A DNA stretch of 64,000 nucleotides from Actinomycetospora chiangmaiensis DSM 45062 (GTDB lineage Bacteria > Actinomycetota > Actinomycetes > Mycobacteriales > Pseudonocardiaceae), in assembly GCF_000379625.1 (NCBI RefSeq), contig NZ_KB903218.1, forward strand, positions 248,001 through 312,000, in the 5' to 3' direction. Positions 1 to 64,000 of the stretch are shown here, one piece after another; positions within the stretch are counted from its first letter, which is position 1, and every line of letters starts with the position of its first letter. The notes beneath the pieces were generated by a model, which was not told the origin of the DNA, made no database searches, and was given only the letters and a program-made list of their open reading frames with translations. The position numbers were made by a program, and so were the translations under genes.

Positions 1-2
1 CG

Positions 3-3000
3 GTGTCGGCCGCGCTCGGCCACAGCTTCGGCGAGCTCACCGCACTGTGGGCCGCCGGCTCGCTCACCGACACCGACTTCTTCACGCTCGCCCGGGCGCG
101 GGGTGCCGCGATGGCGCCGACCGGCTCGGGCGACCCGGGGACGATGGCGGCCGTCTCGGCGTCGCGCGACCGGGTCGAGGCGCTGATCGCCGACGCCGGG
201 CTGGACGACGTCGCGGTGTGCAACCACAACGCCTCCGAGCAGGTCGTCGTCGGCGGCGGCACCGAGCAGGTCGAGCGGTTCGTCGCGCGGTGCGGCGAGC
301 AGGGGATCGGCGCGAAGGCGCTGCCGGTCGCCGCCGCGTTCCACACCGCGCACGTGGCGCACGCCGTGGCGCCGTTCCGCGAGGCCGTCGCCGCCGTCGA
401 GATCGCCGAGCCGCGCGTCCCCGTCGTCGCGAACACCGCGGGCGCCGCGTACGGCGCCGACGTCGCGGCGAACCGGGACGTGCTCGTCGGGCAGCTCTCG
501 TCGCCCGTCGAGTTCGTCGCCGGGCTGGAGGCGTTGCGGCCCGCGGCCGGCATCGTCGTCGAGTTCGGCCCGAAGCAGGTGCTCACCGGCCTCGTGCGCC
601 GGGTCCTGGGCGACGAGGTCGTCGCCATCGCGACCGACGCCGGCCCCGTCGGCGACTCCGACCTCGCCCTCGAGCAGGCCGCCGCCCGGCTCGCCGTCCT
701 CGGCGTGCCGCTGTCCGCCCCGGTGCGCGGCGCGGTGCCGGCGCTGCCCGAACGCCGCTCCGGCGGCATGACCGTCACCCTCAGCGGCGCCGAGCACGTC
801 CCGGCCTCCCGGACCGAGGCGTACGCGGCGGCCCTGGCCGACGAGCGGCCGTTGGAGGCCGTCGCGGCGGCCGCCACCACGTCCGCCCCCGCGGTCACCG
901 CTCCCGCCGTGGCCGCTCCCGCCGTCGCCCTGCGCGAGGGGAACCTTCACGCCACAAGAGCGCTCGATTCCTCCCCTCACGGTGGGAGCGCGGCCGCCGT
1001 CGTCCCGAGTGACGGGTCCCCTCGCGCAGTGGAGCAGGCCGTGGGCGCCCCCCGCCCGATCACCCCGGAGGTCCCCGTGCCCGAGACGTCCACCGACGTC
1101 CTCGCCCAGCACGCCGCCCTGCACACCCGCTACCTCGACGGACAGCTCGACCTCGCCCAGCGCCTCGTCGACACCTGGCGGACCGACGCCGGCCCGGACA
1201 CGACCGAGCGTCTGCGCGCCGTCGCCGACCACGCCGACGCGATGTCGCGGGCGCACGTGCGCGCCAACGAGGTGCTGGCCTCCCTGGCGGCGCTCGACGG
1301 CGCGCCGGCGCTCGAGCAGGGCGCGGCGGCCCCGGCAGCGATCGCGGCCGACGTCGTGACCGAAGGGTCCCCTCGCGCCATAGAGCCGGCGGCGGGCGCC
1401 CTTCGCCGGGACGTTCCGCCCGTCGTCGTTCCGAGCGACGGGGCCCCTCGCGCGGTAGAGCCGCTCGTGGGCGCCCCTCGCCACGAGGTGATCGCGACGA
1501 ACGGGCACGCGCCGACGACGCCGTCCACGCCGGAGCCGGCCCCCGAGGCCACCGGGTTCGACACGGCCGCGTTGCGTCAGGTGCTGGTCGAGGTGGTGGC
1601 GGACAAGACGGGCTATCCGGCGTCGATGGTGAACCCGGGGCTGGACCTGGAGGCCGACCTGGGGGTCGACTCGATCAAGCGGGTGCAGGTGTTGGGGGCG
1701 GTGCAGGAGCGCTATCCGCAGCTGCCGGCGATCGGCCCGGAGTCGATGGCCGAGCTGCGCACGCTGGACCAGATCGTCGAGCACTTCGCGGCCGACGTCC
1801 CGGCCGCCCCGGCAGCACCGGCCGTCGGCGGGTTCGACGCCGCCGCGCTGCGGCGGGTGCTCGTCGAGGTGGTGGCCGACAAGACGGGTTATCCGGCGTC
1901 GATGGTGGACCCGGGGCTGGACCTGGAGGCCGACCTGGGGGTCGACTCGATCAAGCGGGTGCAGGTGCTGGGGGCGGTGCAGGAGCGCTATCCGCAGCTG
2001 CCGGCGATCGGCCCGGAGTCGATGGCCGAGCTGCGCACGCTGGACCAGATCGTCGCCCACTTCGCCAGCGAGCCGACCGACACGACCGACACCACCGACA
2101 CCCCGGCCACCCCCGCACCGGCGCCCGCACCCGTCGTCGGGAACGGGGACCTGGGACGGCACGCGGTCGAGCTCGTCGACCTCCCCGACCGGGAGGACGG
2201 GGCGCCCGCCTTCGCCGCCGACCCGGTCGCCGTCCTCGTCGACCGCGGCGGCCCCGAGCCCGACGCGCTGGAGGCCGCGCTGACGGCGGCGGGCTGGACG
2301 GTCCGCCGGGTCGGCCTGCCCGAGACGATCGGGTGCGACTGGCTAAACGCCCACGACGAGCGCACGGTCGACGGCCTCGACGAGGCCCTGACCGGCCGGG
2401 TCGATGCCGTCCTGGTCGCCCTGCGCGACGACGAGGACCTGCCCGGCAGCGTCTGCCAGCTCGCCGACGCGGTGCTGATCGCCGGCGCCGCGAAGACCCC
2501 GCTCACCCGGACCGCCGCGGCCGGTACCCGCGCCGCCTTCGTCACCGTCACCCGGATCGACGGCGGCCTCGGCCTGCTCGGCCACCGCATCGCCGCCGAC
2601 GCAGCGCTCGCCGGGGTCGGCGGCCTCGTCAAGACCCTCGCCCGCGAGGCGCCCGGGCTGTTCTGCCGGGCCCTCGACATCGCCCCCGTCGACGGGCCCG
2701 ACGCGGCCGCCGCCGTCGTGCTCGCGGAACTCGGCGACGCCGCCACCGACGTCGTCGAGGTCGGCGTCGACGCCGAGGGCCACCGGCGCACGGTCCGCGT
2801 CGCCGACCGGCCCGCGCCGGCCACCGGCGACGGCACGCCGGTCGGCGGGGACGACGTCGTCGTGGTCACCGGCGGCGCCCGCGGCGTGACCGCGTCGTGC
2901 GTCCGGGAGCTGGTGCGCCGGGTCGCCCCGGAGGTCGTGCTGCTCGGTCGGACCGCGCTCGCCGAGGAGCCCGCGTGGGCCGTCGGCGTTCCCGACGACG

Positions 3001-4531
3001 GGCTCACCGCGGCCGCCGCCGCCGCGCTCGGCGCCGACGGACGGCCCAGCCCGCGCGACGTCGCCGCCGCCCGCGACGACGTCCTCGCCCAGCGGGAGGT
3101 GCGGGCCACGCTGGAGGCCGTCCGTGCCCACGGGGCGACGGCACGCTACGCCGCGGTCGACGTCACCGACGCCGACCAGGTCCGCGACGCCCTCGCCGAC
3201 GTCGCCCACCGCGCCACCGTGCTCGTCCACGCCGCCGGGGCCCTCGCCGACGCGAAGCTCGAGGACAAGACCCGCGCCGCCGTGCACCGGGTGCTCGCCC
3301 CGAAGCTCGCGGGCCTGCACCACGTCACCGAGGCACTGCGCGACGCCCCGCTGCACACGGTGGTGCTCTTCGGCTCGGTCGCGGGCGTGCACGGCAACCC
3401 CGGCCAGGCCGACTACGCCCTCGCCAACGAGGCGCTCGCCCGCATCGGCGCCAGCGCCGACCGCCACCGCGCCCCCCGGCACGTGACCACCCTGTCCTGG
3501 GGCGCCTGGGACGGCGGCATGGTCACGCCCGACCTGCGTGAGCACTTCCGCGCCCTCGGCGTCCCGCTCATCGATCCCGACGACGGGTCCCGCGCGTTCG
3601 CCGACCACCTCACCGGTGGGGCCACCGGCTGGGTCCTGCTCGGCGCACCCGACCCGCTCACCGGGGACGAGCCCCGACCGGTCGCCCTGCCGGCGACCAC
3701 CTCCCGCGACCTCGAGGCGCTGCGCGAGGACCCCGTCCTCGCCGCGCACCGCATCGGAGACGACCCGGTGCTCCCCGCGACCGTGGCCCTCGGCTGGATG
3801 ATCGACGCCACCGAGCGACGCAGTCCGGACCGCGTCGTCACCGGAGTCCGCGACCTCGCCGTGCGCACCGGGCTGGTGTTCGGCGCCGAGCCCGCCGAGC
3901 GGCTCACCGCCGACCTCGACGCGCCGGGCCCGGACGGCACCGTCGCGGTCGCCGTCCGCGGCGCCGGGTCCGCCCCGCGCTACTCCGCGACCCTCCGACT
4001 CGGGCCGCCCGGCACGACCGCGCCGCCGGTCCGGGACCTCCCCACCGGAGCGGGGGAGGACGCGAGCGGGCTCTACCGTCGCGCCGTCCTCTTCCACGGC
4101 CCCGTCCTGCAGGGCGTCCGACGGGTCCTCGAGCAGTCCGACCAGCGCGTCGTGCTCGCCTGCGAGCTGCCCCTGACCCCGCTCGCCCGCGGCGCCTACG
4201 CCGGTCGACGGCACGACCCGGTGACCGCCGACGTCGTCCTGCACGGCCCGCTGGTCCTGGGCCACCGGCTCCTGGGTTCGGCCTGCCTGCCGCTCGCGGT
4301 CGGGCGGATCGAGCTCGACGCGGTGATCCCGGCGGGCGAGCGGTTCGTGCTCCTCGTCGAGAACCCGCGGGCGAGCAGCAGCACGCTGCGCTGCGACGTC
4401 ACCGTGTGTGCCGCCGACGGGCGGGTCCTGCAGCGGTGGATCGACGTCGAGGTGGTGACCACCGCGGGCATGGACGACCGCTTCGCCCGGGGGGTCGCCT
4501 CCTGGAACGGCACCGCCACGGTGGCCGGCCG

Positions 4532-4535
<4 letters not shown>
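3..4535 (+). CDS. PUFA-synthase-like multidomain synthase, AT-ACP-ACP-KR-DH (5' end outside window)
   Basis: The frame is open at the window edge, so the ketosynthase and the start of the acyltransferase lie upstream. Visible order: AT with nucleophile motif GHSFGE (residues 7-12) and an AFHT catalytic histidine near 114; a long linker (about 230-520); two tandem ACPs (about 527-592 and 619-685) with LGVDSIKR phosphopantetheine sites; a KR with an NADP-binding VTGGARGV motif near 955 and Ser/Tyr in GSVAG...DYALANEAL near 1125-1138; and a C-terminal product-template/DH-like hotdog region (about 1240-1500, HRIGDDPVLP). This is the PfaA layout of polyunsaturated fatty acid and glycolipid synthases, which build acyl chains from malonyl-CoA on the ACPs. 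The AT-ACP linker carries four related repeat insertions. The stop overlaps the next start (ATGA). The product is unknown. Confidence 0.9.
934..981. repeat. Palindromic element family E, copy 1 (in frame in PKS linker)
   Basis: 48 bp, with outer arms GCGAGGGGA and TCCCCTCAC. It matches 57821-57868 at 39 of 48 positions. It is translated in frame (about residues 311-327) in the AT-ACP linker. The copy in the fused carboxylase is read on the opposite strand. Confidence 0.75.
1005..1053. repeat. Family E-related linker repeat, unit 2
   Basis: Unit of about 50 bp with the core GGGTCCCCTCGCGCAGTGGA. It encodes a DGSPRAVE-type peptide. Related units lie at 1358 and 1431, and the core resembles family E at 57821. 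Confidence 0.6.
1358..1408. repeat. Family E-related linker repeat, unit 3
   Basis: Its core (GGGTCCCCTCGCGCCATAGA and onward) matches the unit at 1431 at about 35 of 43 positions. It encodes GSPRAIEP in frame, in the linker before the ACPs. Confidence 0.6.
1431..1482. repeat. Family E-related linker repeat, unit 4
   Basis: Last of the related units, encoding SDGAPRAVEP followed by GAPRHEV in frame, immediately before the low-complexity stretch leading into ACP1. Confidence 0.6.
1581..1779 (+). repeat. Near-identical tandem ACP coding repeat, unit 1
   Basis: This 199-bp stretch recurs at 1857-2055 with only a handful of base changes, most of them silent (for example ggc to ggt and ttg to ctg). 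The unit period is 276 bp. Near identity at DNA level points to recent duplication or gene conversion of the ACP domains. Confidence 0.9.
1857..2055 (+). repeat. Near-identical tandem ACP coding repeat, unit 2
   Basis: Second copy of the ACP unit, offset by exactly 276 bp from the first. It carries the same LGVDSIKR phosphopantetheine attachment motif. Confidence 0.9.
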
Positions 4536-6516
<1,981 letters not shown>

Positions 6517-6529
<13 letters not shown>

Positions 6530-8081
6530 CCACCCTCGACCGCCCCTGCTGGGCCGTCGCCGGTCCCCGGGGCCCGGTCCTGACGACGGAGCCTCCCGCG
6601 GCCGGGCAGCGTGTGCTCGCCGCCGTCGGGCCGATCCGCGAGGAGTCGCTGGGCGCCGCGGCGTTCCGGCGGCACCACGGTGTGCGCCGGGCCGTGATGA
6701 GCGGCGCCATGGCGGGCGGGATCGCGTCGGCCGCCCTGGTCGCCGCCATGGCCCGCGCGGGCTACCTCGGCTCGTTCGGCGCGGCAGGCCTCACCGCCGC
6801 CCGCATCGAGGAGGCCCTCACCGAGCTGGACCGCGTCGGCGCCCCGTACGCGGTCAACCTCATCCACAGCCCGCACGAGCCGGCGCTGGAGCGCATGATC
6901 GTCGACGCCTGTCTGCGGCACGGGGTGCGCACGGTCGAGGCGTCGGCGTTCCTCGACCTCACCGAGGAGGTCGTCCGGTATCGGGCGACGGGCCTGCGGC
7001 GTGAGCCCGACGGCAGCGTCGCGACCGACCACCGCGTCATCGCCAAGGTCTCCCGCGCCGAGGTCGCGTCGGTCTTCCTGCGGCCCGCCCCGGCGCCGCT
7101 GCTGCAGCGGCTCGTCGGACGCGGCGCGATCACCGCCGAGCAGGCCGACCTGGCCCGCCGGGTGCCGGTGGCCGACGACCTCACCGCCGAGGCCGACTCG
7201 GGCGGCCACACCGACCGCCGTCCGCTCCCGGTCCTGCTGCCCGCCATGCTCGCGCTCGCCGAGCAGGTGGCGCGGGAGACGGGTACGACGACGGCGCGGG
7301 TCGGCGCCGCAGGCGGCATCGGCACCCCGATGGCGATGGCCGCCGCGTTCGCCGCCGGCGCCGCCTACGTCGTCACCGGCTCGGTCAACCAGTCCTGCGT
7401 CGAGGCCGACCAGTGCGCCGCGACCAAGGAGCTGCTCGCCGCCGCCGGGGTCGCCGACACCGTCATGGCGCCCTCGGCAGACATGTTCGAACTCGGCGTC
7501 GACGTCCAGGTGCTCGGACGCGGCACGATGTTCCCCGCCCGCGCCCGGCGGCTGTACGAGCTCTACCGCAGCCGCGACTCGCTGGCCGACCTCACCACCG
7601 CCGAGCGCACCGAGCTCGAGGAGCGCATCCTGCGCCGGCCCGTCGTCGACGTCTGGGACGACACCCGGCGCTTCTTCGCCGAGCGGGACCCGTCGCAGGT
7701 GAGTCGCGCCGAGGCCGACGAGAAGCGGCGGATGGCCCTGGTGTTCCGCTGGTACCTCGGCCTGTCGTCCACCTGGTCGAGCCGCGGCGAGCCGGACCGG
7801 GTCCTCGACTACCAGATCTGGTGCGGCCCGGCGATGGGCGCGTTCAACGCCTGGGTCGCCGGCACCCACCTCGCCGCCCCCGCGCACCGCCGCGTCGCCG
7901 ACGTCACCGACGCCCTGCTCCACGGCGCCGCCGTCGAGGCCCGCGCCACCGCCCTGCGCCTGGCCGGGCTGCGCCTGCCCGCCTCGGCGAGCACCTACCG
8001 CCCGTCACCGCCGACGGACGACGGGCCCGGCTCCGTCGCCGCCCACGCCACCGCCCGTGCTCTCGCCACCCGGGAGAACCG

Positions 8082-8085
<4 letters not shown>
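6517..8085 (+). CDS. PfaD-type trans-acting enoyl reductase (2-nitropropane dioxygenase family)
   Basis: 522 residues from a GTG that overlaps the end of the dehydratase gene, preceded by aggacggag. It is an FMN-binding TIM-barrel enoyl reductase of the PfaD family. The diagnostic segment [16 protein letters not shown]...[13 protein letters not shown] (about 265-300) and the following [26 protein letters not shown] match the flavin/phosphate-binding half and the PfaD signature. PfaD proteins act in trans on ACP-bound enoyl intermediates of PUFA synthases. The length is close to the family norm. It forms a four-base overlapping run with accDA. Its presence is the strongest evidence that the upstream megasynthase is PUFA/Pfa-like rather than an ordinary modular PKS. 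Confidence 0.92.
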
Positions 8086-9871
<1,786 letters not shown>

Positions 9872-9875
<4 letters not shown>

Positions 9876-10429
9876 GCACCGCGCCCGCCGCCCGGGACGG
9901 CCACGGCACGCTGCTGACCTCCGACGCCGGGACGGCGCCACCCGCGCACGACGGGGCCGCGCCCCCGCCCGCCGAGCTGGACGCCGTGCTCGCCGTACTC
10001 GTCCGCCACGTCCGTGACCTGGCACCCCTCGGCACGGTGCGGGTCGCCGCCGGCGCGGTCACCGTCGAGGTCGGGCCGGGCACTCCCGCCCCCGCCGCGG
10101 CGCCCGCCCCCGCGCCCCCACCTGCCGTCGGGCCGCCCGTGACGGAGGCGGCGCCCGCCGCCGTCGTCGGGGAGGGACCGACGGTGTGCTCGACGACCGT
10201 CGGCGTGTTCTACCGGGCCGCCGAGCCCGGGGCGACGCCGTTCGTCGGCGAGGGCGACAGCGTGTCGGTCGGGCAGCAGATCGGCATCGTCGAGGCGATG
10301 AAGCTGATGATCCCGCTGGAGTCCGACCGGTCCGGGACCGTGGCGGAGTTCCTCGTCGGCGACGGCGAGGCGGTCGAGCACGGGCAGCCCGTGCTGCGGC
10401 TGGTGGGCGACGCGGGGGCGCCGTCGTGA
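9872..10429 (+). CDS. accB: Biotin carboxyl carrier protein of acetyl-CoA carboxylase
   Basis: 185 residues starting at an ATG that overlaps the accDA stop. The N-terminal third has a short helical region, then a Pro/Ala hinge (about 70-100). The C-terminal biotinyl domain contains [13 protein letters not shown] with the biotin-acceptor lysine at about residue 144. It carries carboxybiotin between the biotin carboxylase encoded next and the fused carboxyltransferase encoded before it. Domain order and length match bacterial AccB. Confidence 0.93.
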
Positions 10430-11769
10430 AGAAGGTGCTGATCGCGAACCGCGGCGAGATCGCGGTCCGGGTGATCCGGGCGTGCCGGGACCTCGGGCTC
10501 GGCACCGTCGCCGTGCACTCGGCGGCCGACCGCGACTCGCTGGCCGTGCGGCTGGCCGACGAGTCGGTGCAGGTCGGGCCGGCTGCGGCGCGGGCGAGCT
10601 ACCTCAACATCCCGGCGCTCGTCGAGGCCGCGCGCATCCGGGGCGCCGACGCGGTGCACCCCGGGTACGGCTTCCTCTCCGAGAACCCCGACTTCGCCGA
10701 GGTGTGCACGGCCGAGGGCCTGACCTTCGTCGGGCCTCCCGTCCCGGTGATCGAGGCGCTGGGGGACAAGGCCCGCGCCCGGGCCACCGCGATCGAGGCC
10801 GGGCTGCCGCTGCTGCCCGGCTCCCGCGGCGAGCTCGCCGACGCCGACGCCGCCCAGACGCTCGCCGACGAGATCGGCTACCCGGTCATCATCAAGGCGG
10901 TCGCCGGCGGGGGCGGGCGCGGGATGGCGGTGGTGCGCCGCGCGGCGGACGTCCCACGCGCCTGGGCCGAGACCCGCGCCGCGGCCGTCGCCGTGTTCCG
11001 CGACGGCCGCCTGTTCCTGGAGCGGTACCTGGACTCCGCCCGCCACGTCGAGGTGCAGATCCTCGCCGATGCGCACGGCCACGCGGTCCACCTCGGGACC
11101 CGCGACTGCACCCTGCAGCGCCGGCACCAGAAGCTCGTCGAGGAGTGCCCGGCCCCGGCCCTGCCGCCGTCGTTCCTCGCCGAGATCGCCGACGCCGCCG
11201 TGCGCATGGTGCAGGCGTCGGGCTACGTGGGCGCGGGGACCGTGGAGTTCCTCGTCGACCCCACGATCCCGGCGTTCTTCTTCATGGAGGTCAACTGCCG
11301 GCTGCAGGTCGAGCACCCGGTCACCGAGATCGCGACCGGGATGGACCTCGTCGCCGAACAGCTGCGGATCGCGGCGGGGGAGCCGCTCGGGTACACCCAG
11401 GCCGACCTGGTGGTCCGCGGCGCCGCCCTCGAATGCCGCATCAACTGCGAGGACCCGGCCCGCGGCTTCGTCCCGACGCCCGGCCTCATCGCACGGTGCG
11501 ACCTGCCCGCCGGGCCGTTCGTGCGCGTCGACACCCACGTGCACGCCGGGTACCGGGTGCCGGCGGCCTACGACTCGCTGCTAGCGAAGGTCGTCGTCTG
11601 GGCCCCCGACCGCGAGCGCGCCCTGGCCCGGATGCGCGGCGCCCTGTCCGAGGTCCGCATCGAGGGCCCAGGCATCGCGACGACGGCGGGCTTCCTGCGC
11701 GACCTGCTCGACCACCCCCGCGTCGTCGCGGTGGAGCACGACACCTCGACGGTGGCTGACGCCATGTGA
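10426..11769 (+). CDS. accC: Biotin carboxylase subunit of acetyl-CoA carboxylase
   Basis: 447 residues from a GTG overlapping the accB stop (gtga). The protein opens with the canonical [23 protein letters not shown] and has HPGYGFLSENPDFAEVC, the glycine-rich ATP-grasp loop AGGGGRGM, and EVNCRLQVEHPVTE near the catalytic site. It carboxylates biotin on AccB using ATP and bicarbonate. Together with accDA and accB this completes a three-gene acetyl-CoA carboxylase inside the PUFA-like locus. The stop codon lies inside the first of two 40-bp hairpins, so the next lipid gene (desaturase) is separated from it by an antisense cassette. Confidence 0.95.
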   Translation: MKKVLIANRGEIAVRVIRACRDLGLGTVAVHSAADRDSLAVRLADESVQVGPAAARASYLNIPALVEAARIRGADAVHPGYGFLSENPDFAEVCTAEGLTFVGPPVPVIEALGDKARARATAIEAGLPLLPGSRGELADADAAQTLADEIGYPVIIKAVAGGGGRGMAVVRRAADVPRAWAETRAAAVAVFRDGRLFLERYLDSARHVEVQILADAHGHAVHLGTRDCTLQRRHQKLVEECPAPALPPSFLAEIADAAVRMVQASGYVGAGTVEFLVDPTIPAFFFMEVNCRLQVEHPVTEIATGMDLVAEQLRIAAGEPLGYTQADLVVRGAALECRINCEDPARGFVPTPGLIARCDLPAGPFVRVDTHVHAGYRVPAAYDSLLAKVVVWAPDRERALARMRGALSEVRIEGPGIATTAGFLRDLLDHPRVVAVEHDTSTVADAM

Positions 11770-11805
11770 GCACTTTCCGTGGCTATGGCCACGGCAAGTG
11801 CTCAC
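11766..11805. repeat. 40-bp hairpin, family A copy 1
   Basis: Arms GTGAGCACTT(T/G)CCGTGGC with one mismatch and a short loop. It overlaps the stop of accC and encodes the last residues (CEHLPWP) of the antisense gene. It is nearly identical to 12788-12827. Confidence 0.95.
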
Positions 11806-12751
11806 AGGCGCGGCAGCGCACCAACGTGCCCTGCCAGCCCAGCTGACGCATCCGACGGGCGACGACGCGCGCCGTCCCGCACGTCTCGGTCCACACCTCC
11901 TCCGTGCCGAACACGAGCCGGGCGCGGCCCTCGAGCTCGGCGACGTTGTCCCGCTTCCGGTCCCGGTAGGCGGTGCGGCGGGTCCGGTGGGTGGCCCAGC
12001 CGTCGAGCCGCACGGTGAGGGTGCCGAGCGGGAGGTCGTACTCCGCGTCCTCCACGAAGGTCCCGGCCTCGGTCCGCCGCCGGACCTGCCGGGTGGCGGG
12101 CGGGAGCCCGTGAGGAGCCTCGACGTCCGTGACGTAGTCGGCCTCGAGCACCGACTGGACGCCGGACTCCAGCAGCTCCGCGGCCGCGAGCAGCGCGTCG
12201 CGGTAGCGACGGGGCGGCCGGAGCTCGAGGGTCTTCCGGATGTCGGCGCCCGGCAGCCGCGACGCGCTCGCACCCGCCGTCATGAAGCGCATCGCCCCGC
12301 GGGCGTCGTCGCGCTGCACGGCGAGGTCGACGAGGGTCACGATCCGGCCGGTGACCGGGGGATCGACCCCTGCCGCGGCGAGGTGGGCGAAGGCGCGACT
12401 GCGGTGCACCGTGATGCCCGGGCAGCCGCGGGCCGACGAGCCGTAGGGCACCGTCACGTGGATCGGTCCGACGTCCGAGGCGCCCGGCATCCGGTGCACC
12501 GCGGCCGCCGACGCGTGGCTCAGCAGCGCCGGCCCGCGAACGAACAGCAGCGCCGCCCGCCGCCACATGCTCGCCGTCGGCTCCCCGCTGACGAGGGCCA
12601 GCACCCCCCGGAACAGGGGGACCCACCGGCCGGCGGCCACGTGGGCCCGGATCGCGTTCTCGGTGATCCCCTGCGCGAGGGCCTGCTGCACGCTCGCGAC
12701 GTTCTCCTGCTCGCGCCGCAACCGCTGCCAGTACTCCGGATTCTCGTCCAC
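11783..12751 (-). CDS. AbiEi-antitoxin-like / Vsr-fold (DUF559-type) hypothetical protein
   Basis: 322 residues from a GTG at 12751 (an upstream GTG at 12814 lies in the hairpin and is less likely). The N-terminus, RREQENVASVQQALAQGITE through GRWVPLFRGVLAL, looks like the winged-helix domain of AbiEi-type antitoxins. The C-terminal region VEDAEYDLPLGTLTVRLDGWATH followed by RDRKRDN resembles the Vsr/DUF559 nuclease fold, but the usual Glu before LDG is Arg, so nuclease activity is doubtful. It is antisense to the lipid locus and bounded on both sides by 40-bp hairpins. Such solitary actinobacterial proteins have no firmly assigned role; function unknown. Confidence 0.7.
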   Translation of the reverse strand: MDENPEYWQRLRREQENVASVQQALAQGITENAIRAHVAAGRWVPLFRGVLALVSGEPTASMWRRAALLFVRGPALLSHASAAAVHRMPGASDVGPIHVTVPYGSSARGCPGITVHRSRAFAHLAAAGVDPPVTGRIVTLVDLAVQRDDARGAMRFMTAGASASRLPGADIRKTLELRPPRRYRDALLAAAELLESGVQSVLEADYVTDVEAPHGLPPATRQVRRRTEAGTFVEDAEYDLPLGTLTVRLDGWATHRTRRTAYRDRKRDNVAELEGRARLVFGTEEVWTETCGTARVVARRMRQLGWQGTLVRCRACEHLPWP

Positions 12752-12787
12752 ACGGGCTTGGAGTCGCGGGGTGAACCTGCGGTTCCC

Positions 12788-12827
12788 GTGAGCACTTTCC
12801 GTGGCTCCAGCCACGGAAAGTGCTCAC
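12788..12827. repeat. 40-bp hairpin, family A copy 2
   Basis: Perfect 18-base arms (GTGAGCACTTTCCGTGGC) with a four-base loop. It mirrors the copy at 11766-11805 on the other side of the antisense gene. Confidence 0.95.
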
Positions 12828-12935
12828 GAGCGAAGCACCTCCTATCGCCCGAGAGCCCCTCCCTCTGCGCCGACCACGTCGTCGTCCCACGCACCACGAT
12901 CGATCACGACGCCCCCGCCCCTCCCGGAGCTCCCC

Positions 12936-13874
12936 ATGGTCGACACGACCGCCCCCCGTGAGCCCGCCCGCAGGACGATCAGCAACCCCTACCTGCACCG
13001 CCTGCAGCGCCGGCACTTCCTGCTCTTCGACGTCGCCCCCATCGTCGGGGCCGTCGCCGCCCTGGCCCTGCTCCCGGTGCTGCCGTTCGGGGTCACCGAG
13101 ATCGCCCTGCTGGTCGGCATGTGGATCGTGACCGGCCTCGGCATCACGGTCGGCTACCACCGGCTGTTCACCCACCGCACGTTCACCGCGTCCCCCGCGA
13201 CCCGCACCGCCCTCGCGGTCGCCGGGTCGATGGCCGGGCAGGGCGGGGTGGTGTCGTGGGTGGCGATCCACCGCCGCCACCACGAGTGCAGCGACCGCGA
13301 GGGCGACCCGCACTCCCCGAACCTCTCGGGCGACGGCTGGCGCGGCGTGCTGCGCGGGCTCCTGCACTCCCACTTCCTGTGGATGCGCCGCCACGAGTAC
13401 CCGAACGTCGCCCACTACGCGCCCGACCTGCTGCGCGACCGGCGGATCGTCGCCGTGGGCCGCCGCTACGACACGTGGGTCCTCCTCGGCCTCGCGCTGC
13501 CCACCCTGATCGGCGGGCTCGTCCACCTCAGCTGGGCCGGGGCGCTGTCCGGGCTGCTCTGGGGCGGCCTGGTCCGCATCGTCGTCCTCGAGCACATCAT
13601 CTGGGCGATCAACAGCCTGCTGCACCGGTGGGGCACGAAGCCGTACGCGTCCCGGGAGAACAGCCGCAACGGCGGGGTGTTCGCCCTGCTGACCTTCGGC
13701 GAGTCCTGGCACAACAACCACCACGCGTTCCCGGAGTCGCCCACCTTCGGGCTGCAGTGGTATCGGCCCGACCCCGGGTTCTGGCTCATCCGCGCGCTGC
13801 AGGCCGTCGGCCTCGCCCGCGATCTCAGGACGCCCACCGCCGAGCGCATCGCCGCGAAGAAGGTCACCGCATGA
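12936..13874 (+). CDS. Membrane fatty acyl desaturase (acyl-CoA/ACP delta-9 type)
   Basis: 312 residues, ATG at 12936. The three histidine boxes of membrane di-iron desaturases are all present: HRLFTH (about 75-80), HRRHH (112-116) and HNNHH (259-263). They sit between hydrophobic segments (about 35-75 and 170-220). The family introduces double bonds into acyl-CoA or acyl-ACP with O2 and electrons from a reductase. The stop overlaps the start of an ACP gene, suggesting the substrate is that carrier-bound acyl chain, perhaps delivered by the FAAL at the end of the run. A desaturase-ACP-FAAL set is also the core of terminal alkyne/alkene modules such as JamABC, but no sequence feature here decides between alkene and alkyne formation. 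Confidence 0.93.
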   Translation: MVDTTAPREPARRTISNPYLHRLQRRHFLLFDVAPIVGAVAALALLPVLPFGVTEIALLVGMWIVTGLGITVGYHRLFTHRTFTASPATRTALAVAGSMAGQGGVVSWVAIHRRHHECSDREGDPHSPNLSGDGWRGVLRGLLHSHFLWMRRHEYPNVAHYAPDLLRDRRIVAVGRRYDTWVLLGLALPTLIGGLVHLSWAGALSGLLWGGLVRIVVLEHIIWAINSLLHRWGTKPYASRENSRNGGVFALLTFGESWHNNHHAFPESPTFGLQWYRPDPGFWLIRALQAVGLARDLRTPTAERIAAKKVTA

Positions 13875-14116
13875 GCACCGACGAGATCCTCACCTGGGCC
13901 GGGGGCCACCTCGCCGACCTCCTCGGCGCCGACCCCGCCTCCCTCGACCCGCACGCCGACTTCGACCAGCTCGGCGTCGACTCCGCCCTCGCCGTCTCCC
14001 TGCTCCTGGAGATCGAGGCCCGCTACGGCGTGGACGTCCCCCCGGAGTCGCTGTTCGAGAACCCGACCCTGGCCGCGGTCGCCGCGACCGTCCACGCCGA
14101 GCTGGTCGCGGCGTGA
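13871..14116 (+). CDS. Acyl carrier protein
   Basis: 81 residues, ATG overlapping the desaturase stop. A single PP-binding domain with FDQLGVDSALAVSLLLEIE and the phosphopantetheine serine at residue 38. The size and acidic helical pattern are typical of discrete ACPs. It is flanked by a desaturase and a methyltransferase, both of which can act on carrier-bound chains, so it likely presents the fatty acyl group activated by the FAAL at 16965. Confidence 0.93.
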   Translation: MSTDEILTWAGGHLADLLGADPASLDPHADFDQLGVDSALAVSLLLEIEARYGVDVPPESLFENPTLAAVAATVHAELVAA

Positions 14117-14964
14117 CGTCCACCGCCGCGGCGGTCCGCCACCACTACGACGTCGGCAACGACTTCTACCGCCTCTGGCTCGACCCGGGGCTCACCTACT
14201 CCTGCGCCCTGCCCGAGGGTCCCGACGACGGGCTCGCCGCGGCCCAGGCGCGCAAGGTCGCCCTCCACCTCGACGCGGTCGGGCCCTGCCCGCGGCTGCT
14301 CGACGTCGGGTGCGGCTGGGGTGGGATGCTCGACGCGGCCGTGCGGCGCGGGACCACGACGGCCGTCGGCCTCACCCTGGCGCAGGAGCAGGCCGCGCAC
14401 GTCCGGGCCACCGCCCGCCCCGGCGTCGAGGTGCGCGTCGAGGACTGGACCGACCACGTCCCCGACGCGCCCTACGACGGCATCGTCTCGGTCGGCGCCC
14501 TCGAGCACTTCGCCCGTCCCGAGGACGACGACGGGCGCCGCGTGGGCCGCTACCGTGACTTCCTCGCCCGGTGCCGCGACTGGCTCGCGCCCGGCGGGGT
14601 GCTCTCGCTGCAGACCATCGCCTACGGGTCGATGGACCGCGCCGACGCCAGCGCGTTCATCCAGCAGGAGATCTTCCCGGCGGCCGACCTGCCGTCGCTG
14701 CTCGACCTCGCCGCCGCCGCCGACGGCCTCATGGAGATCCGGCGGCTGCGCGACGACCCGCTCGACTACGCCTGGACCTGCGAGCGGTGGGCGGCGAACC
14801 TGCGGGCGCGCCGGGCCGAGGCCGTCGCCCTCGTCGGCGAGGAGGTCACCGCCCGCTACGAGCGCTACCTGCGTCAGTCCGCGCTCGGGTTCCGGATGGG
14901 CCGCATCGGGCTGCTGCGCCTGGTCCTCGCCCCGCGGGGACGTGCCTGGACGGGGACCCGGTGA
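14113..14964 (+). CDS. Cyclopropane-fatty-acyl-synthase-like SAM methyltransferase
   Basis: 283 residues, GTG overlapping the ACP stop. It starts with VRHHYDVGNDFYRLWLDPGLTYSCA, the hallmark opening of the CFA synthase/mycolic acid methyltransferase family, followed by SAM motif I LLDVGCGWGG (62-71). The family transfers a methyl or methylene group from SAM to an olefin in a lipid chain. Directly after the desaturase and ACP, it probably modifies the newly made double bond. The homolog at 31816 occupies the corresponding place in the second operon. Cyclopropanation and simple methylation cannot be told apart from sequence here. Confidence 0.88.
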   Translation: MTSTAAAVRHHYDVGNDFYRLWLDPGLTYSCALPEGPDDGLAAAQARKVALHLDAVGPCPRLLDVGCGWGGMLDAAVRRGTTTAVGLTLAQEQAAHVRATARPGVEVRVEDWTDHVPDAPYDGIVSVGALEHFARPEDDDGRRVGRYRDFLARCRDWLAPGGVLSLQTIAYGSMDRADASAFIQQEIFPAADLPSLLDLAAAADGLMEIRRLRDDPLDYAWTCERWAANLRARRAEAVALVGEEVTARYERYLRQSALGFRMGRIGLLRLVLAPRGRAWTGTR

Positions 14965-16199
14965 CCGCGTCGGGGACCGTCCGGTTCAACCCCTTCGACC
15001 CGGGGTTCCGCGCCGACCCCTACCCGCACTACCGCGCCCTGCGCGAGCAGGCGCCGGTCCACCGCGCCCTCGGCCAGTGGGTGCTGACCCGCCACGCCGA
15101 CGTCACGGTCGTGCTCCGGGACCGGTCGACCTCGGTGGGCCTGATCCCGGACCTCGTCGACCGGCAGACCGAGCGGCTCGGCCCGGCCGCCCCCGTGGCG
15201 CCGGGGTCCCTCGCACGCATCGGGCGGCTCGCGCGCACCTCGCTGGTGTTCACCGACGCCCCCGGGCACGGGCGGCTGCGGGCCCTCACCGGCCGGGCCT
15301 TCGGCCCGCGCACGCTCGGCGCGCTGCGGCCGCGCGCGACCGCCGCGGCCCGCCGGCTCGCCACCGCCCTCCGGCTCGCGGGTGGGGGCGACGCCGTCGC
15401 GGATCTCGCCGCGCCGCTCCCGCTGGCGGTCCTCACCGACGCCCTCGGCCTGCCGCCCGCGCTGCGTGGCGACCTCGCCGCCTGGACCCACCGCATCCGG
15501 TTCCTGCTCGAGCCCGGCCTGCTCACCGCGGCCGACCTCCCCGACGTCGCCGCCGCCCTCGACGCCTTCGCCGCGACCCTGCACGAGGTCGTGGCCACCC
15601 GCCGTCGTGACCCGGGGGAGGACCTCCTGAGCGCCCTCGCGGCCGCCCGCACCCCCGACGGCGACCGGCTCGACGACGAGGAGCTCGTCCTCGTCGCGAT
15701 CATGACGTTCGTCGCCGGGCTCGAGACGACGGCGGCCCTGCTCGGCAACGGCCTGCACGCCCTGCTCACCCACCCCGACCAGGCCGCGCTGCTGCGGGCC
15801 GATCCACGGCGCCTCCCCGCCGCCGTGGCCGAGCTGCTGCGCTTCGACAGCCCCCTGCAGCTCACCCGGCGCGCCACCACGCGGGAGATCCCGCTCGCCG
15901 ACGCCGTCGTCCCCGGCGGCGCGCAGGTCCTGCTCTGCCTCGGCGCGGCGAACCGGGACCCGGAGGCGTTCGACGACCCCGACGTCCTCGACGTCACCCG
16001 CGCGCCCACGGCCCACCTCGCCTACGGCCGCGGGTTGCACGGCTGCGTCGGCGCCGCGCTCGCGAGCCTCGTCGCCGAGGTGGCGCTCCACGCCCTGCTC
16101 GTCCTCCCGGGCACGCTGCGGCTCGACGGCCCGGTGTCCTGGCAGGAGCACAGCCGGATCGTCCGGGGCGTCGCGCGCCTGCCGGTGGCGTTCCGGTGA
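14961..16199 (+). CDS. Cytochrome P450
   Basis: 412 residues, GTG overlapping the methyltransferase stop. P450 landmarks: I-helix oxygen-binding FVAGLETT, K-helix ExxR in ELLRFDSP, and the heme loop YGRGLHGCVG with the ligand cysteine at about 362. The first loop residue is Tyr rather than the usual Phe. A bacterial class I soluble P450 needing ferredoxin and reductase; no ferredoxin gene is adjacent. It probably hydroxylates or further oxidises the carrier-bound lipid made by this run. The stop overlaps the thioesterase start. Confidence 0.93.
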   Translation: MTASGTVRFNPFDPGFRADPYPHYRALREQAPVHRALGQWVLTRHADVTVVLRDRSTSVGLIPDLVDRQTERLGPAAPVAPGSLARIGRLARTSLVFTDAPGHGRLRALTGRAFGPRTLGALRPRATAAARRLATALRLAGGGDAVADLAAPLPLAVLTDALGLPPALRGDLAAWTHRIRFLLEPGLLTAADLPDVAAALDAFAATLHEVVATRRRDPGEDLLSALAAARTPDGDRLDDEELVLVAIMTFVAGLETTAALLGNGLHALLTHPDQAALLRADPRRLPAAVAELLRFDSPLQLTRRATTREIPLADAVVPGGAQVLLCLGAANRDPEAFDDPDVLDVTRAPTAHLAYGRGLHGCVGAALASLVAEVALHALLVLPGTLRLDGPVSWQEHSRIVRGVARLPVAFR

Positions 16200-16981
16200 G
16201 GAGCCGGCGCAGCTGGCTGCGGGTCCCCGACGCCGGGGCCCCGCTCACCCTGGTCTGCCTCCCGCACGCCGGGGCAGGCGCCTCGTCGTTCGCGCGGTGG
16301 CCCGCCCTGCTCGGCACGGACGTCCGGGTGGTGCGCGTCCAGCTGCCGGGCCGCGAGGAGGTGGCCGACGAACCCCCGGTCCGCCGGGTGGCGGAGGCGG
16401 TCGCCGGGCTCGGCCCCGAGGTCGCCCGGCTCGCGCTCACCGGGCCGGTGGCGCTCTACGGGCACAGCATGGGCGCGCTGGTCGCCTACGAGCTCGCCCG
16501 CGCCCTGGAGGCGGTCGGTCTCCCGCCGGTGCACCTGGCCGTGTCGGGTCGCCGCGCACCCCACCTGCCCCGGCGGTTCCCCCTGCTGCACCTCCTGCCC
16601 GACGCCGAGCTCCTCGCCGGCCTCGACGCCATGGCGCGCACCCCGGACGGCCCGCCACCGCCCGTGCGCACCCCGGCGGGCCGCCGCTACGCCCTGCGCG
16701 TGGCGCGCGCCGACCTCGAGCTCGGGGAGACCTACGCCCACCGGGAGCGGCCGGGTCTCGCCGTCCCGGTCTCCGCGTTCGTCGGGGAGCACGACCCGGC
16801 GGTGGACCGCGCCGAGACCCTCGCCTGGGGCCGGGTGACGGCCGGCCGCTTCCGGGCCCGCCGGCTGCCCGGCGGCCACCTGCTCGACGACGCCGCACGC
16901 GCCGCCCTGGTCGCCGGGCTGCGCGAGGACTGGGCCGTGCTCACCGACGCCGCGGAGGTCGCCGATGGCCGGCCCGCGTGA
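16196..16981 (+). CDS. Type II thioesterase (alpha/beta hydrolase)
   Basis: 261 residues. N-terminal VCLPHAGAGASSFARWP, the nucleophile elbow GHSMG with Ser at about 91, and a C-terminal GGHLL histidine near 228 form the catalytic set of GrsT/TesA-type thioesterases. These hydrolyse acyl chains from carrier proteins, either proofreading stalled synthases or releasing product. GTG overlaps the P450 stop and its end overlaps the FAAL start by 17 bases, so it is translated with them. Confidence 0.9.
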   Translation: MRSRRSWLRVPDAGAPLTLVCLPHAGAGASSFARWPALLGTDVRVVRVQLPGREEVADEPPVRRVAEAVAGLGPEVARLALTGPVALYGHSMGALVAYELARALEAVGLPPVHLAVSGRRAPHLPRRFPLLHLLPDAELLAGLDAMARTPDGPPPPVRTPAGRRYALRVARADLELGETYAHRERPGLAVPVSAFVGEHDPAVDRAETLAWGRVTAGRFRARRLPGGHLLDDAARAALVAGLREDWAVLTDAAEVADGRPA

Positions 16982-18620
16982 GGTCCTGCGTCGCCGCGCC
17001 CGCGAGACCCCCGACCGCCGGGCCTACGTCTTCCTCGACGAGCACGGGGCCGAGGTCGACGCGCTGACCGACGGCGAGCTCCACGCCCGGGCCCGGGGCA
17101 CGGCGGTGCGGCTGACCGCGCACGCCCGCCCCGGCGACCGCGCGCTGCTGGTGTTCGCCCCGGGCCTGGAGTTCCTGGTGGCCTTCTTCGCCTGCCTGGA
17201 GGCGGGGGTGATCGCCGTCCCCGTCGCGCCGCCCCGCCGCGGGCACGTGCAGGACGCGACGCGCCGCATCGTCGCGGACGCCGACCCCGCGCTCGTCCTC
17301 GCCGACGCCGCCACGACGACGGCGGCCCGGGCCGCCCTCGCGCCGCACCTGCGGTGGCTGAGGGTGGGCGGCGTCGCCGCGGGGCCGCCCGACGACGGGC
17401 CCGCGGACCCCGCGACCCCGGCGTTCCTGCAGTACACCTCGGGCTCGACCGCCGCACCGAAGGGCGTCGTCGTCACCCACGGCGCCCTCGCCGCCAACCA
17501 GGAGATGATCCGGCGCGCCTTCGGCCACGACGCGACGTCGACCTTCGTCGGCTGGGCCCCGCTCTTCCACGACCAGGGGCTGATCGGGAACGTCCTGCAG
17601 CCCCTGCACCTCGGCACGCTCGCCGTGCTCATGGCCCCGTCGACGTTCATCCGCCGCCCGCTCCTCTGGCCCGAGACGGTGTCCCGCTACCGGGCACGCA
17701 CCAGCGGCGGGCCCGACTTCGCGTTCGCGGCGTGCGTCGCGGCCGCCCGCCGCACGGGGCTCCCCGAGGGGCTCGACCTGAGCTGCTGGACGGTCGCCTT
17801 CGACGGCGCCGAGCCGCTGCGCCCGTCCACCCTCCGGGACTTCGCGACGACGTTCGCCCCCGCCGGTCTCGACCCCGGCGCGCTCTATCCCTGCTACGGC
17901 CTGGCCGAGGCCACGCTCCTGGTGACGGGCAGCCGGCCCGGTCGCGGCCCGCGGTTCCTCGACGTCGACCCCGACGCCCTCGCCCGCGGCCGCCTCCGGC
18001 CCGGGACGCGGACCCTCGTCGGGTCGGGGGAGGTGCTCCCGGGGGAGGAGGTCCGCATCGTCGACCCCGACACCGGAGCCCCCTGCGCCGACGGCGAGGT
18101 CGGGGAGATCCGGGTCGCGGGCGGGCACGTCACGGCGGGCTACTGGCGCAACCCCACGGCCACGGCCGCGACGTTCGGCGGCGGCGAGCTGCGGACCGGC
18201 GACCTCGGTGCGCTCGTCGACGGCGAGCTCTACGTCGTGGGCCGGCGCAGCGACGTCGTCGTCGTCCGCGGCCGCAACCACCACCCCGGCGACCTCGAGG
18301 CGACCGTGCTCGGCGCCCACCCGGCGCTCGCCCCGTGCGGCCCCGCGACGACGGCCGCTTTCGGCCTCCCCGACGACGAGGGTGGCGGCGAGCGGGTGGT
18401 CGTCGTCGGCGAGGTGCGCGACGACGCCGACCGGGACGGGATCGCCGGCGCGGTGCGCGCCGCGGTCCTGCGCGAGCACGACCTGGCGCTCGCGGCCGTC
18501 GTCCTCACCCGTCCCGGCGCCCTCCCGCGCACCAGCAGCGGGAAGATCCGTCGTCGGGCCGCCCGGGAGATGCACCTCGCCGGGGGCTTCCCGGCGCCCG
18601 GGGCGGCGCCGTCGGGGTGA
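16965..18620 (+). CDS. Fatty acyl-AMP ligase (FAAL)
   Basis: 551 residues. Adenylation motifs include LQYTSGSTAAPKGVVVTH and GWAPLFHDQGLIGNVLQP; the latter style is typical of FAALs, which adenylate fatty acids and hand them to an ACP rather than to CoA. C-terminal GRRSDVVVVRGRNHHPGDLE and a LPRTSSGKIRRRAA lysine motif are intact. It is the last gene of the + strand run and overlaps the thioesterase. It ends nine bases before the convergent SDR gene. A likely partner is the ACP at 13871. A paralog heads the operon at 34158-35897. Confidence 0.92.
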   Translation: MAGPREVLRRRARETPDRRAYVFLDEHGAEVDALTDGELHARARGTAVRLTAHARPGDRALLVFAPGLEFLVAFFACLEAGVIAVPVAPPRRGHVQDATRRIVADADPALVLADAATTTAARAALAPHLRWLRVGGVAAGPPDDGPADPATPAFLQYTSGSTAAPKGVVVTHGALAANQEMIRRAFGHDATSTFVGWAPLFHDQGLIGNVLQPLHLGTLAVLMAPSTFIRRPLLWPETVSRYRARTSGGPDFAFAACVAAARRTGLPEGLDLSCWTVAFDGAEPLRPSTLRDFATTFAPAGLDPGALYPCYGLAEATLLVTGSRPGRGPRFLDVDPDALARGRLRPGTRTLVGSGEVLPGEEVRIVDPDTGAPCADGEVGEIRVAGGHVTAGYWRNPTATAATFGGGELRTGDLGALVDGELYVVGRRSDVVVVRGRNHHPGDLEATVLGAHPALAPCGPATTAAFGLPDDEGGGERVVVVGEVRDDADRDGIAGAVRAAVLREHDLALAAVVLTRPGALPRTSSGKIRRRAAREMHLAGGFPAPGAAPSG

Positions 18621-18629
18621 GCGTCGGGC

Positions 18630-19325
18630 TCACCACGGCACCACCTGGTCGGTGTGGTCGAGGAACTGCAGGCCGGGCTCGCCGGCGTGCTTCTCGACGA
18701 CGTCGGCGACGCCGCGGGCGCTCTCGGGGACGGTGAGCCGTGCTCCCGGTCCGCCGAGGTCGGTCTGCACCCAGCCGGGGTGCAGGAGGAGCAGCGTCCG
18801 CGGGTCGTCGTGGTGGCGGGCGGCGTAGGACCGCATCAGCTGGTTGAGCGCGGACTTGCTCGCCCGGTAGACCTCGTGGCCGCCGCGGGTGTTCATCGTG
18901 AGGCTGCCCTGCCGGGACGACATCACCGCCACGGTCCCGGTCGGGACCACGAGCGGGCCGAGGCCCTCGACGACGCGGAGCGGGGCGAGCGCGTTGGTGA
19001 CCATCACCTCGACGAACTCCTCGGTCGGCACCTCCGCGACCGGTCGGTCCTCGCCCGTGATGCCCGCGTTGACGAAGAGCAGGTCGAGCGGGGTGCCCGC
19101 GAGCCGTGCGGCCAGCGCCCCGATCTGCTCGGGCACGGTCATGTCCAGGTGTTCGACGCGCACCCGTCCGGTCGTCCGGGCGAGCTCGGTGAGCGCCTCG
19201 GGCTCCCGGCCGCGCACCGTGGCGACGACCTGCCACCCGCGCTCGGCGAACTCGCGGGCGAGCGCGAGCCCGAGGGAGCGGGACGCCCCGACGACGAGGG
19301 CGGTCTTCCCGGTCAGTTCGGTCAT
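18630..19325 (-). CDS. SDR-family oxidoreductase
   Basis: 231 residues, ATG overlapping the MarR stop. Rossmann motif VGASRSLGLA near the N-terminus, NAG (VNAGITG), the catalytic Ser in SSRQG and YRASK are present, so it should be an active NAD(P)-dependent dehydrogenase. The sequence resembles short SDRs of unknown physiological substrate. It is translationally coupled to a MarR regulator, which suggests the pair responds to and transforms a small (often aromatic or lipophilic) molecule. The substrate is unknown. Confidence 0.85.
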   Translation of the reverse strand: MTELTGKTALVVGASRSLGLALAREFAERGWQVVATVRGREPEALTELARTTGRVRVEHLDMTVPEQIGALAARLAGTPLDLLFVNAGITGEDRPVAEVPTEEFVEVMVTNALAPLRVVEGLGPLVVPTGTVAVMSSRQGSLTMNTRGGHEVYRASKSALNQLMRSYAARHHDDPRTLLLLHPGWVQTDLGGPGARLTVPESARGVADVVEKHAGEPGLQFLDHTDQVVPW

Positions 19326-19795
19326 GTCGACTCCTCGGTGGCCGTCCGTCCGGGCCGGGCCCGGCGGTCGGCGAGTTCGGTCTCGATCCGGCGCAGGACC
19401 TCGACGACGGTGTCGAGCTCGGCGGGATCGGTGATGATCCCGGTGAGCAGGTCGCTCCAGATCCGCTGCAGCTCCCGCAGGTTCGCGTGGGCCCGGTCGG
19501 TGGGGTGGAGGTGGACGCGGCGGGCGTCGGCCGGATCGGGCACGCGGCGCACGAGGCCCTTGCGCTCGAGCCCGCGCAGCGCCCGGCTGAAGTTGCTCGA
19601 CACCAGCTGGGTGGCCGCGGCCGCGGCGCCGGCGGTGACGCCGGGTTCGCGGTCGATCACCCGCATCACGGCGCTCTCGAGCGGGGTCCACGACTGCCCC
19701 GCGAACGCCGGGTCCTTCGCCGCGTGGATCAGTCGTCCCACGGCGAGGATCCGGTCGGCGAGCTTGAACAGCCGCGCGGTCTCGTCCCCTGCCAT
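19322..19795 (-). CDS. MarR-family transcriptional regulator
   Basis: 157 residues. The winged helix spans about 35-105, with TPLESAVMRVIDREPGVTAGAAAAATQLVSSNFSRALRGLERKGLVRR followed by the DPADARRVHLHPT wing. ATG at 19795 lies 7 bases after a TACGAT -10 box (minus strand), so the mRNA is probably leaderless. A perfect TGACA-N2-TGTCA palindrome directly upstream of the -10 is a probable autoregulatory operator. Cotranscribed with the SDR gene. Confidence 0.9.
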   Translation of the reverse strand: MAGDETARLFKLADRILAVGRLIHAAKDPAFAGQSWTPLESAVMRVIDREPGVTAGAAAAATQLVSSNFSRALRGLERKGLVRRVPDPADARRVHLHPTDRAHANLRELQRIWSDLLTGIITDPAELDTVVEVLRRIETELADRRARPGRTATEEST

Positions 19796-19802
19796 GAAAG
19801 CT

Positions 19803-19820
19803 ATCGTATGACAGGTGTCA
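19803..19820 (-). promoter_or_regulatory. Leaderless -10 box and MarR operator candidate
   Basis: On the - strand, TACGAT (19803-19808) lies 7 bases before the marR ATG. Adjacent 19809-19820 is the palindrome TGACAGGTGTCA. The position suggests that a bound regulator would block RNA polymerase. Confidence 0.55.
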
Positions 19821-19831
19821 ACCGACAGGTA

Positions 19832-21071
19832 TCAGGCGTGGAGCCGCACCGGCAGGGTCGCGCGGCCGGCGACGAGCACCGTCGGCCGCCGTTGGCCCGG
19901 CCCCACCGGGGTCAGCGCGGGGAAGCGGCGGTGCAGCGCCGCCAGTGCGGTGGCCGCCTCGAGCCGGGCCAGCCCGGCGCCGAGGCAGTGGTGCGGGCCG
20001 TGGGAGAAGGCCAGGTGGGCCCGGGCGTTGGGCCGTCGGACGTCGAAGCGGTCCGGGTCGGGGAACACCGCCGGGTCGTGGCCCGTCGCGGCCACGTGCA
20101 CGAGCACCAGGGTGCCCGCGGGCACGGTCGTCCCCGCGATCGCCACGTCGCCCACCGCCCGCCGGGCCGCCCGCGTGACCGGGCCCTCCCGACGGAGCAG
20201 CTCGTCGACGGCGTCCGGCCAGCGCTCCGGCTCCGCGTCGAGGAGCGCGGCCTGGTCCGGGTGCGCGGCCAGGGTGACCGCGCCCGCGGAGACGAGGTGG
20301 GTGGTCGTCTCGAAGCCCGCGGCGAGCAGGAACATCGCCGTGACCACCAGGTCGTCGGCGTCGTCGGGGTCGCCGTCGGTCAGCGCGCCCAGCAGCCCCG
20401 AGGCGTGCCGGACCTCGTCGCGCAGCCACGCCGCGAGCGGCCGCCAGGTCGTCCTCGACGGCGGCGAAGCGTTCGAAGGTCAGCCCCGTGTCCAGCGCCG
20501 CGACGACGGACTCGCTCCATCGCGGCAGGTCGTCGGGCAACGGCGTGCGCAGCCCGAGCAATGCCGTGACCAGCCGCAGCGGGAGCGGGTGGGCGTAGTG
20601 CGCGACGAGGTCGACGACACCGTCGTCGTCCGCGGTCGCGGGCAGGTCGTCGAGGAGCTCGTCGGCGATCCGTGCGGCCTCGCCGGCCCACCGGGCGACC
20701 GCGCGCGGGGCGAAGGCGCGGGCCAGGCGGGCCCGGTGACGGGCGTGGTCGGCGCCGTCCAGCGCGATGAGGGACGGCCGGTGCTGCGGCCCGGGGGGCC
20801 CTCCGCCCGACGGCGGGTGGGGCATGGCGAGGGCGCGGGAGGCCAGGACCTCGCGGGCCACGTCGTGGTGGACGGTCACGAGCGTCCCCGGGAGGGCGCC
20901 CGGGGCGAAGGGACGGTGACGGCGGAGCTCGGCCCACGCCTGGTGCCGGCGCCCGGCGTCCGCCCCGTCGTCGGCGAGCACCGCGTCGGCCACCCCGGCG
21001 CGGGCCCGCCGCCGCACGGCGCCGCGGACGACGCCGTGCGAGGCGGCCCACCGGCGCCGGAGGTCGTTCAC
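19832..21071 (-). pseudogene. Cytochrome P450 interrupted by a one-base frameshift
   Basis: A P450 reads in one frame from GTG 21071 (VNDLRRRWAASHGVVRG, then LVTVHHDVAREVLASRALAMP) to about 20436. It then continues in the frame shifted by one base (LAAWLRDEVRHASGLLGALTDGDPDDADDLVVTAMFLLAAGFETT) to 19832. The second part has the I-helix AGFETT, ExxR region DELLRREGP and heme loop FSHGPHHCLG. The switch occurs in a GC-rich stretch, ctggcggccgctcgcggcg, and one surplus base explains it. Either the gene is broken or the base is a sequencing error. It is the last gene of the ABC importer operon (overlap with the permease) and is close to the P450 at 27782. Confidence 0.82.
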
Positions 21072-21877
21072 CGCAGCCCGGAGCGCACGAACGCGCTGAC
21101 CACCTGGCGCTGCAGGACGAGGTAGAGCGCGAACACCGGCAGGCAGGCGAGGCCCGACGCCGCCATCAGCGGGCCCCACCGCACGCCCTCGGTGCCGAGG
21201 AACCCGCGGATGCCGAGCTGGATCACCGCGCCGGATCGCTGCAGCACCATCGCCGGCCAGAAGTACTCGTTCCACGCCGTGACGAAGAGCAGGATCGCCA
21301 GGGCGGCCAGGGCCGGGCGCAGCACCGGCACCACGACCGTCCACAGCGTGCCCCACGAGCCGCGGCCGTCCATCCGGGCCGCCTCGAGCAGCTCGGCGGG
21401 GATCGAGCGCATGTGCGAGCGCAGCAGCAGCACCCCCACCCCGGAGAGCAGCTGGGGGAGCACCACGCCGGAGAGCGTGTTGAGCAGGCCGAGCTGGTAG
21501 AGCAGCACGTAGTTGGGCAGCATCGTCACCTGGAAGGGCACCAGCCAGGTCCCGATCATCGCGAGGTAGAGCAGCTTCTCCCCGCGGAAGCGGTACGCCG
21601 CGAACGCGTACGCGGCGAGCAGCGCCACGAGCAGCTGGCCGACCGCCACCGCGACCGCCACCAGCGTGGTGTTCGCGAGCAGCCCGAGCACGTCGAGCTC
21701 CCGGGCCGCCTCGCCGTAGCTCGCCAGCGACAGCGGCCAGGGCAGCAGCGACGTCTCGAACACGTCGTTCGGGCGGCGCAGCGACGTGGCGTACATCCAG
21801 TAGATCGGGAACACGCAGGCGAGCCCGACGAGCACGAGCACGACGTGGCCGCGCACCGCCCGCATCCGGTCGGTCAT
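21068..21877 (-). CDS. ABC sugar transporter permease (MalG/UgpE-like)
   Basis: 269 residues with about six hydrophobic segments. The cytoplasmic EAA loop reads EAARMDGRGSWGTLWTVVVPVLRPAL and docks the ATPase. It begins in typical form (VVLVLVGLACVFPIYWMYATSL). It forms the second membrane subunit of the importer with the permease at 21888. Typical substrates of this family are di/oligosaccharides or glycerol-3-phosphate; the actual ligand cannot be told. Confidence 0.92.
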   Translation of the reverse strand: MTDRMRAVRGHVVLVLVGLACVFPIYWMYATSLRRPNDVFETSLLPWPLSLASYGEAARELDVLGLLANTTLVAVAVAVGQLLVALLAAYAFAAYRFRGEKLLYLAMIGTWLVPFQVTMLPNYVLLYQLGLLNTLSGVVLPQLLSGVGVLLLRSHMRSIPAELLEAARMDGRGSWGTLWTVVVPVLRPALAALAILLFVTAWNEYFWPAMVLQRSGAVIQLGIRGFLGTEGVRWGPLMAASGLACLPVFALYLVLQRQVVSAFVRSGLR

Positions 21878-21887
21878 CAGGAGGTCC

Positions 21888-22838
21888 TCAGTCGTCGTGG
21901 AAGCTCAGGCGGTCGGACATCGTCACGAGCACCCACGCGACGGCGAGGAACACGACGAAGAAGACCAGTCCCGCGGCCGCGCCGTGGCCGGCGTCGAAGG
22001 ACCGGAAGCCGTACTCCCAGAGCAGGTAGTAGATGTTCGTCGTCGCCGTGCCCGGACCGCCCTGGGTGAGGGTGTCGATGAGCGGGAAGCTCCACTGGGC
22101 GGAGAGCAGCACGGTCATCAGGGTCAGGAACACCAGCGTGGGCGAGAGCAGCGGCAGCGTGATCCGCCACGTGATCTGCCGGGGCCGCGCGCCGTCGACG
22201 GCGGCCGCGGCCGCGTACTCGTCGTCGACCCCGGTCAGCCCGGCCGAGACGATGAGCGTGGCGAACCCGAGCACGTGCCAGCCGGTGATGACGATGATCG
22301 CCACCAGGGCGCCGTTCGCGTCGGCCAGCCAGTTGACGTGCAGTCCGAGGACGCGGTTGACGGCGCCCGAGCTCGGATCGAGCAGCCACTGCCACACCGC
22401 GGCGCTCGCCACGGGGGCGACGAGCATGGGCGCGAACACGAGCGCCTGGTAGACGCTGCGGGCCCGGCCGTGCACCTGGCGGGCGAGCAGCGCCACCACC
22501 ACCGGCACCACGATGGTGAACGGCAGCATGCCGACGATGATCAGCATCGTGACGCCGACCGCGTCGCCGAGCTCCGGGGCGGAGAGCACCTCGCGGAAGT
22601 TGGCGAGGCCGACCTCGGTGGCGGGCGAGGTGGGCAGCAGGTTCCACGAATAGGTCGAGAGCTGCACGGCCTGCAGCAGCGGGCGGTAGGTCCAGACGAC
22701 CAGCAGGGCGAGCGCCGGGGCGAGGTAGAGGTAGGGCGCGAGGGCCCGCAGGCGGCGCGGGAGCCGGCGGCGCCCGACCGTCGCCGGCTCCGGCGGCGCG
22801 GGAGCCGCCGGAGCCGGGACCTCGACGAGCAGGGTCAT
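21888..22838 (-). CDS. ABC sugar transporter permease (MalF/UgpA-like)
   Basis: 316 residues, ATG overlapping the stop of the binding-protein gene. A Pro/Ala-rich cytoplasmic start precedes six predicted transmembrane segments. The EAA-type loop is EYAAAAAVDGARPRQITWRITLPLL. It pairs with the MalG-like permease, with a ten-base gap between the genes. Confidence 0.92.
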   Translation of the reverse strand: MTLLVEVPAPAAPAPPEPATVGRRRLPRRLRALAPYLYLAPALALLVVWTYRPLLQAVQLSTYSWNLLPTSPATEVGLANFREVLSAPELGDAVGVTMLIIVGMLPFTIVVPVVVALLARQVHGRARSVYQALVFAPMLVAPVASAAVWQWLLDPSSGAVNRVLGLHVNWLADANGALVAIIVITGWHVLGFATLIVSAGLTGVDDEYAAAAAVDGARPRQITWRITLPLLSPTLVFLTLMTVLLSAQWSFPLIDTLTQGGPGTATTNIYYLLWEYGFRSFDAGHGAAAGLVFFVVFLAVAWVLVTMSDRLSFHDD

Positions 22839-24240
22839 CGCTGCGTGGGCATGAGCGCTTGCGCGTTGGTCTGCGCCGCGCTCATCGTCGTCCGCGGGTC
22901 GGCGCCCTGGTAGACCACGGTCTCGACCGCGCCCATCATCTCGTCCTGGATCCGCGAGTAGTCGTTGCCCGGCAGCGCCTGGGCGGGCTCCAGGCGGGCG
23001 AGCTGGGCCAGGTTCGGGGCGAGGAGCGGGTTGTTCCGCGCCCAGGTCTGCAGGTAGCGCGGGTCGTCGACGAGCCCGGTGCGCAGCGGCAGGTAACCGA
23101 TCTTCGAGGAGATCGCGGTGTAGGCGCGGTCGCTGGTGAGGAACTGCACGAGCTCCCAGGCGGCGCGCTGCTTGGCCGGGTCGTTCGACAGGACGAACAG
23201 CGCCGCCCCGGAGTTGGTCGGCACGGTCGGACGGCCGTCGAACGAGGGCATCGGCGCGGCGCGCAGGTCCCACTTGCCGGCCGCGCCCTTCTGGAAGGTG
23301 CCCTGCAGGGCGCTCGTCTCGAGCAGCATGCCCATGTCGCCGCGGGCGAACTGCGGGTAGGCCTGGGCCTGCGAGAGCTTCGGGCTCGCGCCGGAGTTGA
23401 CCAGGTCCTGCGCCATCGCCACCGCGCCGACGGCGCCCGGGTCGGCGAACGCGAGCTTCGTGCGGTCCGCGGAGAGCATGGCGCCGCCGTTGGACCGCAC
23501 GAGCGCCTGGTAGCACCAGTCGCCCGCGACCTGGGTGAGGCAGTCGACGTAGCTGCCGTCGCGGCCGGTGCGGGCCTTGATGGCCTGGGCGTCGGACTTC
23601 AGCTCGGCCCACGTCTGCGGCGGCCGGTTCGGGTCGAGCCCGGCGGCGGTGAAGAGCGAGGCGTTGTAGTAGAGCACCGGGGTGGAGAAGACGAACGGCA
23701 TGCCGTACGTCTTGCCGTCCAGGTTGCCCAGGGCCGCGGCCGTCGGGGCGTACGGGTGCTCCCCGCCGAACTGGGCGTCGACGGCGGGCTTGCCGACGAG
23801 GTCGTCGTAGGGCTTGGCGCCGAGGGCCTTCGCCGCGAAGTCGAGGTCGCCGAAGGTCAGCTGCGCGACGTCGGGCGGGTTGCCGGTGGCCAGCTGGGCC
23901 TGGACGCTCGGGACGGCGTTGGTGACGCCGTTGGGGCTGGTGCCCTGCGGCTTCTGCGCCTTGACGGTGATGTTCGGGTGCTCGCGGGAGAACTCGCCGA
24001 GCAGCTCGGTGAAGGTGTCGGTCCAGTTGCCCGCCTGCGAGAGGTTGTAGCTCTCGAAGGTGATGTCGACCTTCTGGTCCGGGGCCAGCTCCGGGGCGAA
24101 CGCGGTGCCGCCGGAGGTGGTGGGCGCCCCGATCCCGCAGGCGGTGAGCGAGACGGCGGCGGCGGCCAGGAGGCCGACGAGTCGGGCGACGCGGGCGGGT
24201 CGGGCGGGGCCCCGGCGGTGGGGCGGTGCGGACGGGCGGG

Positions 24241-24244
<4 letters not shown>
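22835..24244 (-). CDS. ABC sugar-binding lipoprotein (extracellular solute-binding protein family 1)
   Basis: 469 residues from a GTG that overlaps the ATPase stop. It has a basic N-terminus, a hydrophobic stretch (LVGLLAAAAVSL) and a lipobox LTAC with Cys at about 36, so it should be anchored to the outer face of the membrane. The mature part shows the family 1 pattern (ITVKAQKPQG..., GNPPDVAQL, YGMPFVFSTPVLYYNASLF, TWAELKSDAQ). It delivers the sugar-like ligand to the permease pair. The CLTQVAGDWC segment may form a disulfide. Confidence 0.92.
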
Positions 24245-25464
<1,220 letters not shown>

Positions 25465-25476
25465 GTCGGGTGTCTC

Positions 25477-26469
25477 CTACAGGTCGAGGACGAGGCGGGC
25501 GGAACGGGCGCGGGAGACGCACAGGAACATCGACGTGCCCGCCGTCCGCTCCTCGTCGGAGAGGATCGAGTCGCGGTGGTCGACGAGGCCCTCGAGCACC
25601 TCGGTCTCGCAGCTCGCGCAGGTGCCCTCGCGGCAGGAGGAGGGCACGTCGGCGCCCGCCCGGCTCACCGCGTCGAGCACGCTCTGTCCCTCGGCGACCT
25701 GCACCACCGCGCCCGTGGAACGCAGCAGCACCTCGAAGGGACCGTCGGCGGCCGCGTCGGTCTCGACCTCGCGGGGGGCGAAGCGCTCGACGTGCAGCGT
25801 CACGTGCGCCGGACAGGCGGCCTCGGCGGCGGCGAGCAGCCCCTCGGGCCCGCAGCAGGACACCGCGGTGCCCGGGGCGAGACCCGCGAGCAGTCCGGCG
25901 ACGTCGAGGAGCCCGTCGGCGTCGTCGTGGTGGGCCTGTCCGCCGAGCGCGGCGACCTCGGCGGCGAAGGGGGAGCGGGCGGCCGAGCGGGTGGCGTGCA
26001 GCAGCCGGTGGGGGACCCCGGCGGCCGCGAGCTCGCGGGCCATCGGCAGCAGCGGCGTGATGCCGATGCCGCCGCCCAGCAGCAGGTGCGCGGGGGCGTC
26101 GGGCAGCGCGAAGTTGTTGCGCGGATCGCCGACCTCGAGCACGGAGCCGACGTCGACCTCGTCGTGCAGGGCCACGGAGCCGCCGCGGCCGCCGGCGTCG
26201 CGCAGGACCCCGAGACGCCAGCGGCCCGCGTCGGCGGGGTCGCCGCACAGCGAGTACTGGCGGACCGTGGCGGCGTTGAGCACGACGTCGACGTGCGCCC
26301 CGGCCGACCACCCGGGCAGCGGCGCGCCGAGGGGGTCGACGAGGTCGAGGGCGACGACGTCGGCGCACTCGACGTGGCGGCGCGCGACGCGCAGCGGGCG
26401 GGTGGCGGCCGGGCCGACGGCCGGGACGGGCGGAGCGGCGGAGGGAGCGGCAGGGGCGGAGCGGGACAT
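25477..26469 (-). CDS. Phthalate-dioxygenase-reductase-type flavin/2Fe-2S oxidoreductase
   Basis: 330 residues. An FMN/FAD-binding beta-barrel with RQYSLCGDP, an NAD-binding domain opening with LLLGGGIGITPLLPMARELAA, and a C-terminal plant-type 2Fe-2S ferredoxin with CREGTCASC plus a distal FLC cysteine. This order (flavin, NAD, ferredoxin) matches class IA oxygenase reductases such as PDR/VanB. It passes electrons from NADH to an oxygenase. No Rieske oxygenase is nearby, so the P450s and diiron desaturases of the region are possible partners; that is inference. First gene of the importer operon. Confidence 0.9.
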   Translation of the reverse strand: MSRSAPAAPSAAPPVPAVGPAATRPLRVARRHVECADVVALDLVDPLGAPLPGWSAGAHVDVVLNAATVRQYSLCGDPADAGRWRLGVLRDAGGRGGSVALHDEVDVGSVLEVGDPRNNFALPDAPAHLLLGGGIGITPLLPMARELAAAGVPHRLLHATRSAARSPFAAEVAALGGQAHHDDADGLLDVAGLLAGLAPGTAVSCCGPEGLLAAAEAACPAHVTLHVERFAPREVETDAAADGPFEVLLRSTGAVVQVAEGQSVLDAVSRAGADVPSSCREGTCASCETEVLEGLVDHRDSILSDEERTAGTSMFLCVSRARSARLVLDL

Positions 26470-26542
26470 GGTCGACTCCGTCGGAGGAGGTGGAGACGGG
26501 GAGCGGTGCGCCGCGGGGCAGCCCTCGGCGGCGCGACCAACC

Positions 26543-26563
26543 CTGACAGTCGGTGCTGGTCAG
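26543..26563. promoter_or_regulatory. Possible operator in divergent intergenic region
   Basis: Inverted repeat CTGAC-N11-GTCAG between the reductase operon (start 26469) and the MFS gene (start about 26637). It is short and could be chance. No other element was recognised in this 167-bp gap. Confidence 0.25.
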
Positions 26564-26636
26564 GACGCCGATCAGCTCATCGGAAACGACGATCGAGGGG
26601 CCGGGTGGGGCAGATCGTTCGCCAGGCTCACCATCC

Positions 26637-27887
26637 GTGAGCTCCTCCGCCGCCCTCGCCCCGTCCCGTCCGGGGCCCCGTCTCTCGCGCGGCGGCGGGT
26701 TCGTCGCCGTCGGCCTCGTCCTCGGCCTGTTCTTCTTCGCCGCGGCGGCCCCCTCCGCGCTCTACGCCCTCTACCAGGCGCAGTGGCGGTTCTCGGTGAC
26801 CGTGCTGACCGAGGTGTTCGCCGTCTACGCGATCGCGTTGCTGGTCGCGCTGCTGACCACCGGCTCGCTGTCCGACGTGGTGGGACGCCGGCCCGTGCTG
26901 CTCGCCGCGATCGCCGCGCAGCTGGTGGCGATGGTGCTGTTCGCCACGGCCGACGGCGTGGGCTGGGTGTTCGCGGCCCGCGCGGTGCAGGGCCTCGCGA
27001 CGGGGCTCGCCACCAGCGCGCTGTCGGCGGCCCTGGTGGACCTCGCGCCGCCGGACCGGCCCTCGAGCGCGTCGGTGGTGACCACCGGCGGTCCGACCAC
27101 CGGGCAGGCCCTGGGGGCGGTCGGGGCCGGGGCGCTCGTGCAGTTCGCGCCCGCCCCCACGGTGCTCGTCTACCTGGTGCTGATCGTCGGGTTCCTCGCC
27201 TGCGCGGTCGCCGTGTGGTGCCTGCCCGAGCCCGTGGCGACGCGCCCGCTGCGGGCGGACGTGCTCGTGCCCCGCGTCGGCCTGCCCCGCGAGGCCCGGC
27301 CCGCGTTCCTCGCCGCCGCGCCCTGCGTCGTCGCCGTGTGGGCGCTCTCGGGGCTGCACCTCTCGCTCGGTCCGTCGCTCGCGGCGTCCCTGCTCGGTGC
27401 GCCGGACCGGCTGCTCAGCGCCCTCGTGGTCACGCTGCTCACCGGGTGCGGCGCCGTCGCGGCCGTCTCCGCCCGGGGCCGTGCGCCGCGCACGGTGCTG
27501 GTCGCCGCGTGCGTCTTCCTGCTCGCCGGGATGGCGCTGACGCTCCTCGGGATCGACCACGGGGCGGTCGCGGTGTTCTACGTGGGCACCGCGGTCGCCG
27601 GGGTGGGCTTCGGCCTGGGCCTGCTCGGCACGGTGACCACCGTGATGGGTGCGGCCCCCGCCACCGACCGCGGCCGGGTCGCGGCCGCGATGTTCGTGCT
27701 CGCGTATCTCTCCTTCGGGCTGCCGGCGGTCGCGGCGGGCGTCGCCTCCTCGCAGGTGGGGCTGCGGCCCACGGCGATGGTCTACGGCCTCGGGGTGGGC
27801 GTGCTCGCGCTCGTCGCGCTGGTGGCGACGCTGGCGCTGCGTCCCGCCCCCGTGTCCCGGCCGGGCACCACCGGCAGCCGTCGGTAG
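26637..27887 (+). CDS. MFS transporter
   Basis: 416 residues if begun at GTG 26637; an upstream GTG at 26553 would add 28 residues without recognisable features. About 11-12 hydrophobic segments. The MFS loop motif appears as LSDVVGRRPVLLAA after the second or third helix. It is the kind of drug/metabolite exporter often found with biosynthetic loci and is divergent from the ABC importer operon. Its 3' end overlaps the convergent P450 gene by 106 bp. Confidence 0.88.
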   Translation: MSSSAALAPSRPGPRLSRGGGFVAVGLVLGLFFFAAAAPSALYALYQAQWRFSVTVLTEVFAVYAIALLVALLTTGSLSDVVGRRPVLLAAIAAQLVAMVLFATADGVGWVFAARAVQGLATGLATSALSAALVDLAPPDRPSSASVVTTGGPTTGQALGAVGAGALVQFAPAPTVLVYLVLIVGFLACAVAVWCLPEPVATRPLRADVLVPRVGLPREARPAFLAAAPCVVAVWALSGLHLSLGPSLAASLLGAPDRLLSALVVTLLTGCGAVAAVSARGRAPRTVLVAACVFLLAGMALTLLGIDHGAVAVFYVGTAVAGVGFGLGLLGTVTTVMGAAPATDRGRVAAAMFVLAYLSFGLPAVAAGVASSQVGLRPTAMVYGLGVGVLALVALVATLALRPAPVSRPGTTGSRR

Positions 27888-29170
27888 CCCCGCACGATCC
27901 GCGTCGTCCGCATCTCCCGCGGCCCGGCGATCCGCAGCTCCGGGAAGCGGTCCAGCAGGGTCCGCAGGCCGATCTCGATCTCGGCGCGGGCCAGCGCGGA
28001 CCCCGCACAGTGGTGCGGTCCGACGGAGAAGGCGAGCTGGCGGCGGGCGTCGGGGCGGGTGACGTCGAAGCGGTGCGGGTCGGCGAACACCGTGGGGTCC
28101 CGGTTGGCGGCGATGAGGTCGACGGTGACGATCGTCCCCGCCGGGACGGCGACGCCCTCGACCTCGGTTTCGTGGCGCGCGCGCCGGGCCGCCCGGGTCA
28201 CGGGGCTCGCGCAGCGGAGGATCTCGTCGACGGCGCCCGCCCAGCGGTCGGGCCCGGCCGCCAGCAGTGCGCGCTGCTCGGGGTGGGCGAGCAGCAGCTC
28301 GGTGCCGCCCGCGAGGGCGTTGACCGAGGTCTCGAAGCCGGCCGCGATGACGAACACGGCGTTGGCCAGGAGCTCGTGCTCGCTCAGGCCGCCCGCATCG
28401 ACCTCGGCGGCCATCCGGGCCAGGAGTCCGTCGTCGGGGGCCTCGCCGCGGCGGATCGCGGCGACCCGGTCGGCGATCCAGGCATGGAGGTCGAGCAGGT
28501 CGCGCTCCGCCCGCCGGTGGTCGGACCGTCGCTGTCCGCGGTCGAGCGCGGCGGCGACGCTGTCGCCCCATCGCAGCAGGGTCCGCTCCGAGCCGGGCTC
28601 CAGGCCGAGGATCCGGCAGACGACCGCGAGCGGCAGCCGCGCGGTGTAGTGCTCGACCAGGTCCACGGACGCTCCGCCGACGGCCCGCTCCGCGAGTTCG
28701 TCGAGCAGCTGCGCGGCGAGGTCCGCGATCTCCGGGCGGAGCGCGGCGACGGCCCGGGCGCTGAAGGCGGGGGCCACGAGGCGCCGCAGCCGGTCGTGCT
28801 CGGGGCCGTCGACGACGAGCATCGACGGCGGCACGAGCGGCCCGTCGACGGGCGGCGGGCCGACCAGCCGCAGCGCCAGCCGCGCCGCGGCGGGCAGGGC
28901 GTCGCGCCGGCCCGCCACCTGCCCGAAGTCGGCGCCGGCGAGCACGCGGCGGGCCACGGCGTGGTGGACGGTGACGAGGGCGTCGGGATAGGCCGCGGGC
29001 CCGAAGGGTCGGTCCACGCGCATCCGGCGGTGGAACGCCGCCGGATCGTCCTGGGCGGCCGGGTCGCAGAAGAGTCGCGCGTCGGGGATCCCGGCACGGG
29101 CGCGACGGCGGACCGCGGCGAGCAGCAGCCCGTCGGTGCACGCCCACCGCACCGTGTGCCGCACGCTCAC
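27782..29170 (-). CDS. Cytochrome P450
   Basis: 462 residues from a GTG overlapping the FAD-oxidoreductase stop. Landmarks: I-helix FVIAAGFETS, ExxR in DEILRCASP, and heme loop FSVGPHHCAG with the ligand cysteine. The N-terminus (VRHTVRWACTDGLLLAAVRRRARAGIPDARLF) is strongly similar to that of the frameshifted P450 at 21071, so the two are paralogs. The last 30 or so residues run past the usual P450 end and are antisense to the MFS gene. It is the last gene of the nine-gene lipid operon. Confidence 0.9.
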   Translation of the reverse strand: MSVRHTVRWACTDGLLLAAVRRRARAGIPDARLFCDPAAQDDPAAFHRRMRVDRPFGPAAYPDALVTVHHAVARRVLAGADFGQVAGRRDALPAAARLALRLVGPPPVDGPLVPPSMLVVDGPEHDRLRRLVAPAFSARAVAALRPEIADLAAQLLDELAERAVGGASVDLVEHYTARLPLAVVCRILGLEPGSERTLLRWGDSVAAALDRGQRRSDHRRAERDLLDLHAWIADRVAAIRRGEAPDDGLLARMAAEVDAGGLSEHELLANAVFVIAAGFETSVNALAGGTELLLAHPEQRALLAAGPDRWAGAVDEILRCASPVTRAARRARHETEVEGVAVPAGTIVTVDLIAANRDPTVFADPHRFDVTRPDARRQLAFSVGPHHCAGSALARAEIEIGLRTLLDRFPELRIAGPREMRTTRIVRGYRRLPVVPGRDTGAGRSASVATSATSASTPTPRP

Positions 29171-30519
29171 CCGACGGCCACCACGGTCGCCGCGTCCGGG
29201 GTCACGTCGCGACGGCGGGCCGCGCCGGGCCGGAGGGCCCGCGCGAGGATGCCGGGGGCGAGCAGGGTCGCGGGGTCGTCGGCGAGGTTCGCCACCCGGA
29301 TCACCGTCCGGGCGACCACCGGGTCGCGGTGGGCGACCCGCTGGAGCCGGGCCACGTAGGCGTCGAGCGGGCGCGCGGCGAGGGGGCGGTGACCCCGGAC
29401 CTCGGGCAGGGCCAGGTCGGCGCGCGTCGCGGTGTCCCACGCGGCCGCGCTGACCGGGGCGGCCGCCCGGAAGTAGGCGCGGGGGTCCCGGGCGCCCGCG
29501 GCCCACGGCGCGAGCAGCGCCGCGTGCCGCGCCGCGGTCGACAGTCCCTGGGCGTAGAGCGGGTTGACGCTGCACAGGGCGTCGCCGAGCGCGACGAGTC
29601 CGGCGGGCGGGTCGGGCAACCGCTCGAAGCGTCGTCGTCGGGACCCGCGGAAGCGGTAGGGCACCGGGTCGGACAGGGGCTGCGACCGCGCGAGGATCGC
29701 GGCGACGTCGGGGGCGGGCAGCGTCGCCGCCCAGGCCTCGAACGCTGCCGGGTCGGTCGGCGGGTGGTCGCCGAGCATGCCGGCGAGCGTGACCAGCCAG
29801 CGTCCGCCCTCCACGGCCACGGCGCCCCCGCCCCGGAAGCGGGGCACCGTCGAGACCGTGACGCCGAACTCCGTCTCGTCGGGCGCGCGGCGGTAGAGCC
29901 GCGTGACGTAGCCGAGGTCGACGTCGACGACGTCCTCGGCGGGTGCGGTGTGCCCGAGGCGCGTCAGCCACGACGGCGCCCGGGAGCCGCGCCCGGAGGC
30001 GTCGACGACGAGGTCGGCCGCCAGGGACGACCCGCCGTCGCGATCGGCGACCGCGACCCCGGTGACGGCGCCGCCGACCGGGCCCAGCAGGCCGGTCACG
30101 GTCGTGCGGTCGCGGAGCACGACCCGGGGGTGGGCGAGCGTGCGGCGGCGCAGGGCGGCCTCGAGGAACGGGCGGGTGGCGAGCACCGAGCGCAGGCCGG
30201 TCCCGGTGGGGGCGAGCCGGCGGCCGTGCAGGTACCAGCGGGTGTCGCGCAGCGGCTCGGCGGTGGGGGCGCCGGCCGCGGTGAGCTCGGCGGTGATCCC
30301 GGGGTGGAGCTCCTCGAGGATCCGTCGCCCGCCGTCGAGCAGGCCGTGCAGGTGCGCCCCCTGGGCGACCCCGCGGCGGGGCGCGGCCGCGGCGGCGTCG
30401 CCTCCGGTGCCGGCGAGGTCGTCGCGTTCGACGACGACCACCTCCTCGGCGACGTCGGTGAGGACCCGGGCGGCGAGCAGCCCGGCGAAGCCGCCGCCGA
30501 CCACGACCGCGCGGCGCAT
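29167..30519 (-). CDS. FAD-dependent oxidoreductase (monooxygenase/reductase-like)
   Basis: 450 residues. N-terminal FAD-binding motif VVVGGGFAGLLAARVL followed by an acidic VVVERDDL end of strand 2, then VDASGRGSRAPSWL and ALGDALCSVNPLYAQGLSTAARHA, the second FAD contact (GD motif). It resembles flavoproteins grouped with tryptophan halogenases and geranylgeranyl reductases; no halogenase WxWxIP motif is seen. It probably oxidises or reduces the acyl product. A truncated paralog lies at 52290-52575. It ends in a four-base overlap with the P450. Confidence 0.85.
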   Translation of the reverse strand: MRRAVVVGGGFAGLLAARVLTDVAEEVVVVERDDLAGTGGDAAAAAPRRGVAQGAHLHGLLDGGRRILEELHPGITAELTAAGAPTAEPLRDTRWYLHGRRLAPTGTGLRSVLATRPFLEAALRRRTLAHPRVVLRDRTTVTGLLGPVGGAVTGVAVADRDGGSSLAADLVVDASGRGSRAPSWLTRLGHTAPAEDVVDVDLGYVTRLYRRAPDETEFGVTVSTVPRFRGGGAVAVEGGRWLVTLAGMLGDHPPTDPAAFEAWAATLPAPDVAAILARSQPLSDPVPYRFRGSRRRRFERLPDPPAGLVALGDALCSVNPLYAQGLSTAARHAALLAPWAAGARDPRAYFRAAAPVSAAAWDTATRADLALPEVRGHRPLAARPLDAYVARLQRVAHRDPVVARTVIRVANLADDPATLLAPGILARALRPGAARRRDVTPDAATVVAVG

Positions 30520-30977
30520 CAGACGCCCAGCAGCTCGGGCGCGGTCGCGATGCCGCGCAGCCGCTCCCGCGGGGTGGCGACGAGCTTGCGGGTCTGCAGG
30601 TCGAGCAGCCCCGTGAGCAGGGTGACCTCGGCCGCGAGGGCGCCGTCACCGCGCTCGATGCGCTGGGTGATCGTGGCGGTCTTGCGCTCGCCCCACGCGA
30701 AGACGCAGCCGATGACCACGTCGTCGCCGAAGCGCAGCTCGGTGCGGTAGTTGATCGTGATCTCGAGGATCACCGGCATGATCCCGGCGCCGAGCAGGTC
30801 GTTGACGGTGAGCCCGGCGGCGGCGAGGCACTCCCAGCGGGCGTGCTCGGCGTACTGCATGTACACGGTGCCGGCGACGTGGCCGAGCGCGTCGATCTCG
30901 TAGCCGCGCACGGTGAGGTGGGTGCGGTGGCCCATCTCGACGACGTCGGCGTGGGCGGCGGTGGCGGTGGCGGTCAT
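30519..30977 (-). CDS. Hotdog-fold acyl-ACP/CoA thioesterase (4HBT family)
   Basis: 152 residues. VRGYEIDALGHVAGTVYMQYAEHARWECL matches the 4HBT/FatA-like active region (Asp-x-x-Gly-His-Val). One hotdog domain fills the protein. The likely role is release of the finished acyl chain from the ACP of this operon, or CoA-ester hydrolysis. ATG overlaps the desaturase stop by four bases. Confidence 0.88.
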   Translation of the reverse strand: MTATATAAHADVVEMGHRTHLTVRGYEIDALGHVAGTVYMQYAEHARWECLAAAGLTVNDLLGAGIMPVILEITINYRTELRFGDDVVIGCVFAWGERKTATITQRIERGDGALAAEVTLLTGLLDLQTRKLVATPRERLRGIATAPELLGV

Positions 30978-31819
30978 GCGGGGCCTCCGGTCGGGGTGAG
31001 GGTGCGGCAGGAGTCGACGAACCGCACGAGCTCGTCGAGGCGGTCGGTCCGGGTGTCGACCGCGCGGTCGACGGCGCGGACGAGGTGGGCGTAGGCGTCG
31101 GTGTGGTCGTAGCGGGCGACGTCGGCGATCCGCAGCGCCCAGCGCCAGTAGCCGCCCATGTCCGCCAGCGGCATGCGGAAGTCGGCGACGACGTCGCGGA
31201 TCGGGGCGACGACGGCGTCGCCGTGGGCGCGCAGGTAGCGCCCGACGACGTCGGCGAAGAACGAGAAGTGCCGGGCCTCGTCGCGGGCGAGCAGCCCGAG
31301 CAGCGTCGCCAGCACCGGCTCGTCGACGAGGTCGCGCAGCTGCCGGTAGTAGATCTGGGTGGCCTTCTCCTGCACCAGCGCGTAGGTGAAGTACTGGACG
31401 GGGTGGGTGTAGTCGAGGCCGAACGGGTGGGCGCCCGGGCCGGCGAGCTCGGTGCGCAGCGCGTCGCGGTCGGCCAGGCCGGACTCCCACTGGTACCGGG
31501 CGAGCGCCCGGGCGTGGGTGTCCTCCTCGGCGGCCCAGCGGGCGGTGAAGTGGTACAGCTCCCGGTGGTGGGCGAAGACCGCGGGCCCGACGCTCGCGTC
31601 GACGGGGAAGTGGCGGTGGTAGACGTCGACGTAGCCGGGCAGGTGGTCCTCGATCATCGTCACGAACCGCACCGCCGAGCGCTGCCCCTCGGTGAGCCGG
31701 CCGGCGTCGGCGTGGGTCCAGTCGAGGTGGTCCGCGTCCCAGCGGCGCGCGGGCGGCTGCGCGGCGAGGAAGGTGTCCACCGCCGCGGCCATCTCGCCGG
31801 TGGGGATGAGTGTCGTCAT
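30974..31819 (-). CDS. Acyl-ACP desaturase (soluble ferritin-like diiron)
   Basis: 281 residues. Helical protein with the paired metal motifs EEDTHARAL and DEARHFSFF, the signature of fatty_acid_desaturase_2 (stearoyl-ACP delta-9 desaturase family, DesA1-like in actinobacteria). It introduces a cis double bond in ACP-bound chains. It sits next to a CFA-like methyltransferase and an ACP, as does the unrelated membrane desaturase in the first locus. Confidence 0.92.
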   Translation of the reverse strand: MTTLIPTGEMAAAVDTFLAAQPPARRWDADHLDWTHADAGRLTEGQRSAVRFVTMIEDHLPGYVDVYHRHFPVDASVGPAVFAHHRELYHFTARWAAEEDTHARALARYQWESGLADRDALRTELAGPGAHPFGLDYTHPVQYFTYALVQEKATQIYYRQLRDLVDEPVLATLLGLLARDEARHFSFFADVVGRYLRAHGDAVVAPIRDVVADFRMPLADMGGYWRWALRIADVARYDHTDAYAHLVRAVDRAVDTRTDRLDELVRFVDSCRTLTPTGGPA

Positions 31820-32652
31820 CGGCCGTTCCGCAGCGTCAGGCCGTAGTGCTTGGTGGTCAGGCCCCACCCGGCGTTGGCGATCTCGAGGTAGTGGGTGAGC
31901 CGGGCCGCCGCACCGGGGTCGAGCGCGTCGAGCTCGTCGGCGGCGGCCGCGACGTTCGCGATCCAGTCGTCGATGGTGCGGCGGTAGTGCTCGGTCAGGT
32001 CGTCGACCGCCTCGATCGCGAACCCGGTGTCCTCGGCCGCGGCCACGAGCTCGGACAGCGGCCGCAGCCGCCCGTTGCCGAACACCGTGTGCCGCACGAA
32101 CTCGGTGCCCGGCAGCGCGTCGCAGCGGGCGCGGACCGCGGCGTTGCGGAACCCGCTCTCCGAGAGGTAGAAGCGCGCTCCGCGGCGCAGCAGCCGGCGG
32201 GCGCGCCGGAGCACGGCGGGCAGGTCGGGCATGTGGACCACGGAGCCCAGCGCCGCGCCGGCGTCGAACGACCCGGGCCGACCCTCGAAGGCCTCGAACG
32301 TCCCGTGGTGCACGGTCACGCGGTCGGTGAGGCCCCGCGCCGCGGCCACCGCGAGCACGTGGTCGCGCTGCCGGGCGGCCGGGGTGACCCCGGTGACCAC
32401 GGCGCCGCGACCGGCCAGGTCGAGGGTCAGGGACCCCCAGCCGCACCCGACGTCGAGGACCCGGGGGTGCTCCCCGGCCAACGCCAGGCGGCCCGCGACG
32501 AAGTCGAGCTTCTGCCGCTGGGCCGTGGCGAGGTCGTCGTCGGGACGGAGGTAGAGCCCGGCGCTGTACTTGCGGGTCGGGTCGAGGAAACGCGCGAAGA
32601 TCTCCGGGTCCAGGTCGTAGTGCTGGTTGGTCGCGACGACGGGCGCGCTCAC
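31816..32652 (-). CDS. Cyclopropane-synthase-like SAM methyltransferase
   Basis: 278 residues. NQHYDLDPEIFARFLDPTRKYSAGLY is the CFA-synthase opening, and SAM motif I is VLDVGCGWGSL. Homologous to the protein at 14113 but distinct. The likely substrate is the unsaturated chain made by the desaturase encoded immediately downstream. ATG overlaps the ACP stop. Confidence 0.88.
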   Translation of the reverse strand: MSAPVVATNQHYDLDPEIFARFLDPTRKYSAGLYLRPDDDLATAQRQKLDFVAGRLALAGEHPRVLDVGCGWGSLTLDLAGRGAVVTGVTPAARQRDHVLAVAAARGLTDRVTVHHGTFEAFEGRPGSFDAGAALGSVVHMPDLPAVLRRARRLLRRGARFYLSESGFRNAAVRARCDALPGTEFVRHTVFGNGRLRPLSELVAAAEDTGFAIEAVDDLTEHYRRTIDDWIANVAAAADELDALDPGAAARLTHYLEIANAGWGLTTKHYGLTLRNGR

Positions 32653-32921
32653 GTCGGCTCCGGGAGCGCGGCGGTGACAACGCCGACGATCCCGTCGACG
32701 GTGCTCACCCCGAACACGTCGGAGTCCTCGAGCTCGACGTCGAAGCGCTGCTCGATGCGGGCGATGATCCGCAGGACCTTGATCGAGTCGGCGCCCTCGA
32801 CGGCACGCAGGTCGTCGTCGTCGCGCAACGCGTCGGGGGCGAGGCCCAGCTCGGCGGTGACGATGCCGCGCACGGCCTCGCGCAGGGTCGCCTCGGTGGT
32901 GGTGGTGAGGTCGGCGGTCAT
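32649..32921 (-). CDS. Acyl carrier protein
   Basis: 90 residues. One carrier domain with VEGADSIKVLRIIARIEQRF containing the phosphopantetheine serine. The N-terminal Thr-rich stretch is short. The probable chain carrier for the FAAL at 34158 and the desaturase, methyltransferase and oxidases of this operon. Four-base overlaps on both sides. Confidence 0.92.
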   Translation of the reverse strand: MTADLTTTTEATLREAVRGIVTAELGLAPDALRDDDDLRAVEGADSIKVLRIIARIEQRFDVELEDSDVFGVSTVDGIVGVVTAALPEPT

Positions 32922-33349
32922 CGGGGTCCTCCCGGGTCGGCGGTGGGCACGCGGTAGCCCGCGGTGGCGGTCGCGACGACGGCGCCGTCGGCGTCGAGGA
33001 CCTCCGCGCGGGCGGACAGGGTCGGGGGCTCGCCCGCGAGCGAGGCGCGGCAGCGGTAGCGGCCGCCGGTGGCGACGACCCCGACGTGGCGGGTGCGCAG
33101 GCTCGTCGTGACGACGGCGCGGCCGTGACGCAGGACGGCGAGGTTCCCCATCGTCTCGTCGCAGACCAGCGCGACGATCCCGCCGTGGACGACGCCCGGG
33201 TAGGACTCGTAGCGGCGGTCGACGTGCAGGTCGGTGACGAGGTCGTCGCCCTCGGCGCGGAAGTGCAGGCCGAGCCCGACCGGGTTGTCGGGGGCGCAGC
33301 CGAAGCAGGAGTGCCCGAGGGTGCCCTGCCACGGGAGTGCGACCGTCAC
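32918..33349 (-). CDS. PaaI-type hotdog thioesterase
   Basis: 143 residues, GTG at 33349. The region VDRRYESYPGVVHGGIVALVCDETMG has the HGG motif of PaaI-like thioesterases. The CFGCAPDNPVGLGLHF opening is the common actinobacterial N-terminus of this subfamily. It probably hydrolyses acyl thioesters in this operon or keeps its carrier clear. It is a second thioesterase besides the 4HBT protein at 30519. Confidence 0.88.
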   Translation of the reverse strand: MTVALPWQGTLGHSCFGCAPDNPVGLGLHFRAEGDDLVTDLHVDRRYESYPGVVHGGIVALVCDETMGNLAVLRHGRAVVTTSLRTRHVGVVATGGRYRCRASLAGEPPTLSARAEVLDADGAVVATATAGYRVPTADPGGPR

Positions 33350-34161
33350 CGCAGGACCTCGGCCAGGGCGCGGCGCACCCGGGCGTTCGAGGACAGGTCG
33401 AGGTCGGTCAGGCCCGCGAACGTCCGGCGGATCTTGGTCTGGAGCGCGTCGAGCTCGCCGTCGGCGGCCATGCGGTCGAGGAAGAGTCGGAAGCCGGTGT
33501 CGATCGTCTCGTGGCCCTCGAGCGCCTCGAGCCCCGACTTGAACATGCTCACCGGGTGCCGGATCGAGTCGTCGGAGGTGTAGACGTACAGCGTCTCGAG
33601 CAGCGAGCCGAGCTCGTCGGGGTGCCCGGCGAGCCGGCGGGCGGCGAAGAAGCGGAACTCGCGGGCGTGCGCCGCCTCGTCGCGGCTCGCGCGCAGCAGC
33701 AGGTCCGCGAGGACCGGCTCGGCCACGCGCGCCGACGCGGCGCGGTAGACGTGGTTGACGGTGAGCTCGGAGATGATGTTCGTGGCGAGGGTGGCCAGGG
33801 GCGTGCTGCCCGGGGCGTAGGGGGCGCGCATCGCCGCCACCGCGCGCTCGTCGACGGTCTCGCCGACCGCCTGCAGCCAAGCCGCGAACGCGTAGTGGTG
33901 CTGCACCTCCTGGTATCCCCACACCACCGCGAAGGCCGAGAAATCGTAGTCGTCGACGAATTCCTCGAGGAATCCGTGCACCGCCGCGATCACGTTCGAC
34001 TCGCCCATCACGGCACTCTTCACGAGGGTGACGTGTTCGGGGCGCACGAGTGAACGGTCAATGGTCTCGAGGGGCAGTTCCGCGAGTCGCCAGTGCCCGC
34101 GGTCGTAGTGGCGGAACACGTCGAAACTGTGCATCCCCGCCATCGTCGGAACGGTGGTCAT
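33346..34161 (-). CDS. Ferritin-like diiron oxygenase (acyl-ACP-desaturase-like)
   Basis: 271 residues, all helical in pattern. Metal-binding candidates are EVQHHYAF, ISELTVNHVY and DEAAHAREF (ExxH-type pairs). It differs from the canonical desaturase encoded downstream, and such divergent ferritin-like proteins can desaturate, hydroxylate or cleave acyl chains. Its ATG overlaps the FAAL stop, so it is likely the first enzyme acting on the activated chain. The exact reaction is not deducible. Confidence 0.82.
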   Translation of the reverse strand: MTTVPTMAGMHSFDVFRHYDRGHWRLAELPLETIDRSLVRPEHVTLVKSAVMGESNVIAAVHGFLEEFVDDYDFSAFAVVWGYQEVQHHYAFAAWLQAVGETVDERAVAAMRAPYAPGSTPLATLATNIISELTVNHVYRAASARVAEPVLADLLLRASRDEAAHAREFRFFAARRLAGHPDELGSLLETLYVYTSDDSIRHPVSMFKSGLEALEGHETIDTGFRLFLDRMAADGELDALQTKIRRTFAGLTDLDLSSNARVRRALAEVLR

Positions 34162-35897
34162 GTCGTCACCTCGGAGGGGTTCGGGGTGGACCGCAGGCGC
34201 GCGCGCATCTCGAGGCGGCGCAGTTTCCCGCTCGTGGTCCGGGGGATCGTCCGGGGCGCGACGGCGTGGACGGTGAGCGGCACGGCGCCGACCGCCCGCG
34301 CCACGGCGACCCGGACGCGGGCGAGGAGGGCGGGCTCGTCCGGGGCGGCGGCCTCGACGACGAGGGCCACGCGCTCCGCCCCGGTGGCGTCGGTGTCGGC
34401 GAAGGCGACGCAGCGGCCGCGGTGCACCCCGGCAACGGGGCGGGCGGCCTCCTCGACGTCCGCGGGGTAGACGTTGCGTCCGCCGACGGCGATGAGCTCC
34501 TTGACACGTCCGGTGAAGAACAGCTCGCCCTCGCGCAGGAAGCCGAGGTCACCGGTCCGCAGCCAGCCGTCGGCGGTCAGCGGCGCGGGACCGCGCAGGT
34601 AGCCCGCGGTCACGGTCGGGCCCTGCACCTGGATCTCCCCGACGACGTCGTCGGGGCACGACCCGCCGTCGGGGGCGGCGGTGCGCAGCGCCAGGCCGGG
34701 CACCGCCCGGCCGAGGCCGACGATGGGGCGGGCGCGCGGATCGTCGGCGGGGACCGGACGGGCGGTCCCCGCGGCGGCGAGGGCGTCCCGGTCCACGTGC
34801 ACCACGACGGGCGGGCGGCCCCGCGGCGGGAGGGTGACCACGAGGGTGGCCTCGGCCAGCCCGTAGGCCGGGGTCATCGTCGCGGGCCGGAACCCGGCGG
34901 CGGCGAAGCGCGCGAGGAAGGCGTCGGTGGCGTCGGCCGAGACGGCCTCGGCCCCGTTGAACGCCACCCGCCAGGCCGAGAGGTCCAACGTGGCCGCGGT
35001 CGCCTCGTCCACGGCGCCGACCAGGGTGTCGTAGCCGAAGTTCGGCATCGTGCCGATCGTGGCCCCGACCTGCGCGAACGCCGCGAGCCAGCGCGCGGGC
35101 CTGCGGACGAAGCCGGCGGGGGACCACAGGTGCACCGGGATCCCGCGGAAGAGGCCGGTGAGGGCGCCGAACAGGCCCATGTCGTGGAAGAGCGGCAGCC
35201 ACGAGCCGTGCACGTCGTCGGCGTCGAGGGCGATGGCGGCGGTGATGGCGCGGGCGCAGTGCCAGACATTGCCGTGGGTCAGCACCACGCCCTTCGGGTC
35301 GGCGGTGCTGCCCGAGGTGAACTGGACGATCGCCGCCGCGTCCGGGCGGACGGGGACCGGTGTGACCGGCACGGCGTCGAGGCCGACGGTGTCGAGGTCG
35401 GCGGTGTCGAGGACGGGGACGTCGCCGAGCCCGCCCAGAGCGGGGGCCAGCCGGTCGGCGAGGCGGTGGGACACCACCACCGCGGCGGGGCCGGCGGCGT
35501 CGAGGACGCGCCGCAGCCGGGTGAACCACTCGACGACGTCGGCGGTCATCGGCAGCGCCAGGGGCGCGGTGGCCGCGCCGAGCCGCGAGCAGCCGAACAG
35601 CGTCGTCAGGAACTCGGGGGCGTTCGGGGCGAGCAGGCCGACCCGGTCACCCGGGCCGACGCCGTGGGCCGCGAGTCCGCCGGCGACGCGCCGGGACGCG
35701 GCGGCGAGCTCGGCGAGGGTGAGCACGGCGTCCTCGTCGGGGAAGTGCACCCGCTGGTCGGGCACCAGCGCGGCGACCTCGTCGAGGGCGTCGTGGAGGG
35801 GGAGCGGACGGGTGCGGGTCGGGTCGCACGGAGTCGCCGCAGGAGGTGGGCCGGGGACCCGGAGGTCGGCGGGGGAGGGCGTGCCGGGTCTCGGCAT
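34158..35897 (-). CDS. Fatty acyl-AMP ligase (FAAL), first gene of nine-gene operon
   Basis: 579 residues. IVQFTSGSTADPKGVVLTHGN, SWLPLFHDMGLFGALTG and GRVKELIAVGGRNVYPADVE are FAAL adenylation motifs. The C-terminal catalytic lysine motif IPRTTSGKLRRLEM is intact. It activates a free fatty acid for loading onto the ACP at 32649. Eight further genes follow with four-base overlaps down to the P450 at 27782. It is divergent from the P450 at 36111, with a 213-bp gap where no clear promoter or operator was recognised. Confidence 0.92.
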   Translation of the reverse strand: MPRPGTPSPADLRVPGPPPAATPCDPTRTRPLPLHDALDEVAALVPDQRVHFPDEDAVLTLAELAAASRRVAGGLAAHGVGPGDRVGLLAPNAPEFLTTLFGCSRLGAATAPLALPMTADVVEWFTRLRRVLDAAGPAAVVVSHRLADRLAPALGGLGDVPVLDTADLDTVGLDAVPVTPVPVRPDAAAIVQFTSGSTADPKGVVLTHGNVWHCARAITAAIALDADDVHGSWLPLFHDMGLFGALTGLFRGIPVHLWSPAGFVRRPARWLAAFAQVGATIGTMPNFGYDTLVGAVDEATAATLDLSAWRVAFNGAEAVSADATDAFLARFAAAGFRPATMTPAYGLAEATLVVTLPPRGRPPVVVHVDRDALAAAGTARPVPADDPRARPIVGLGRAVPGLALRTAAPDGGSCPDDVVGEIQVQGPTVTAGYLRGPAPLTADGWLRTGDLGFLREGELFFTGRVKELIAVGGRNVYPADVEEAARPVAGVHRGRCVAFADTDATGAERVALVVEAAAPDEPALLARVRVAVARAVGAVPLTVHAVAPRTIPRTTSGKLRRLEMRARLRSTPNPSEVTT

Positions 35898-36110
35898 GGT
35901 GTCCTCGCGAATCGCTGATCGGAGCGGACGGATACCGAGTCAACGGGCCGCCGGCGAGACCGGTCAATGTGCATCCGCCCGTCCGGCGTCGTCGATAGCG
36001 GGGGCCGATCGCCATTCTTCGACGCTTCGTCGGCGGGGCAAGATCGGATTCCGTCCATGGCGGCGTATCCATTCCGCGCCGGCGTACCGACCTCCGCGAC
36101 GGGACCGACG

Positions 36111-37316
36111 ATGACCACCGCCCCCATCGTGTTCGACGCCTTCGCGCCCGAGCACCGCCCCGACCCGTACCGGCGCTACGCCCTCGTGCGCGAGGCCGTG
36201 CCGTTCCTCGACAGCGGGCTCGGCGTCGAGTTCGTCACCCGCCACGCCGAGTGCACGGCGATCCTCTCCGAGACGCGGTGGAGCCACCGCGACGAGGCCG
36301 AGCTCTTCCACCCCGACGCCGAGCGCGTGGACCTGCCGACCTCGTTCCTGTGGATGGACCCGCCCGACCACACCCGGCTGCGCAGCCTGGTGAGCAAGGC
36401 GTTCACGCCGCGGCGGGTGGTCGACCTCGCACCCCGCATCCGCGAGCTGGTCGACGGGATGCTCGACCGCGCGCTCGCGGCGGGCCAGGTCGAGGCCATC
36501 GAGGCGATCGCCTATCCGCTCCCGTTGATCGTCATCTGCGAGATGCTCGGCGTGCCGGAGCCCGACCAGGAGATGGTCCACCGCGTCGGGCCGGCCCTGG
36601 CCCGCGGTTTCGACCCCGACCCCGTCCTCGACGAGCGGGAGCGCCGGGCGCGCGACGAGGCGGCCCGCGAGCTCATCGCCTACTTCCGCGACCTGATCGC
36701 CCGCCGGGTCGCCGAGCCCCGCGACGACCTCGTCAGCGCCCTCGGCCGCGTGCACGAGGGCGGCGACGTGCTCGACGAGCACGAGATGCTCTCCACCTGC
36801 ATCACCATGCTGATCGCAGGTCACGAGACGACGGTGAACATGGTGGGCAACGGGCTGCTCGCCTTCGCGCGCCACCCCGGGCAGCTCGCCCGCGTCCGGG
36901 ACCGCCCGGAGCTCGCGGGTCCGGCCGTCGACGAGATCCTCCGCTACGACTCGCCCGTGCACATGACCACGCGCACGGCCCGCGGGAAGCTCGTCGTGGG
37001 GGAGCGGACGTTCGCCGACGGGGACAACGTGTGCGTGCTCGTCGCCTCCGCGAACCGCGACCCCCGCGCCTACGCCGACCCCGACGCCTTCGACGTGGCC
37101 CGCTACGCCGGCGCCGTCGCGACCCCACGCCACCTGGGGTTCGCCCTCGGCATCCACTACTGCATGGGCGCCGCGCTCGCGCGCCTCGAGGGCGAGATCC
37201 TCTGGACAGAGCTGGCGCGCCGCGTCGGCTCGCTGGAGCTCGCGGGCGAGCCGGTCTACCGCCCCAACCTGCTCATCCGCGGCCTGCGGGAGCTGCCGCT
37301 GCGCCTGCGGGCCTGA
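36111..37316 (+). CDS. Cytochrome P450
   Basis: 401 residues from ATG 36111. I-helix MLIAGHETTVNMVGNGL, ExxR DEILRYDSPVHM and heme loop LGFALGIHYCMGAALAR; the position usually Phe-Gly-x-Gly is FALG, still with Cys. It is unlike the GPHHC-type P450s at 19832 and 27782. Transcribed away from the FAAL operon, it may serve it as a tailoring oxidase; that is inference from position only. Confidence 0.92.
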   Translation: MTTAPIVFDAFAPEHRPDPYRRYALVREAVPFLDSGLGVEFVTRHAECTAILSETRWSHRDEAELFHPDAERVDLPTSFLWMDPPDHTRLRSLVSKAFTPRRVVDLAPRIRELVDGMLDRALAAGQVEAIEAIAYPLPLIVICEMLGVPEPDQEMVHRVGPALARGFDPDPVLDERERRARDEAARELIAYFRDLIARRVAEPRDDLVSALGRVHEGGDVLDEHEMLSTCITMLIAGHETTVNMVGNGLLAFARHPGQLARVRDRPELAGPAVDEILRYDSPVHMTTRTARGKLVVGERTFADGDNVCVLVASANRDPRAYADPDAFDVARYAGAVATPRHLGFALGIHYCMGAALARLEGEILWTELARRVGSLELAGEPVYRPNLLIRGLRELPLRLRA

Positions 37317-37371
37317 GCCGGGGCCGACCGGCGTCACACCGTCGTCGCTCGGCGCCCGCGCGTGCGGCCTC

Positions 37372-37377
37372 TAAGGT
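37372..37377 (+). promoter_or_regulatory. TANNNT -10 box for leaderless upstream reading frame of metY
   Basis: TAAGGT followed by a 7-base spacer places transcription start at or next to GTG 37385. No convincing -35 was identified. Confidence 0.5.
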
Positions 37378-37384
37378 GTCGGAC

Positions 37385-37474
37385 GTGCTCCACACCGCTG
37401 TGCTCGAGCAAGTGCGTGACGAGTTCTGGCCGAGTCGCCGCCTCGACGCGTTCGACGAGTTCTGTCGACGCTGA
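37385..37474 (+). CDS. Leaderless 29-residue upstream peptide (candidate metY leader)
   Basis: GTG start directly after a leaderless-type -10, 29 codons, TGA stop 52 bases before the metY start. The peptide opens VLHTAVLEQVRDEFW and ends DAFDEFCRR, with a single Cys two residues before the Arg end. Position upstream of a sulfur-amino-acid operon suggests a regulatory upstream reading frame, for example Cys- or translation-dependent attenuation. No SAM riboswitch fold was recognised here. The existence of the peptide is inferred, not shown. Confidence 0.45.
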   Translation: MLHTAVLEQVRDEFWPSRRLDAFDEFCRR

Positions 37475-37526
37475 GACGCTGTCCGATTCCCCGTCCGGAA
37501 CCCACGCACTCCAGGAGACACCGCAG

Positions 37527-38846
37527 ATGAGCACCCCTGACGCCCCCGGGGCGAACTGGTCGTTCGAGACCAAGCAGATCCACTCCGGCGCCGCGCCCGA
37601 CACCGCCACCGGTGCCCGCGCGACGCCGATCTACCAGACGACGTCCTACGTCTTCCGCGACACCCAGCACGGCGCCGACCTCTTCTCGCTGGCCGAGCCG
37701 GGCAACATCTACACGCGGATCATGAACCCGACGCAGGACGTGTTCGAGCAGCGCGTCGCCGCGCTCGAGGGCGGCGTCGCCGCACTCGCGTTCGCGTCCG
37801 GCTCGGCCGCCACCACCGCGGCGATCCTCAACATCGCGAACTCGGGCGACCACTTCGTGTCCAGCCCGAGCCTCTACGGCGGCACGTACAACCTGTTCCA
37901 CTACACGCTGCCCAAGCTCGGCATCGAGGTCACGTTCGTCGAGGACCAGGACGACCTCGAGCAGTGGCGCAACGCCGTCCGCCCGAACACCAAGCTGTTC
38001 TTCGCCGAGACGATCGCGAACCCGGGCTCGAACGTCCTCGACATCGCGGGGGTCGCCGGGGTCGCGCATGAGGCGGGCGTCCCGCTGCTGGTCGACAACA
38101 CGGTGCCGACGCCCTACCTGCTCCGCCCGATCGAGCACGGCGCCGACGTCGTCATCCACTCGGCCACCAAGTACCTGGGCGGGCACGGCACGACGGTCGC
38201 GGGCATCGTCGTCGACGGCGGCACCTTCGACTTCGGCGCCCACGGCGACCGCTTCCCCGGCTTCACCGAGCCCGACCCGAGCTACCACGGCCTGAAGTTC
38301 TGGGAGGCCCTCGGCCCGGGCGCCTACGCGGCCAAGCTGCGCGTGCAGCTGCTGCGCGACACCGGCGCGGCGATCGCCCCGTTCAACTCCTTCCTCATCA
38401 TCCAGGGCATCGAGACCCTCTCGCTGCGCCTGGAGCGCCACGTCCAGAACGCCCAGGCCCTCGCGGAGTGGCTCGAGGCGCGCGATGAGGTGGAGAAGGT
38501 CTACTACGCGGGCCTGCCGTCGAGCCCCTGGTACGAGGCCGGCAAGAAGTACCTGCCGAAGGGCGTCGGCGCCATCGTCTCCTTCGAGCTGCGCGGCGGC
38601 GTCGAGGCCGGCCGGGCGTTCGTCGACGGCACCAGCCTGCACTCCCAGCTGGTCAACATCGGCGACGTGCGCTCGCTCATCGCCCACCCGGCGTCGACCA
38701 CGCACAGCCAGCTCTCGGAGAACGAGCAGGAGTCCAGCGGCGTGACCCCCGGCCTGGTGCGCCTCGCCGTCGGGATCGAGAACGTCGAGGACCTCAAGGC
38801 CGACCTCGAGGCGGGGTTCACCGCGGCGAAGTCGAAGACTGCGTGA
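37527..38846 (+). CDS. metY: O-acetylhomoserine sulfhydrylase / aminocarboxypropyltransferase
   Basis: 439 residues, ATG with RBS ccaggaga. PLP-dependent Cys/Met metabolism enzyme. It has SGSAATTAAILN, ETIANPGSNVLDIAGVAGVAHEAGVPLLVDNTVPTPYL and the PLP lysine in SATKYLGGHGT (about Lys215). It converts O-acetylhomoserine and sulfide (or methanethiol) to homocysteine or methionine. The length matches MetY rather than the shorter MetZ/CGS. It overlaps metX by four bases, so it is cotranscribed with the gene for its substrate-forming enzyme. Confidence 0.95.
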   Translation: MSTPDAPGANWSFETKQIHSGAAPDTATGARATPIYQTTSYVFRDTQHGADLFSLAEPGNIYTRIMNPTQDVFEQRVAALEGGVAALAFASGSAATTAAILNIANSGDHFVSSPSLYGGTYNLFHYTLPKLGIEVTFVEDQDDLEQWRNAVRPNTKLFFAETIANPGSNVLDIAGVAGVAHEAGVPLLVDNTVPTPYLLRPIEHGADVVIHSATKYLGGHGTTVAGIVVDGGTFDFGAHGDRFPGFTEPDPSYHGLKFWEALGPGAYAAKLRVQLLRDTGAAIAPFNSFLIIQGIETLSLRLERHVQNAQALAEWLEARDEVEKVYYAGLPSSPWYEAGKKYLPKGVGAIVSFELRGGVEAGRAFVDGTSLHSQLVNIGDVRSLIAHPASTTHSQLSENEQESSGVTPGLVRLAVGIENVEDLKADLEAGFTAAKSKTA

Positions 38847-40039
38847 CGCAACTCCTGCCCGGCGGCCGTGCGGCGGGTTCCCCCGGGCCCCTTCCCGACG
38901 ACGGGTCGGTGCCGGTCCTCCCTCCCGCCACCGGTGCGTGGCGGGAGGGGGACCCGGTCGGCGACCGCCGGTTCGTGACGCTGCCCGACCCGCTCCCGCT
39001 GGAGAGCGGGTCGGCGCTGCCCGACGTCACGGTCGCCTACGAGAGCTGGGGCCGCTTCGACGGCTCCAACGCGATCCTCGTGCTGCACGCCCTCACCGGC
39101 GACTCCCACGTCGTCGGCCCGGCCGGGCTCGGACACCCGACGCCCGGCTGGTGGGGCGGGATCATCGGTCCGGGCCTGACGATCGACACGGACCGCTGGT
39201 ACGTCGTCGCCCCCAACGTCCTCGGCGGGTGCCAGGGGACGACCGGGCCCGCGTCGGCCGCTCCGGACGGGCGGGCGTGGGGCTCGCGGTGGCCCCGCAC
39301 GACCGTCCGCGACCAGGTCGCCCTCGAGGTCCGGCTCGCCGACCAGCTCGGCATCGGCTCCTGGGCGGCCGTGCTCGGCGGCTCGATGGGCGGCATGCGC
39401 GCCGTCGAGTGGGCCGTGACCCACCCGGAGCGCGTGGAGCGGCTGCTCCTGCTCGCGTGCAGCGCGGCCGCCTCGGCCGACCAGATCGCGTGGGCGTCCC
39501 CCCAGCTCGCGGCCATCCGCGAGGACCCGCACTGGTGCGGTGGGGACTACCACGACCGCGGCCGGGGCGAGGGCCCACACGTCGGGCTCGGCGTGGCGCG
39601 GCGCATCGCGCACGCCACCTACCGCACCGCCGAGGAGCTCGACACCCGCTTCGGGCGCCGGCCGCAGCCCGGCGAGGACCCCTACGACGCGACCGCGCCC
39701 GGGCGCTTCGCCGTCGAGTCCTACCTCGACCACCACGCCGAGAAGCTGGTCCACCGCTTCGACGCCGGGTCCTACGTCGCGCTGACCGCGGCGATGAACG
39801 GCCACGACGTGTCCCGCGGCCGCGGCAGCATGGCCGAGGCCCTCGGGCGGGTCACGGCGCGGACGGTGGTCGCCGGGTCGACGACCGACCGGCTCTACCC
39901 GCTCTCGCAGCAGGAGGAGCTGGCGGCGCTCATCCCGGACGCCGGCCCCGTGGAGCGCATCGAGTCCCCGTACGGACACGACGCGTTCCTCATCGAGACG
40001 CGGCGCCTCGCGGAGATCCTGTCGACGCTGACGGGGTGA
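38843..40039 (+). CDS. metX: Homoserine O-acetyltransferase
   Basis: 398 residues, GTG overlapping the metY stop. Alpha/beta-hydrolase MetX family. HALTGDSHVVGP near the N-terminus, nucleophile GGSMGGM with Ser at about 181, and C-terminal SPYGHDAFLIE containing the catalytic His. It acetylates homoserine with acetyl-CoA, feeding MetY. The 3' end overlaps the convergent ArsR gene by 50 bp. Confidence 0.95.
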   Translation: MTQLLPGGRAAGSPGPLPDDGSVPVLPPATGAWREGDPVGDRRFVTLPDPLPLESGSALPDVTVAYESWGRFDGSNAILVLHALTGDSHVVGPAGLGHPTPGWWGGIIGPGLTIDTDRWYVVAPNVLGGCQGTTGPASAAPDGRAWGSRWPRTTVRDQVALEVRLADQLGIGSWAAVLGGSMGGMRAVEWAVTHPERVERLLLLACSAAASADQIAWASPQLAAIREDPHWCGGDYHDRGRGEGPHVGLGVARRIAHATYRTAEELDTRFGRRPQPGEDPYDATAPGRFAVESYLDHHAEKLVHRFDAGSYVALTAAMNGHDVSRGRGSMAEALGRVTARTVVAGSTTDRLYPLSQQEELAALIPDAGPVERIESPYGHDAFLIETRRLAEILSTLTG

Positions 40040-40412
40040 GCGGCGCGAACGGCTCGACCGACCCGCCGTCGTGGATGCGGTCCAGGAGATCCTTCACGAC
40101 GGCGTCGGCGAGCCGGTAGCGCACCACCCGGCCGTCGCGGTGCGCGCTGACCAGGTTCTGCGCGCGCAGCAGGCGCAGCGCCTGGCTCGTCGTGGAGTCC
40201 TTCAACCCGGCGGCGAGCGCCAGGTCGGACACGCAGATCTCCCCGACCTCGTGGATGCAGAGCAGCAGCGTCAGCCGCGTCGGGTCGGCCAGCAGCGCGA
40301 ACCGGGACACCCAGCCGTGCATCGTCGCCGCGTCCGGCAGCGCCTCGACGGCCGCGCAGACGCGGTGGTCGCCGTCGACGCCGACGGCGTCCGGATCCCC
40401 GGTGAGATGCAC
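39990..40412 (-). CDS. ArsR/SmtB-family metalloregulator
   Basis: 140 residues from GTG 40412. The helix-turn-helix is ICVSDLALAAGLKDSTTSQALRLLRAQNLVSAHRDGRVVRYRL. Cys in LLLCIHEVGEICVSDL could belong to an alpha-3 metal site, and the C-terminal DAVVKDLLDRIHDGG resembles an alpha-5 site. It probably represses metal- or stress-responsive genes, but no adjacent efflux gene is seen. A longer reading would start inside repeat C at 40451-40500, which is unlikely. Confidence 0.85.
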   Translation of the reverse strand: MHLTGDPDAVGVDGDHRVCAAVEALPDAATMHGWVSRFALLADPTRLTLLLCIHEVGEICVSDLALAAGLKDSTTSQALRLLRAQNLVSAHRDGRVVRYRLADAVVKDLLDRIHDGGSVEPFAPLTPSASTGSPRGAASR

Positions 40413-40450
40413 GGACGGAGTATCCCACGGGCGGCGGCACACGCCGGTGG

Positions 40451-40500
40451 GCGTCAGCGGTGGCACACGGTGGACGTCGAGCGTCAGCAGCGGCACACGG
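40451..40500. repeat. Repeat family C, copy 1
   Basis: Contains GTCAGCGGTGGCACACGG and a second GTCAGCAGCGGCACACGG spaced by GACGTCGAGC. It matches 47477-47529, where one half is inverted to make a perfect hairpin. It lies between the arsR start and the hydrolase promoter. Confidence 0.75.
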
Positions 40501-40523
40501 TCGTCGGGGAACCGTCGGCCCGG

Positions 40524-40529
40524 TAGCGT
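40524..40529 (+). promoter_or_regulatory. TANNNT -10 box for leaderless hydrolase gene
   Basis: TAGCGT followed by eight bases and then GTG 40538. The spacing is that of leaderless actinobacterial transcripts and supports the chosen start. Confidence 0.45.
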
Positions 40530-40537
40530 GCCGGTAC

Positions 40538-41290
40538 GTGGTGGCGCCCCTCCCGACGGCCGAGCCCGGCTCCGCGCCGTCCCCGATCGTCCCGCCGTTC
40601 CGCGGGAACCTCCTCGGGGAGGCCCGGTTCCAGCTCGAGTTCGTCGGACTGCTCGCCTCGGCCGTGCACCGGGGCGTCGGCGTGCGGCCCGGCGACGGCG
40701 ACCCGGTGCTCGCGGTGCCCGGCTTCCTCGCCGGGGACGCGTCGTTGGCCGTGCTGCGGGCGTGGCTGCGCCGCTGCGGCTACCGGGCGTACCGGTCGGG
40801 GATCGCCTGGAACGTCGACTGCTCGGAGGCCGCGGTGCGGCGCCTCGACCGTCGGCTGGCCGAGGTCGCGGAGCGCGCGGGGCGGCCCGTGACGGTCATC
40901 GGGCACAGCCGGGGCGGGCTCCTCGCGCACGCCGTGGCGGTGCGGCGCCCGAGCCGGGTCCGCCGCGTGATCACGCTCGGCAGCCCGCTGGCGTCGCCCT
41001 TCGACGCCTCGGTGCTCACCCTCGCGGCCGTCGGCGGTGCCCGGCTGGGCCAGAACCTGCTGCGCCCGGCCCGCCCGCAGTGCCTGACGACCGACTGTCC
41101 GTGCGCCTTCGGGCGGGACCTGCGCGCGGCCACGGCGGTGCCGCTGACCAGCATCCGCACCGTCGAGGACGGCATCGTGCGCCCGGAGTCCTGCGTGGTC
41201 GACGGCGCCGACAACGTGGCCGTGCGCGGCAGCCACCTCGGATTGTGCGTCAACGCGGAGGTCTACTCCCGGATCGCGCGTCTGCTCTGA
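40538..41290 (+). CDS. Alpha/beta-fold hydrolase, lipase-like
   Basis: 250 residues. GHSRGG nucleophile elbow with Ser at about 124, preceded by an oxyanion-region VLAVPGFLAGDASLAVLR. GSPLASPFDASVL follows the nucleophile, and a C-terminal SHLGLCVN contains the probable catalytic His. It resembles esterase/lipase proteins with no identified substrate. No signal peptide was recognised from the chosen start. Upstream bases to 40460 are open but contain the repeat C element. Confidence 0.82.
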   Translation: MVAPLPTAEPGSAPSPIVPPFRGNLLGEARFQLEFVGLLASAVHRGVGVRPGDGDPVLAVPGFLAGDASLAVLRAWLRRCGYRAYRSGIAWNVDCSEAAVRRLDRRLAEVAERAGRPVTVIGHSRGGLLAHAVAVRRPSRVRRVITLGSPLASPFDASVLTLAAVGGARLGQNLLRPARPQCLTTDCPCAFGRDLRAATAVPLTSIRTVEDGIVRPESCVVDGADNVAVRGSHLGLCVNAEVYSRIARLL

Positions 41291-41312
41291 GCCCGGCGGG
41301 TAGTAGGCCCCC

Positions 41313-42209
41313 ATGGCTCCGTGGACCTCCGCCGACATCCCCGACCAGTCCGGCCGTACGTTCGTGGTGACGGGGGCGAACTCCGGCCTCGGCCTCGTCG
41401 CGGCCACCGAGCTCGTGGCGCACGGCGCCCACGTGGTGCTCGCCTGCCGCAACACCGACAAGGGCGAGCAGGCGGCGGCCGGCATCGCCGCGGCCGGTGG
41501 CCCGGGCACGACGGCGGTCGAGGAGCTCGACCTCGCCGACCTCAGCTCCGTCCGGAAGTTCGCCGCCCGCCTCGAGGGGCCGGTCGACGTGCTGATCAAC
41601 AACGCCGGTCTCATGGCGGTCCCCGCGCAGCGCACCGTCGACGGCTTCGAGATGCAGTTCGGCACGAACGTGCTCGGCCACGTCGCCCTCACCGGGCTCC
41701 TGCTCGACCGGCTGACCGACCGCGTGGTGACCATGTCCAGCCTGGCCCACCGCCTGGGCTCGATCCGCCTCGACGACCTCAACTGGGAGCGGCGCCGCTA
41801 CCAGCGCTGGCTCGCGTACGGGCAGTCCAAGCTCGCGGACCTCATGTTCGCCTACGAGCTGGAGCGCCGTTTCGTCGCCGCCGGGTCCCCGCTGCGCTCG
41901 ATGGCCGCGCACCCGGGCTACAGCGCGACCAACCTGCAGTCGCGCACCGAGTCCTTCCAGGACGCCGTCATGGGCGTCCTCAACCGGATCGTCGCGCAGG
42001 GCCCGGAGACGGGGGCGCTGCCCGAGCTGTACGCGGCGACGGTGCCCGACCTGCCGGGCGGGGTCTACATCGGCCCGGACGGCCCGGCGGAGTCCTGGGG
42101 GCACCCCATCCCGGTGGGGTCGACGGCGGCCTCGCACGACCGCGAGGTCCAGAAGGCGCTCGTCCGCGCCTGCGAGGAGCTGACCGGCGTAGCGGTCGCC
42201 GTGGCCTGA
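41313..42209 (+). CDS. SDR-family NAD(P)-dependent oxidoreductase (retinol-dehydrogenase-like)
   Basis: 298 residues. VVTGANSGLG (about 18-27), NNAG, MSSLAHR and YGQSKLAD catalytic Tyr-Lys are intact. The C-terminal region is of the long classical SDR type often annotated as oxidoreductase or protochlorophyllide reductase-like. ATG lies six bases after TAGTAG, possibly a weak leaderless -10. It is similar in architecture to the SDR at 54595. Confidence 0.88.
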   Translation: MAPWTSADIPDQSGRTFVVTGANSGLGLVAATELVAHGAHVVLACRNTDKGEQAAAGIAAAGGPGTTAVEELDLADLSSVRKFAARLEGPVDVLINNAGLMAVPAQRTVDGFEMQFGTNVLGHVALTGLLLDRLTDRVVTMSSLAHRLGSIRLDDLNWERRRYQRWLAYGQSKLADLMFAYELERRFVAAGSPLRSMAAHPGYSATNLQSRTESFQDAVMGVLNRIVAQGPETGALPELYAATVPDLPGGVYIGPDGPAESWGHPIPVGSTAASHDREVQKALVRACEELTGVAVAVA

Positions 42210-42287
42210 CACGGCCGTTCGGGGGACACGGCGTACATATCGCCGCCCGACCGTCGCACCGTCGGCTCGATTGGGCATGATCGGCGC

Positions 42288-43121
42288 GTGAACGACCGAG
42301 CGGAGCGCGGCGACGAGGCATCGGACGACCCGACGCCGCTGGCCGTCCTGCGCCGCCTCGTCACCGAGGAGATGCCGCTCGCGCCGATCCACGCCGCCAC
42401 GCACGCCCGGCTCACCCGGGTGGAGCGCGGCTGCTGCGAGGCCCGGATGCCGACGACGATCGGCGACGGGCTCCTCGAGTCGGTGCTGGTCCTCGCCGAC
42501 TTCGTGCTCGGGGTGGCCTACTCGAGCTCCCTGCGGGCGGGGGACCGGATCGTGACCGTCCGGCTCGGCATCCAGCTGATCGGCCGGCCGCTCGCGGGGG
42601 ACGACCTGTATGCCTCCGGGACGCTCGACGACGCCCGCCGCGGGGTGGGGTTGAGCTCCGCCACGATCACCGACCGCGAGGGCCGCACGGTCGCGCGCTG
42701 CGTCGGGCGCAACGCCGTGCTCACCGACGGGCTCGCCGACCAGTACGGCCGCACCGCCCCCACCTGGGCGAAGCGTCCGTCGGCGTGGCGGCTGCTCATG
42801 CCGCACCGCGGCGAGAACCCCACCCGCGACGGCACCACCCTGGTCGGTCACCCCGATACGGCGACCCGCAACTCGGCGGGCGTGGTGCAGGGCGGAGCGC
42901 TGGCCGGCCTGGCCGCCCGCGGGCTCTCCCACGCGCTCGACATCATCCCGGACGACTTCGCGGTCAGCTTCGTGCGCTCGGTCCGCCCCGGCGACCACCC
43001 GGTGTTCTGCCGCGTGGTGGTCGAGCACGGCGGCCGCCGCATGAGGGTCGGGCGGGCCGAGCTCGTGGACGACCGGGGTCGGCTCCTCGCGACCGCGTCG
43101 GGGACCGCCTTCAGGCACTGA
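42288..43121 (+). CDS. Double-hotdog acyl-CoA thioesterase-like protein
   Basis: 277 residues from GTG 42288, six bases after CATGAT. Two PaaI-like hotdog halves: the first (about 30-140) has degenerate active-site residues; the second (about 180-275) has GVVQGGALAGLAARGLSHAL, the QGG variant of the HGG motif. It probably hydrolyses an acyl-CoA; the substrate is unknown. Its stop overlaps the convergent membrane-protein gene by 11 bases. Confidence 0.78.
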   Translation: MNDRAERGDEASDDPTPLAVLRRLVTEEMPLAPIHAATHARLTRVERGCCEARMPTTIGDGLLESVLVLADFVLGVAYSSSLRAGDRIVTVRLGIQLIGRPLAGDDLYASGTLDDARRGVGLSSATITDREGRTVARCVGRNAVLTDGLADQYGRTAPTWAKRPSAWRLLMPHRGENPTRDGTTLVGHPDTATRNSAGVVQGGALAGLAARGLSHALDIIPDDFAVSFVRSVRPGDHPVFCRVVVEHGGRRMRVGRAELVDDRGRLLATASGTAFRH

Positions 43122-43758
43122 GCGGCGCGGCGGCCGCCTCCCGCGCCCGACCGGCCCGCGCCGACGCCCGGCCCCACACGACCGTGGCCAGGATCAGGAC
43201 CCCGATCGCCACGGCCGGCACGACCGCGTTGACCACGACCATCGTCGGGACCGCGAGCCGGAAGGTCACCACCGCCCGCAGCACCGCCTCGCCGAGCAGC
43301 CCGAGGCCCCACATCGCGGTCATGCCGCGCTGGGCCCGGCGGAACCCCTCGTACTGCCACAGCCCGTTCCACCAGGCGATCCGCGCGGGGTCGCCGTTCG
43401 TGGCGAAACGGCGCCCGAACAGGAACATCACCGGCCGGGGCGCGAGGAGGCTGCCGAGGAACACCAGGCCGACCAGGCCCGTGACCGCCGAGTCCTTGAG
43501 CAGCAGCAGCCGGGGGTCGTCGAAGAACAGCGACGTGACCACGCCGATGGCGAGCAGCGTCAGGATGAAGACGCTGAACTCGTCGACCCGTCGGCGGACG
43601 GCCACCGAGAGCAGCGTGCTCAGCGCCGGGCCGATCGCGGAGAGCAGGAGGGCTGGGACGTCGGCGAGTCCGGCGCCGGAGGCCACGTCGAAGACGACGA
43701 TCGGCGCGGCGATGTCCAGGACCGTCATGGACACCCAGGGAAGGATCCTGACCAGCAT
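43111..43758 (-). CDS. Integral membrane protein, VC0807-like
   Basis: 215 residues if ATG 43758 is used (SD-like gggggc upstream); a GTG at 43782 would add eight residues and overlap the divergent gene. About six hydrophobic segments, with the conserved-looking FGRRFATNGDPARIAWWNGLW and FRRAQRGMTAMWGLGLLGEA loops seen in VC0807-type membrane proteins. No function is established for that family. Confidence 0.65.
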   Translation of the reverse strand: MLVRILPWVSMTVLDIAAPIVVFDVASGAGLADVPALLLSAIGPALSTLLSVAVRRRVDEFSVFILTLLAIGVVTSLFFDDPRLLLLKDSAVTGLVGLVFLGSLLAPRPVMFLFGRRFATNGDPARIAWWNGLWQYEGFRRAQRGMTAMWGLGLLGEAVLRAVVTFRLAVPTMVVVNAVVPAVAIGVLILATVVWGRASARAGRAREAAAAPLSA

Positions 43759-43796
43759 CGCGACGCCCCCGTCGTGTGACACACTCGCTCCCGACC

Positions 43797-44744
43797 GTGA
43801 ACCAGAACGTACACCGAGATCGTCGTCAGGGAACCCCCGTCGCCCTGGTCGCCGCCCTGTTCGGCACGTCGGGGCGCACCGACCTGCCCGGGCCCGCCCT
43901 CGTCGCCCTGCTCGGCGACCTCGGCCTGCGCCCCGACGCCGCCCGCCGCGCCCTCGCCCGGATGCGCGACGCCGGGCAGTTGACCACCACGCGGCGCGGC
44001 CGTCGGGTCGACCACCACCTCGCCGGCGCCTTCGGGGCCTCGGTGCTGCGGCTGCGCGACGACCGCGGGACCCCGCCGCCCTGGGACGGGGCGTTCCACA
44101 CGCTGCTGCACCACGTGCCCGAGTCCGCCCGCCCCTACCGCGACCGGCTGCGACGGGCCGCCGTCCTCGTCGGTTACGGCCCCTGGCAGCCCGGAGTCCT
44201 CATCAGCCCGGTCGACCGCTCCGCCGGGCTGCGCGAGGTCCTCGCGGACGTCCCGCCGGACGCGTCGGTGGTGCTCGGGCGCCTCGTTCCCGACGACGGG
44301 TGGGTGCCGGCGGGTGCGAACGGCGCCGTTCTCCCGTCGAGTGGCAGCGACGCGCCATCGACGTCGGAGAGCTCGCGTGACGACGGCGCGCCGCACGCCT
44401 CGGGCGGGAGCAGCGGGACATCGTCCACGACGGTCGCGGCCGCGATGGCCCGGCGGGCGTGGTCCCTCGACGCGGTGGCCGACGACCTGCGCGCCCACCA
44501 CGCGCGGTTGGTGGCCCTCCTGGACCGTCCGGTCCCGGACGACGGCGCCCTCGCGCTGCGCCGCCTCTCCGACGCCACCGGCCCCGTGTACGTCGACCTG
44601 CTGCGCGACCCCGGCCTGCCCGTCGAGCTGCTGCCCGCCGACTGGCCCGGCGCGGACCTGCGCGCGGCGCTCGGGCGGGTCGCGGCGGCCTATCTGCCCA
44701 CCGTCGTCGCGCACGTCCACGCCCGGATCGCCGCCGCGGGCTGA
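43797..44744 (+). CDS. PaaX-like transcriptional regulator with palindromic-element insertion
   Basis: 315 residues from GTG 43797; GTG 43776 is an alternative. The N-terminal winged helix (PVALVAALFGTSGRTDLPGPALVALLGDLGLRPDAARRALARMRDAGQL) and DGAFHTLLHHVPESARPYRDRLRRAAVLVGYGPWQPGVLISP match PaaX-type repressors of phenylacetate and related pathways. A Ser-rich segment (about 173-200) interrupts the usual linker and derives from a degenerate family D palindrome. The effector and targets are unknown; no paa genes are nearby. Confidence 0.78.
   Translation: MNQNVHRDRRQGTPVALVAALFGTSGRTDLPGPALVALLGDLGLRPDAARRALARMRDAGQLTTTRRGRRVDHHLAGAFGASVLRLRDDRGTPPPWDGAFHTLLHHVPESARPYRDRLRRAAVLVGYGPWQPGVLISPVDRSAGLREVLADVPPDASVVLGRLVPDDGWVPAGANGAVLPSSGSDAPSTSESSRDDGAPHASGGSSGTSSTTVAAAMARRAWSLDAVADDLRAHHARLVALLDRPVPDDGALALRRLSDATGPVYVDLLRDPGLPVELLPADWPGADLRAALGRVAAAYLPTVVAHVHARIAAAG
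44331..44373. repeat. Palindromic element family D, degenerate copy
   Basis: The reverse strand carries CTGCCACTCGACGGGAGAAC, alignable to CTGCCACTGGACGCCAGCAA of the copies at 46108 and 59023. It is in frame within the PaaX-like gene. The weakest copy of the family. Confidence 0.4.
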
Positions 44745-44871
44745 CATGGTCTCGCCGAGGTCGACGTCGGTCATGGTCCGACGGTCGCGGACCTGCCCGG
44801 TGTGCGTCTCGCGGCGAGGTACCGTCCCGGCGTCGCGAAACCGCCCGTGGACATCGGCGACCGGGGCGACC

Positions 44872-44877
44872 TAGCGT
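44872..44877 (+). promoter_or_regulatory. Probable -10 box upstream of LLM oxidoreductase
   Basis: TAGCGT lies 33 bases before the GTG start. The gene also has its own RBS (ggaggag), so this transcript would have a short leader. Confidence 0.35.
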
Positions 44878-44910
44878 GACGTGGCTGACACTCGTCGTGG
44901 AGGAGAGCTC

Positions 44911-46101
44911 GTGAGCCGGTTGCGTTTCGGTACGTTCCTCGCCCCGTTCCACCGCGCCGGGGAGAACCCGACGCTCGCGCTGCAGCGCGATCTGGAGCTC
45001 ATCGAGCACCTGGACCGCCTCGGCGTCGACGAGGCCTGGATCGGCGAGCACCACTCCGCGGGCAGCGAGATCATCGCCTCCCCGGAGATCTTCATCGCGG
45101 CGGCGGCGGAGCGCACGAAGCGGATCAAGCTGGGCACGGGCGTGACCTCGGCGGCCTACCACAACCCGCTCTGGGTGGCCGACCGCATGGTCCTGCTCGA
45201 CCACCTCACCCGTGGCCGGACGATGCTCGGCGTCGGGCCGGGCTCGCTCCCGAGCGACTCCGCGATGATCGGGCTGAACCCCACCGACACCCGCGAACTG
45301 CTCGACGTCAACCTCGACATCATCATGCGACTGCTCGCGGGCGAGACCGTGACCGCGCAGACGAAGACCCACACGCTCGTCGAGGCGAAGCTGCAGCTGC
45401 GGCCGTACACCGAGCCCTGCTTCGACATCGTCGTCGCCGCGGTGGCCTCGCCGACCGGGCCCCGCATGGCGGGCCGGCACGGCGTGGGCCTGCTCAACAT
45501 CGGCGCGACGATGACCCAGGACGGCTTCGACGCCCTGGCCCACCACTGGAACGTCGTGACGGAGCGGGCCGAGCACTACGGGCAGCCCGAGCCCGACCGC
45601 GACTCGTGGCGGCTCGTCGGCCTCATGCACATCGCGGAGACCAAGGAGCAGGCCTACCGCGACGTGGAGTACGGCATCGAGTCGTGGTTCCGGTACTTCC
45701 AGAAGACGGCGGCGTTCCCGCAGATGGCGGTCGAGGGCGGCGACGTCAAGGAGATGATCGACTTCATCAACGAGGCCGGCATCGGGGCGATCGGCACGCC
45801 CGAGGACGCCCGCGCCCAGGTGCAGCGCCTGGCCGACCAGTCGGGCGGCTTCGGCGCGATGCTGCTGCTCGGGCACGAGTGGGCCAACCCGGAGGCGACG
45901 AAGCGCTCGTGGGAGCTCCTCGCCCAGCACGTCATGCCGCACTTCCAGGGCCGGACGTGGGGCGGGGTGTCGCACGCCGAGTCGACGCAGCAGGCCAAGG
46001 AGCGCGCCGGCCTGAAGCGCGACGAGTACGCGGCCACCCAGCTCTCGGCCGTCGAGCACATGACGCAGAAGTACGCCGACGAGGTGGCGTCGAAGGGCTG
46101 A
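44911..46101 (+). CDS. LLM-class flavin-dependent oxidoreductase
   Basis: 396 residues, GTG 44911 preceded by ggaggag. Luciferase-like monooxygenase fold: RLRFGTFLAPFHRAGENPTLALQRDLELIEHLDRLGVDEAWIGEHH at the N-terminus and the TGVTSAAYHNPLWVADRMVLLDHLTRGR core. It uses FMNH2 (or F420) to oxidise a small molecule; the substrate is unknown. The protein is free-standing with a 66-bp palindromic element directly after its stop. Confidence 0.9.
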   Translation: MSRLRFGTFLAPFHRAGENPTLALQRDLELIEHLDRLGVDEAWIGEHHSAGSEIIASPEIFIAAAAERTKRIKLGTGVTSAAYHNPLWVADRMVLLDHLTRGRTMLGVGPGSLPSDSAMIGLNPTDTRELLDVNLDIIMRLLAGETVTAQTKTHTLVEAKLQLRPYTEPCFDIVVAAVASPTGPRMAGRHGVGLLNIGATMTQDGFDALAHHWNVVTERAEHYGQPEPDRDSWRLVGLMHIAETKEQAYRDVEYGIESWFRYFQKTAAFPQMAVEGGDVKEMIDFINEAGIGAIGTPEDARAQVQRLADQSGGFGAMLLLGHEWANPEATKRSWELLAQHVMPHFQGRTWGGVSHAESTQQAKERAGLKRDEYAATQLSAVEHMTQKYADEVASKG

Positions 46102-46107
46102 CCCCAC

Positions 46108-46173
46108 CTCCCTGACAGCGAAGCGTCGTTACTGGCGTCCAGTGGCAGGAACGCCACATCGTCGGACAGGGAG
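46108..46173. repeat. Palindromic element family D, intergenic copy
   Basis: 66 bp with outer arms CTCCCTG and CAGGGAG. The internal 50 bp (46116-46165) match 59023-59072 at 47 of 50 positions. Directly after the LLM gene, it could also act as a transcription terminator. Confidence 0.9.
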
Positions 46174-46222
46174 CAGGGACACCCGCGGTGATCGTCACGC
46201 CCGCCGCGGGTGGCCCGGCCGT

Positions 46223-46228
46223 TAGGGT
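46223..46228 (+). promoter_or_regulatory. TANNNT -10 box for leaderless cob transcript
   Basis: TAGGGT, then seven bases, then GTG 46236 of a 12-codon reading frame whose TGA overlaps the cobL GTG. Confidence 0.5.
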
Positions 46229-46235
46229 GGCGGCC

Positions 46236-46274
46236 GTGCCCGACCGTGACCCCGCCGACGCCGCCGACCGGTGA
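46236..46274 (+). CDS. Leaderless 12-residue reading frame coupled to cobL
   Basis: GTG at a predicted leaderless 5' end, encoding VPDRDPADAADR. Its stop overlaps the cobL start (gtga), as in the 4-base couplings elsewhere in the window. It may serve only to bring ribosomes to cobL, which lacks an obvious Shine-Dalgarno sequence. Confidence 0.4.
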   Translation: MPDRDPADAADR

Positions 46275-47554
46275 CCGTCACCGTCGTCGGCATCGGCGCC
46301 GACGGGTGGCCCGGTCTCGCCCCGCCCGCGCGCACGGCCTGTGAGAAGGCGGCCGTCGTCCTGGGGGCGCCGCGCCAGCTGGACCTGCTGCCCGCCGTCG
46401 TGACCGCCCGGCGCGAGGAGTGGCCGGCGCCGATGATGCCGTCGTTGCCGAGCCTGCTGGAGCGGCTCGGCGGGGACGAGCTCGTCGTCCTCGCCAGCGG
46501 CGACCCGATGTTCTTCGGGATCGGCACGAGCGTGCTGCGGCTGCGCCCGGACGCGACCGTGGTGCCGCACCCGTCGTCGGTCGCGCTCGCCTGTGCCCGG
46601 CTGGGCTGGGCGGAGCAGGACGTCGTCGTCGTCTCCGCGGTCGGCCGACCGCTCGAGGCGGTGCGCGCGGCGTTGGCGCCGCGCCGCCGGCTGCTCGTGC
46701 TCGCCGACTCGGGCGCGCTGCCCGGTCGCCTCGCCGCCCTGCTCGTCGGCGCCGGGTACGCCGAGGCGCGGTTGAGCGTCCTCGCGTCGCTGGGCGCCGA
46801 GCACGAGACGCGGACCGACGGGGTCGCGGCGCACTGGAACGCCCCCGACGGCGACCCGCTCGCGGTCGTCGCCGTCGACTGCCCCGCCCTTCCCGACGAC
46901 GGGTTGCTCGGCCGGGCCCCCGGCCTCCCCGACGACGCCTACACCCACGACGGCCAGCTGACGAAGGCCGAGATGCGCGCCCTGTCGGTCGCCGCGCTGC
47001 GCCCGTTGCCCGGGCAGCTGCTGTGGGACGTCGGCGGGGGAGCGGGCTCGATCGGCATCGAGTGGTGCCGGGCCGAGCCGACGGCCCGGGCCATCGCCAT
47101 CGAGTCCCGCGACGACCGCGCCGCCCGCATCGCCGAGAACGCCGCGGCGCTCGGGGTGCCGGCGGTGCGGGTCGTGCCGGGCCGGGCGCCCGAGGTGCTG
47201 GCGGGGCTCGAGGCGCCGGACGCCGTCTTCGTCGGCGGCGGAGTGTCGGCGCCGGGGATGCTCGAGGCCTGTCGCCGGGCGCTGCGCCCCGGCGGGCGGC
47301 TCGTCGCCAACGCCGTGACCCTCGAGGGCGAGGCGGCCCTCGCGGCCGCGCGCGCCGAGTACGGCGGCGAGGTCCGGCGGATCGCCGTCTCGCGCGGCCG
47401 ACCCGTGGGCCGCTACCTGGGGTGGAAGGCCCTCGCGCCCGTGACGCAGTGGGTGCTGCACGTGGGCGTGCGCAGTGTCAGCGGTGGCACACGGCCGACA
47501 TCCGACGTCAGCGGTGTGCCACCGCTGACCCCGCCCCCCTGGAGACAGCAGTGA
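46271..47554 (+). CDS. cobL: Precorrin-6Y C5,15-methyltransferase (decarboxylating)
   Basis: 427 residues. N-terminal CbiE-like tetrapyrrole methylase (GIGADGWPGLAP, LASGDPMFFGIG) and C-terminal CbiT domain with SAM motif LLWDVGGGAGSIGIEW and ESRDDRAARIAENAA. It methylates C5 and C15 and decarboxylates the acetate side chain at ring C in aerobic cobalamin synthesis. The natural end is near PVTQWVLHV; the last 25 or so residues (VSGGTRPTSDVSGVPPLTPPPWRQQ) come from a perfect palindromic element. It overlaps cobM (gtga). Confidence 0.93.
   Translation: MTVTVVGIGADGWPGLAPPARTACEKAAVVLGAPRQLDLLPAVVTARREEWPAPMMPSLPSLLERLGGDELVVLASGDPMFFGIGTSVLRLRPDATVVPHPSSVALACARLGWAEQDVVVVSAVGRPLEAVRAALAPRRRLLVLADSGALPGRLAALLVGAGYAEARLSVLASLGAEHETRTDGVAAHWNAPDGDPLAVVAVDCPALPDDGLLGRAPGLPDDAYTHDGQLTKAEMRALSVAALRPLPGQLLWDVGGGAGSIGIEWCRAEPTARAIAIESRDDRAARIAENAAALGVPAVRVVPGRAPEVLAGLEAPDAVFVGGGVSAPGMLEACRRALRPGGRLVANAVTLEGEAALAAARAEYGGEVRRIAVSRGRPVGRYLGWKALAPVTQWVLHVGVRSVSGGTRPTSDVSGVPPLTPPPWRQQ
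47477..47529. repeat. Palindromic element family C, copy 2 (in cobL tail)
   Basis: Perfect 16-bp arms GTCAGCGGTGGCACAC and GTGTGCCACCGCTGAC around a 21-base loop. It encodes the CobL C-terminal tail in frame. Matches 40451-40500. Confidence 0.9.
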
Positions 47555-48294
47555 CCGTCCGCTTCGTCGGCGCGGGCCCCGGCGCCGCGGACCTCATCAC
47601 CATCCGCGGGCTGCGGGCGATCGCGACCAGCCCGGTCTGCCTCTACGCCGGCTCGCTCGTGCCCGAGGACCTGCTCGCGCAGTGCCCGCCGCACGCCCAC
47701 AAGGTCGACACCGCGCGCCTGACGCTCGACGAGATCGTCGCCGAGCTCGTCGCCGCCGACGCCGCGGGCCACGACGTCGCCCGCCTGTGCTCCGGCGACC
47801 CCGCGGTGTTCTCCGCCGTCGCCGAGCAGACCCGTCGGCTCGACGAGGCCGGGATCGCCTGGGAGATCGTGCCCGGTGTCCCCGCGTTCTCCGCCGCGGC
47901 GGCCGCGCTGCGCACCGAGCTGACCGTGCCGGGCGTCGGGCAGTCGGTGGTCCTCACCCGTGACGCCGCGAACGCCACGCCGATGCCCGACGGCGAGTCG
48001 CTCGACGTCTGGGCCGCCACCGGCGGCACGCTCGTGCTGCACCTGGCCGTGCAGCGGTGCGCGGAGGTCGTCGCGACCCTGCGGCAGCACCGCCCGCCCC
48101 ACGAGCCGGTGGCCGTCGTCGCCCGGGCCTCCCGCGACGACGAGCTCGTCCTGCGCGGCACGCTCGCCGACATCGCGGATCAGGTCGAGGCGGCCGGCGT
48201 GACGCGGACGGCCGTGATCGTGGTCGGACCCGTCGTCGGGACCCGTGACGGCTGCGAGTCGCACCTCTACTCGGCGCAGCGCGTTCGGCCGTGA
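47551..48294 (+). CDS. cobM: Precorrin-4 C11-methyltransferase
   Basis: 247 residues. RFVGAGPGAADLITIRGL and YAGSLVPEDLLAQCP at the N-terminus, LCSGDPAVFSAVAEQ and VPGVPAFSAAAAALRTELTVPG mark a CobM/CbiF tetrapyrrole methylase. It transfers a SAM methyl to C11 of precorrin-4. GTG overlaps the cobL stop; the end overlaps cobK (gtga). Confidence 0.94.
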   Translation: MTVRFVGAGPGAADLITIRGLRAIATSPVCLYAGSLVPEDLLAQCPPHAHKVDTARLTLDEIVAELVAADAAGHDVARLCSGDPAVFSAVAEQTRRLDEAGIAWEIVPGVPAFSAAAAALRTELTVPGVGQSVVLTRDAANATPMPDGESLDVWAATGGTLVLHLAVQRCAEVVATLRQHRPPHEPVAVVARASRDDELVLRGTLADIADQVEAAGVTRTAVIVVGPVVGTRDGCESHLYSAQRVRP

Positions 48295-49085
48295 GCGAGC
48301 CGGCCCCACCTGACGAACGGGTCGTTCGTGCATATAGAGGCCACGAACGACCCGTTCGTCAGAGACGGCGGGTCCTCGTCCTCGGCGGCACCGCGGAGGC
48401 CCGGGGCCTGGCCGACACCCTGACCGCCCGGGGACACGCGGTCACCACCTCGCTCGCCGGCCGCACCCGGGACCCGCGCCTGCCCGCCGGCGAGGTGCGC
48501 ACCGGCGGGTTCGGCGGCGTCGAGGGCCTCGTCGCGGCGCTGCACCACGTCGACCTGCTCGTCGACGCCACCCACCCCTTCGCCGCCCGCATGACCGACC
48601 ACGCCGCGCGGGCCGCCGCGGCCACGGGCACGCCGTGGGTGGTGCTGCGCCGCCCCGGTTGGGTCGAGCAGCCCGGCGACCGCTGGCTCCGGGTCCCGAC
48701 GACGGCCGCGGCCGCCGGGATGCTGGGCGACGCGACCGCCGTGTTCCTCGCGATCGGGCGCCAGGGCGTGCACCACTTCGCGGGCCTCGCGAACGTCCGG
48801 CTCGTCCGTGCCATCGAACCGCCCGACGTGCTCCCGCCACGCGCGCACCTGATCCTGGCGCGCGGCCCGTTCGCACTCCACGACGAACGCGCGCTGCTCG
48901 CCGGGCACGGGATCGACACGATCGTCGCGAAGGACTCGGGCGGCGCCACCGAGGCCAAGCTGGTCGCGGCGCGGGAGGCGGGGCTCGTCGTCGTCCTGGT
49001 CGATCGCCCGGCACCGCCCGGGGGAGCGATGGTGGTCGCCGACGTCGACGGTGCCGTCGGGTGGGTGGAGCGCGCCCCGGCGTAG
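48291..49085 (+). CDS. cobK: Precorrin-6A reductase
   Basis: 264 residues. The true domain starts at VLVLGGTAEARGLADTLTARGH (about residue 28), with VDATHPFAARMTDHA and AKDSGGATEAKLVAAREAG near the C-terminus, all CobK features. It reduces precorrin-6A with NADPH. Residues 7-24 are an unusual addition encoded by a perfect 21-base-arm palindrome, giving an N-terminus ERVVRAYRGHERPVRQRR. The order cobL-cobM-cobK with 4-base overlaps is preserved despite this insertion. Confidence 0.92.
   Translation: MSEPAPPDERVVRAYRGHERPVRQRRRVLVLGGTAEARGLADTLTARGHAVTTSLAGRTRDPRLPAGEVRTGGFGGVEGLVAALHHVDLLVDATHPFAARMTDHAARAAAATGTPWVVLRRPGWVEQPGDRWLRVPTTAAAAGMLGDATAVFLAIGRQGVHHFAGLANVRLVRAIEPPDVLPPRAHLILARGPFALHDERALLAGHGIDTIVAKDSGGATEAKLVAAREAGLVVVLVDRPAPPGGAMVVADVDGAVGWVERAPA
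48310..48362. repeat. Perfect palindromic element family B (in cobK N-terminus)
   Basis: 21-base arms beginning CTGACGAACGGGTCG, perfectly complementary, around an 11-base A/T-rich loop (catatagaggc). Degenerate relative at 4799-4848. Confidence 0.95.
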
Positions 49086-49090
49086 CCCTG

Positions 49091-50938
49091 GTGCGCGGGC
49101 CGTCCGGAGTGCTCCCATGCAGCGTGCTCGTGGACGCCCTGCGGCTGCTCGCCGACGACGGCCCGGCCGTGGATCTCGAGCGGGCCGCGGCCGCGCTCGC
49201 CGCCTCCGACCCGGAGTCGGCGGCCCTGGTGCTGCGCGTGCGGTCGACGATCGAGGCGGGTCGGCGGCGGGAGGCGGAGCTCGCGGCGCTGGTCGACACG
49301 GCGCGGGACCTCGCGGCGGAGTCCGACCCGGGCCAGGTGCTCGACGCGATCGTCCGTCGGGCCCGGGCGCTGCTCGGCACCGACGTCGCCTACCTGACCC
49401 TCTACGACCCCGAGCGCGGCGACACCTTCATGCGCGCGACGGCAGGGTCGGTGTCCGCCGCCTTCCAGGCGCTCCGGCTGCCGGTGGGGGCCGGGCTCGG
49501 CGGGCTGGTGGCGCAGTCGCGGCACGCCCACTGGACCACCCGCTACCCGGCCGACCCCCGCTACCGCCACACCGACGAGATCGACGCGGCGGTGGGGGAG
49601 GAGGGCATCGTCGCGATCTGCGGGACGCCGTTGCTGGTGGGCGAGGAGTTCGTCGGCGTGCTGTTCGCCGCGAACCGCTCCGCGCGGCCGTTCACCCCCG
49701 ACGACGTGGCCCTGCTCGGCTCGCTCGCCGCGCTCGCGGCCGTGTCGCTCACCCAGACGCGGGCGGCCGCGGAGACGGCGACGGCGCTGGCCGGCCTGCG
49801 GGCCGCGCACGCCGACCTCGCCCGGGCCGCCGACGCCCACGACCGCTTCGCCGCGCTCGTCCTCGGCGGGGGCGACGTCACCGACCTCGCGGCCGCCCTC
49901 GCGGACCTGCTCGACGGCTGGGTGCGGGTGGTCGACGACGGCGGGTCCCCGGTCGCGTCGGCCGGTCCGGTCCCGGCCGGTCTCGACCTGGCCGCTTGCG
50001 TCCGGGCCGCGGCGGCCGACCCCGGCCGGCTCGTCACGGTGGCGGGCGCCGAGGCGGTGTCGGTCGTCGCGGCCCACCAGCAGCTCGCGACCCTCGTCGT
50101 CTCCCCGCCCGCCCCCGGCACCACCTCGCAGGGACCGCGGTCGCGGATCGTCGAGCGCGCGGCGACGGTGAGCGCGCTGGTCCTGCTGTTCCGCGCCCAG
50201 GCCTCCGAGTCCGAGCACCGCCACCGCGGCGAGGCGCTGCTGGAACTGCTCGGCGGGGAGACACCGAGCGCGGCGCTGCGCGACCGGGTCCGGGCGCTCG
50301 GCGTCGAGATCCGGCGCCCGCACCGGGTCCTCGTCGCGCGCTGCGCGGAGCACGAGCGGGCCCGCCTCGCCGTCGACGCCGCCCACGCGGTCGGCCGGGC
50401 CGGGCTGGTCGCGGAACGCCCCGACGCCGTCGTCGTGCTCGGGCCCGACGACGGGGCGGCCCGGCTGGCCGAGGACCTCGCCCGTCCGGCGTCGGACGAG
50501 TCGACCGCGGTGACCGTCGGGGTGTCCGAACCGGTGCTCCCGGCCGACGGGCTGCTCGGCGCCGCGGCCGACGCCCGGCGGGCCGCCGAGGCCCTCGTCG
50601 CGCTCGGGCGGGAGGGACGGGCGGGCTCGGTCGCCGAGCTCGGGTTCGCGGCGCTGCTGCTCTCCCGGACCCCGGACGTAGGCGGCTACGTCGAGAGCGT
50701 GCTCGGCCCGCTGCTCGAGCACGACCGCCGCCGCGGCACGGACCTCGTCGGCACCCTCGCCGCCTGGTTCGCCGCCGGTCGGTCCCCGACGCGGGCGGCG
50801 AGCGCGCTCCACGTGCACGTCAACACCGTCACGCAGCGCCTCGATCGGGTCCGCGCCGTGCTCGGCGACGACTGGCAGGACCCCGAGCGCACCCTCGAGC
50901 TGCACCTGGCGCTGCGGCTGCGGGGCCTCGCGCGGTGA
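49091..50938 (+). CDS. GAF-domain PucR-type transcriptional regulator
   Basis: 615 residues from GTG 49091 (starts a few codons later are possible). The N-terminal helix (ERAAAALAASDPESAALVLRVRSTIEAG) is followed by a GAF domain (about 60-220, DPGQVLDAIVRRARALLGTDVAYLTLYDPERGD...). A middle region comes next, then the C-terminal PucR HTH_30 TLAAWFAAGRSPTRAASALHVHVNTVTQRLDRVRAVLG. GAF-PucR proteins often activate catabolic genes in response to small ligands; the adjacent LLM gene at 51009 is a candidate target. Confidence 0.87.
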   Translation: MRGPSGVLPCSVLVDALRLLADDGPAVDLERAAAALAASDPESAALVLRVRSTIEAGRRREAELAALVDTARDLAAESDPGQVLDAIVRRARALLGTDVAYLTLYDPERGDTFMRATAGSVSAAFQALRLPVGAGLGGLVAQSRHAHWTTRYPADPRYRHTDEIDAAVGEEGIVAICGTPLLVGEEFVGVLFAANRSARPFTPDDVALLGSLAALAAVSLTQTRAAAETATALAGLRAAHADLARAADAHDRFAALVLGGGDVTDLAAALADLLDGWVRVVDDGGSPVASAGPVPAGLDLAACVRAAAADPGRLVTVAGAEAVSVVAAHQQLATLVVSPPAPGTTSQGPRSRIVERAATVSALVLLFRAQASESEHRHRGEALLELLGGETPSAALRDRVRALGVEIRRPHRVLVARCAEHERARLAVDAAHAVGRAGLVAERPDAVVVLGPDDGAARLAEDLARPASDESTAVTVGVSEPVLPADGLLGAAADARRAAEALVALGREGRAGSVAELGFAALLLSRTPDVGGYVESVLGPLLEHDRRRGTDLVGTLAAWFAAGRSPTRAASALHVHVNTVTQRLDRVRAVLGDDWQDPERTLELHLALRLRGLAR

Positions 50939-50980
50939 GGGAATGCGGATGGACCTCGGAGAGTTCTGGCCGCTACAGTA

Positions 50981-50994
50981 GTTGATAGTTCAAC
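50981..50994. promoter_or_regulatory. Operator-like palindrome upstream of LLM gene
   Basis: Perfect GTTGA-TAGT-TCAAC, 14 bp, in an AT-rich patch just upstream of the RBS caggagg. The form is like MarR/HxlR/TetR operators. Confidence 0.5.
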
Positions 50995-51008
50995 GTCAGG
51001 AGGTCGCC

Positions 51009-52103
51009 ATGCAGTTCGGGGTCTTTACCGTCGGCGACGTGACGCCCGACCCGACCACGGGCCGCGAGCCGACCGAGGCCGAGCGCATCCGTGCGATGGT
51101 CACGATCGCGCGCAAGGCCGAGGAGGTCGGGCTCGACGTCTTCGCCACCGGTGAGCACCACAACCCGCCGTTCGTGCCTTCGTCGCCGACCACCCTGCTC
51201 GGACACATCGCCGCCCTCACCGAGCGGCTGGTGCTCTCCACGTCCACGACGCTGATCACGACCAACGACCCGGTCAAGATCGCCGAGGACTATGCGATGC
51301 TGCAGCACCTCGCGGGCGGGCGCGTCGACCTCATGATGGGCCGCGGCAACACCGGCCCCGTGTACCCCTGGTTCGGCCAGGACATCCGCCAGGGCATCCC
51401 GCTGGCGATCGAGAACTATGCGCTGCTGCGGCGGCTGTGGACCGAGGACGTCGTGGACTGGGAGGGGCGGTTCCGCACGCCGCTGCACGGGTTCACCTCG
51501 ACCCCGCGCCCGCTCGACGGCGTCGCCCCGTTCGTCTGGCACGGTTCGATCCGCTCGCCCGAGATCGCCGAGCAGGCCGCCTTCTACGGCGACGGGTTCT
51601 TCCACAACCACATCTTCTGGCCCGCGTCGCACACGAAGCAGATGGTCGAGTTCTACCGACGCCGCTTCGAGCACCACGGCCACGGCTCCGCCGACCAGGC
51701 CGTCGTCGGGCTCGGCGGGCAGGTGTTCATGCGCAAGCGGTCGCAGGACGCGGTGAACGAGTTCCGCCCGTACTTCGACCACGCCCCGGTCTACGGCGGC
51801 GGGCCCTCGCTCGAGGACTTCTCCACCCGGACCCCGCTGACGGTCGGCTCGCCGCAGGAGGTCATCGACCGCACCCTCGGGTTCCGCGACTACGTCGGCG
51901 ACTACCAGCGCCAGCTGTTCCTCATCGACCACGCCGGCCTGCCGTTGACGACCGTCCTGGAGCAGATGGACCTGCTCGGCGAGGAGGTCGTGCCGGTGCT
52001 GCGCCGCGAGTTCGCCGCCCTCAAGCCGGCCCACGTGCCCGACGCGCCGACCCACGCCTCGCTGCTCGCCGCGCGCGACGCGAAGGAGCTGGCCTCGGCC
52101 TGA
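51009..52103 (+). CDS. LLM-class flavin-dependent oxidoreductase (natural-product monooxygenase type)
   Basis: 364 residues from ATG 51009, RBS caggagg. MQFGVFTVGDVTPDPTTGREPTEAERIRAMVTIARKAEEVGLDVFATGEHH and STSTTLITTNDPVKIAEDYAMLQHLAGGRVDLMMGRGNTG are luciferase-like. It uses reduced flavin; the substrate is unknown. The palindrome at 50981 suggests dedicated control by a repressor. Confidence 0.9.
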   Translation: MQFGVFTVGDVTPDPTTGREPTEAERIRAMVTIARKAEEVGLDVFATGEHHNPPFVPSSPTTLLGHIAALTERLVLSTSTTLITTNDPVKIAEDYAMLQHLAGGRVDLMMGRGNTGPVYPWFGQDIRQGIPLAIENYALLRRLWTEDVVDWEGRFRTPLHGFTSTPRPLDGVAPFVWHGSIRSPEIAEQAAFYGDGFFHNHIFWPASHTKQMVEFYRRRFEHHGHGSADQAVVGLGGQVFMRKRSQDAVNEFRPYFDHAPVYGGGPSLEDFSTRTPLTVGSPQEVIDRTLGFRDYVGDYQRQLFLIDHAGLPLTTVLEQMDLLGEEVVPVLRREFAALKPAHVPDAPTHASLLAARDAKELASA

Positions 52104-52289
52104 TCCCCTTCCCGACGACGGGTCGGGCCGAGGGAGTGCCCGCGGCCGCCCGCCCCGGGTGCGTGACGGCCCGTCGGCGTCGGCGCGAACCGGGTGACCC
52201 GCCGTCGGGGAGGAGACAGCGCCGGCGGGCTACGTCGCGACCGCCGGACGGTCCATCGGTGACACGTCCGCGTGATGCCGCCGGTTCGT

Positions 52290-52575
52290 GCAGGTAGCGG
52301 ACCTGGCCGACGTCCTCGGCGAGGACGGCACCGTCCTCGACGGCCTGCGCGGTCAGCCCCGGGAAGAGGCCCTTGAGGATCCGACCGCCCTGGGGGAGCA
52401 GCCCGTGCACGTGCCGGCCGTGCGGAACCCCGCGGCGGTGCGCGACGCCCGTGCCGAGGTCGTCGCGCTCGACGACCGTGACGTGCTCGAAGCGGTCGGC
52501 GAGGACCCGCGCCGCGAGCAGTCCCGCCAGACTTCCTCCGAGCACCACCGCGTGCGTGCGCTCCGGCCCGTCCAT
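52290..52575 (-). pseudogene. Remnant of FAD-dependent oxidoreductase (N-terminal 95 residues)
   Basis: From ATG 52575 the - strand encodes MDGPERTHAVVLGGSLAGLLAARVLADRFEHVTVVERDDLGTG, then GVPHGRHVHGLLPQGGRILKGLFPG. This is a close relative of the protein at 29167-30519 (GGGFAGLLAARVL, VAQGAHLHGLLDGGRRILEELHPG). Similarity stops near VRYLHEPA; about 350 residues are missing. The 747-bp space 52104-52850 holds nothing else I recognise beyond this remnant. Confidence 0.75.
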
Positions 52576-52850
52576 CTCGCCCACCTCCGCTGCGGACGGC
52601 GCAGTCCCCCACTCCGCCGGGGATACCGACCGTCGTGCGGGCGGGTCGACGTCATCCGCGGAGGTTGGAACGGTCGTCGCACGCGACGTACGGCGACCGG
52701 GCCCGGCGCGGCCGGACCGTTCCGGGAGCACTGCGCCGAACGCGGCAGCACCACTGTTCCCGACCCCGGGCCGAGTGGCCCTGTCGCGGTGCGTCGGGGG
52801 CGTGTGAGGGTGCCCGCCGGGGGAACGGCGCGAATCCCTGGTGGTGGGTC

Positions 52851-53900
52851 ATGGACGAGGAGAAACTGCACGCGTTCGTCGGCCGGTTCGTCGGCGATCT
52901 CGGCGCGGTGATGCATGCGGGCACCGTGTTGATCGGCGATCGGCTCGGGCTGTACCGGGCGATGGGCGACAGCCGGCCGGTCACCCCGGCCACGCTGGCC
53001 GAGCGCACCGGGTGCGACGAGCGCTACCTGCGGGAATGGCTCTGTGCGCAGGCCGCCAGCGGGTACGTCGAGTACGACCCCGCGGACGGGACGTTCACCC
53101 TTCCCCCGGAACAGGCGTTCACCCTCGCCAGCGAGGACAACCCGGTGTTCGTGCCCGGCGGGCTGCAGGTCGCGTCGTCGGTGTTCCACGACCTCGACAT
53201 GCTCACCGACGCCTATCGCACCGGGCGCGGCGTCCCGTGGGGTGATCACCACGTCGAACTGTTCGCCGGCACCTGCCGGTTCTTCCGCGCCAACTACATC
53301 GGCAACCTCGTCGGGAACTGGATACCCGCGCTCGACGGGATGGAGGAGCGCCTCCGCGCCGGGGCCCACGTGGCCGACGTCGGGTGCGGGCTGGGGTCCT
53401 CGACCCTGTTGATGGCGGGGGCGTTCCCGGCGTCGACCTTCGTCGGCTACGACTCGCACCGGCCCTCCGTCGACGGCGCCGCCAAGATCGCGGCCGAGGC
53501 CGGGTTGGCGAACGTCCGGTTCGAGAGGGCGGACGCCGACGACTTCCCCGGCCGGGACCACGACATGGTGACCGTGTTCGACGCCCTGCACGACATGGGC
53601 GACCCGGTCGGCGTCGCGTCGCACATCCGCGAGTCCCTCGCCGCCGACGGGACGATGCTCCTCGTCGAGCCCTACGCGGGCGACCGCGTCGAGGACAACC
53701 TGACCCCGGTCGGCCGGGTCTTCTACTCGGCGTCGAGCGCGATCTGCACACCCAACTCGCGCTCCCAGCCCGTCGACCGGGCGTTGGGTGCCCAGGCCGG
53801 TGAGGCCAGGCTCCGGGACGTGGCCACCGAGGCGGGGTTCACCCGCTTCCGGCGGGCGGCGGAGACGCCGTTCAACCTCGTGCTCGAAGCCCGGCCCTGA
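52851..53900 (+). CDS. Class I SAM-dependent methyltransferase with N-terminal winged helix
   Basis: 349 residues, ATG 52851. The N-terminal helical/winged region (RLGLYRAMGDSRPVTPATLAERTGCDERYLREWLCAQAASGYV) is typical of O-methyltransferase-like dimerisation domains. SAM motif I is HVADVGCGLGSSTLLMAGAFPAS and DALHDMGDPVGVASHIRESL follows. It resembles the actinobacterial methyltransferases often annotated as methyltransferase domain proteins (Rv1403c-like). The substrate is unknown. Confidence 0.87.
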   Translation: MDEEKLHAFVGRFVGDLGAVMHAGTVLIGDRLGLYRAMGDSRPVTPATLAERTGCDERYLREWLCAQAASGYVEYDPADGTFTLPPEQAFTLASEDNPVFVPGGLQVASSVFHDLDMLTDAYRTGRGVPWGDHHVELFAGTCRFFRANYIGNLVGNWIPALDGMEERLRAGAHVADVGCGLGSSTLLMAGAFPASTFVGYDSHRPSVDGAAKIAAEAGLANVRFERADADDFPGRDHDMVTVFDALHDMGDPVGVASHIRESLAADGTMLLVEPYAGDRVEDNLTPVGRVFYSASSAICTPNSRSQPVDRALGAQAGEARLRDVATEAGFTRFRRAAETPFNLVLEARP

Positions 53901-53936
53901 GCGGGTGCCCGACGGGCTGATCGCCGGGGAGCTCGC

Positions 53937-54560
53937 CTACGTCGCGGGCCGACCGCGCGTCGGTCCCGGCGCGGGAGGGTGAGCGGGGAGAGCGGGGGAC
54001 AGCATCGCCACCGCGGCGTCCACCACCTCGTCGATGCGGTCGTCGGGGATCCGACCGGCGGCCGCCAGGGCGCCGATGCCCTCGAGCGTCGCCGCGACCA
54101 GGAACGGCAGGGGGCTCACGGTGGCGGGGTCCTCGCCGAGCAGGGTGGTCCCGGCGGTGAGGAACCGGTGGGCGGCCTGGGCCGCGGGCCCGGTGCCGTC
54201 GCCCCGGGCGGTCCACATCAGGGTGAGGAGCGGCCCGTTCTCGCGGGCGAAGCGCACCGCGCTCCGTGCGTAGGAGGCGAGCCGTGCCGACGGGTCGCCG
54301 GCCGCCCCCGCCACCCGCAGGGCCTCGGTGAGCTCGTCGAAGCCCCGGGCGGCCATCGCCTCCAGCAGGGCGTGGCGGTCCGCGAAGTGCCGCCGCGGGG
54401 CGGCGTGGCTGACCCCGGCACGGCGCGCGAGTTCCCGGAGCGTGACCGCGTCGACGCCGTCCTCGACCAGCACGCGTCGTCCCTCGGCGAGGAGCGTCTC
54501 GCGCAGGGCCCCGTGGTGATAGCTGGACTCCACGCGGGGACGGTACCGCAATGTAGTCAT
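53937..54560 (-). CDS. TetR-family transcriptional regulator
   Basis: 207 residues from ATG 54560; GTG 54533 (VESSYHHG) is a good alternative. The HTH GVDAVTLRELARRAGVSHAAPRRHFADRHALLEAMAARGF is typical, with a TetR_C_WHG-like C-terminal domain. It is divergent from the SDR at 54595, and the 33-bp palindrome between them is its likely binding site. Confidence 0.9.
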   Translation of the reverse strand: MTTLRYRPRVESSYHHGALRETLLAEGRRVLVEDGVDAVTLRELARRAGVSHAAPRRHFADRHALLEAMAARGFDELTEALRVAGAAGDPSARLASYARSAVRFARENGPLLTLMWTARGDGTGPAAQAAHRFLTAGTTLLGEDPATVSPLPFLVAATLEGIGALAAAGRIPDDRIDEVVDAAVAMLSPALPAHPPAPGPTRGRPAT

Positions 54561-54585
54561 TGACAACTATGTTGTCGCTGCCTAC
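54553..54585. promoter_or_regulatory. TetR operator, 33-bp dyad
   Basis: Perfect core GACAAC-TAT-GTTGTC (54562-54576) flanked symmetrically by GTAG and CTAC. The right end overlaps the -10 box TACTTT (54583-54588) of the SDR gene; the left end covers the TetR start region. This would give repression of both. Confidence 0.75.
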
Positions 54586-54588
54586 TTT
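54583..54588 (+). promoter_or_regulatory. TANNNT -10 box for leaderless SDR gene
   Basis: TACTTT followed by six bases and then ATG 54595. It overlaps the edge of the TetR dyad. Confidence 0.55.
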
Positions 54589-54594
54589 GGCGTC

Positions 54595-55458
54595 ATGACC
54601 GACTACACGGCTCGCGGGCTCGACGCGTACGACGGGCGCACCGTCGTCATCACCGGCGGTTCGAGCGGCATCGGCCGGGCGACGGCGCAGGCGCTCGCCG
54701 CGGCCGGCGCGCGGGTCGTCCTCGGCGTCCGGGACCCCGCGAAGGGGGAGCGGGTGGCCGCGAGCCTGCCCGGGACCGTCGAGGTCCGCCGCCTCGACCT
54801 GGCCGACCTCGCCTCGGTGCGCGCGTTCGCGGCGTCGTGGGACGGCCCGGTCGACGCGCTGGTGAACAACGCGGGCGTCTCGGAGCCGTCGCTGCGGCGG
54901 ACCGTCGACGGCTTCGAGATGGACTTCGGGGTCAACCACCTCGGACACTTCGCGCTGACCGAGCTGATGCTCGGGTCCGTCGTCGGGCGGGTGGTCACGG
55001 TGTCCTCCCAGGCCGAGCGCGGCGCGCGGCTGGACCTCGACGACCCGAACTGGGAACGGCGTCCGTACCGGTCGGGCCGCGCCTACAACGACTCGAAGTT
55101 CGCCAACCTGCTCTTCACCGCCGAGCTGCAGCGACGGCTGGTGGCCACCGGCTCCGCGGTCCGTGCGATCGCGGTCCACCCCGGTCTCGTGGCGACCCCG
55201 ATCTACGACCTCGCGCCGGGGGCCCGACCCACCGTCTTCCACCGCCTGTTGCCCCGTCTCGGGCAGGACGCGGACGCCGGGGCCCTCCCCACGCTCTACG
55301 CGCTGACCGAGGACGTGCCGGGCGACTCGTTCGTCGGACCCCAGCACATGATGCACATGCGGGGAGGGGCGCAGGTGATCGGACGGTCACGGGCGGCCCG
55401 CGACGCCGACGTCGCCCGCCGGCTGTGGGACCTCTCGGCGGAGCTGGTGCACGGCTGA
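54595..55458 (+). CDS. SDR-family NAD(P)-dependent oxidoreductase
   Basis: 287 residues, ATG right after a leaderless -10. TVVITGGSSGIGRAT, VNNAGVSEPS, VSSQAERG and YNDSKFANLL are complete SDR motifs. It is similar in architecture to the SDR at 41313. The predicted target of the divergent TetR, so it is probably induced by its substrate or a related toxic compound; the identity is unknown. Confidence 0.9.
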   Translation: MTDYTARGLDAYDGRTVVITGGSSGIGRATAQALAAAGARVVLGVRDPAKGERVAASLPGTVEVRRLDLADLASVRAFAASWDGPVDALVNNAGVSEPSLRRTVDGFEMDFGVNHLGHFALTELMLGSVVGRVVTVSSQAERGARLDLDDPNWERRPYRSGRAYNDSKFANLLFTAELQRRLVATGSAVRAIAVHPGLVATPIYDLAPGARPTVFHRLLPRLGQDADAGALPTLYALTEDVPGDSFVGPQHMMHMRGGAQVIGRSRAARDADVARRLWDLSAELVHG

Positions 55459-55459
55459 G

Positions 55460-56032
55460 TCACGGAGCCGGCGGAATCAGTCCCCCCATCGCCACGTACG
55501 CGGCGACGGCGGCCCCGGCCAGCTCGTCCCGCAGCGAGGGGTCCTCGTCGATCCGCTCCGCGAAGCGCCGGATCACCCCCGTGATCGCCTCGGAGACCAG
55601 CACCGGGGCCATCACGGGCGCGGCCCGGCCCTGTTCGGCCAGGCGCAGCAGGAACCGGGCGTTGCGCCGGTGCACCCGGTCCAGCAGCTCGTCCTGCACC
55701 GTGGAGTACGCGGCGTCGGTGCGGGCGAGCTGCGCGAGGAGCTCCAGGACGCGGCGGTGCCGCACCGTCAGGTCGAGGTACTCGGTGACGGCCCGGCGGG
55801 CGATGACGAGCGGTTCCTCGGTGTCGCGGACCTCCTGCGCGGCGAGCACGTCGTCGCGCACCCGGGCGACCAGCGCGGCGACGACGTCGGCCTTCCCGCC
55901 CGAGAAGTGCGCGTACACCGTCGGGCGCGTGACCCCGGCGGCCCCGGCCAGCTCGCCGATCGACGCCGCCTCCACCCCGCGGCGCGCGAACACCGCCTCG
56001 GCGCCCGCCAGGATCGCCTCCCGGGTGGTCAC
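55460..56032 (-). CDS. TetR-family regulator of acyl-CoA carboxylase operon
   Basis: 190 residues from GTG 56032, which overlaps the carboxylase stop. HTH GVEAASIGELAGAAGVTRPTVYAHFSGGKADVVAALVARV. It is the last gene of a three-gene operon after an acyl-CoA synthetase and a fused carboxylase, and it probably binds the near-perfect palindrome upstream of that operon (60797-60812). The ligand may be an acyl-CoA, by analogy with other lipid-linked TetR proteins. Confidence 0.88.
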   Translation of the reverse strand: MTTREAILAGAEAVFARRGVEAASIGELAGAAGVTRPTVYAHFSGGKADVVAALVARVRDDVLAAQEVRDTEEPLVIARRAVTEYLDLTVRHRRVLELLAQLARTDAAYSTVQDELLDRVHRRNARFLLRLAEQGRAAPVMAPVLVSEAITGVIRRFAERIDEDPSLRDELAGAAVAAYVAMGGLIPPAP

Positions 56033-59000
56033 CGCGGGTCGACGACGGGACGGCGCGGCGGCAGGGGCCCGTCGGCGGCCGCCAGCGCCCCGAGCACGAC
56101 GGCGGCGGTGTCGGCCGGGTCGATCACGTCGTCGATCTCCACCACCTCCGCCGCCGAGAGCGCCTTGCCCTGCTCGTAGAGGGCGGCGACGAGCTCGTCG
56201 TAGCGGGCCCGACGCGTCCCGTCGTCGGGGAGGGCGGCGAGTTCCTTCGCGTAGCCGAGCCGGACCGCGCCCTCGAGCCCCATGCCGCCGAACTCTCCGC
56301 TGGGCCAGGCGACGGTCGCCACCGGCACCCGCATCGACCCGCCGGCCATCGCCATGGCGCCCAGTCCGTAGGCCTTGCGCAGCACGACGCACACCACCGG
56401 CACGCGCAGGTTCGCCCCGGCCACGAACATCCGGGAGAAGCGGCGCACCGTCGCGGTGGCCTCGGCGTCGGGCCCGACCATGAAGCCCGGGGTGTCGCAC
56501 AGCGAGACGACCGGCAGCCCGCGGGCGTCGCAGAGCTGCAGGAACCGGGCCGCCTTCTCCGCCGCCTCGGCGTCGATGGCGCCGCCGAGCCGCCGCGGGT
56601 CGTTGGCCAGCAGCCCGATCGGCCGGCCCTCGATCCGCGCGAACGCCGTCACGATCCCCACCCCGTACCGCGGCCGCAGCTCCAGCAGCGAGCCGACGTC
56701 GACCAGGCCCTCGACGGCGGCGCGGACGTCGTAGACCCGCAGCCGGTTCTCCGGGACGACGTGGCGCAGCCGGCGCGCGTCGGGACGGTCGCCGGGGACG
56801 ACCCGGTCGAGCGCGAGGTAGCGCCGGGCCACGTCGACGGCCGCCGCCTCGTCGTCGACCAGCACGTCCACGACCCCGTTCGGCACCTGGACTGACGTCG
56901 GCCCGACGTCGTGCGGGTCGACCTCGCCGAGCCCGCCGCCCGCGATCATCGCCGGGCCGCCCATGCCGAGGTTCGCGCCGTCGACGGCGACGACGAGGTC
57001 GGCGCACCCGGCGAGCGCGGCGTTGCCGGCGAAGCAGTAGCCCGCGACCACGGCCACCGTCGGGACCCGGCCGGACAGCTGCGCGAACAGGGCGAACGTG
57101 GGCACGTCGAGCTGGGCGACCGCGATCGTGTCGGTCTCGCCGGGCCGCCCGCCGCCGCCCTCCGCGAACAGGACGACGGGCAGGTCGTGGTCCAGCGCGA
57201 GGTGCAGGGCGCGGTCGGTCTTGGCGTGCGACAGGACGCCTTGTGTGCCCGCGAGCACGGTGTAGTCGTAGGCGAGGACCACGACGCGGCGCCCGTCGAC
57301 CGCGCCGATCCCGGTGACGATCCCGTCGGCCGGGGTGCGTTCGCGCAGGTCCGCGAGTGTGCGCCGCTTCCGCTGGGCGGCCACCGCGAACGCGCCGTAC
57401 TCGACGAACGTGCCCTCGTCGCAGAGGTCGGCCACGTTCTCCCGGGCGGTGCGTCTCCCGGCTTCCCGACGGCGGGTCACGGCGGCCGGGCGGGCCTCGT
57501 CGCGGGTGAGCCGGCGCCGGTCGAGGACCTCGGCGAGGTCGGGGCGGACGTGGTCGGGGTCCGCGGCGCGCTCGCTCGCCGCGGCGCCCGTGTCGTCGCC
57601 CGGCTCGAGGACCGCCAGCACGTCGCCCTCGGCGACCACGTCCCCGACCGCGACGACGACGTCGACGACCGTGCCGCCCGTCGGCGCGCCGACCACGTGC
57701 TCCATCTTCATCGCCTCGAGCACGACGACGGGTGCGGCCGCCGCGACGGTGCGCCCGCTCTCCGCCTCGACGGCGACGACCGTCCCTGCGGTGGTCGCCC
57801 GGAGCTCCGTCCCGTCCGGCGCGAGGGGAGCCCTCGTGCCGTAGGAGCGCTCGGATCCTCCCCTCACGATCTCGGGCAGCAGGCGCTCGACGAGCCCGGT
57901 GTCGGGGGCGAGCACCTCGGGGCGGGCGAGCAGCGCCCGCAGCACCGGGATCGTCGTCGGGACCCCGTCGAGGTCGAACGCCGCGAGCGCCCGGTCGAGG
58001 TGGGCGAGGGCAGGGCCGAGGTCGGTGTCGTGCACGACGACCTTGGCCAGCAGCGAGTCGTACCGCGGATCGACGACGAGCCCGACCCGCCCGTGCGTGT
58101 CCACCCGCACCCCCCGGCCGGTCGGTGGGGTGAAGCGCGTGAGGGTCCCGGCGGTGCTGCGCACCGAGGCGTCGGCGCCCAGCGTCTCGGCGTTGACGCG
58201 GGCCTGGACGGCCACGCCCCGCGGGTGGTCGTCGAGCCCGAGCTCGCCGAGCCGTGCCCCGGCGGCGATCCGGAGCGCGGCCACCACCAGGTCGACACCC
58301 AGGACCTCCTCGGTGACCGTGTGCTCCACCTGCAGCCGCGGGTTCACCTCGAGGAACGCGATCTCGGCACCGGCCACGAGGAACTCGACGGTCGCGAGCC
58401 CGCGGAGTCCGGTGGCGGTGCCGAGGGCGTGCGCGTGGGTGTGGAGCCGGGCCCGGACGTCGTCGGGAAGGTCCGGCGCCGGAGCGATCTCGACCATCTT
58501 CTGGTGGCGACGCTGCAGGCTGCAGTCCCGGTCGGCGAGCACGGCCACATCGGTCCCGTCGCCGAGCAGCTGGACCTCGACGTGCCGTGCGCCCTCGAGG
58601 TAGCGCTCGACGAACACCCGGCCGTCGCCGAACGCGGCGCGGGCCTCGGCGGCGGCCGCGCGGCGGGCCTCGTCGAGCTCCGTCCGGTCCCGGACCACCC
58701 GCATGCCGCGGCCCCCGCCGCCGGCCACGGCCTTCACGACGACCGGTGAGGTCCCGTCGTCGTCGAGCACCGGCACCCCGAGCCCGACGGCGAGATCCCG
58801 GGCGCGGGTCTTGTCGCCGAACGCCTCGAGCGTGGCGGGGAAGGGACCGACGAAGGTGATGCCCGCGTCCTCGCACGCGCGCGCAAGGGCCGGGTTCTCG
58901 GAGAGGAACCCGTACCCGGGGTGCACGGCGTCGGCTCCCGACTCCTTCGCGGCCGCGACGACGGCGTCGACGTCGAGGTAGGCGGCCGGTCCGGTGCCGG

Positions 59001-59184
59001 GGAGCGCCCGTACCTCCCGTGGCAGCGAAGCGTCGTTGCTGGCGTCCAGTGGCAGGAAAGCCACACCGTCGGGCGGCGGTTCGTCGGCGGCGTGGACGGC
59101 CACGGACTCCAGCCCGAGGGCCGCGGCGGCGTCGGCGATCCGGACGGCGATCTCGCCGCGGTTGGCGATCAGGACCCGGTGCAC
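56029..59184 (-). CDS. Single-chain acyl-CoA carboxylase (biotin carboxylase-BCCP-carboxyltransferase fusion)
   Basis: 1051 residues. BC domain (1-440: VLIANRGEIAVRIAD, HPGYGFLSEN, AGGGGRGM, EVNPRLQVEHTVTE), biotinyl domain (about 460-530, VLEAMKMEHVVGAP with the biotin Lys) and a full carboxyltransferase (about 545-1040, beta half then alpha half with CDTPGFMVGPDAE). The layout matches single-polypeptide long-chain acyl-CoA carboxylases. The BC N-terminal loop (38-54) and the BC-BCCP junction (about 439-455) contain in-frame palindromic elements of families D and E. Overlaps the TetR gene; substrate range unknown. Confidence 0.92.
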   Translation of the reverse strand: MHRVLIANRGEIAVRIADAAAALGLESVAVHAADEPPPDGVAFLPLDASNDASLPREVRALPGTGPAAYLDVDAVVAAAKESGADAVHPGYGFLSENPALARACEDAGITFVGPFPATLEAFGDKTRARDLAVGLGVPVLDDDGTSPVVVKAVAGGGGRGMRVVRDRTELDEARRAAAAEARAAFGDGRVFVERYLEGARHVEVQLLGDGTDVAVLADRDCSLQRRHQKMVEIAPAPDLPDDVRARLHTHAHALGTATGLRGLATVEFLVAGAEIAFLEVNPRLQVEHTVTEEVLGVDLVVAALRIAAGARLGELGLDDHPRGVAVQARVNAETLGADASVRSTAGTLTRFTPPTGRGVRVDTHGRVGLVVDPRYDSLLAKVVVHDTDLGPALAHLDRALAAFDLDGVPTTIPVLRALLARPEVLAPDTGLVERLLPEIVRGGSERSYGTRAPLAPDGTELRATTAGTVVAVEAESGRTVAAAAPVVVLEAMKMEHVVGAPTGGTVVDVVVAVGDVVAEGDVLAVLEPGDDTGAAASERAADPDHVRPDLAEVLDRRRLTRDEARPAAVTRRREAGRRTARENVADLCDEGTFVEYGAFAVAAQRKRRTLADLRERTPADGIVTGIGAVDGRRVVVLAYDYTVLAGTQGVLSHAKTDRALHLALDHDLPVVLFAEGGGGRPGETDTIAVAQLDVPTFALFAQLSGRVPTVAVVAGYCFAGNAALAGCADLVVAVDGANLGMGGPAMIAGGGLGEVDPHDVGPTSVQVPNGVVDVLVDDEAAAVDVARRYLALDRVVPGDRPDARRLRHVVPENRLRVYDVRAAVEGLVDVGSLLELRPRYGVGIVTAFARIEGRPIGLLANDPRRLGGAIDAEAAEKAARFLQLCDARGLPVVSLCDTPGFMVGPDAEATATVRRFSRMFVAGANLRVPVVCVVLRKAYGLGAMAMAGGSMRVPVATVAWPSGEFGGMGLEGAVRLGYAKELAALPDDGTRRARYDELVAALYEQGKALSAAEVVEIDDVIDPADTAAVVLGALAAADGPLPPRRPVVDPR
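57821..57868. repeat. Palindromic element family E, copy in carboxylase
   Basis: 39 of 48 positions match 934-981, including GAGCGCTCG and TCCTCCCCTCACG. Translated in frame (VRGGSERSYGTRAPLA) at the BC-BCCP junction. Confidence 0.75.
59023..59072. repeat. Palindromic element family D, copy in carboxylase
   Basis: 47 of 50 positions match the intergenic copy at 46116-46165. Encodes VAFLPLDASNDASLP in the loop after the first beta strand pair. AccC at 10426 is about ten residues shorter there. Confidence 0.92.
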
Positions 59185-59185
59185 G

Positions 59186-60760
59186 TCAGCTGTTCCTCGT
59201 CACGCGGATGCCTGCGGCCTCGCGGTCCCAGGTGGTGGGACCGACCCCGGCGTCGCGGAGCAGGTTCTTCTGCACCTTGTGGGTCGGGGTCTTGGGCAGG
59301 GCGTCCGCGACCTCGACGTACCGCGGCACCATGAAGTAGGGCAGCCGGTCGACGAGGAACGCGGTCAGCTCCGCCGGGTCGAGCCCGACGTCGGGCTGGA
59401 GCACCACGACGACCTTGATCTCGTCCTCCGTGAGCGCCGACGGCACCGCGACCACCGCGCTCTCGTAGACGGCGGGGTGCTCGTTGACCGTGCGCTCGAC
59501 CTCGAAGCTGGAGATGTTCTCGCCGCGGCGGCGCAGCGCGTCCTTCATGCGGTCGCAGAAGAAGAAGCGACCGTCGGCGTCGGTGCGGAAGGCGTCGCCG
59601 GTGTGCAGCCAGCCGTCGCGCACGACGCGGGCCGTCTCCTCCGGGCGGCCGTGGTAGCCGGCCATCACGGTGTGCGGCACCTGCGGACGCACCAGGAGCT
59701 CGCCGATCTCGCCCGACCCGACGTCGTGACCCTCGGCGTCGACGAGCCGCAGGTCGTACCCCGCGCGCGGGAAGCCCGCCTCGCCGCCGACCACCGTCTC
59801 CGGCGGCCCGTCGAGCACGGCGCCGATCTCGCTCATGCCGTAGACGGCCGCGAGGTCGACGCCGAACCGACGCCGGAAGGTGGCGACGTCGCTCGCGAGC
59901 GGCGCCATGATCGCGAGCTCGAGCGGGTTGTCGGCGTCGTCGGGGGCGGGGGCACGCTGCGCGAGCAGTTCGGCCATCGCGCCCAGCAGCACGGTGACGG
60001 TGATGCCGTGCTCGCGCACGGTCGGCCAGAACCCGCCGACCGAGAACCCGGGTTCCAGCACGCAGGGGATCGCGTGGATGAGGGCCTGGTAGACGCCGTA
60101 CCACTGGCCGGCGAGGTGGAACACCGGGAGCGTGACCAGCGCCCGATCGCCGGTGTGTGGACGCGCCTGGTGCTCGCGGCTCGCGTAGGTGTAGGCGTGC
60201 GCGTGGGGGACCAGGACGCCCTTGGAGAGCCCGGTCGTCCCGGAGGTGTACATGATCGCGTGCAGCTCGTCGGGCCCGCGGCGGACCGGGCTCGCCGGGG
60301 CGTCCACCGCGTCGAGCGGGACGACGCGGAAGCGTCCCGGCGGCAGGATGTCGCCCGGGTCGCCCCGAACCACCACCGTGCGCAGCGCCGGGACCTCGTC
60401 CGCGACCCGCGCGAGCCGGTCGAGGTAGTGCGCCTCGACGACGAGCGTCTCGGCGCCGCAGTCGCGCAGGACGTGGGCGAGGAACGTGCCCTTGTAGGCG
60501 GTGTTCACGGGGACCTCGACGCCCCCGGTGAGCACGACGCCCAGCCACACGTGGACCGCGTCGAGGGAGTTGTCGAGCAGCAGGGCGACCGGCCGGTCCA
60601 TGCCGGCCGCCAGGCCCCCGCCGAGGCGGAGGGCGCGCTCGACGGCCTGCGCCAGGGTCCAGGTGCCGTCCCGGTCGGTCTGGGTGACGGCGTCCCCGGC
60701 CGCGAGGGCCCGCTCGACCGCCGCCAGCAGGGTTCGGTCCTCGAGTGCGGGCAGGCCCAC
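59186..60760 (-). CDS. Acyl-CoA synthetase (AMP-binding, ATP-dependent)
   Basis: 524 residues from GTG 60760. P-loop-like MYTSGTTGLSKGVLVPHAH, YGMSEIG, GWLHTGDAFR, DRMKDALRRRGENISSFEVE and LPKTPTHKVQKNLL are complete adenylation motifs of crotonobetaine/fatty-acyl-CoA ligases. It makes acyl-CoA, presumably the substrate of the carboxylase encoded next (one-base gap). A TetR operator candidate lies 37 bp upstream. Confidence 0.9.
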   Translation of the reverse strand: MGLPALEDRTLLAAVERALAAGDAVTQTDRDGTWTLAQAVERALRLGGGLAAGMDRPVALLLDNSLDAVHVWLGVVLTGGVEVPVNTAYKGTFLAHVLRDCGAETLVVEAHYLDRLARVADEVPALRTVVVRGDPGDILPPGRFRVVPLDAVDAPASPVRRGPDELHAIMYTSGTTGLSKGVLVPHAHAYTYASREHQARPHTGDRALVTLPVFHLAGQWYGVYQALIHAIPCVLEPGFSVGGFWPTVREHGITVTVLLGAMAELLAQRAPAPDDADNPLELAIMAPLASDVATFRRRFGVDLAAVYGMSEIGAVLDGPPETVVGGEAGFPRAGYDLRLVDAEGHDVGSGEIGELLVRPQVPHTVMAGYHGRPEETARVVRDGWLHTGDAFRTDADGRFFFCDRMKDALRRRGENISSFEVERTVNEHPAVYESAVVAVPSALTEDEIKVVVVLQPDVGLDPAELTAFLVDRLPYFMVPRYVEVADALPKTPTHKVQKNLLRDAGVGPTTWDREAAGIRVTRNS

Positions 60761-60796
60761 GGTCGTCCCCTCCCACGGCGGCGTGTCGGACCGGAC

Positions 60797-60812
60797 TTTA
60801 CAGCGCTGTCAA
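60797..60812. promoter_or_regulatory. TetR operator candidate for acyl-CoA synthetase operon
   Basis: TTTACAGCGCTGTCAA, palindromic in 7 of 8 pairs, with a perfect ACAGCGCTGT core. On the - strand it includes TTGACA. Located in the divergent gap between the operon and the TPR gene. Confidence 0.55.
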
Positions 60813-60872
60813 GTGTGGGAGAGGCGCGCAACCACCTCGACACGGATGCGGCCCAGGAGGTGCAATCGTCCC

Positions 60873-61709
60873 GTGAGCAGCACGGATGCCCCCGACACGA
60901 CGCCGTCGTCGGAGTTCTACCTCGACCTGGCGCTCAGGACGGTGGAGCGCGCGCGGGAACTGGCCGACGCCGACGAGCGTCCGGACCTGTACGGCGTGAT
61001 CCTCCACGACATGGCCGAGCTCTACGAGGCGACCGGTCGGGAGTCCGAGGCGGTCGACCTCTACCGACGGTCCGCCGCGGCCAAGCGCCGACGGTCCGCC
61101 ACGGCCGATCTCCTCGTGACGCTCCAGACGCTCGCCTCCCGCCTCATCGACCGCGCGCAGTTCGACGAGGCACGTGCCGTGACCGAGGAGGCGGCCGAGC
61201 TCATCGGCCGGTCGGGCGACATGAGCCCCGCCACGCGCGCCGGCCGCGCCTTCAGCCTCGGCGTCCTCTACGACCGCCTCGGCGACTCCGGGGAGGAGGG
61301 CGCCCACCGGAAGGCCCTCGAGGCGTTCGAACTCTCCCTGTCGCTCTACGACGGCGACACCGAACCCGCGGCGTGCGCGAACGCGCTGCGGGAGGTCGGA
61401 CGGCTGCAGCTGCTCCTCGGGCACGAGCAGGACGCGGTCGAGAGCCTCTCCGAGGCCGTGCAGTTCTACGAGCACGACGGTGACCGGGACGGGCAGGTCG
61501 TGGTGCTGATCGACCTCGGACGCCTCTACCAGCGCCTGGCCGAGCAGAGTGCGTCGCGCACGCTGGTGCCCGCGCCGCGGGTGCCGGCCGACGACGTGCC
61601 CCCGGAGCCGCCGGCGGAGGGCGACGAGGACGGCGACGGGGACGGCGACGAGGACGTGCCGGCAGTGCCCGACGCCTCCGACCTCGATCCGGCGACGACC
61701 GCCCGCTGA
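60873..61709 (+). CDS. TPR-repeat protein with acidic tail
   Basis: 278 residues from GTG 60873, with aggagg 12 bases upstream. Several TPR-like helix pairs (about 20-210: YGVILHDMAELYEATGRESEAVDLYRRSAAAKR and similar). The C-terminal 45 residues are Pro/Asp/Glu-rich (EGDEDGDGDGDEDV). TPR folds mediate protein contacts; no enzymatic domain is present. It is divergent from the acyl-CoA synthetase operon and could share its operator. Function unknown. Confidence 0.75.
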   Translation: MSSTDAPDTTPSSEFYLDLALRTVERARELADADERPDLYGVILHDMAELYEATGRESEAVDLYRRSAAAKRRRSATADLLVTLQTLASRLIDRAQFDEARAVTEEAAELIGRSGDMSPATRAGRAFSLGVLYDRLGDSGEEGAHRKALEAFELSLSLYDGDTEPAACANALREVGRLQLLLGHEQDAVESLSEAVQFYEHDGDRDGQVVVLIDLGRLYQRLAEQSASRTLVPAPRVPADDVPPEPPAEGDEDGDGDGDEDVPAVPDASDLDPATTAR

Positions 61710-61723
61710 CGGCGGGTGGCCGG

Positions 61724-63247
61724 CTACGGGTAGCGGCGGGGGCTGAACACGCGCTCGCCCACCCACCGCGTCTGCGACGAGCCGACGATCAGCAGCGTGC
61801 GCATGTCGATCTCGGACGGCTCCAGCGCGCCGAGCTCGACCACCCGCACCGACTCCGCCGGCCCGTCGACGTCGCGTCCGACGATCACCGGCGTCGTCTC
61901 GTCGCGGTACTTGAGCAGGATCTCCTTGGCCGCCTCGACCTGCCAGGTGCGGGACCGGGACGCGGGGTTGTAGAGCGCGATCACCATGTCGGCGTCGGCC
62001 ACCGCGGCGAGGCGGCGCGCCACGACGTCCCACGACTTCAGCCGGTCGGACAGGCTGATCGTCGCGTAGTCGTGGCCGAGCGGGGCGCCGATCCGGGCGG
62101 CCACGGCGTGCGCCGCGGTGACGCCCGGAAGCACGCGGACCTCGACGTCGGGGTAGTCCTCCGCCGCCACCTCGACGACGGCCGACGCCATCGCGAAGAC
62201 CCCCGGGTCCCCCGAGGAGACGACCGCGACCCGTCGTCCGGAACGGGCGAGATCCAGCGCGAAGGCGGCCCGTTCGGACTCGACCTTGTTGTCCGACCCG
62301 TGGACCCGCTGGCGCGGGTTCACCGGCACGCGCGCGACGTAGGTGGTGTACCCAATGACGTCGTCCGCGGCCGCGAGCGCGCTGAACGCCTCGGGCGTCA
62401 GCCGGTCGCGGCTGCCGGGGCCGAGGCCGACGACGGTGACGAGGCCGGTCGACGGTGTGGGTTCACTGCCACTGGGTGCACGCAGTGACGCGTTGCTTGC
62501 ACCGGAGGTGCCGTCCGCCCGCGCCCGCTCCGTCGTCGCCACGTGCACCCGCGAGGGCACGATCCCGACGCTGAAGTACGGCACCGACGCCGGGTCCACG
62601 TCCTCCAGCAGGCCCTGGCGTTCCTCGGCCTGGCTCGCCCGCTCGACGTAGCGGGCCTCGTCGGCGCGCCCGGCGACCCGCATCGCCGTGCGAACACCCG
62701 TGAACGTGCGGCCGAGCTTCATCACGGCTGCCGCGTCGGTGTCGGCCAGCCGCCGCGCGAGCTCGTCGGGCGGGAGCGTGCCGGGGAGCACGGTGAGGAC
62801 CTCGTCGCGCTCCACCAGGGGCGTCCCGAGCGTGGCGGCGGCGGCCGACACGCTGGTCACCCCGGGCACGACCTCGGCCGTATAGCGGTGCGCCAGCCGT
62901 TTGTGCAGATGCATGTACGACCCGTAGAAGAACGGGTCGCCCTCGGAGAGCACCACCACGTCGCGGCCGGCGTCGAGGTGCGCGGCCAGGCGGGCGGCGG
63001 CCTCGGTGTAGAAGGCGTCGATCCGGCCCTGGTAGTCGTCGGTGTCCTCGGTGGTCACCGGGTAGGTCAGGGCCTCCTCGATCTGCGTGCCGAGGTACTG
63101 CGCCGCGATCCGCCGCGCGTTCGACCGCCCGTGCCGCGCGCAGTGGTAGGCGACGACGTCGGCGGCGCGGATCAGGTCGACCGCCTTCACCGTCATCAGC
63201 CCGGGATCGCCCGGGCCGACGCCGACGCCGAAGAGGCGGCCGGTCAT
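61724..63247 (-). CDS. cobIJ: Bifunctional precorrin-2 C20- / precorrin-3B C17-methyltransferase
   Basis: 507 residues, ATG overlapping the cobH stop. N-terminal CobI (GVGVGPGDPGLMTVKAVDLIRAAD, SEGDPFFYGSYMHLH) and C-terminal CobJ (VVGLGPGSRDRLTPEAFSALAAADDVIGYTTYV, SSGDPGVFAMASAVVE) are fused as in mycobacteria. It methylates precorrin-2 at C20 and precorrin-3B at C17. The interdomain linker (about 247-266, GASNASLRAPSGSEPTP) is encoded by an inverted family D palindromic element. Confidence 0.94.
   Translation of the reverse strand: MTGRLFGVGVGPGDPGLMTVKAVDLIRAADVVAYHCARHGRSNARRIAAQYLGTQIEEALTYPVTTEDTDDYQGRIDAFYTEAAARLAAHLDAGRDVVVLSEGDPFFYGSYMHLHKRLAHRYTAEVVPGVTSVSAAAATLGTPLVERDEVLTVLPGTLPPDELARRLADTDAAAVMKLGRTFTGVRTAMRVAGRADEARYVERASQAEERQGLLEDVDPASVPYFSVGIVPSRVHVATTERARADGTSGASNASLRAPSGSEPTPSTGLVTVVGLGPGSRDRLTPEAFSALAAADDVIGYTTYVARVPVNPRQRVHGSDNKVESERAAFALDLARSGRRVAVVSSGDPGVFAMASAVVEVAAEDYPDVEVRVLPGVTAAHAVAARIGAPLGHDYATISLSDRLKSWDVVARRLAAVADADMVIALYNPASRSRTWQVEAAKEILLKYRDETTPVIVGRDVDGPAESVRVVELGALEPSEIDMRTLLIVGSSQTRWVGERVFSPRRYP
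62451..62506. repeat. Palindromic element family D, inverted copy in cobIJ linker
   Basis: Aligns to the reverse complement of the 59.0-kb copy at 42 of 56 positions, including GACGGTGTGG and CTGCCACTGG. In frame between the two methyltransferase domains. Confidence 0.7.
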
Positions 63248-63963
63248 GCGCGTGCCCCCAGGGCCAGCGCGTTCACGGCACCGACGGTCATCGCCGACCC
63301 GCCGCGCCGTCCGTGCACCACCACGTGCTCCAGCCCGGACGGGTGCCCCGCCAGCGCGGCCTTCGACTCCATCGCGCCGACGAACCCGACGGGCAGCCCC
63401 AGCACGACGGCGGGTCGCGGCGCGCCGGCCTCGATCATCTCGAGCAGGCGGAACAGCGCGGTCGGGGCGTTGCCGATCGCGACGACGGCGCCCTCCAGCA
63501 GCGGCAGCCACAGGTCCAACGCGGCGGCGGAGCGCGTCGTGCCCAGGGCCGCGGCGCGCGCGGGCACGTCCGGGTCGTTCAGCGTGCACACCACGTCGTT
63601 GCCCGCCGGGAGGAACCGCCGCGTGATCCCCGAGGCGACCATCATCGCGTCGCAGAGCACCGGGGCGCCCGCCCGCAGCGCCGCGTGGGCGGCGGCGACC
63701 GCACCCGGCGTCACGGCGGTGTCCAGCCCGAGGTCGGTCATGCCGCAGGAGTGGATCATCCGGACGACGAGGTCGTGCGCGTCGGCCGGCAGGTGCCCCA
63801 GCTCGGCCTCGGACCGGATGATCGCGAACGAACGGCGGTAGATCTCGTCGCCGTCGACCACATACGCGGGGACCGCCCGGGAGTCCGGCTGACGGATCTC
63901 CCGTCGCTGCGCTCGCCCGGCCTGGATCACGCCCGCCACCGGGGCCACGTCGCCCGAGATCAT
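63244..63963 (-). CDS. cobH: Precorrin-8X methylmutase
   Basis: 239 residues, ATG 63963. DEIYRRSFAIIRSEAEL, VVRMIHSCGM and LPVGFVGAMESKAAL are the CobH signatures, including the catalytic His. It moves the C11 methyl to C12, forming hydrogenobyrinate. The first 36 residues (to VPAYVVDG) are longer than in many homologs. It overlaps cobIJ by four bases and the upstream gene by four. Confidence 0.94.
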   Translation of the reverse strand: MISGDVAPVAGVIQAGRAQRREIRQPDSRAVPAYVVDGDEIYRRSFAIIRSEAELGHLPADAHDLVVRMIHSCGMTDLGLDTAVTPGAVAAAHAALRAGAPVLCDAMMVASGITRRFLPAGNDVVCTLNDPDVPARAAALGTTRSAAALDLWLPLLEGAVVAIGNAPTALFRLLEMIEAGAPRPAVVLGLPVGFVGAMESKAALAGHPSGLEHVVVHGRRGGSAMTVGAVNALALGARA

Positions 63964-64000
63964 CCGTTCACCTTCCCCGAGCGCACGACCGTGCGGTACG
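63960..64000 (-). CDS. 3' end of upstream cobalamin gene (possibly cobG)
   Basis: On the - strand the last 41 bases read YRTVVRSGKVNG then TGA, overlapping the cobH ATG (ATGA). Mycobacterial cobG-cobH-cobIJ order suggests precorrin-3B synthase, but too little is visible to identify it from sequence. Confidence 0.4.
   Translation of the reverse strand, partial: YRTVVRSGKVNG

Follow-up and report, generated by a model that had tools for sequence, protein, structure and literature searches.

Short hairpins of about 40-60 bp, belonging to several sequence families, are dispersed through the genome of an Actinomycetospora species, where they are REP-like 3′-end hairpins with coding by-products and not elements living mainly in genes. 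The copy census covered 1.664 Mb (28% of the genome), with genes called by the caller of this analysis, and yielded 173 copies under 12 profile labels. Intergenic copies were the rule in the sampled genome (153 copies; 81 between convergent, 61 between tandem, and 11 between divergent genes), and 20 of the 173 copies lay within called CDS, with a copy in CobK coming on top. An earlier note on this DNA had likened the coding copies to the palindromic elements of Rickettsia. The in-frame acquisition implied by that likeness was found, but its emphasis on coding sequence does not hold for a population so largely intergenic.

The elements in the window, that is, the whole stretch of 64,000 nucleotides that was analysed, are listed in Table 1. 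In-frame repeats had previously been described here in seven proteins, and were recovered in six of them (the PKS, the double dehydratase, CobL, CobK, the fused carboxylase, and CobIJ). The PaaX-like protein was dropped as a confirmed copy, with all five main profiles scoring below 5 bits; of the relatives, G001 aligned over the block in question, and G003 and G007 did not. The CobK copy is in frame provided that CobK starts at the GTG at 48291, which overlaps the TGA of CobM. The three S2 repeats of the PKS gene had no counterpart counted by profile outside that gene in the 1.664 Mb, where copy 3 was the sole one that the profile counted, and S2 is thus probably a local linker repeat, not shown as a dispersed family. 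Seven of the 20 coding copies lie in these 64 of 1,664 kb, an enrichment that was counted post hoc because the window was picked for its coding copies. The intergenic copies of the window (A at 11766 and 12788, B at 40453, and V at 46113) had been overlooked by the earlier note.

Table 1. Hairpin elements and related features in the window
Feature	Position	Strand	Evidence
S element in frame, PKS linker	933..980	+	nhmmer 48 bits, sense
S2 copy 1, PKS linker	991..1056	+	repeat search; 83% identity to copy 3
S2 copy 2, PKS linker	1342..1407	+	repeat search
S2 copy 3, PKS linker	1417..1482 (1433-1479 by profile)	+	repeat search and profile
C element in frame near double dehydratase N-terminus	4799..4844	+	38-39 bits
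A palindrome whose GTGA provides the stop for the gene that ends at 11769	11766..11805	+	
A palindrome, intergenic, between divergent genes	12788..12827	-	
B element, intergenic	40453..40498	+	
Block in PaaX-like gene without assignable repeat family, unconfirmed	44325..44401	+	
V element, intergenic, beginning 12 nt past stop codon	46113..46163	+	
B palindrome in frame, CobL C-terminal tail	47478..47529	-	
GTGA overlap of CobM stop and CobK start	48291..48294	+	
C palindrome in frame, CobK N-terminus, beginning 16 nt past CobM stop	48310..48362	+	
S element in frame (antisense), biotin carboxylase-BCCP domain linker of fused carboxylase	57820..57867	+	
V element in frame (antisense), biotin carboxylase N-terminal domain of fused carboxylase	59020..59070	+	
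V element in frame (sense), CobI-CobJ linker of CobIJ	62451..62501	-	

In a genome of 75.7% GC, proline/alanine-rich linkers could look repetitive through composition, and many weak repeats of the window are indeed composition-driven. Most ungapped window repeats were codon-composition matches, and families were kept only where the repeats had further profile matches. For the families retained, a compositional artefact is exceedingly improbable; it has been refuted in the case of A, S, and V, and is hardly tenable for B and C. For PaaX and S2 it may still apply. The A core matched 4 times in the window where 0.03 matches were expected, and 62 times genome-wide where a reversed control gave 0 (both strands, up to 2 mismatches), while the V and S models matched 150 times (the number scored) and 65 times, respectively, in the own genome, with both strands of each palindrome counted. 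These matches provide the many further copies in the rest of the genome on which the proposal of a repeat family depended. Similarity within families is long and includes asymmetric parts; covariation in helix 1 of V was modest, and the window had no match in Rfam at gathering thresholds. Local palindromes scoring at least 13 numbered 5 in the window; three block shuffles gave 1, 2, and 1. In palindrome counts at a score of at least 15 (58 versus 9 after shuffling), N pairs had been scored as matches in real and shuffled sequence alike, and these figures are therefore set aside as numbers. The loop motif TAGA was seen at 13 of 179 palindrome centres versus 5.0 after shuffling, 9 of the 179 rows being N runs.

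The position of the intergenic copies is strongly tied to gene ends. Among the 142 non-divergent copies, 128 overlapped a stop codon (32) or began within 25 nt of one (96, with 77 of these beginning 7-20 nt from the stop), and 14 lay further away. Convergent gaps made up 114 of the 819 intergenic gaps of at least 50 nt, yet held 81 of the 153 intergenic copies (p = 6e-30). In tandem gaps, V was found in the sense orientation 19 times versus 6 times in antisense (p = 0.015). Family B was the exception, with 5 of its 11 intergenic copies between divergent genes. Moreover, 17 gene stops fell within copies of the five main families. Median folding energy over the 75 nt past the stop was -43.9 where an element was present (n = 113), compared with -33.9 for intergenic sequence without an element (n = 415) and -31.8 where the next gene started within 75 nt (n = 298). 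No U-tract or T-run was noticed by eye after the few copies inspected. Position, orientation, and folding energy are what support a putative terminator role. Within CDS, V copies were divided equally (4 sense, 4 antisense), in agreement with the proposal that one family is read on both strands. The score decay of coding relative to intergenic copies was not significant for V (p = 0.39), S (p = 0.36), or C (p = 0.16), in a comparison of 8, 3, and 5 coding copies, respectively, that has little power.

Comparison with relatives shows the coding copies to be clade-specific within Actinomycetospora, and S appears clearly to have spread in one clade of the genus: its model matched 18-91 times in the 8 of 18 congeneric genomes that have a long CobIJ linker, and 0-4 times in the other 10. 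Outside the genus, the S model gave one match in G060 (E = 7.7e-13) and 10 in G024, and the V model gave 14 weak matches in G036. A search of 150 genomes of the order found the A family in the own genome only; because that sample held no other congeneric genome, the search is uninformative on the genus. The earlier note was right to see repeats at the DNA level that coding sequence tolerates; they are restricted to a clade within the genus, and in the other genera compared the residues in question were absent from the same positions. Neither of the two outcomes that it had named as refuting its view was observed.

Orthologous in-gene sites can hold different families, in frame, across sister species. 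The CobG-like site carried S in the own genome, G003, and G007 and V in G001 and G016; the acyl-CoA ligase site carried V in 5 genomes and B in G014; and the CobN site held V in 5 genomes and an unrelated palindrome (score 17-20) in 3, and was short in 3 others. CobK is weaker evidence for such a switch, because the C profile matches G007 too (32 bits) and the other hairpin-like sequence carried by G001 and G003 falls below the palindrome cut-off. Some gene ends likewise had hairpins of differing sequence across sister species. At the intergenic site at 40453..40498, G016 and G003 shared the B element, G007 had an unrelated palindrome, and G001 had nothing; at 46113..46163, G016 was shorter and without a V match. 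Part of this turnover, most of all that between V variants, may reflect an old hairpin altered by successive small mutations and not replaced. In one case the gain was clean: an A element in G016 stands where the own genome, G001, and G003 have 4-6 nt, and it brings a new TGA. No target-site duplication was visible in this filled/empty pair, the one clean pair found.

Regarding the coding copies of the window, the B match of the CobL tail recurred in G016 but in none of G001, G003, and G007, and the S match of the carboxylase linker at 57820..57867 recurred in all four. No orthologous region of the PKS S copy and no orthologue of the double dehydratase were found in the relatives compared. The stretch at the carboxylase V site is 43 residues long in 109 of the 120 homologues listed; the seven of the 120 in which it is longer are all from Actinomycetospora, the own protein included. 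When the biotin carboxylase domain was modelled (mean pLDDT 91.2), only one segment of at least 3 residues fell under 50; it is located within the V copy and has a strand on either side. The expectation that copies fall in linkers, loops, or termini fits this low-confidence loop and the other sites tested. When the segments were set against homologues, acquisition was seen at the carboxylase, CobIJ, and CobN, but the carboxylase copy is not the precise insertion that had been envisaged, as part of the old loop is missing. The ligase stretch, too, barely exceeds that of Streptomyces (mostly 46-47). Simple insertion is therefore an incomplete account of these two sites.

How the copies move was considered together with what they do. 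A REPIN is an inverted pair of REPs moved by a RAYT. Under this model the mobile unit would be an inverted hairpin dimer that a Y1 transposase copies in single-stranded form, and the 1.664 Mb did contain 5 inverted V dimers with a constant gap of 13-14 nt and 3 S dimers (gap 18-33 nt); the 3′-end placement also resembles that of GTAG and CGTC REPs, as far as described in the parts of PMC3733652 used here. We nevertheless regard this origin as unlikely. Most copies are single, and PF01797, the only profile of the transposase screen, had no match in the own genome (a 31-contig draft) or in 12 of 17 other congeneric genomes, those covered by the search, whereas it was positive in 5 of the 14 genomes used as controls; the Y1 enzyme suggested in the earlier note was thus not found. 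A MITE-type element, mobilised in trans by a host transposase (DDE or other) whose ends resemble the palindrome, would suit short, dispersed inverted repeats, and we give it a slim chance, set against the lack of a visible duplication at the clean insertion.

It is similarly improbable that the elements are ordinary selected terminators, i.e. convergent GC-rich hairpins that never moved and whose coding copies are remnants of stop-loss read-through or fusion. The copies placed after stops, the CobK copy at the CobM stop, the CobL copy at the CobL C-terminus, and the differing hairpins kept at some gene ends would all be expected of such terminators. They would not account for the long shared sequence with its asymmetric parts, the restriction of high S counts to 8 of 18 congeneric genomes, the clean G016 insertion, or the copies of the carboxylase, CobN, and ligase, which occur in either orientation at a distance from gene ends. 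A bolder reading treats gene 3′ ends and exposed loops as docking sites, at which unrelated palindromes are swapped by a shape-recognising, non-Y1 activity; in coding sites such swapping would be a natural means of diversifying loops in frame, by which CobN, the CobG-like protein, CobK, and the acyl-CoA ligase would carry peptides that differ between species at matching positions. We hold this to be doubtful.

Taken together, the data are in our judgement likely to reflect REP-like hairpins of several families with a putative 3′-end role, coding by-products, and overwritten sites. Under this explanation, some families (S clearly) would have spread within one clade, new copies arriving by some copying process. 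Copies near stops may act as 3′-end hairpins, either terminating transcription or protecting mRNA 3′ ends, and selection would keep them for this putative function. Coding copies would persist only where the frame stays open and the protein is flexible (loops, linkers, and termini), adding extra peptides. With time, occupied sites would be overwritten, since a site that has once accepted a hairpin may keep tolerating, or attracting, others.

The elements are REP-like in the wide sense, being high-copy hairpins near ORF 3′ ends with 11 of 153 intergenic copies between divergent genes. With the GTAG and CGTC REPs, as described in the parts of Di Nocera et al. (2013, PMC3733652) used here, they share short hairpins in several families per genome, dimers, a location mostly less than 20 bp from ORF 3′ ends of convergent or co-oriented genes, occasional provision of the stop codon, and a minority within ORFs. 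Those parts also report REPs within genes outside Rickettsia, different REPs at roughly one position of recB in a pair of Xanthomonas species, and CGTC REPs without a linked transposase, as here; the phyla named in them exclude Actinobacteria. The differences are several. GTAG REPs have a Y1 transposase, which the own and 12 congeneric genomes lacked in our search, and their terminal GTAG is absent from the V and S consensus ends and, by eye, from the other families. CGTC REPs have a terminal CGTC, an 8-9 bp stem with an AT start, and a 4-5 nt loop; V ends in ...CATCGTCG, though with other stems and loops, and the other families do not fit by eye. Many Actinomycetospora stems are longer than those given for GTAG and CGTC REPs (6-13 and 8-9 bp), and a number of sites within genes are occupied by one family in one species and by another in a sister species. 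REPINs share the inverted dimers with fixed spacing, and differ in their RAYT and in the single state of most copies here. Rickettsia palindromic elements (RPE) are also palindromic repeats in frame in unrelated proteins, with in-frame acquisition seen here at the carboxylase, CobIJ, and CobN, but according to the portion of PMC10969869 used they are about 150 bp long and mostly within ORFs. SPRITE, in the account available to us, is a dispersed terminator-like hairpin of few related species, enriched near CDS 3′ ends and suggested to be co-opted as a terminator; it is an AT-rich 18 bp duplex with a U-rich tract, whereas the present elements are GC-rich, of many families, and partly in coding frames. 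No actinobacterial family of this kind was found in the literature searched, at the level of titles and summaries and with few subscription journals, as the earlier note had supposed.

Precedents thus exist in SPRITE and in the intragenic REPs of other phyla, and the actinobacterial case extends them, as intragenic palindromic elements are now seen in a high-GC actinobacterium whose genome is of ordinary size. Tying the coding copies to a far larger population of 3′-end hairpins suggests an origin for such elements. The sites with different families in sister species offer a comparative system for studying how REP-like elements with no known transposase move, and whether the peptides derived from them are ever put to use. 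In practice, both gene calling and protein alignment in Actinomycetospora will encounter these insertions. Genes flanked by inverted V copies, which bring to mind a mobile cassette, also exist; gene layout could explain such pairs.

Profiles were built from the repeat copies in the window (G000:C2:248001-312000) and searched first against 864 kb, and then against 1.664 Mb (28%), of the 5.86-Mb, 31-contig genome of strain DSM 45062. In the 1.664-Mb sample, the five main hairpin families comprised 129 copies (V, 59; C, 24; S, 19; A, 14; B, 13), with 18 in called coding sequences (CDS) and 111 intergenic (52 convergent, 50 tandem, and 9 divergent). When S2 and the palindrome families A2, A3, E, H, T, and D (seeded from the palindrome list and from congeneric genome G003) were added, the 12 labels yielded 173 copies (81 convergent, 61 tandem, 11 divergent, and 20 in CDS); some copies earlier placed under C were now assigned to H, and the CDS count is one too low, because the gene caller begins CobK further in and its copy was scored as intergenic. 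The earlier note's expectation of further copies elsewhere in the genome was thus borne out. Among the 142 non-divergent intergenic copies, 32 overlapped a stop codon, 10 started 0-6 nt away, 77 at 7-20 nt, 9 at 21-25 nt, and 14 beyond. Family B was the exception to this placement rule, being divergent in 5 of 11 intergenic copies.

The A, S, and C elements are palindromes. In V, a hairpin with a 7-bp stem and an 11-nt loop precedes a smaller one; V also occurs as fully palindromic copies and as inverted dimers. Some V stem changes were found on both sides (11 cells in 3 pairs); this cell count was reached by 1 of 500 shuffles, and the number of pairs by 322 of 500. Five inverted V dimers shared a constant gap of 13-14 nt, and the exact stem TGCAAGC/GCTTGCA was present in the first unit of four; by analogy, these dimers look like a REPIN-type unit. 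Inverted V copies also flank single genes; we considered whether these form cassettes, but the arrangement may be due to gene layout.

The 75 nt past the stop codon folded with a median energy of -43.9 kcal/mol where an element was present (n=113), compared with -33.9 at intergenic ends without one (n=415) and -31.8 where the next gene immediately follows (n=298). Position, orientation, and fold energy indicate that the elements would serve as 3'-end hairpins, and we infer that these hairpins end transcription. In one study (PMC8355165), terminator hairpins without U-tracts are argued to be common across bacteria. Out of six frames, 4.69 were open in V, 4.63 in C, and 4.45 in B, as against 3.95 in shuffled elements, a value that S (3.94) and A (3.21) did not exceed. 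The presence of several open frames makes copies in genes compatible with translation.

In-frame repeats, reported in the earlier note for seven proteins, were confirmed for six but not for the PaaX-like regulator. The coding-copy rate in the cobalamin region was far above that in the rest of the sample, the choice of region being post hoc.

Coordinates of the features discussed (DSM 45062)
Feature	Location	Remarks
Cobalamin gene region	G000:C2:294271-316902 (window 46271-64000 and fetched locus L043)	Eight coding copies in ~23 kb: CobL B; CobK C; carboxylase S + V; CobIJ V; CobG-like S + T; CobN V
CobK start	window 48291	GTG, overlapping TGA of CobM
Inverted V dimers	C1:425703; C13:1723; C13:285844; C13:305383; C2:137752	
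Single genes between inverted V copies	C1:280204-281153; C1:596353-597276; C1:506616-507335	
15-bp tandem repeat	window 9744-9848	GCCGGGACCACGCCG; close to end of gene 8082-9875
PKS repeats	window 1553-2065	Two of 237 nt, 95% (nearly identical)

At the carboxylase V site, 19 of 24 aligned loci, other genera among them, had 43 residues, and DSM 45062, G001, G003, G007, and G016 had 47-54. G015, though S-rich, had 43; the best matches of G010 and G014 (60-64% identity) may be paralogues. Among the 120 homologues listed (7,999 scored; our own included), 109 had 43 residues, four were shorter (36-40), and seven had 47-54, each of these from Actinomycetospora. Since the element is longer than the net gain (4-11 residues), some of the old loop was replaced; as to the precise insertions that the earlier note asked about, the genus-restricted lengthening was found, but not a simple addition. 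In an AlphaFold model of the carboxylase (32 sequences; mean pLDDT 91.2), the sole segment of at least three residues with pLDDT below 50 was 45-52, within the V element and between strands 26-32 and 57-61. At the CobN site, V was present in DSM 45062, G001, G003, G010, and G016, and an unrelated palindrome (score 17-20), weakly like C in two cases (15.8 bits), in G005, G006, and G009. G004, G007, and G011 lacked an element (38-39 residues), G002, G012, G013, G015, and G017 had other or degenerate sequence, and G008 and G014 were unaligned over the site; outside the genus, 12 of 13 aligned genomes had 37-42 residues and one had 49. These sequence comparisons argue that the coding copies are acquisitions.

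Across 61 genomes, the V model matched each of the 18 congeneric ones (5 to at least 93 matches) and gave weak matches in 5 of 43 others, G036 having 14. At least 150 matches were obtained in DSM 45062, with some places counted twice because both strands of the palindrome match. Among named genomes, the V-core pattern matched three Actinomycetospora records only, and the nearest named carboxylase homologues were also from Actinomycetospora. The S model gave 18 to 91 matches in DSM 45062, G001, G003, G007, G010, G014, G015, and G016, 0 to 4 in the remaining 10 congeneric genomes, and matches in 3 of 43 outside the genus (G024, 10; G053, 1; G060, 1, at E 7.7e-13). Exactly the eight S-rich genomes had a long CobIJ linker (35-45 versus 22-27 residues), in which the V profile scored 34-50 bits in five and 13-18 in G003 and G007; the G015 linker had no V match.

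Differing families at fixed sites are more interesting than coding copies alone. The CobG-like gene at the right edge of the window (TIGR02435, 105.5 bits, under the cut-off of 234.8) carries S in DSM 45062, G003, and G007 and V in G001 and G016; T is a second element in DSM 45062. An acyl-CoA ligase outside the window has V in DSM 45062, G001, G003, G010, and G016, and B at the same place in G014, the orthologues of G007 and G015 having been missed by the anchor pattern. This stretch was highly variable among the 36 closest aligned homologues (P0122-P0157), a few of which were short there (39-45 residues), including P0136 from an Actinomycetospora MAG. Across Actinomycetospora sequences, the ligase loop (residues 113-129) was highly variable and included versions derived from V and from B (loci L251-L258; proteins P0122-P0157). 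At CobK, the C palindrome begins 16 nt past the CobM stop, and read-through of the element yields the N-terminus of CobK. A different, imperfect hairpin sequence occupies this site in G001 and G003, one also matched by the C profile (32 bits) in G007, and a short remnant in G016; the frame with VLVL is kept in each case. Some intergenic sites likewise hold differing elements between relatives. At one site, A was inserted cleanly in G016, where DSM 45062, G001, and G003 have 4-6 nt, and the upstream gene gained a new TGA from the element.

The nearest known match is the REP class in a wide sense, and the inverted dimers recall REPINs. The Y1 transposase suggested in the earlier note was not found in DSM 45062 or in the 12 congeneric genomes searched. 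As described in PMC3733652, REPs lie <20 bp from ORF 3' ends, provide stop codons, and in some cases fall within ORFs, and CGTC REPs lack transposase linkage; Actinobacteria are not in its phylum list, nor does the word occur in its main text. A search with little coverage of subscription journals found no published actinobacterial description of such elements. We regard these repeats as a new variety within the REP-like hairpin elements.

Two other kinds of repeat were observed in the window: the 15-bp tandem repeat encodes an AGTTP-type repeat, and the two PKS repeats match the protein's two phosphopantetheine-attachment domains.
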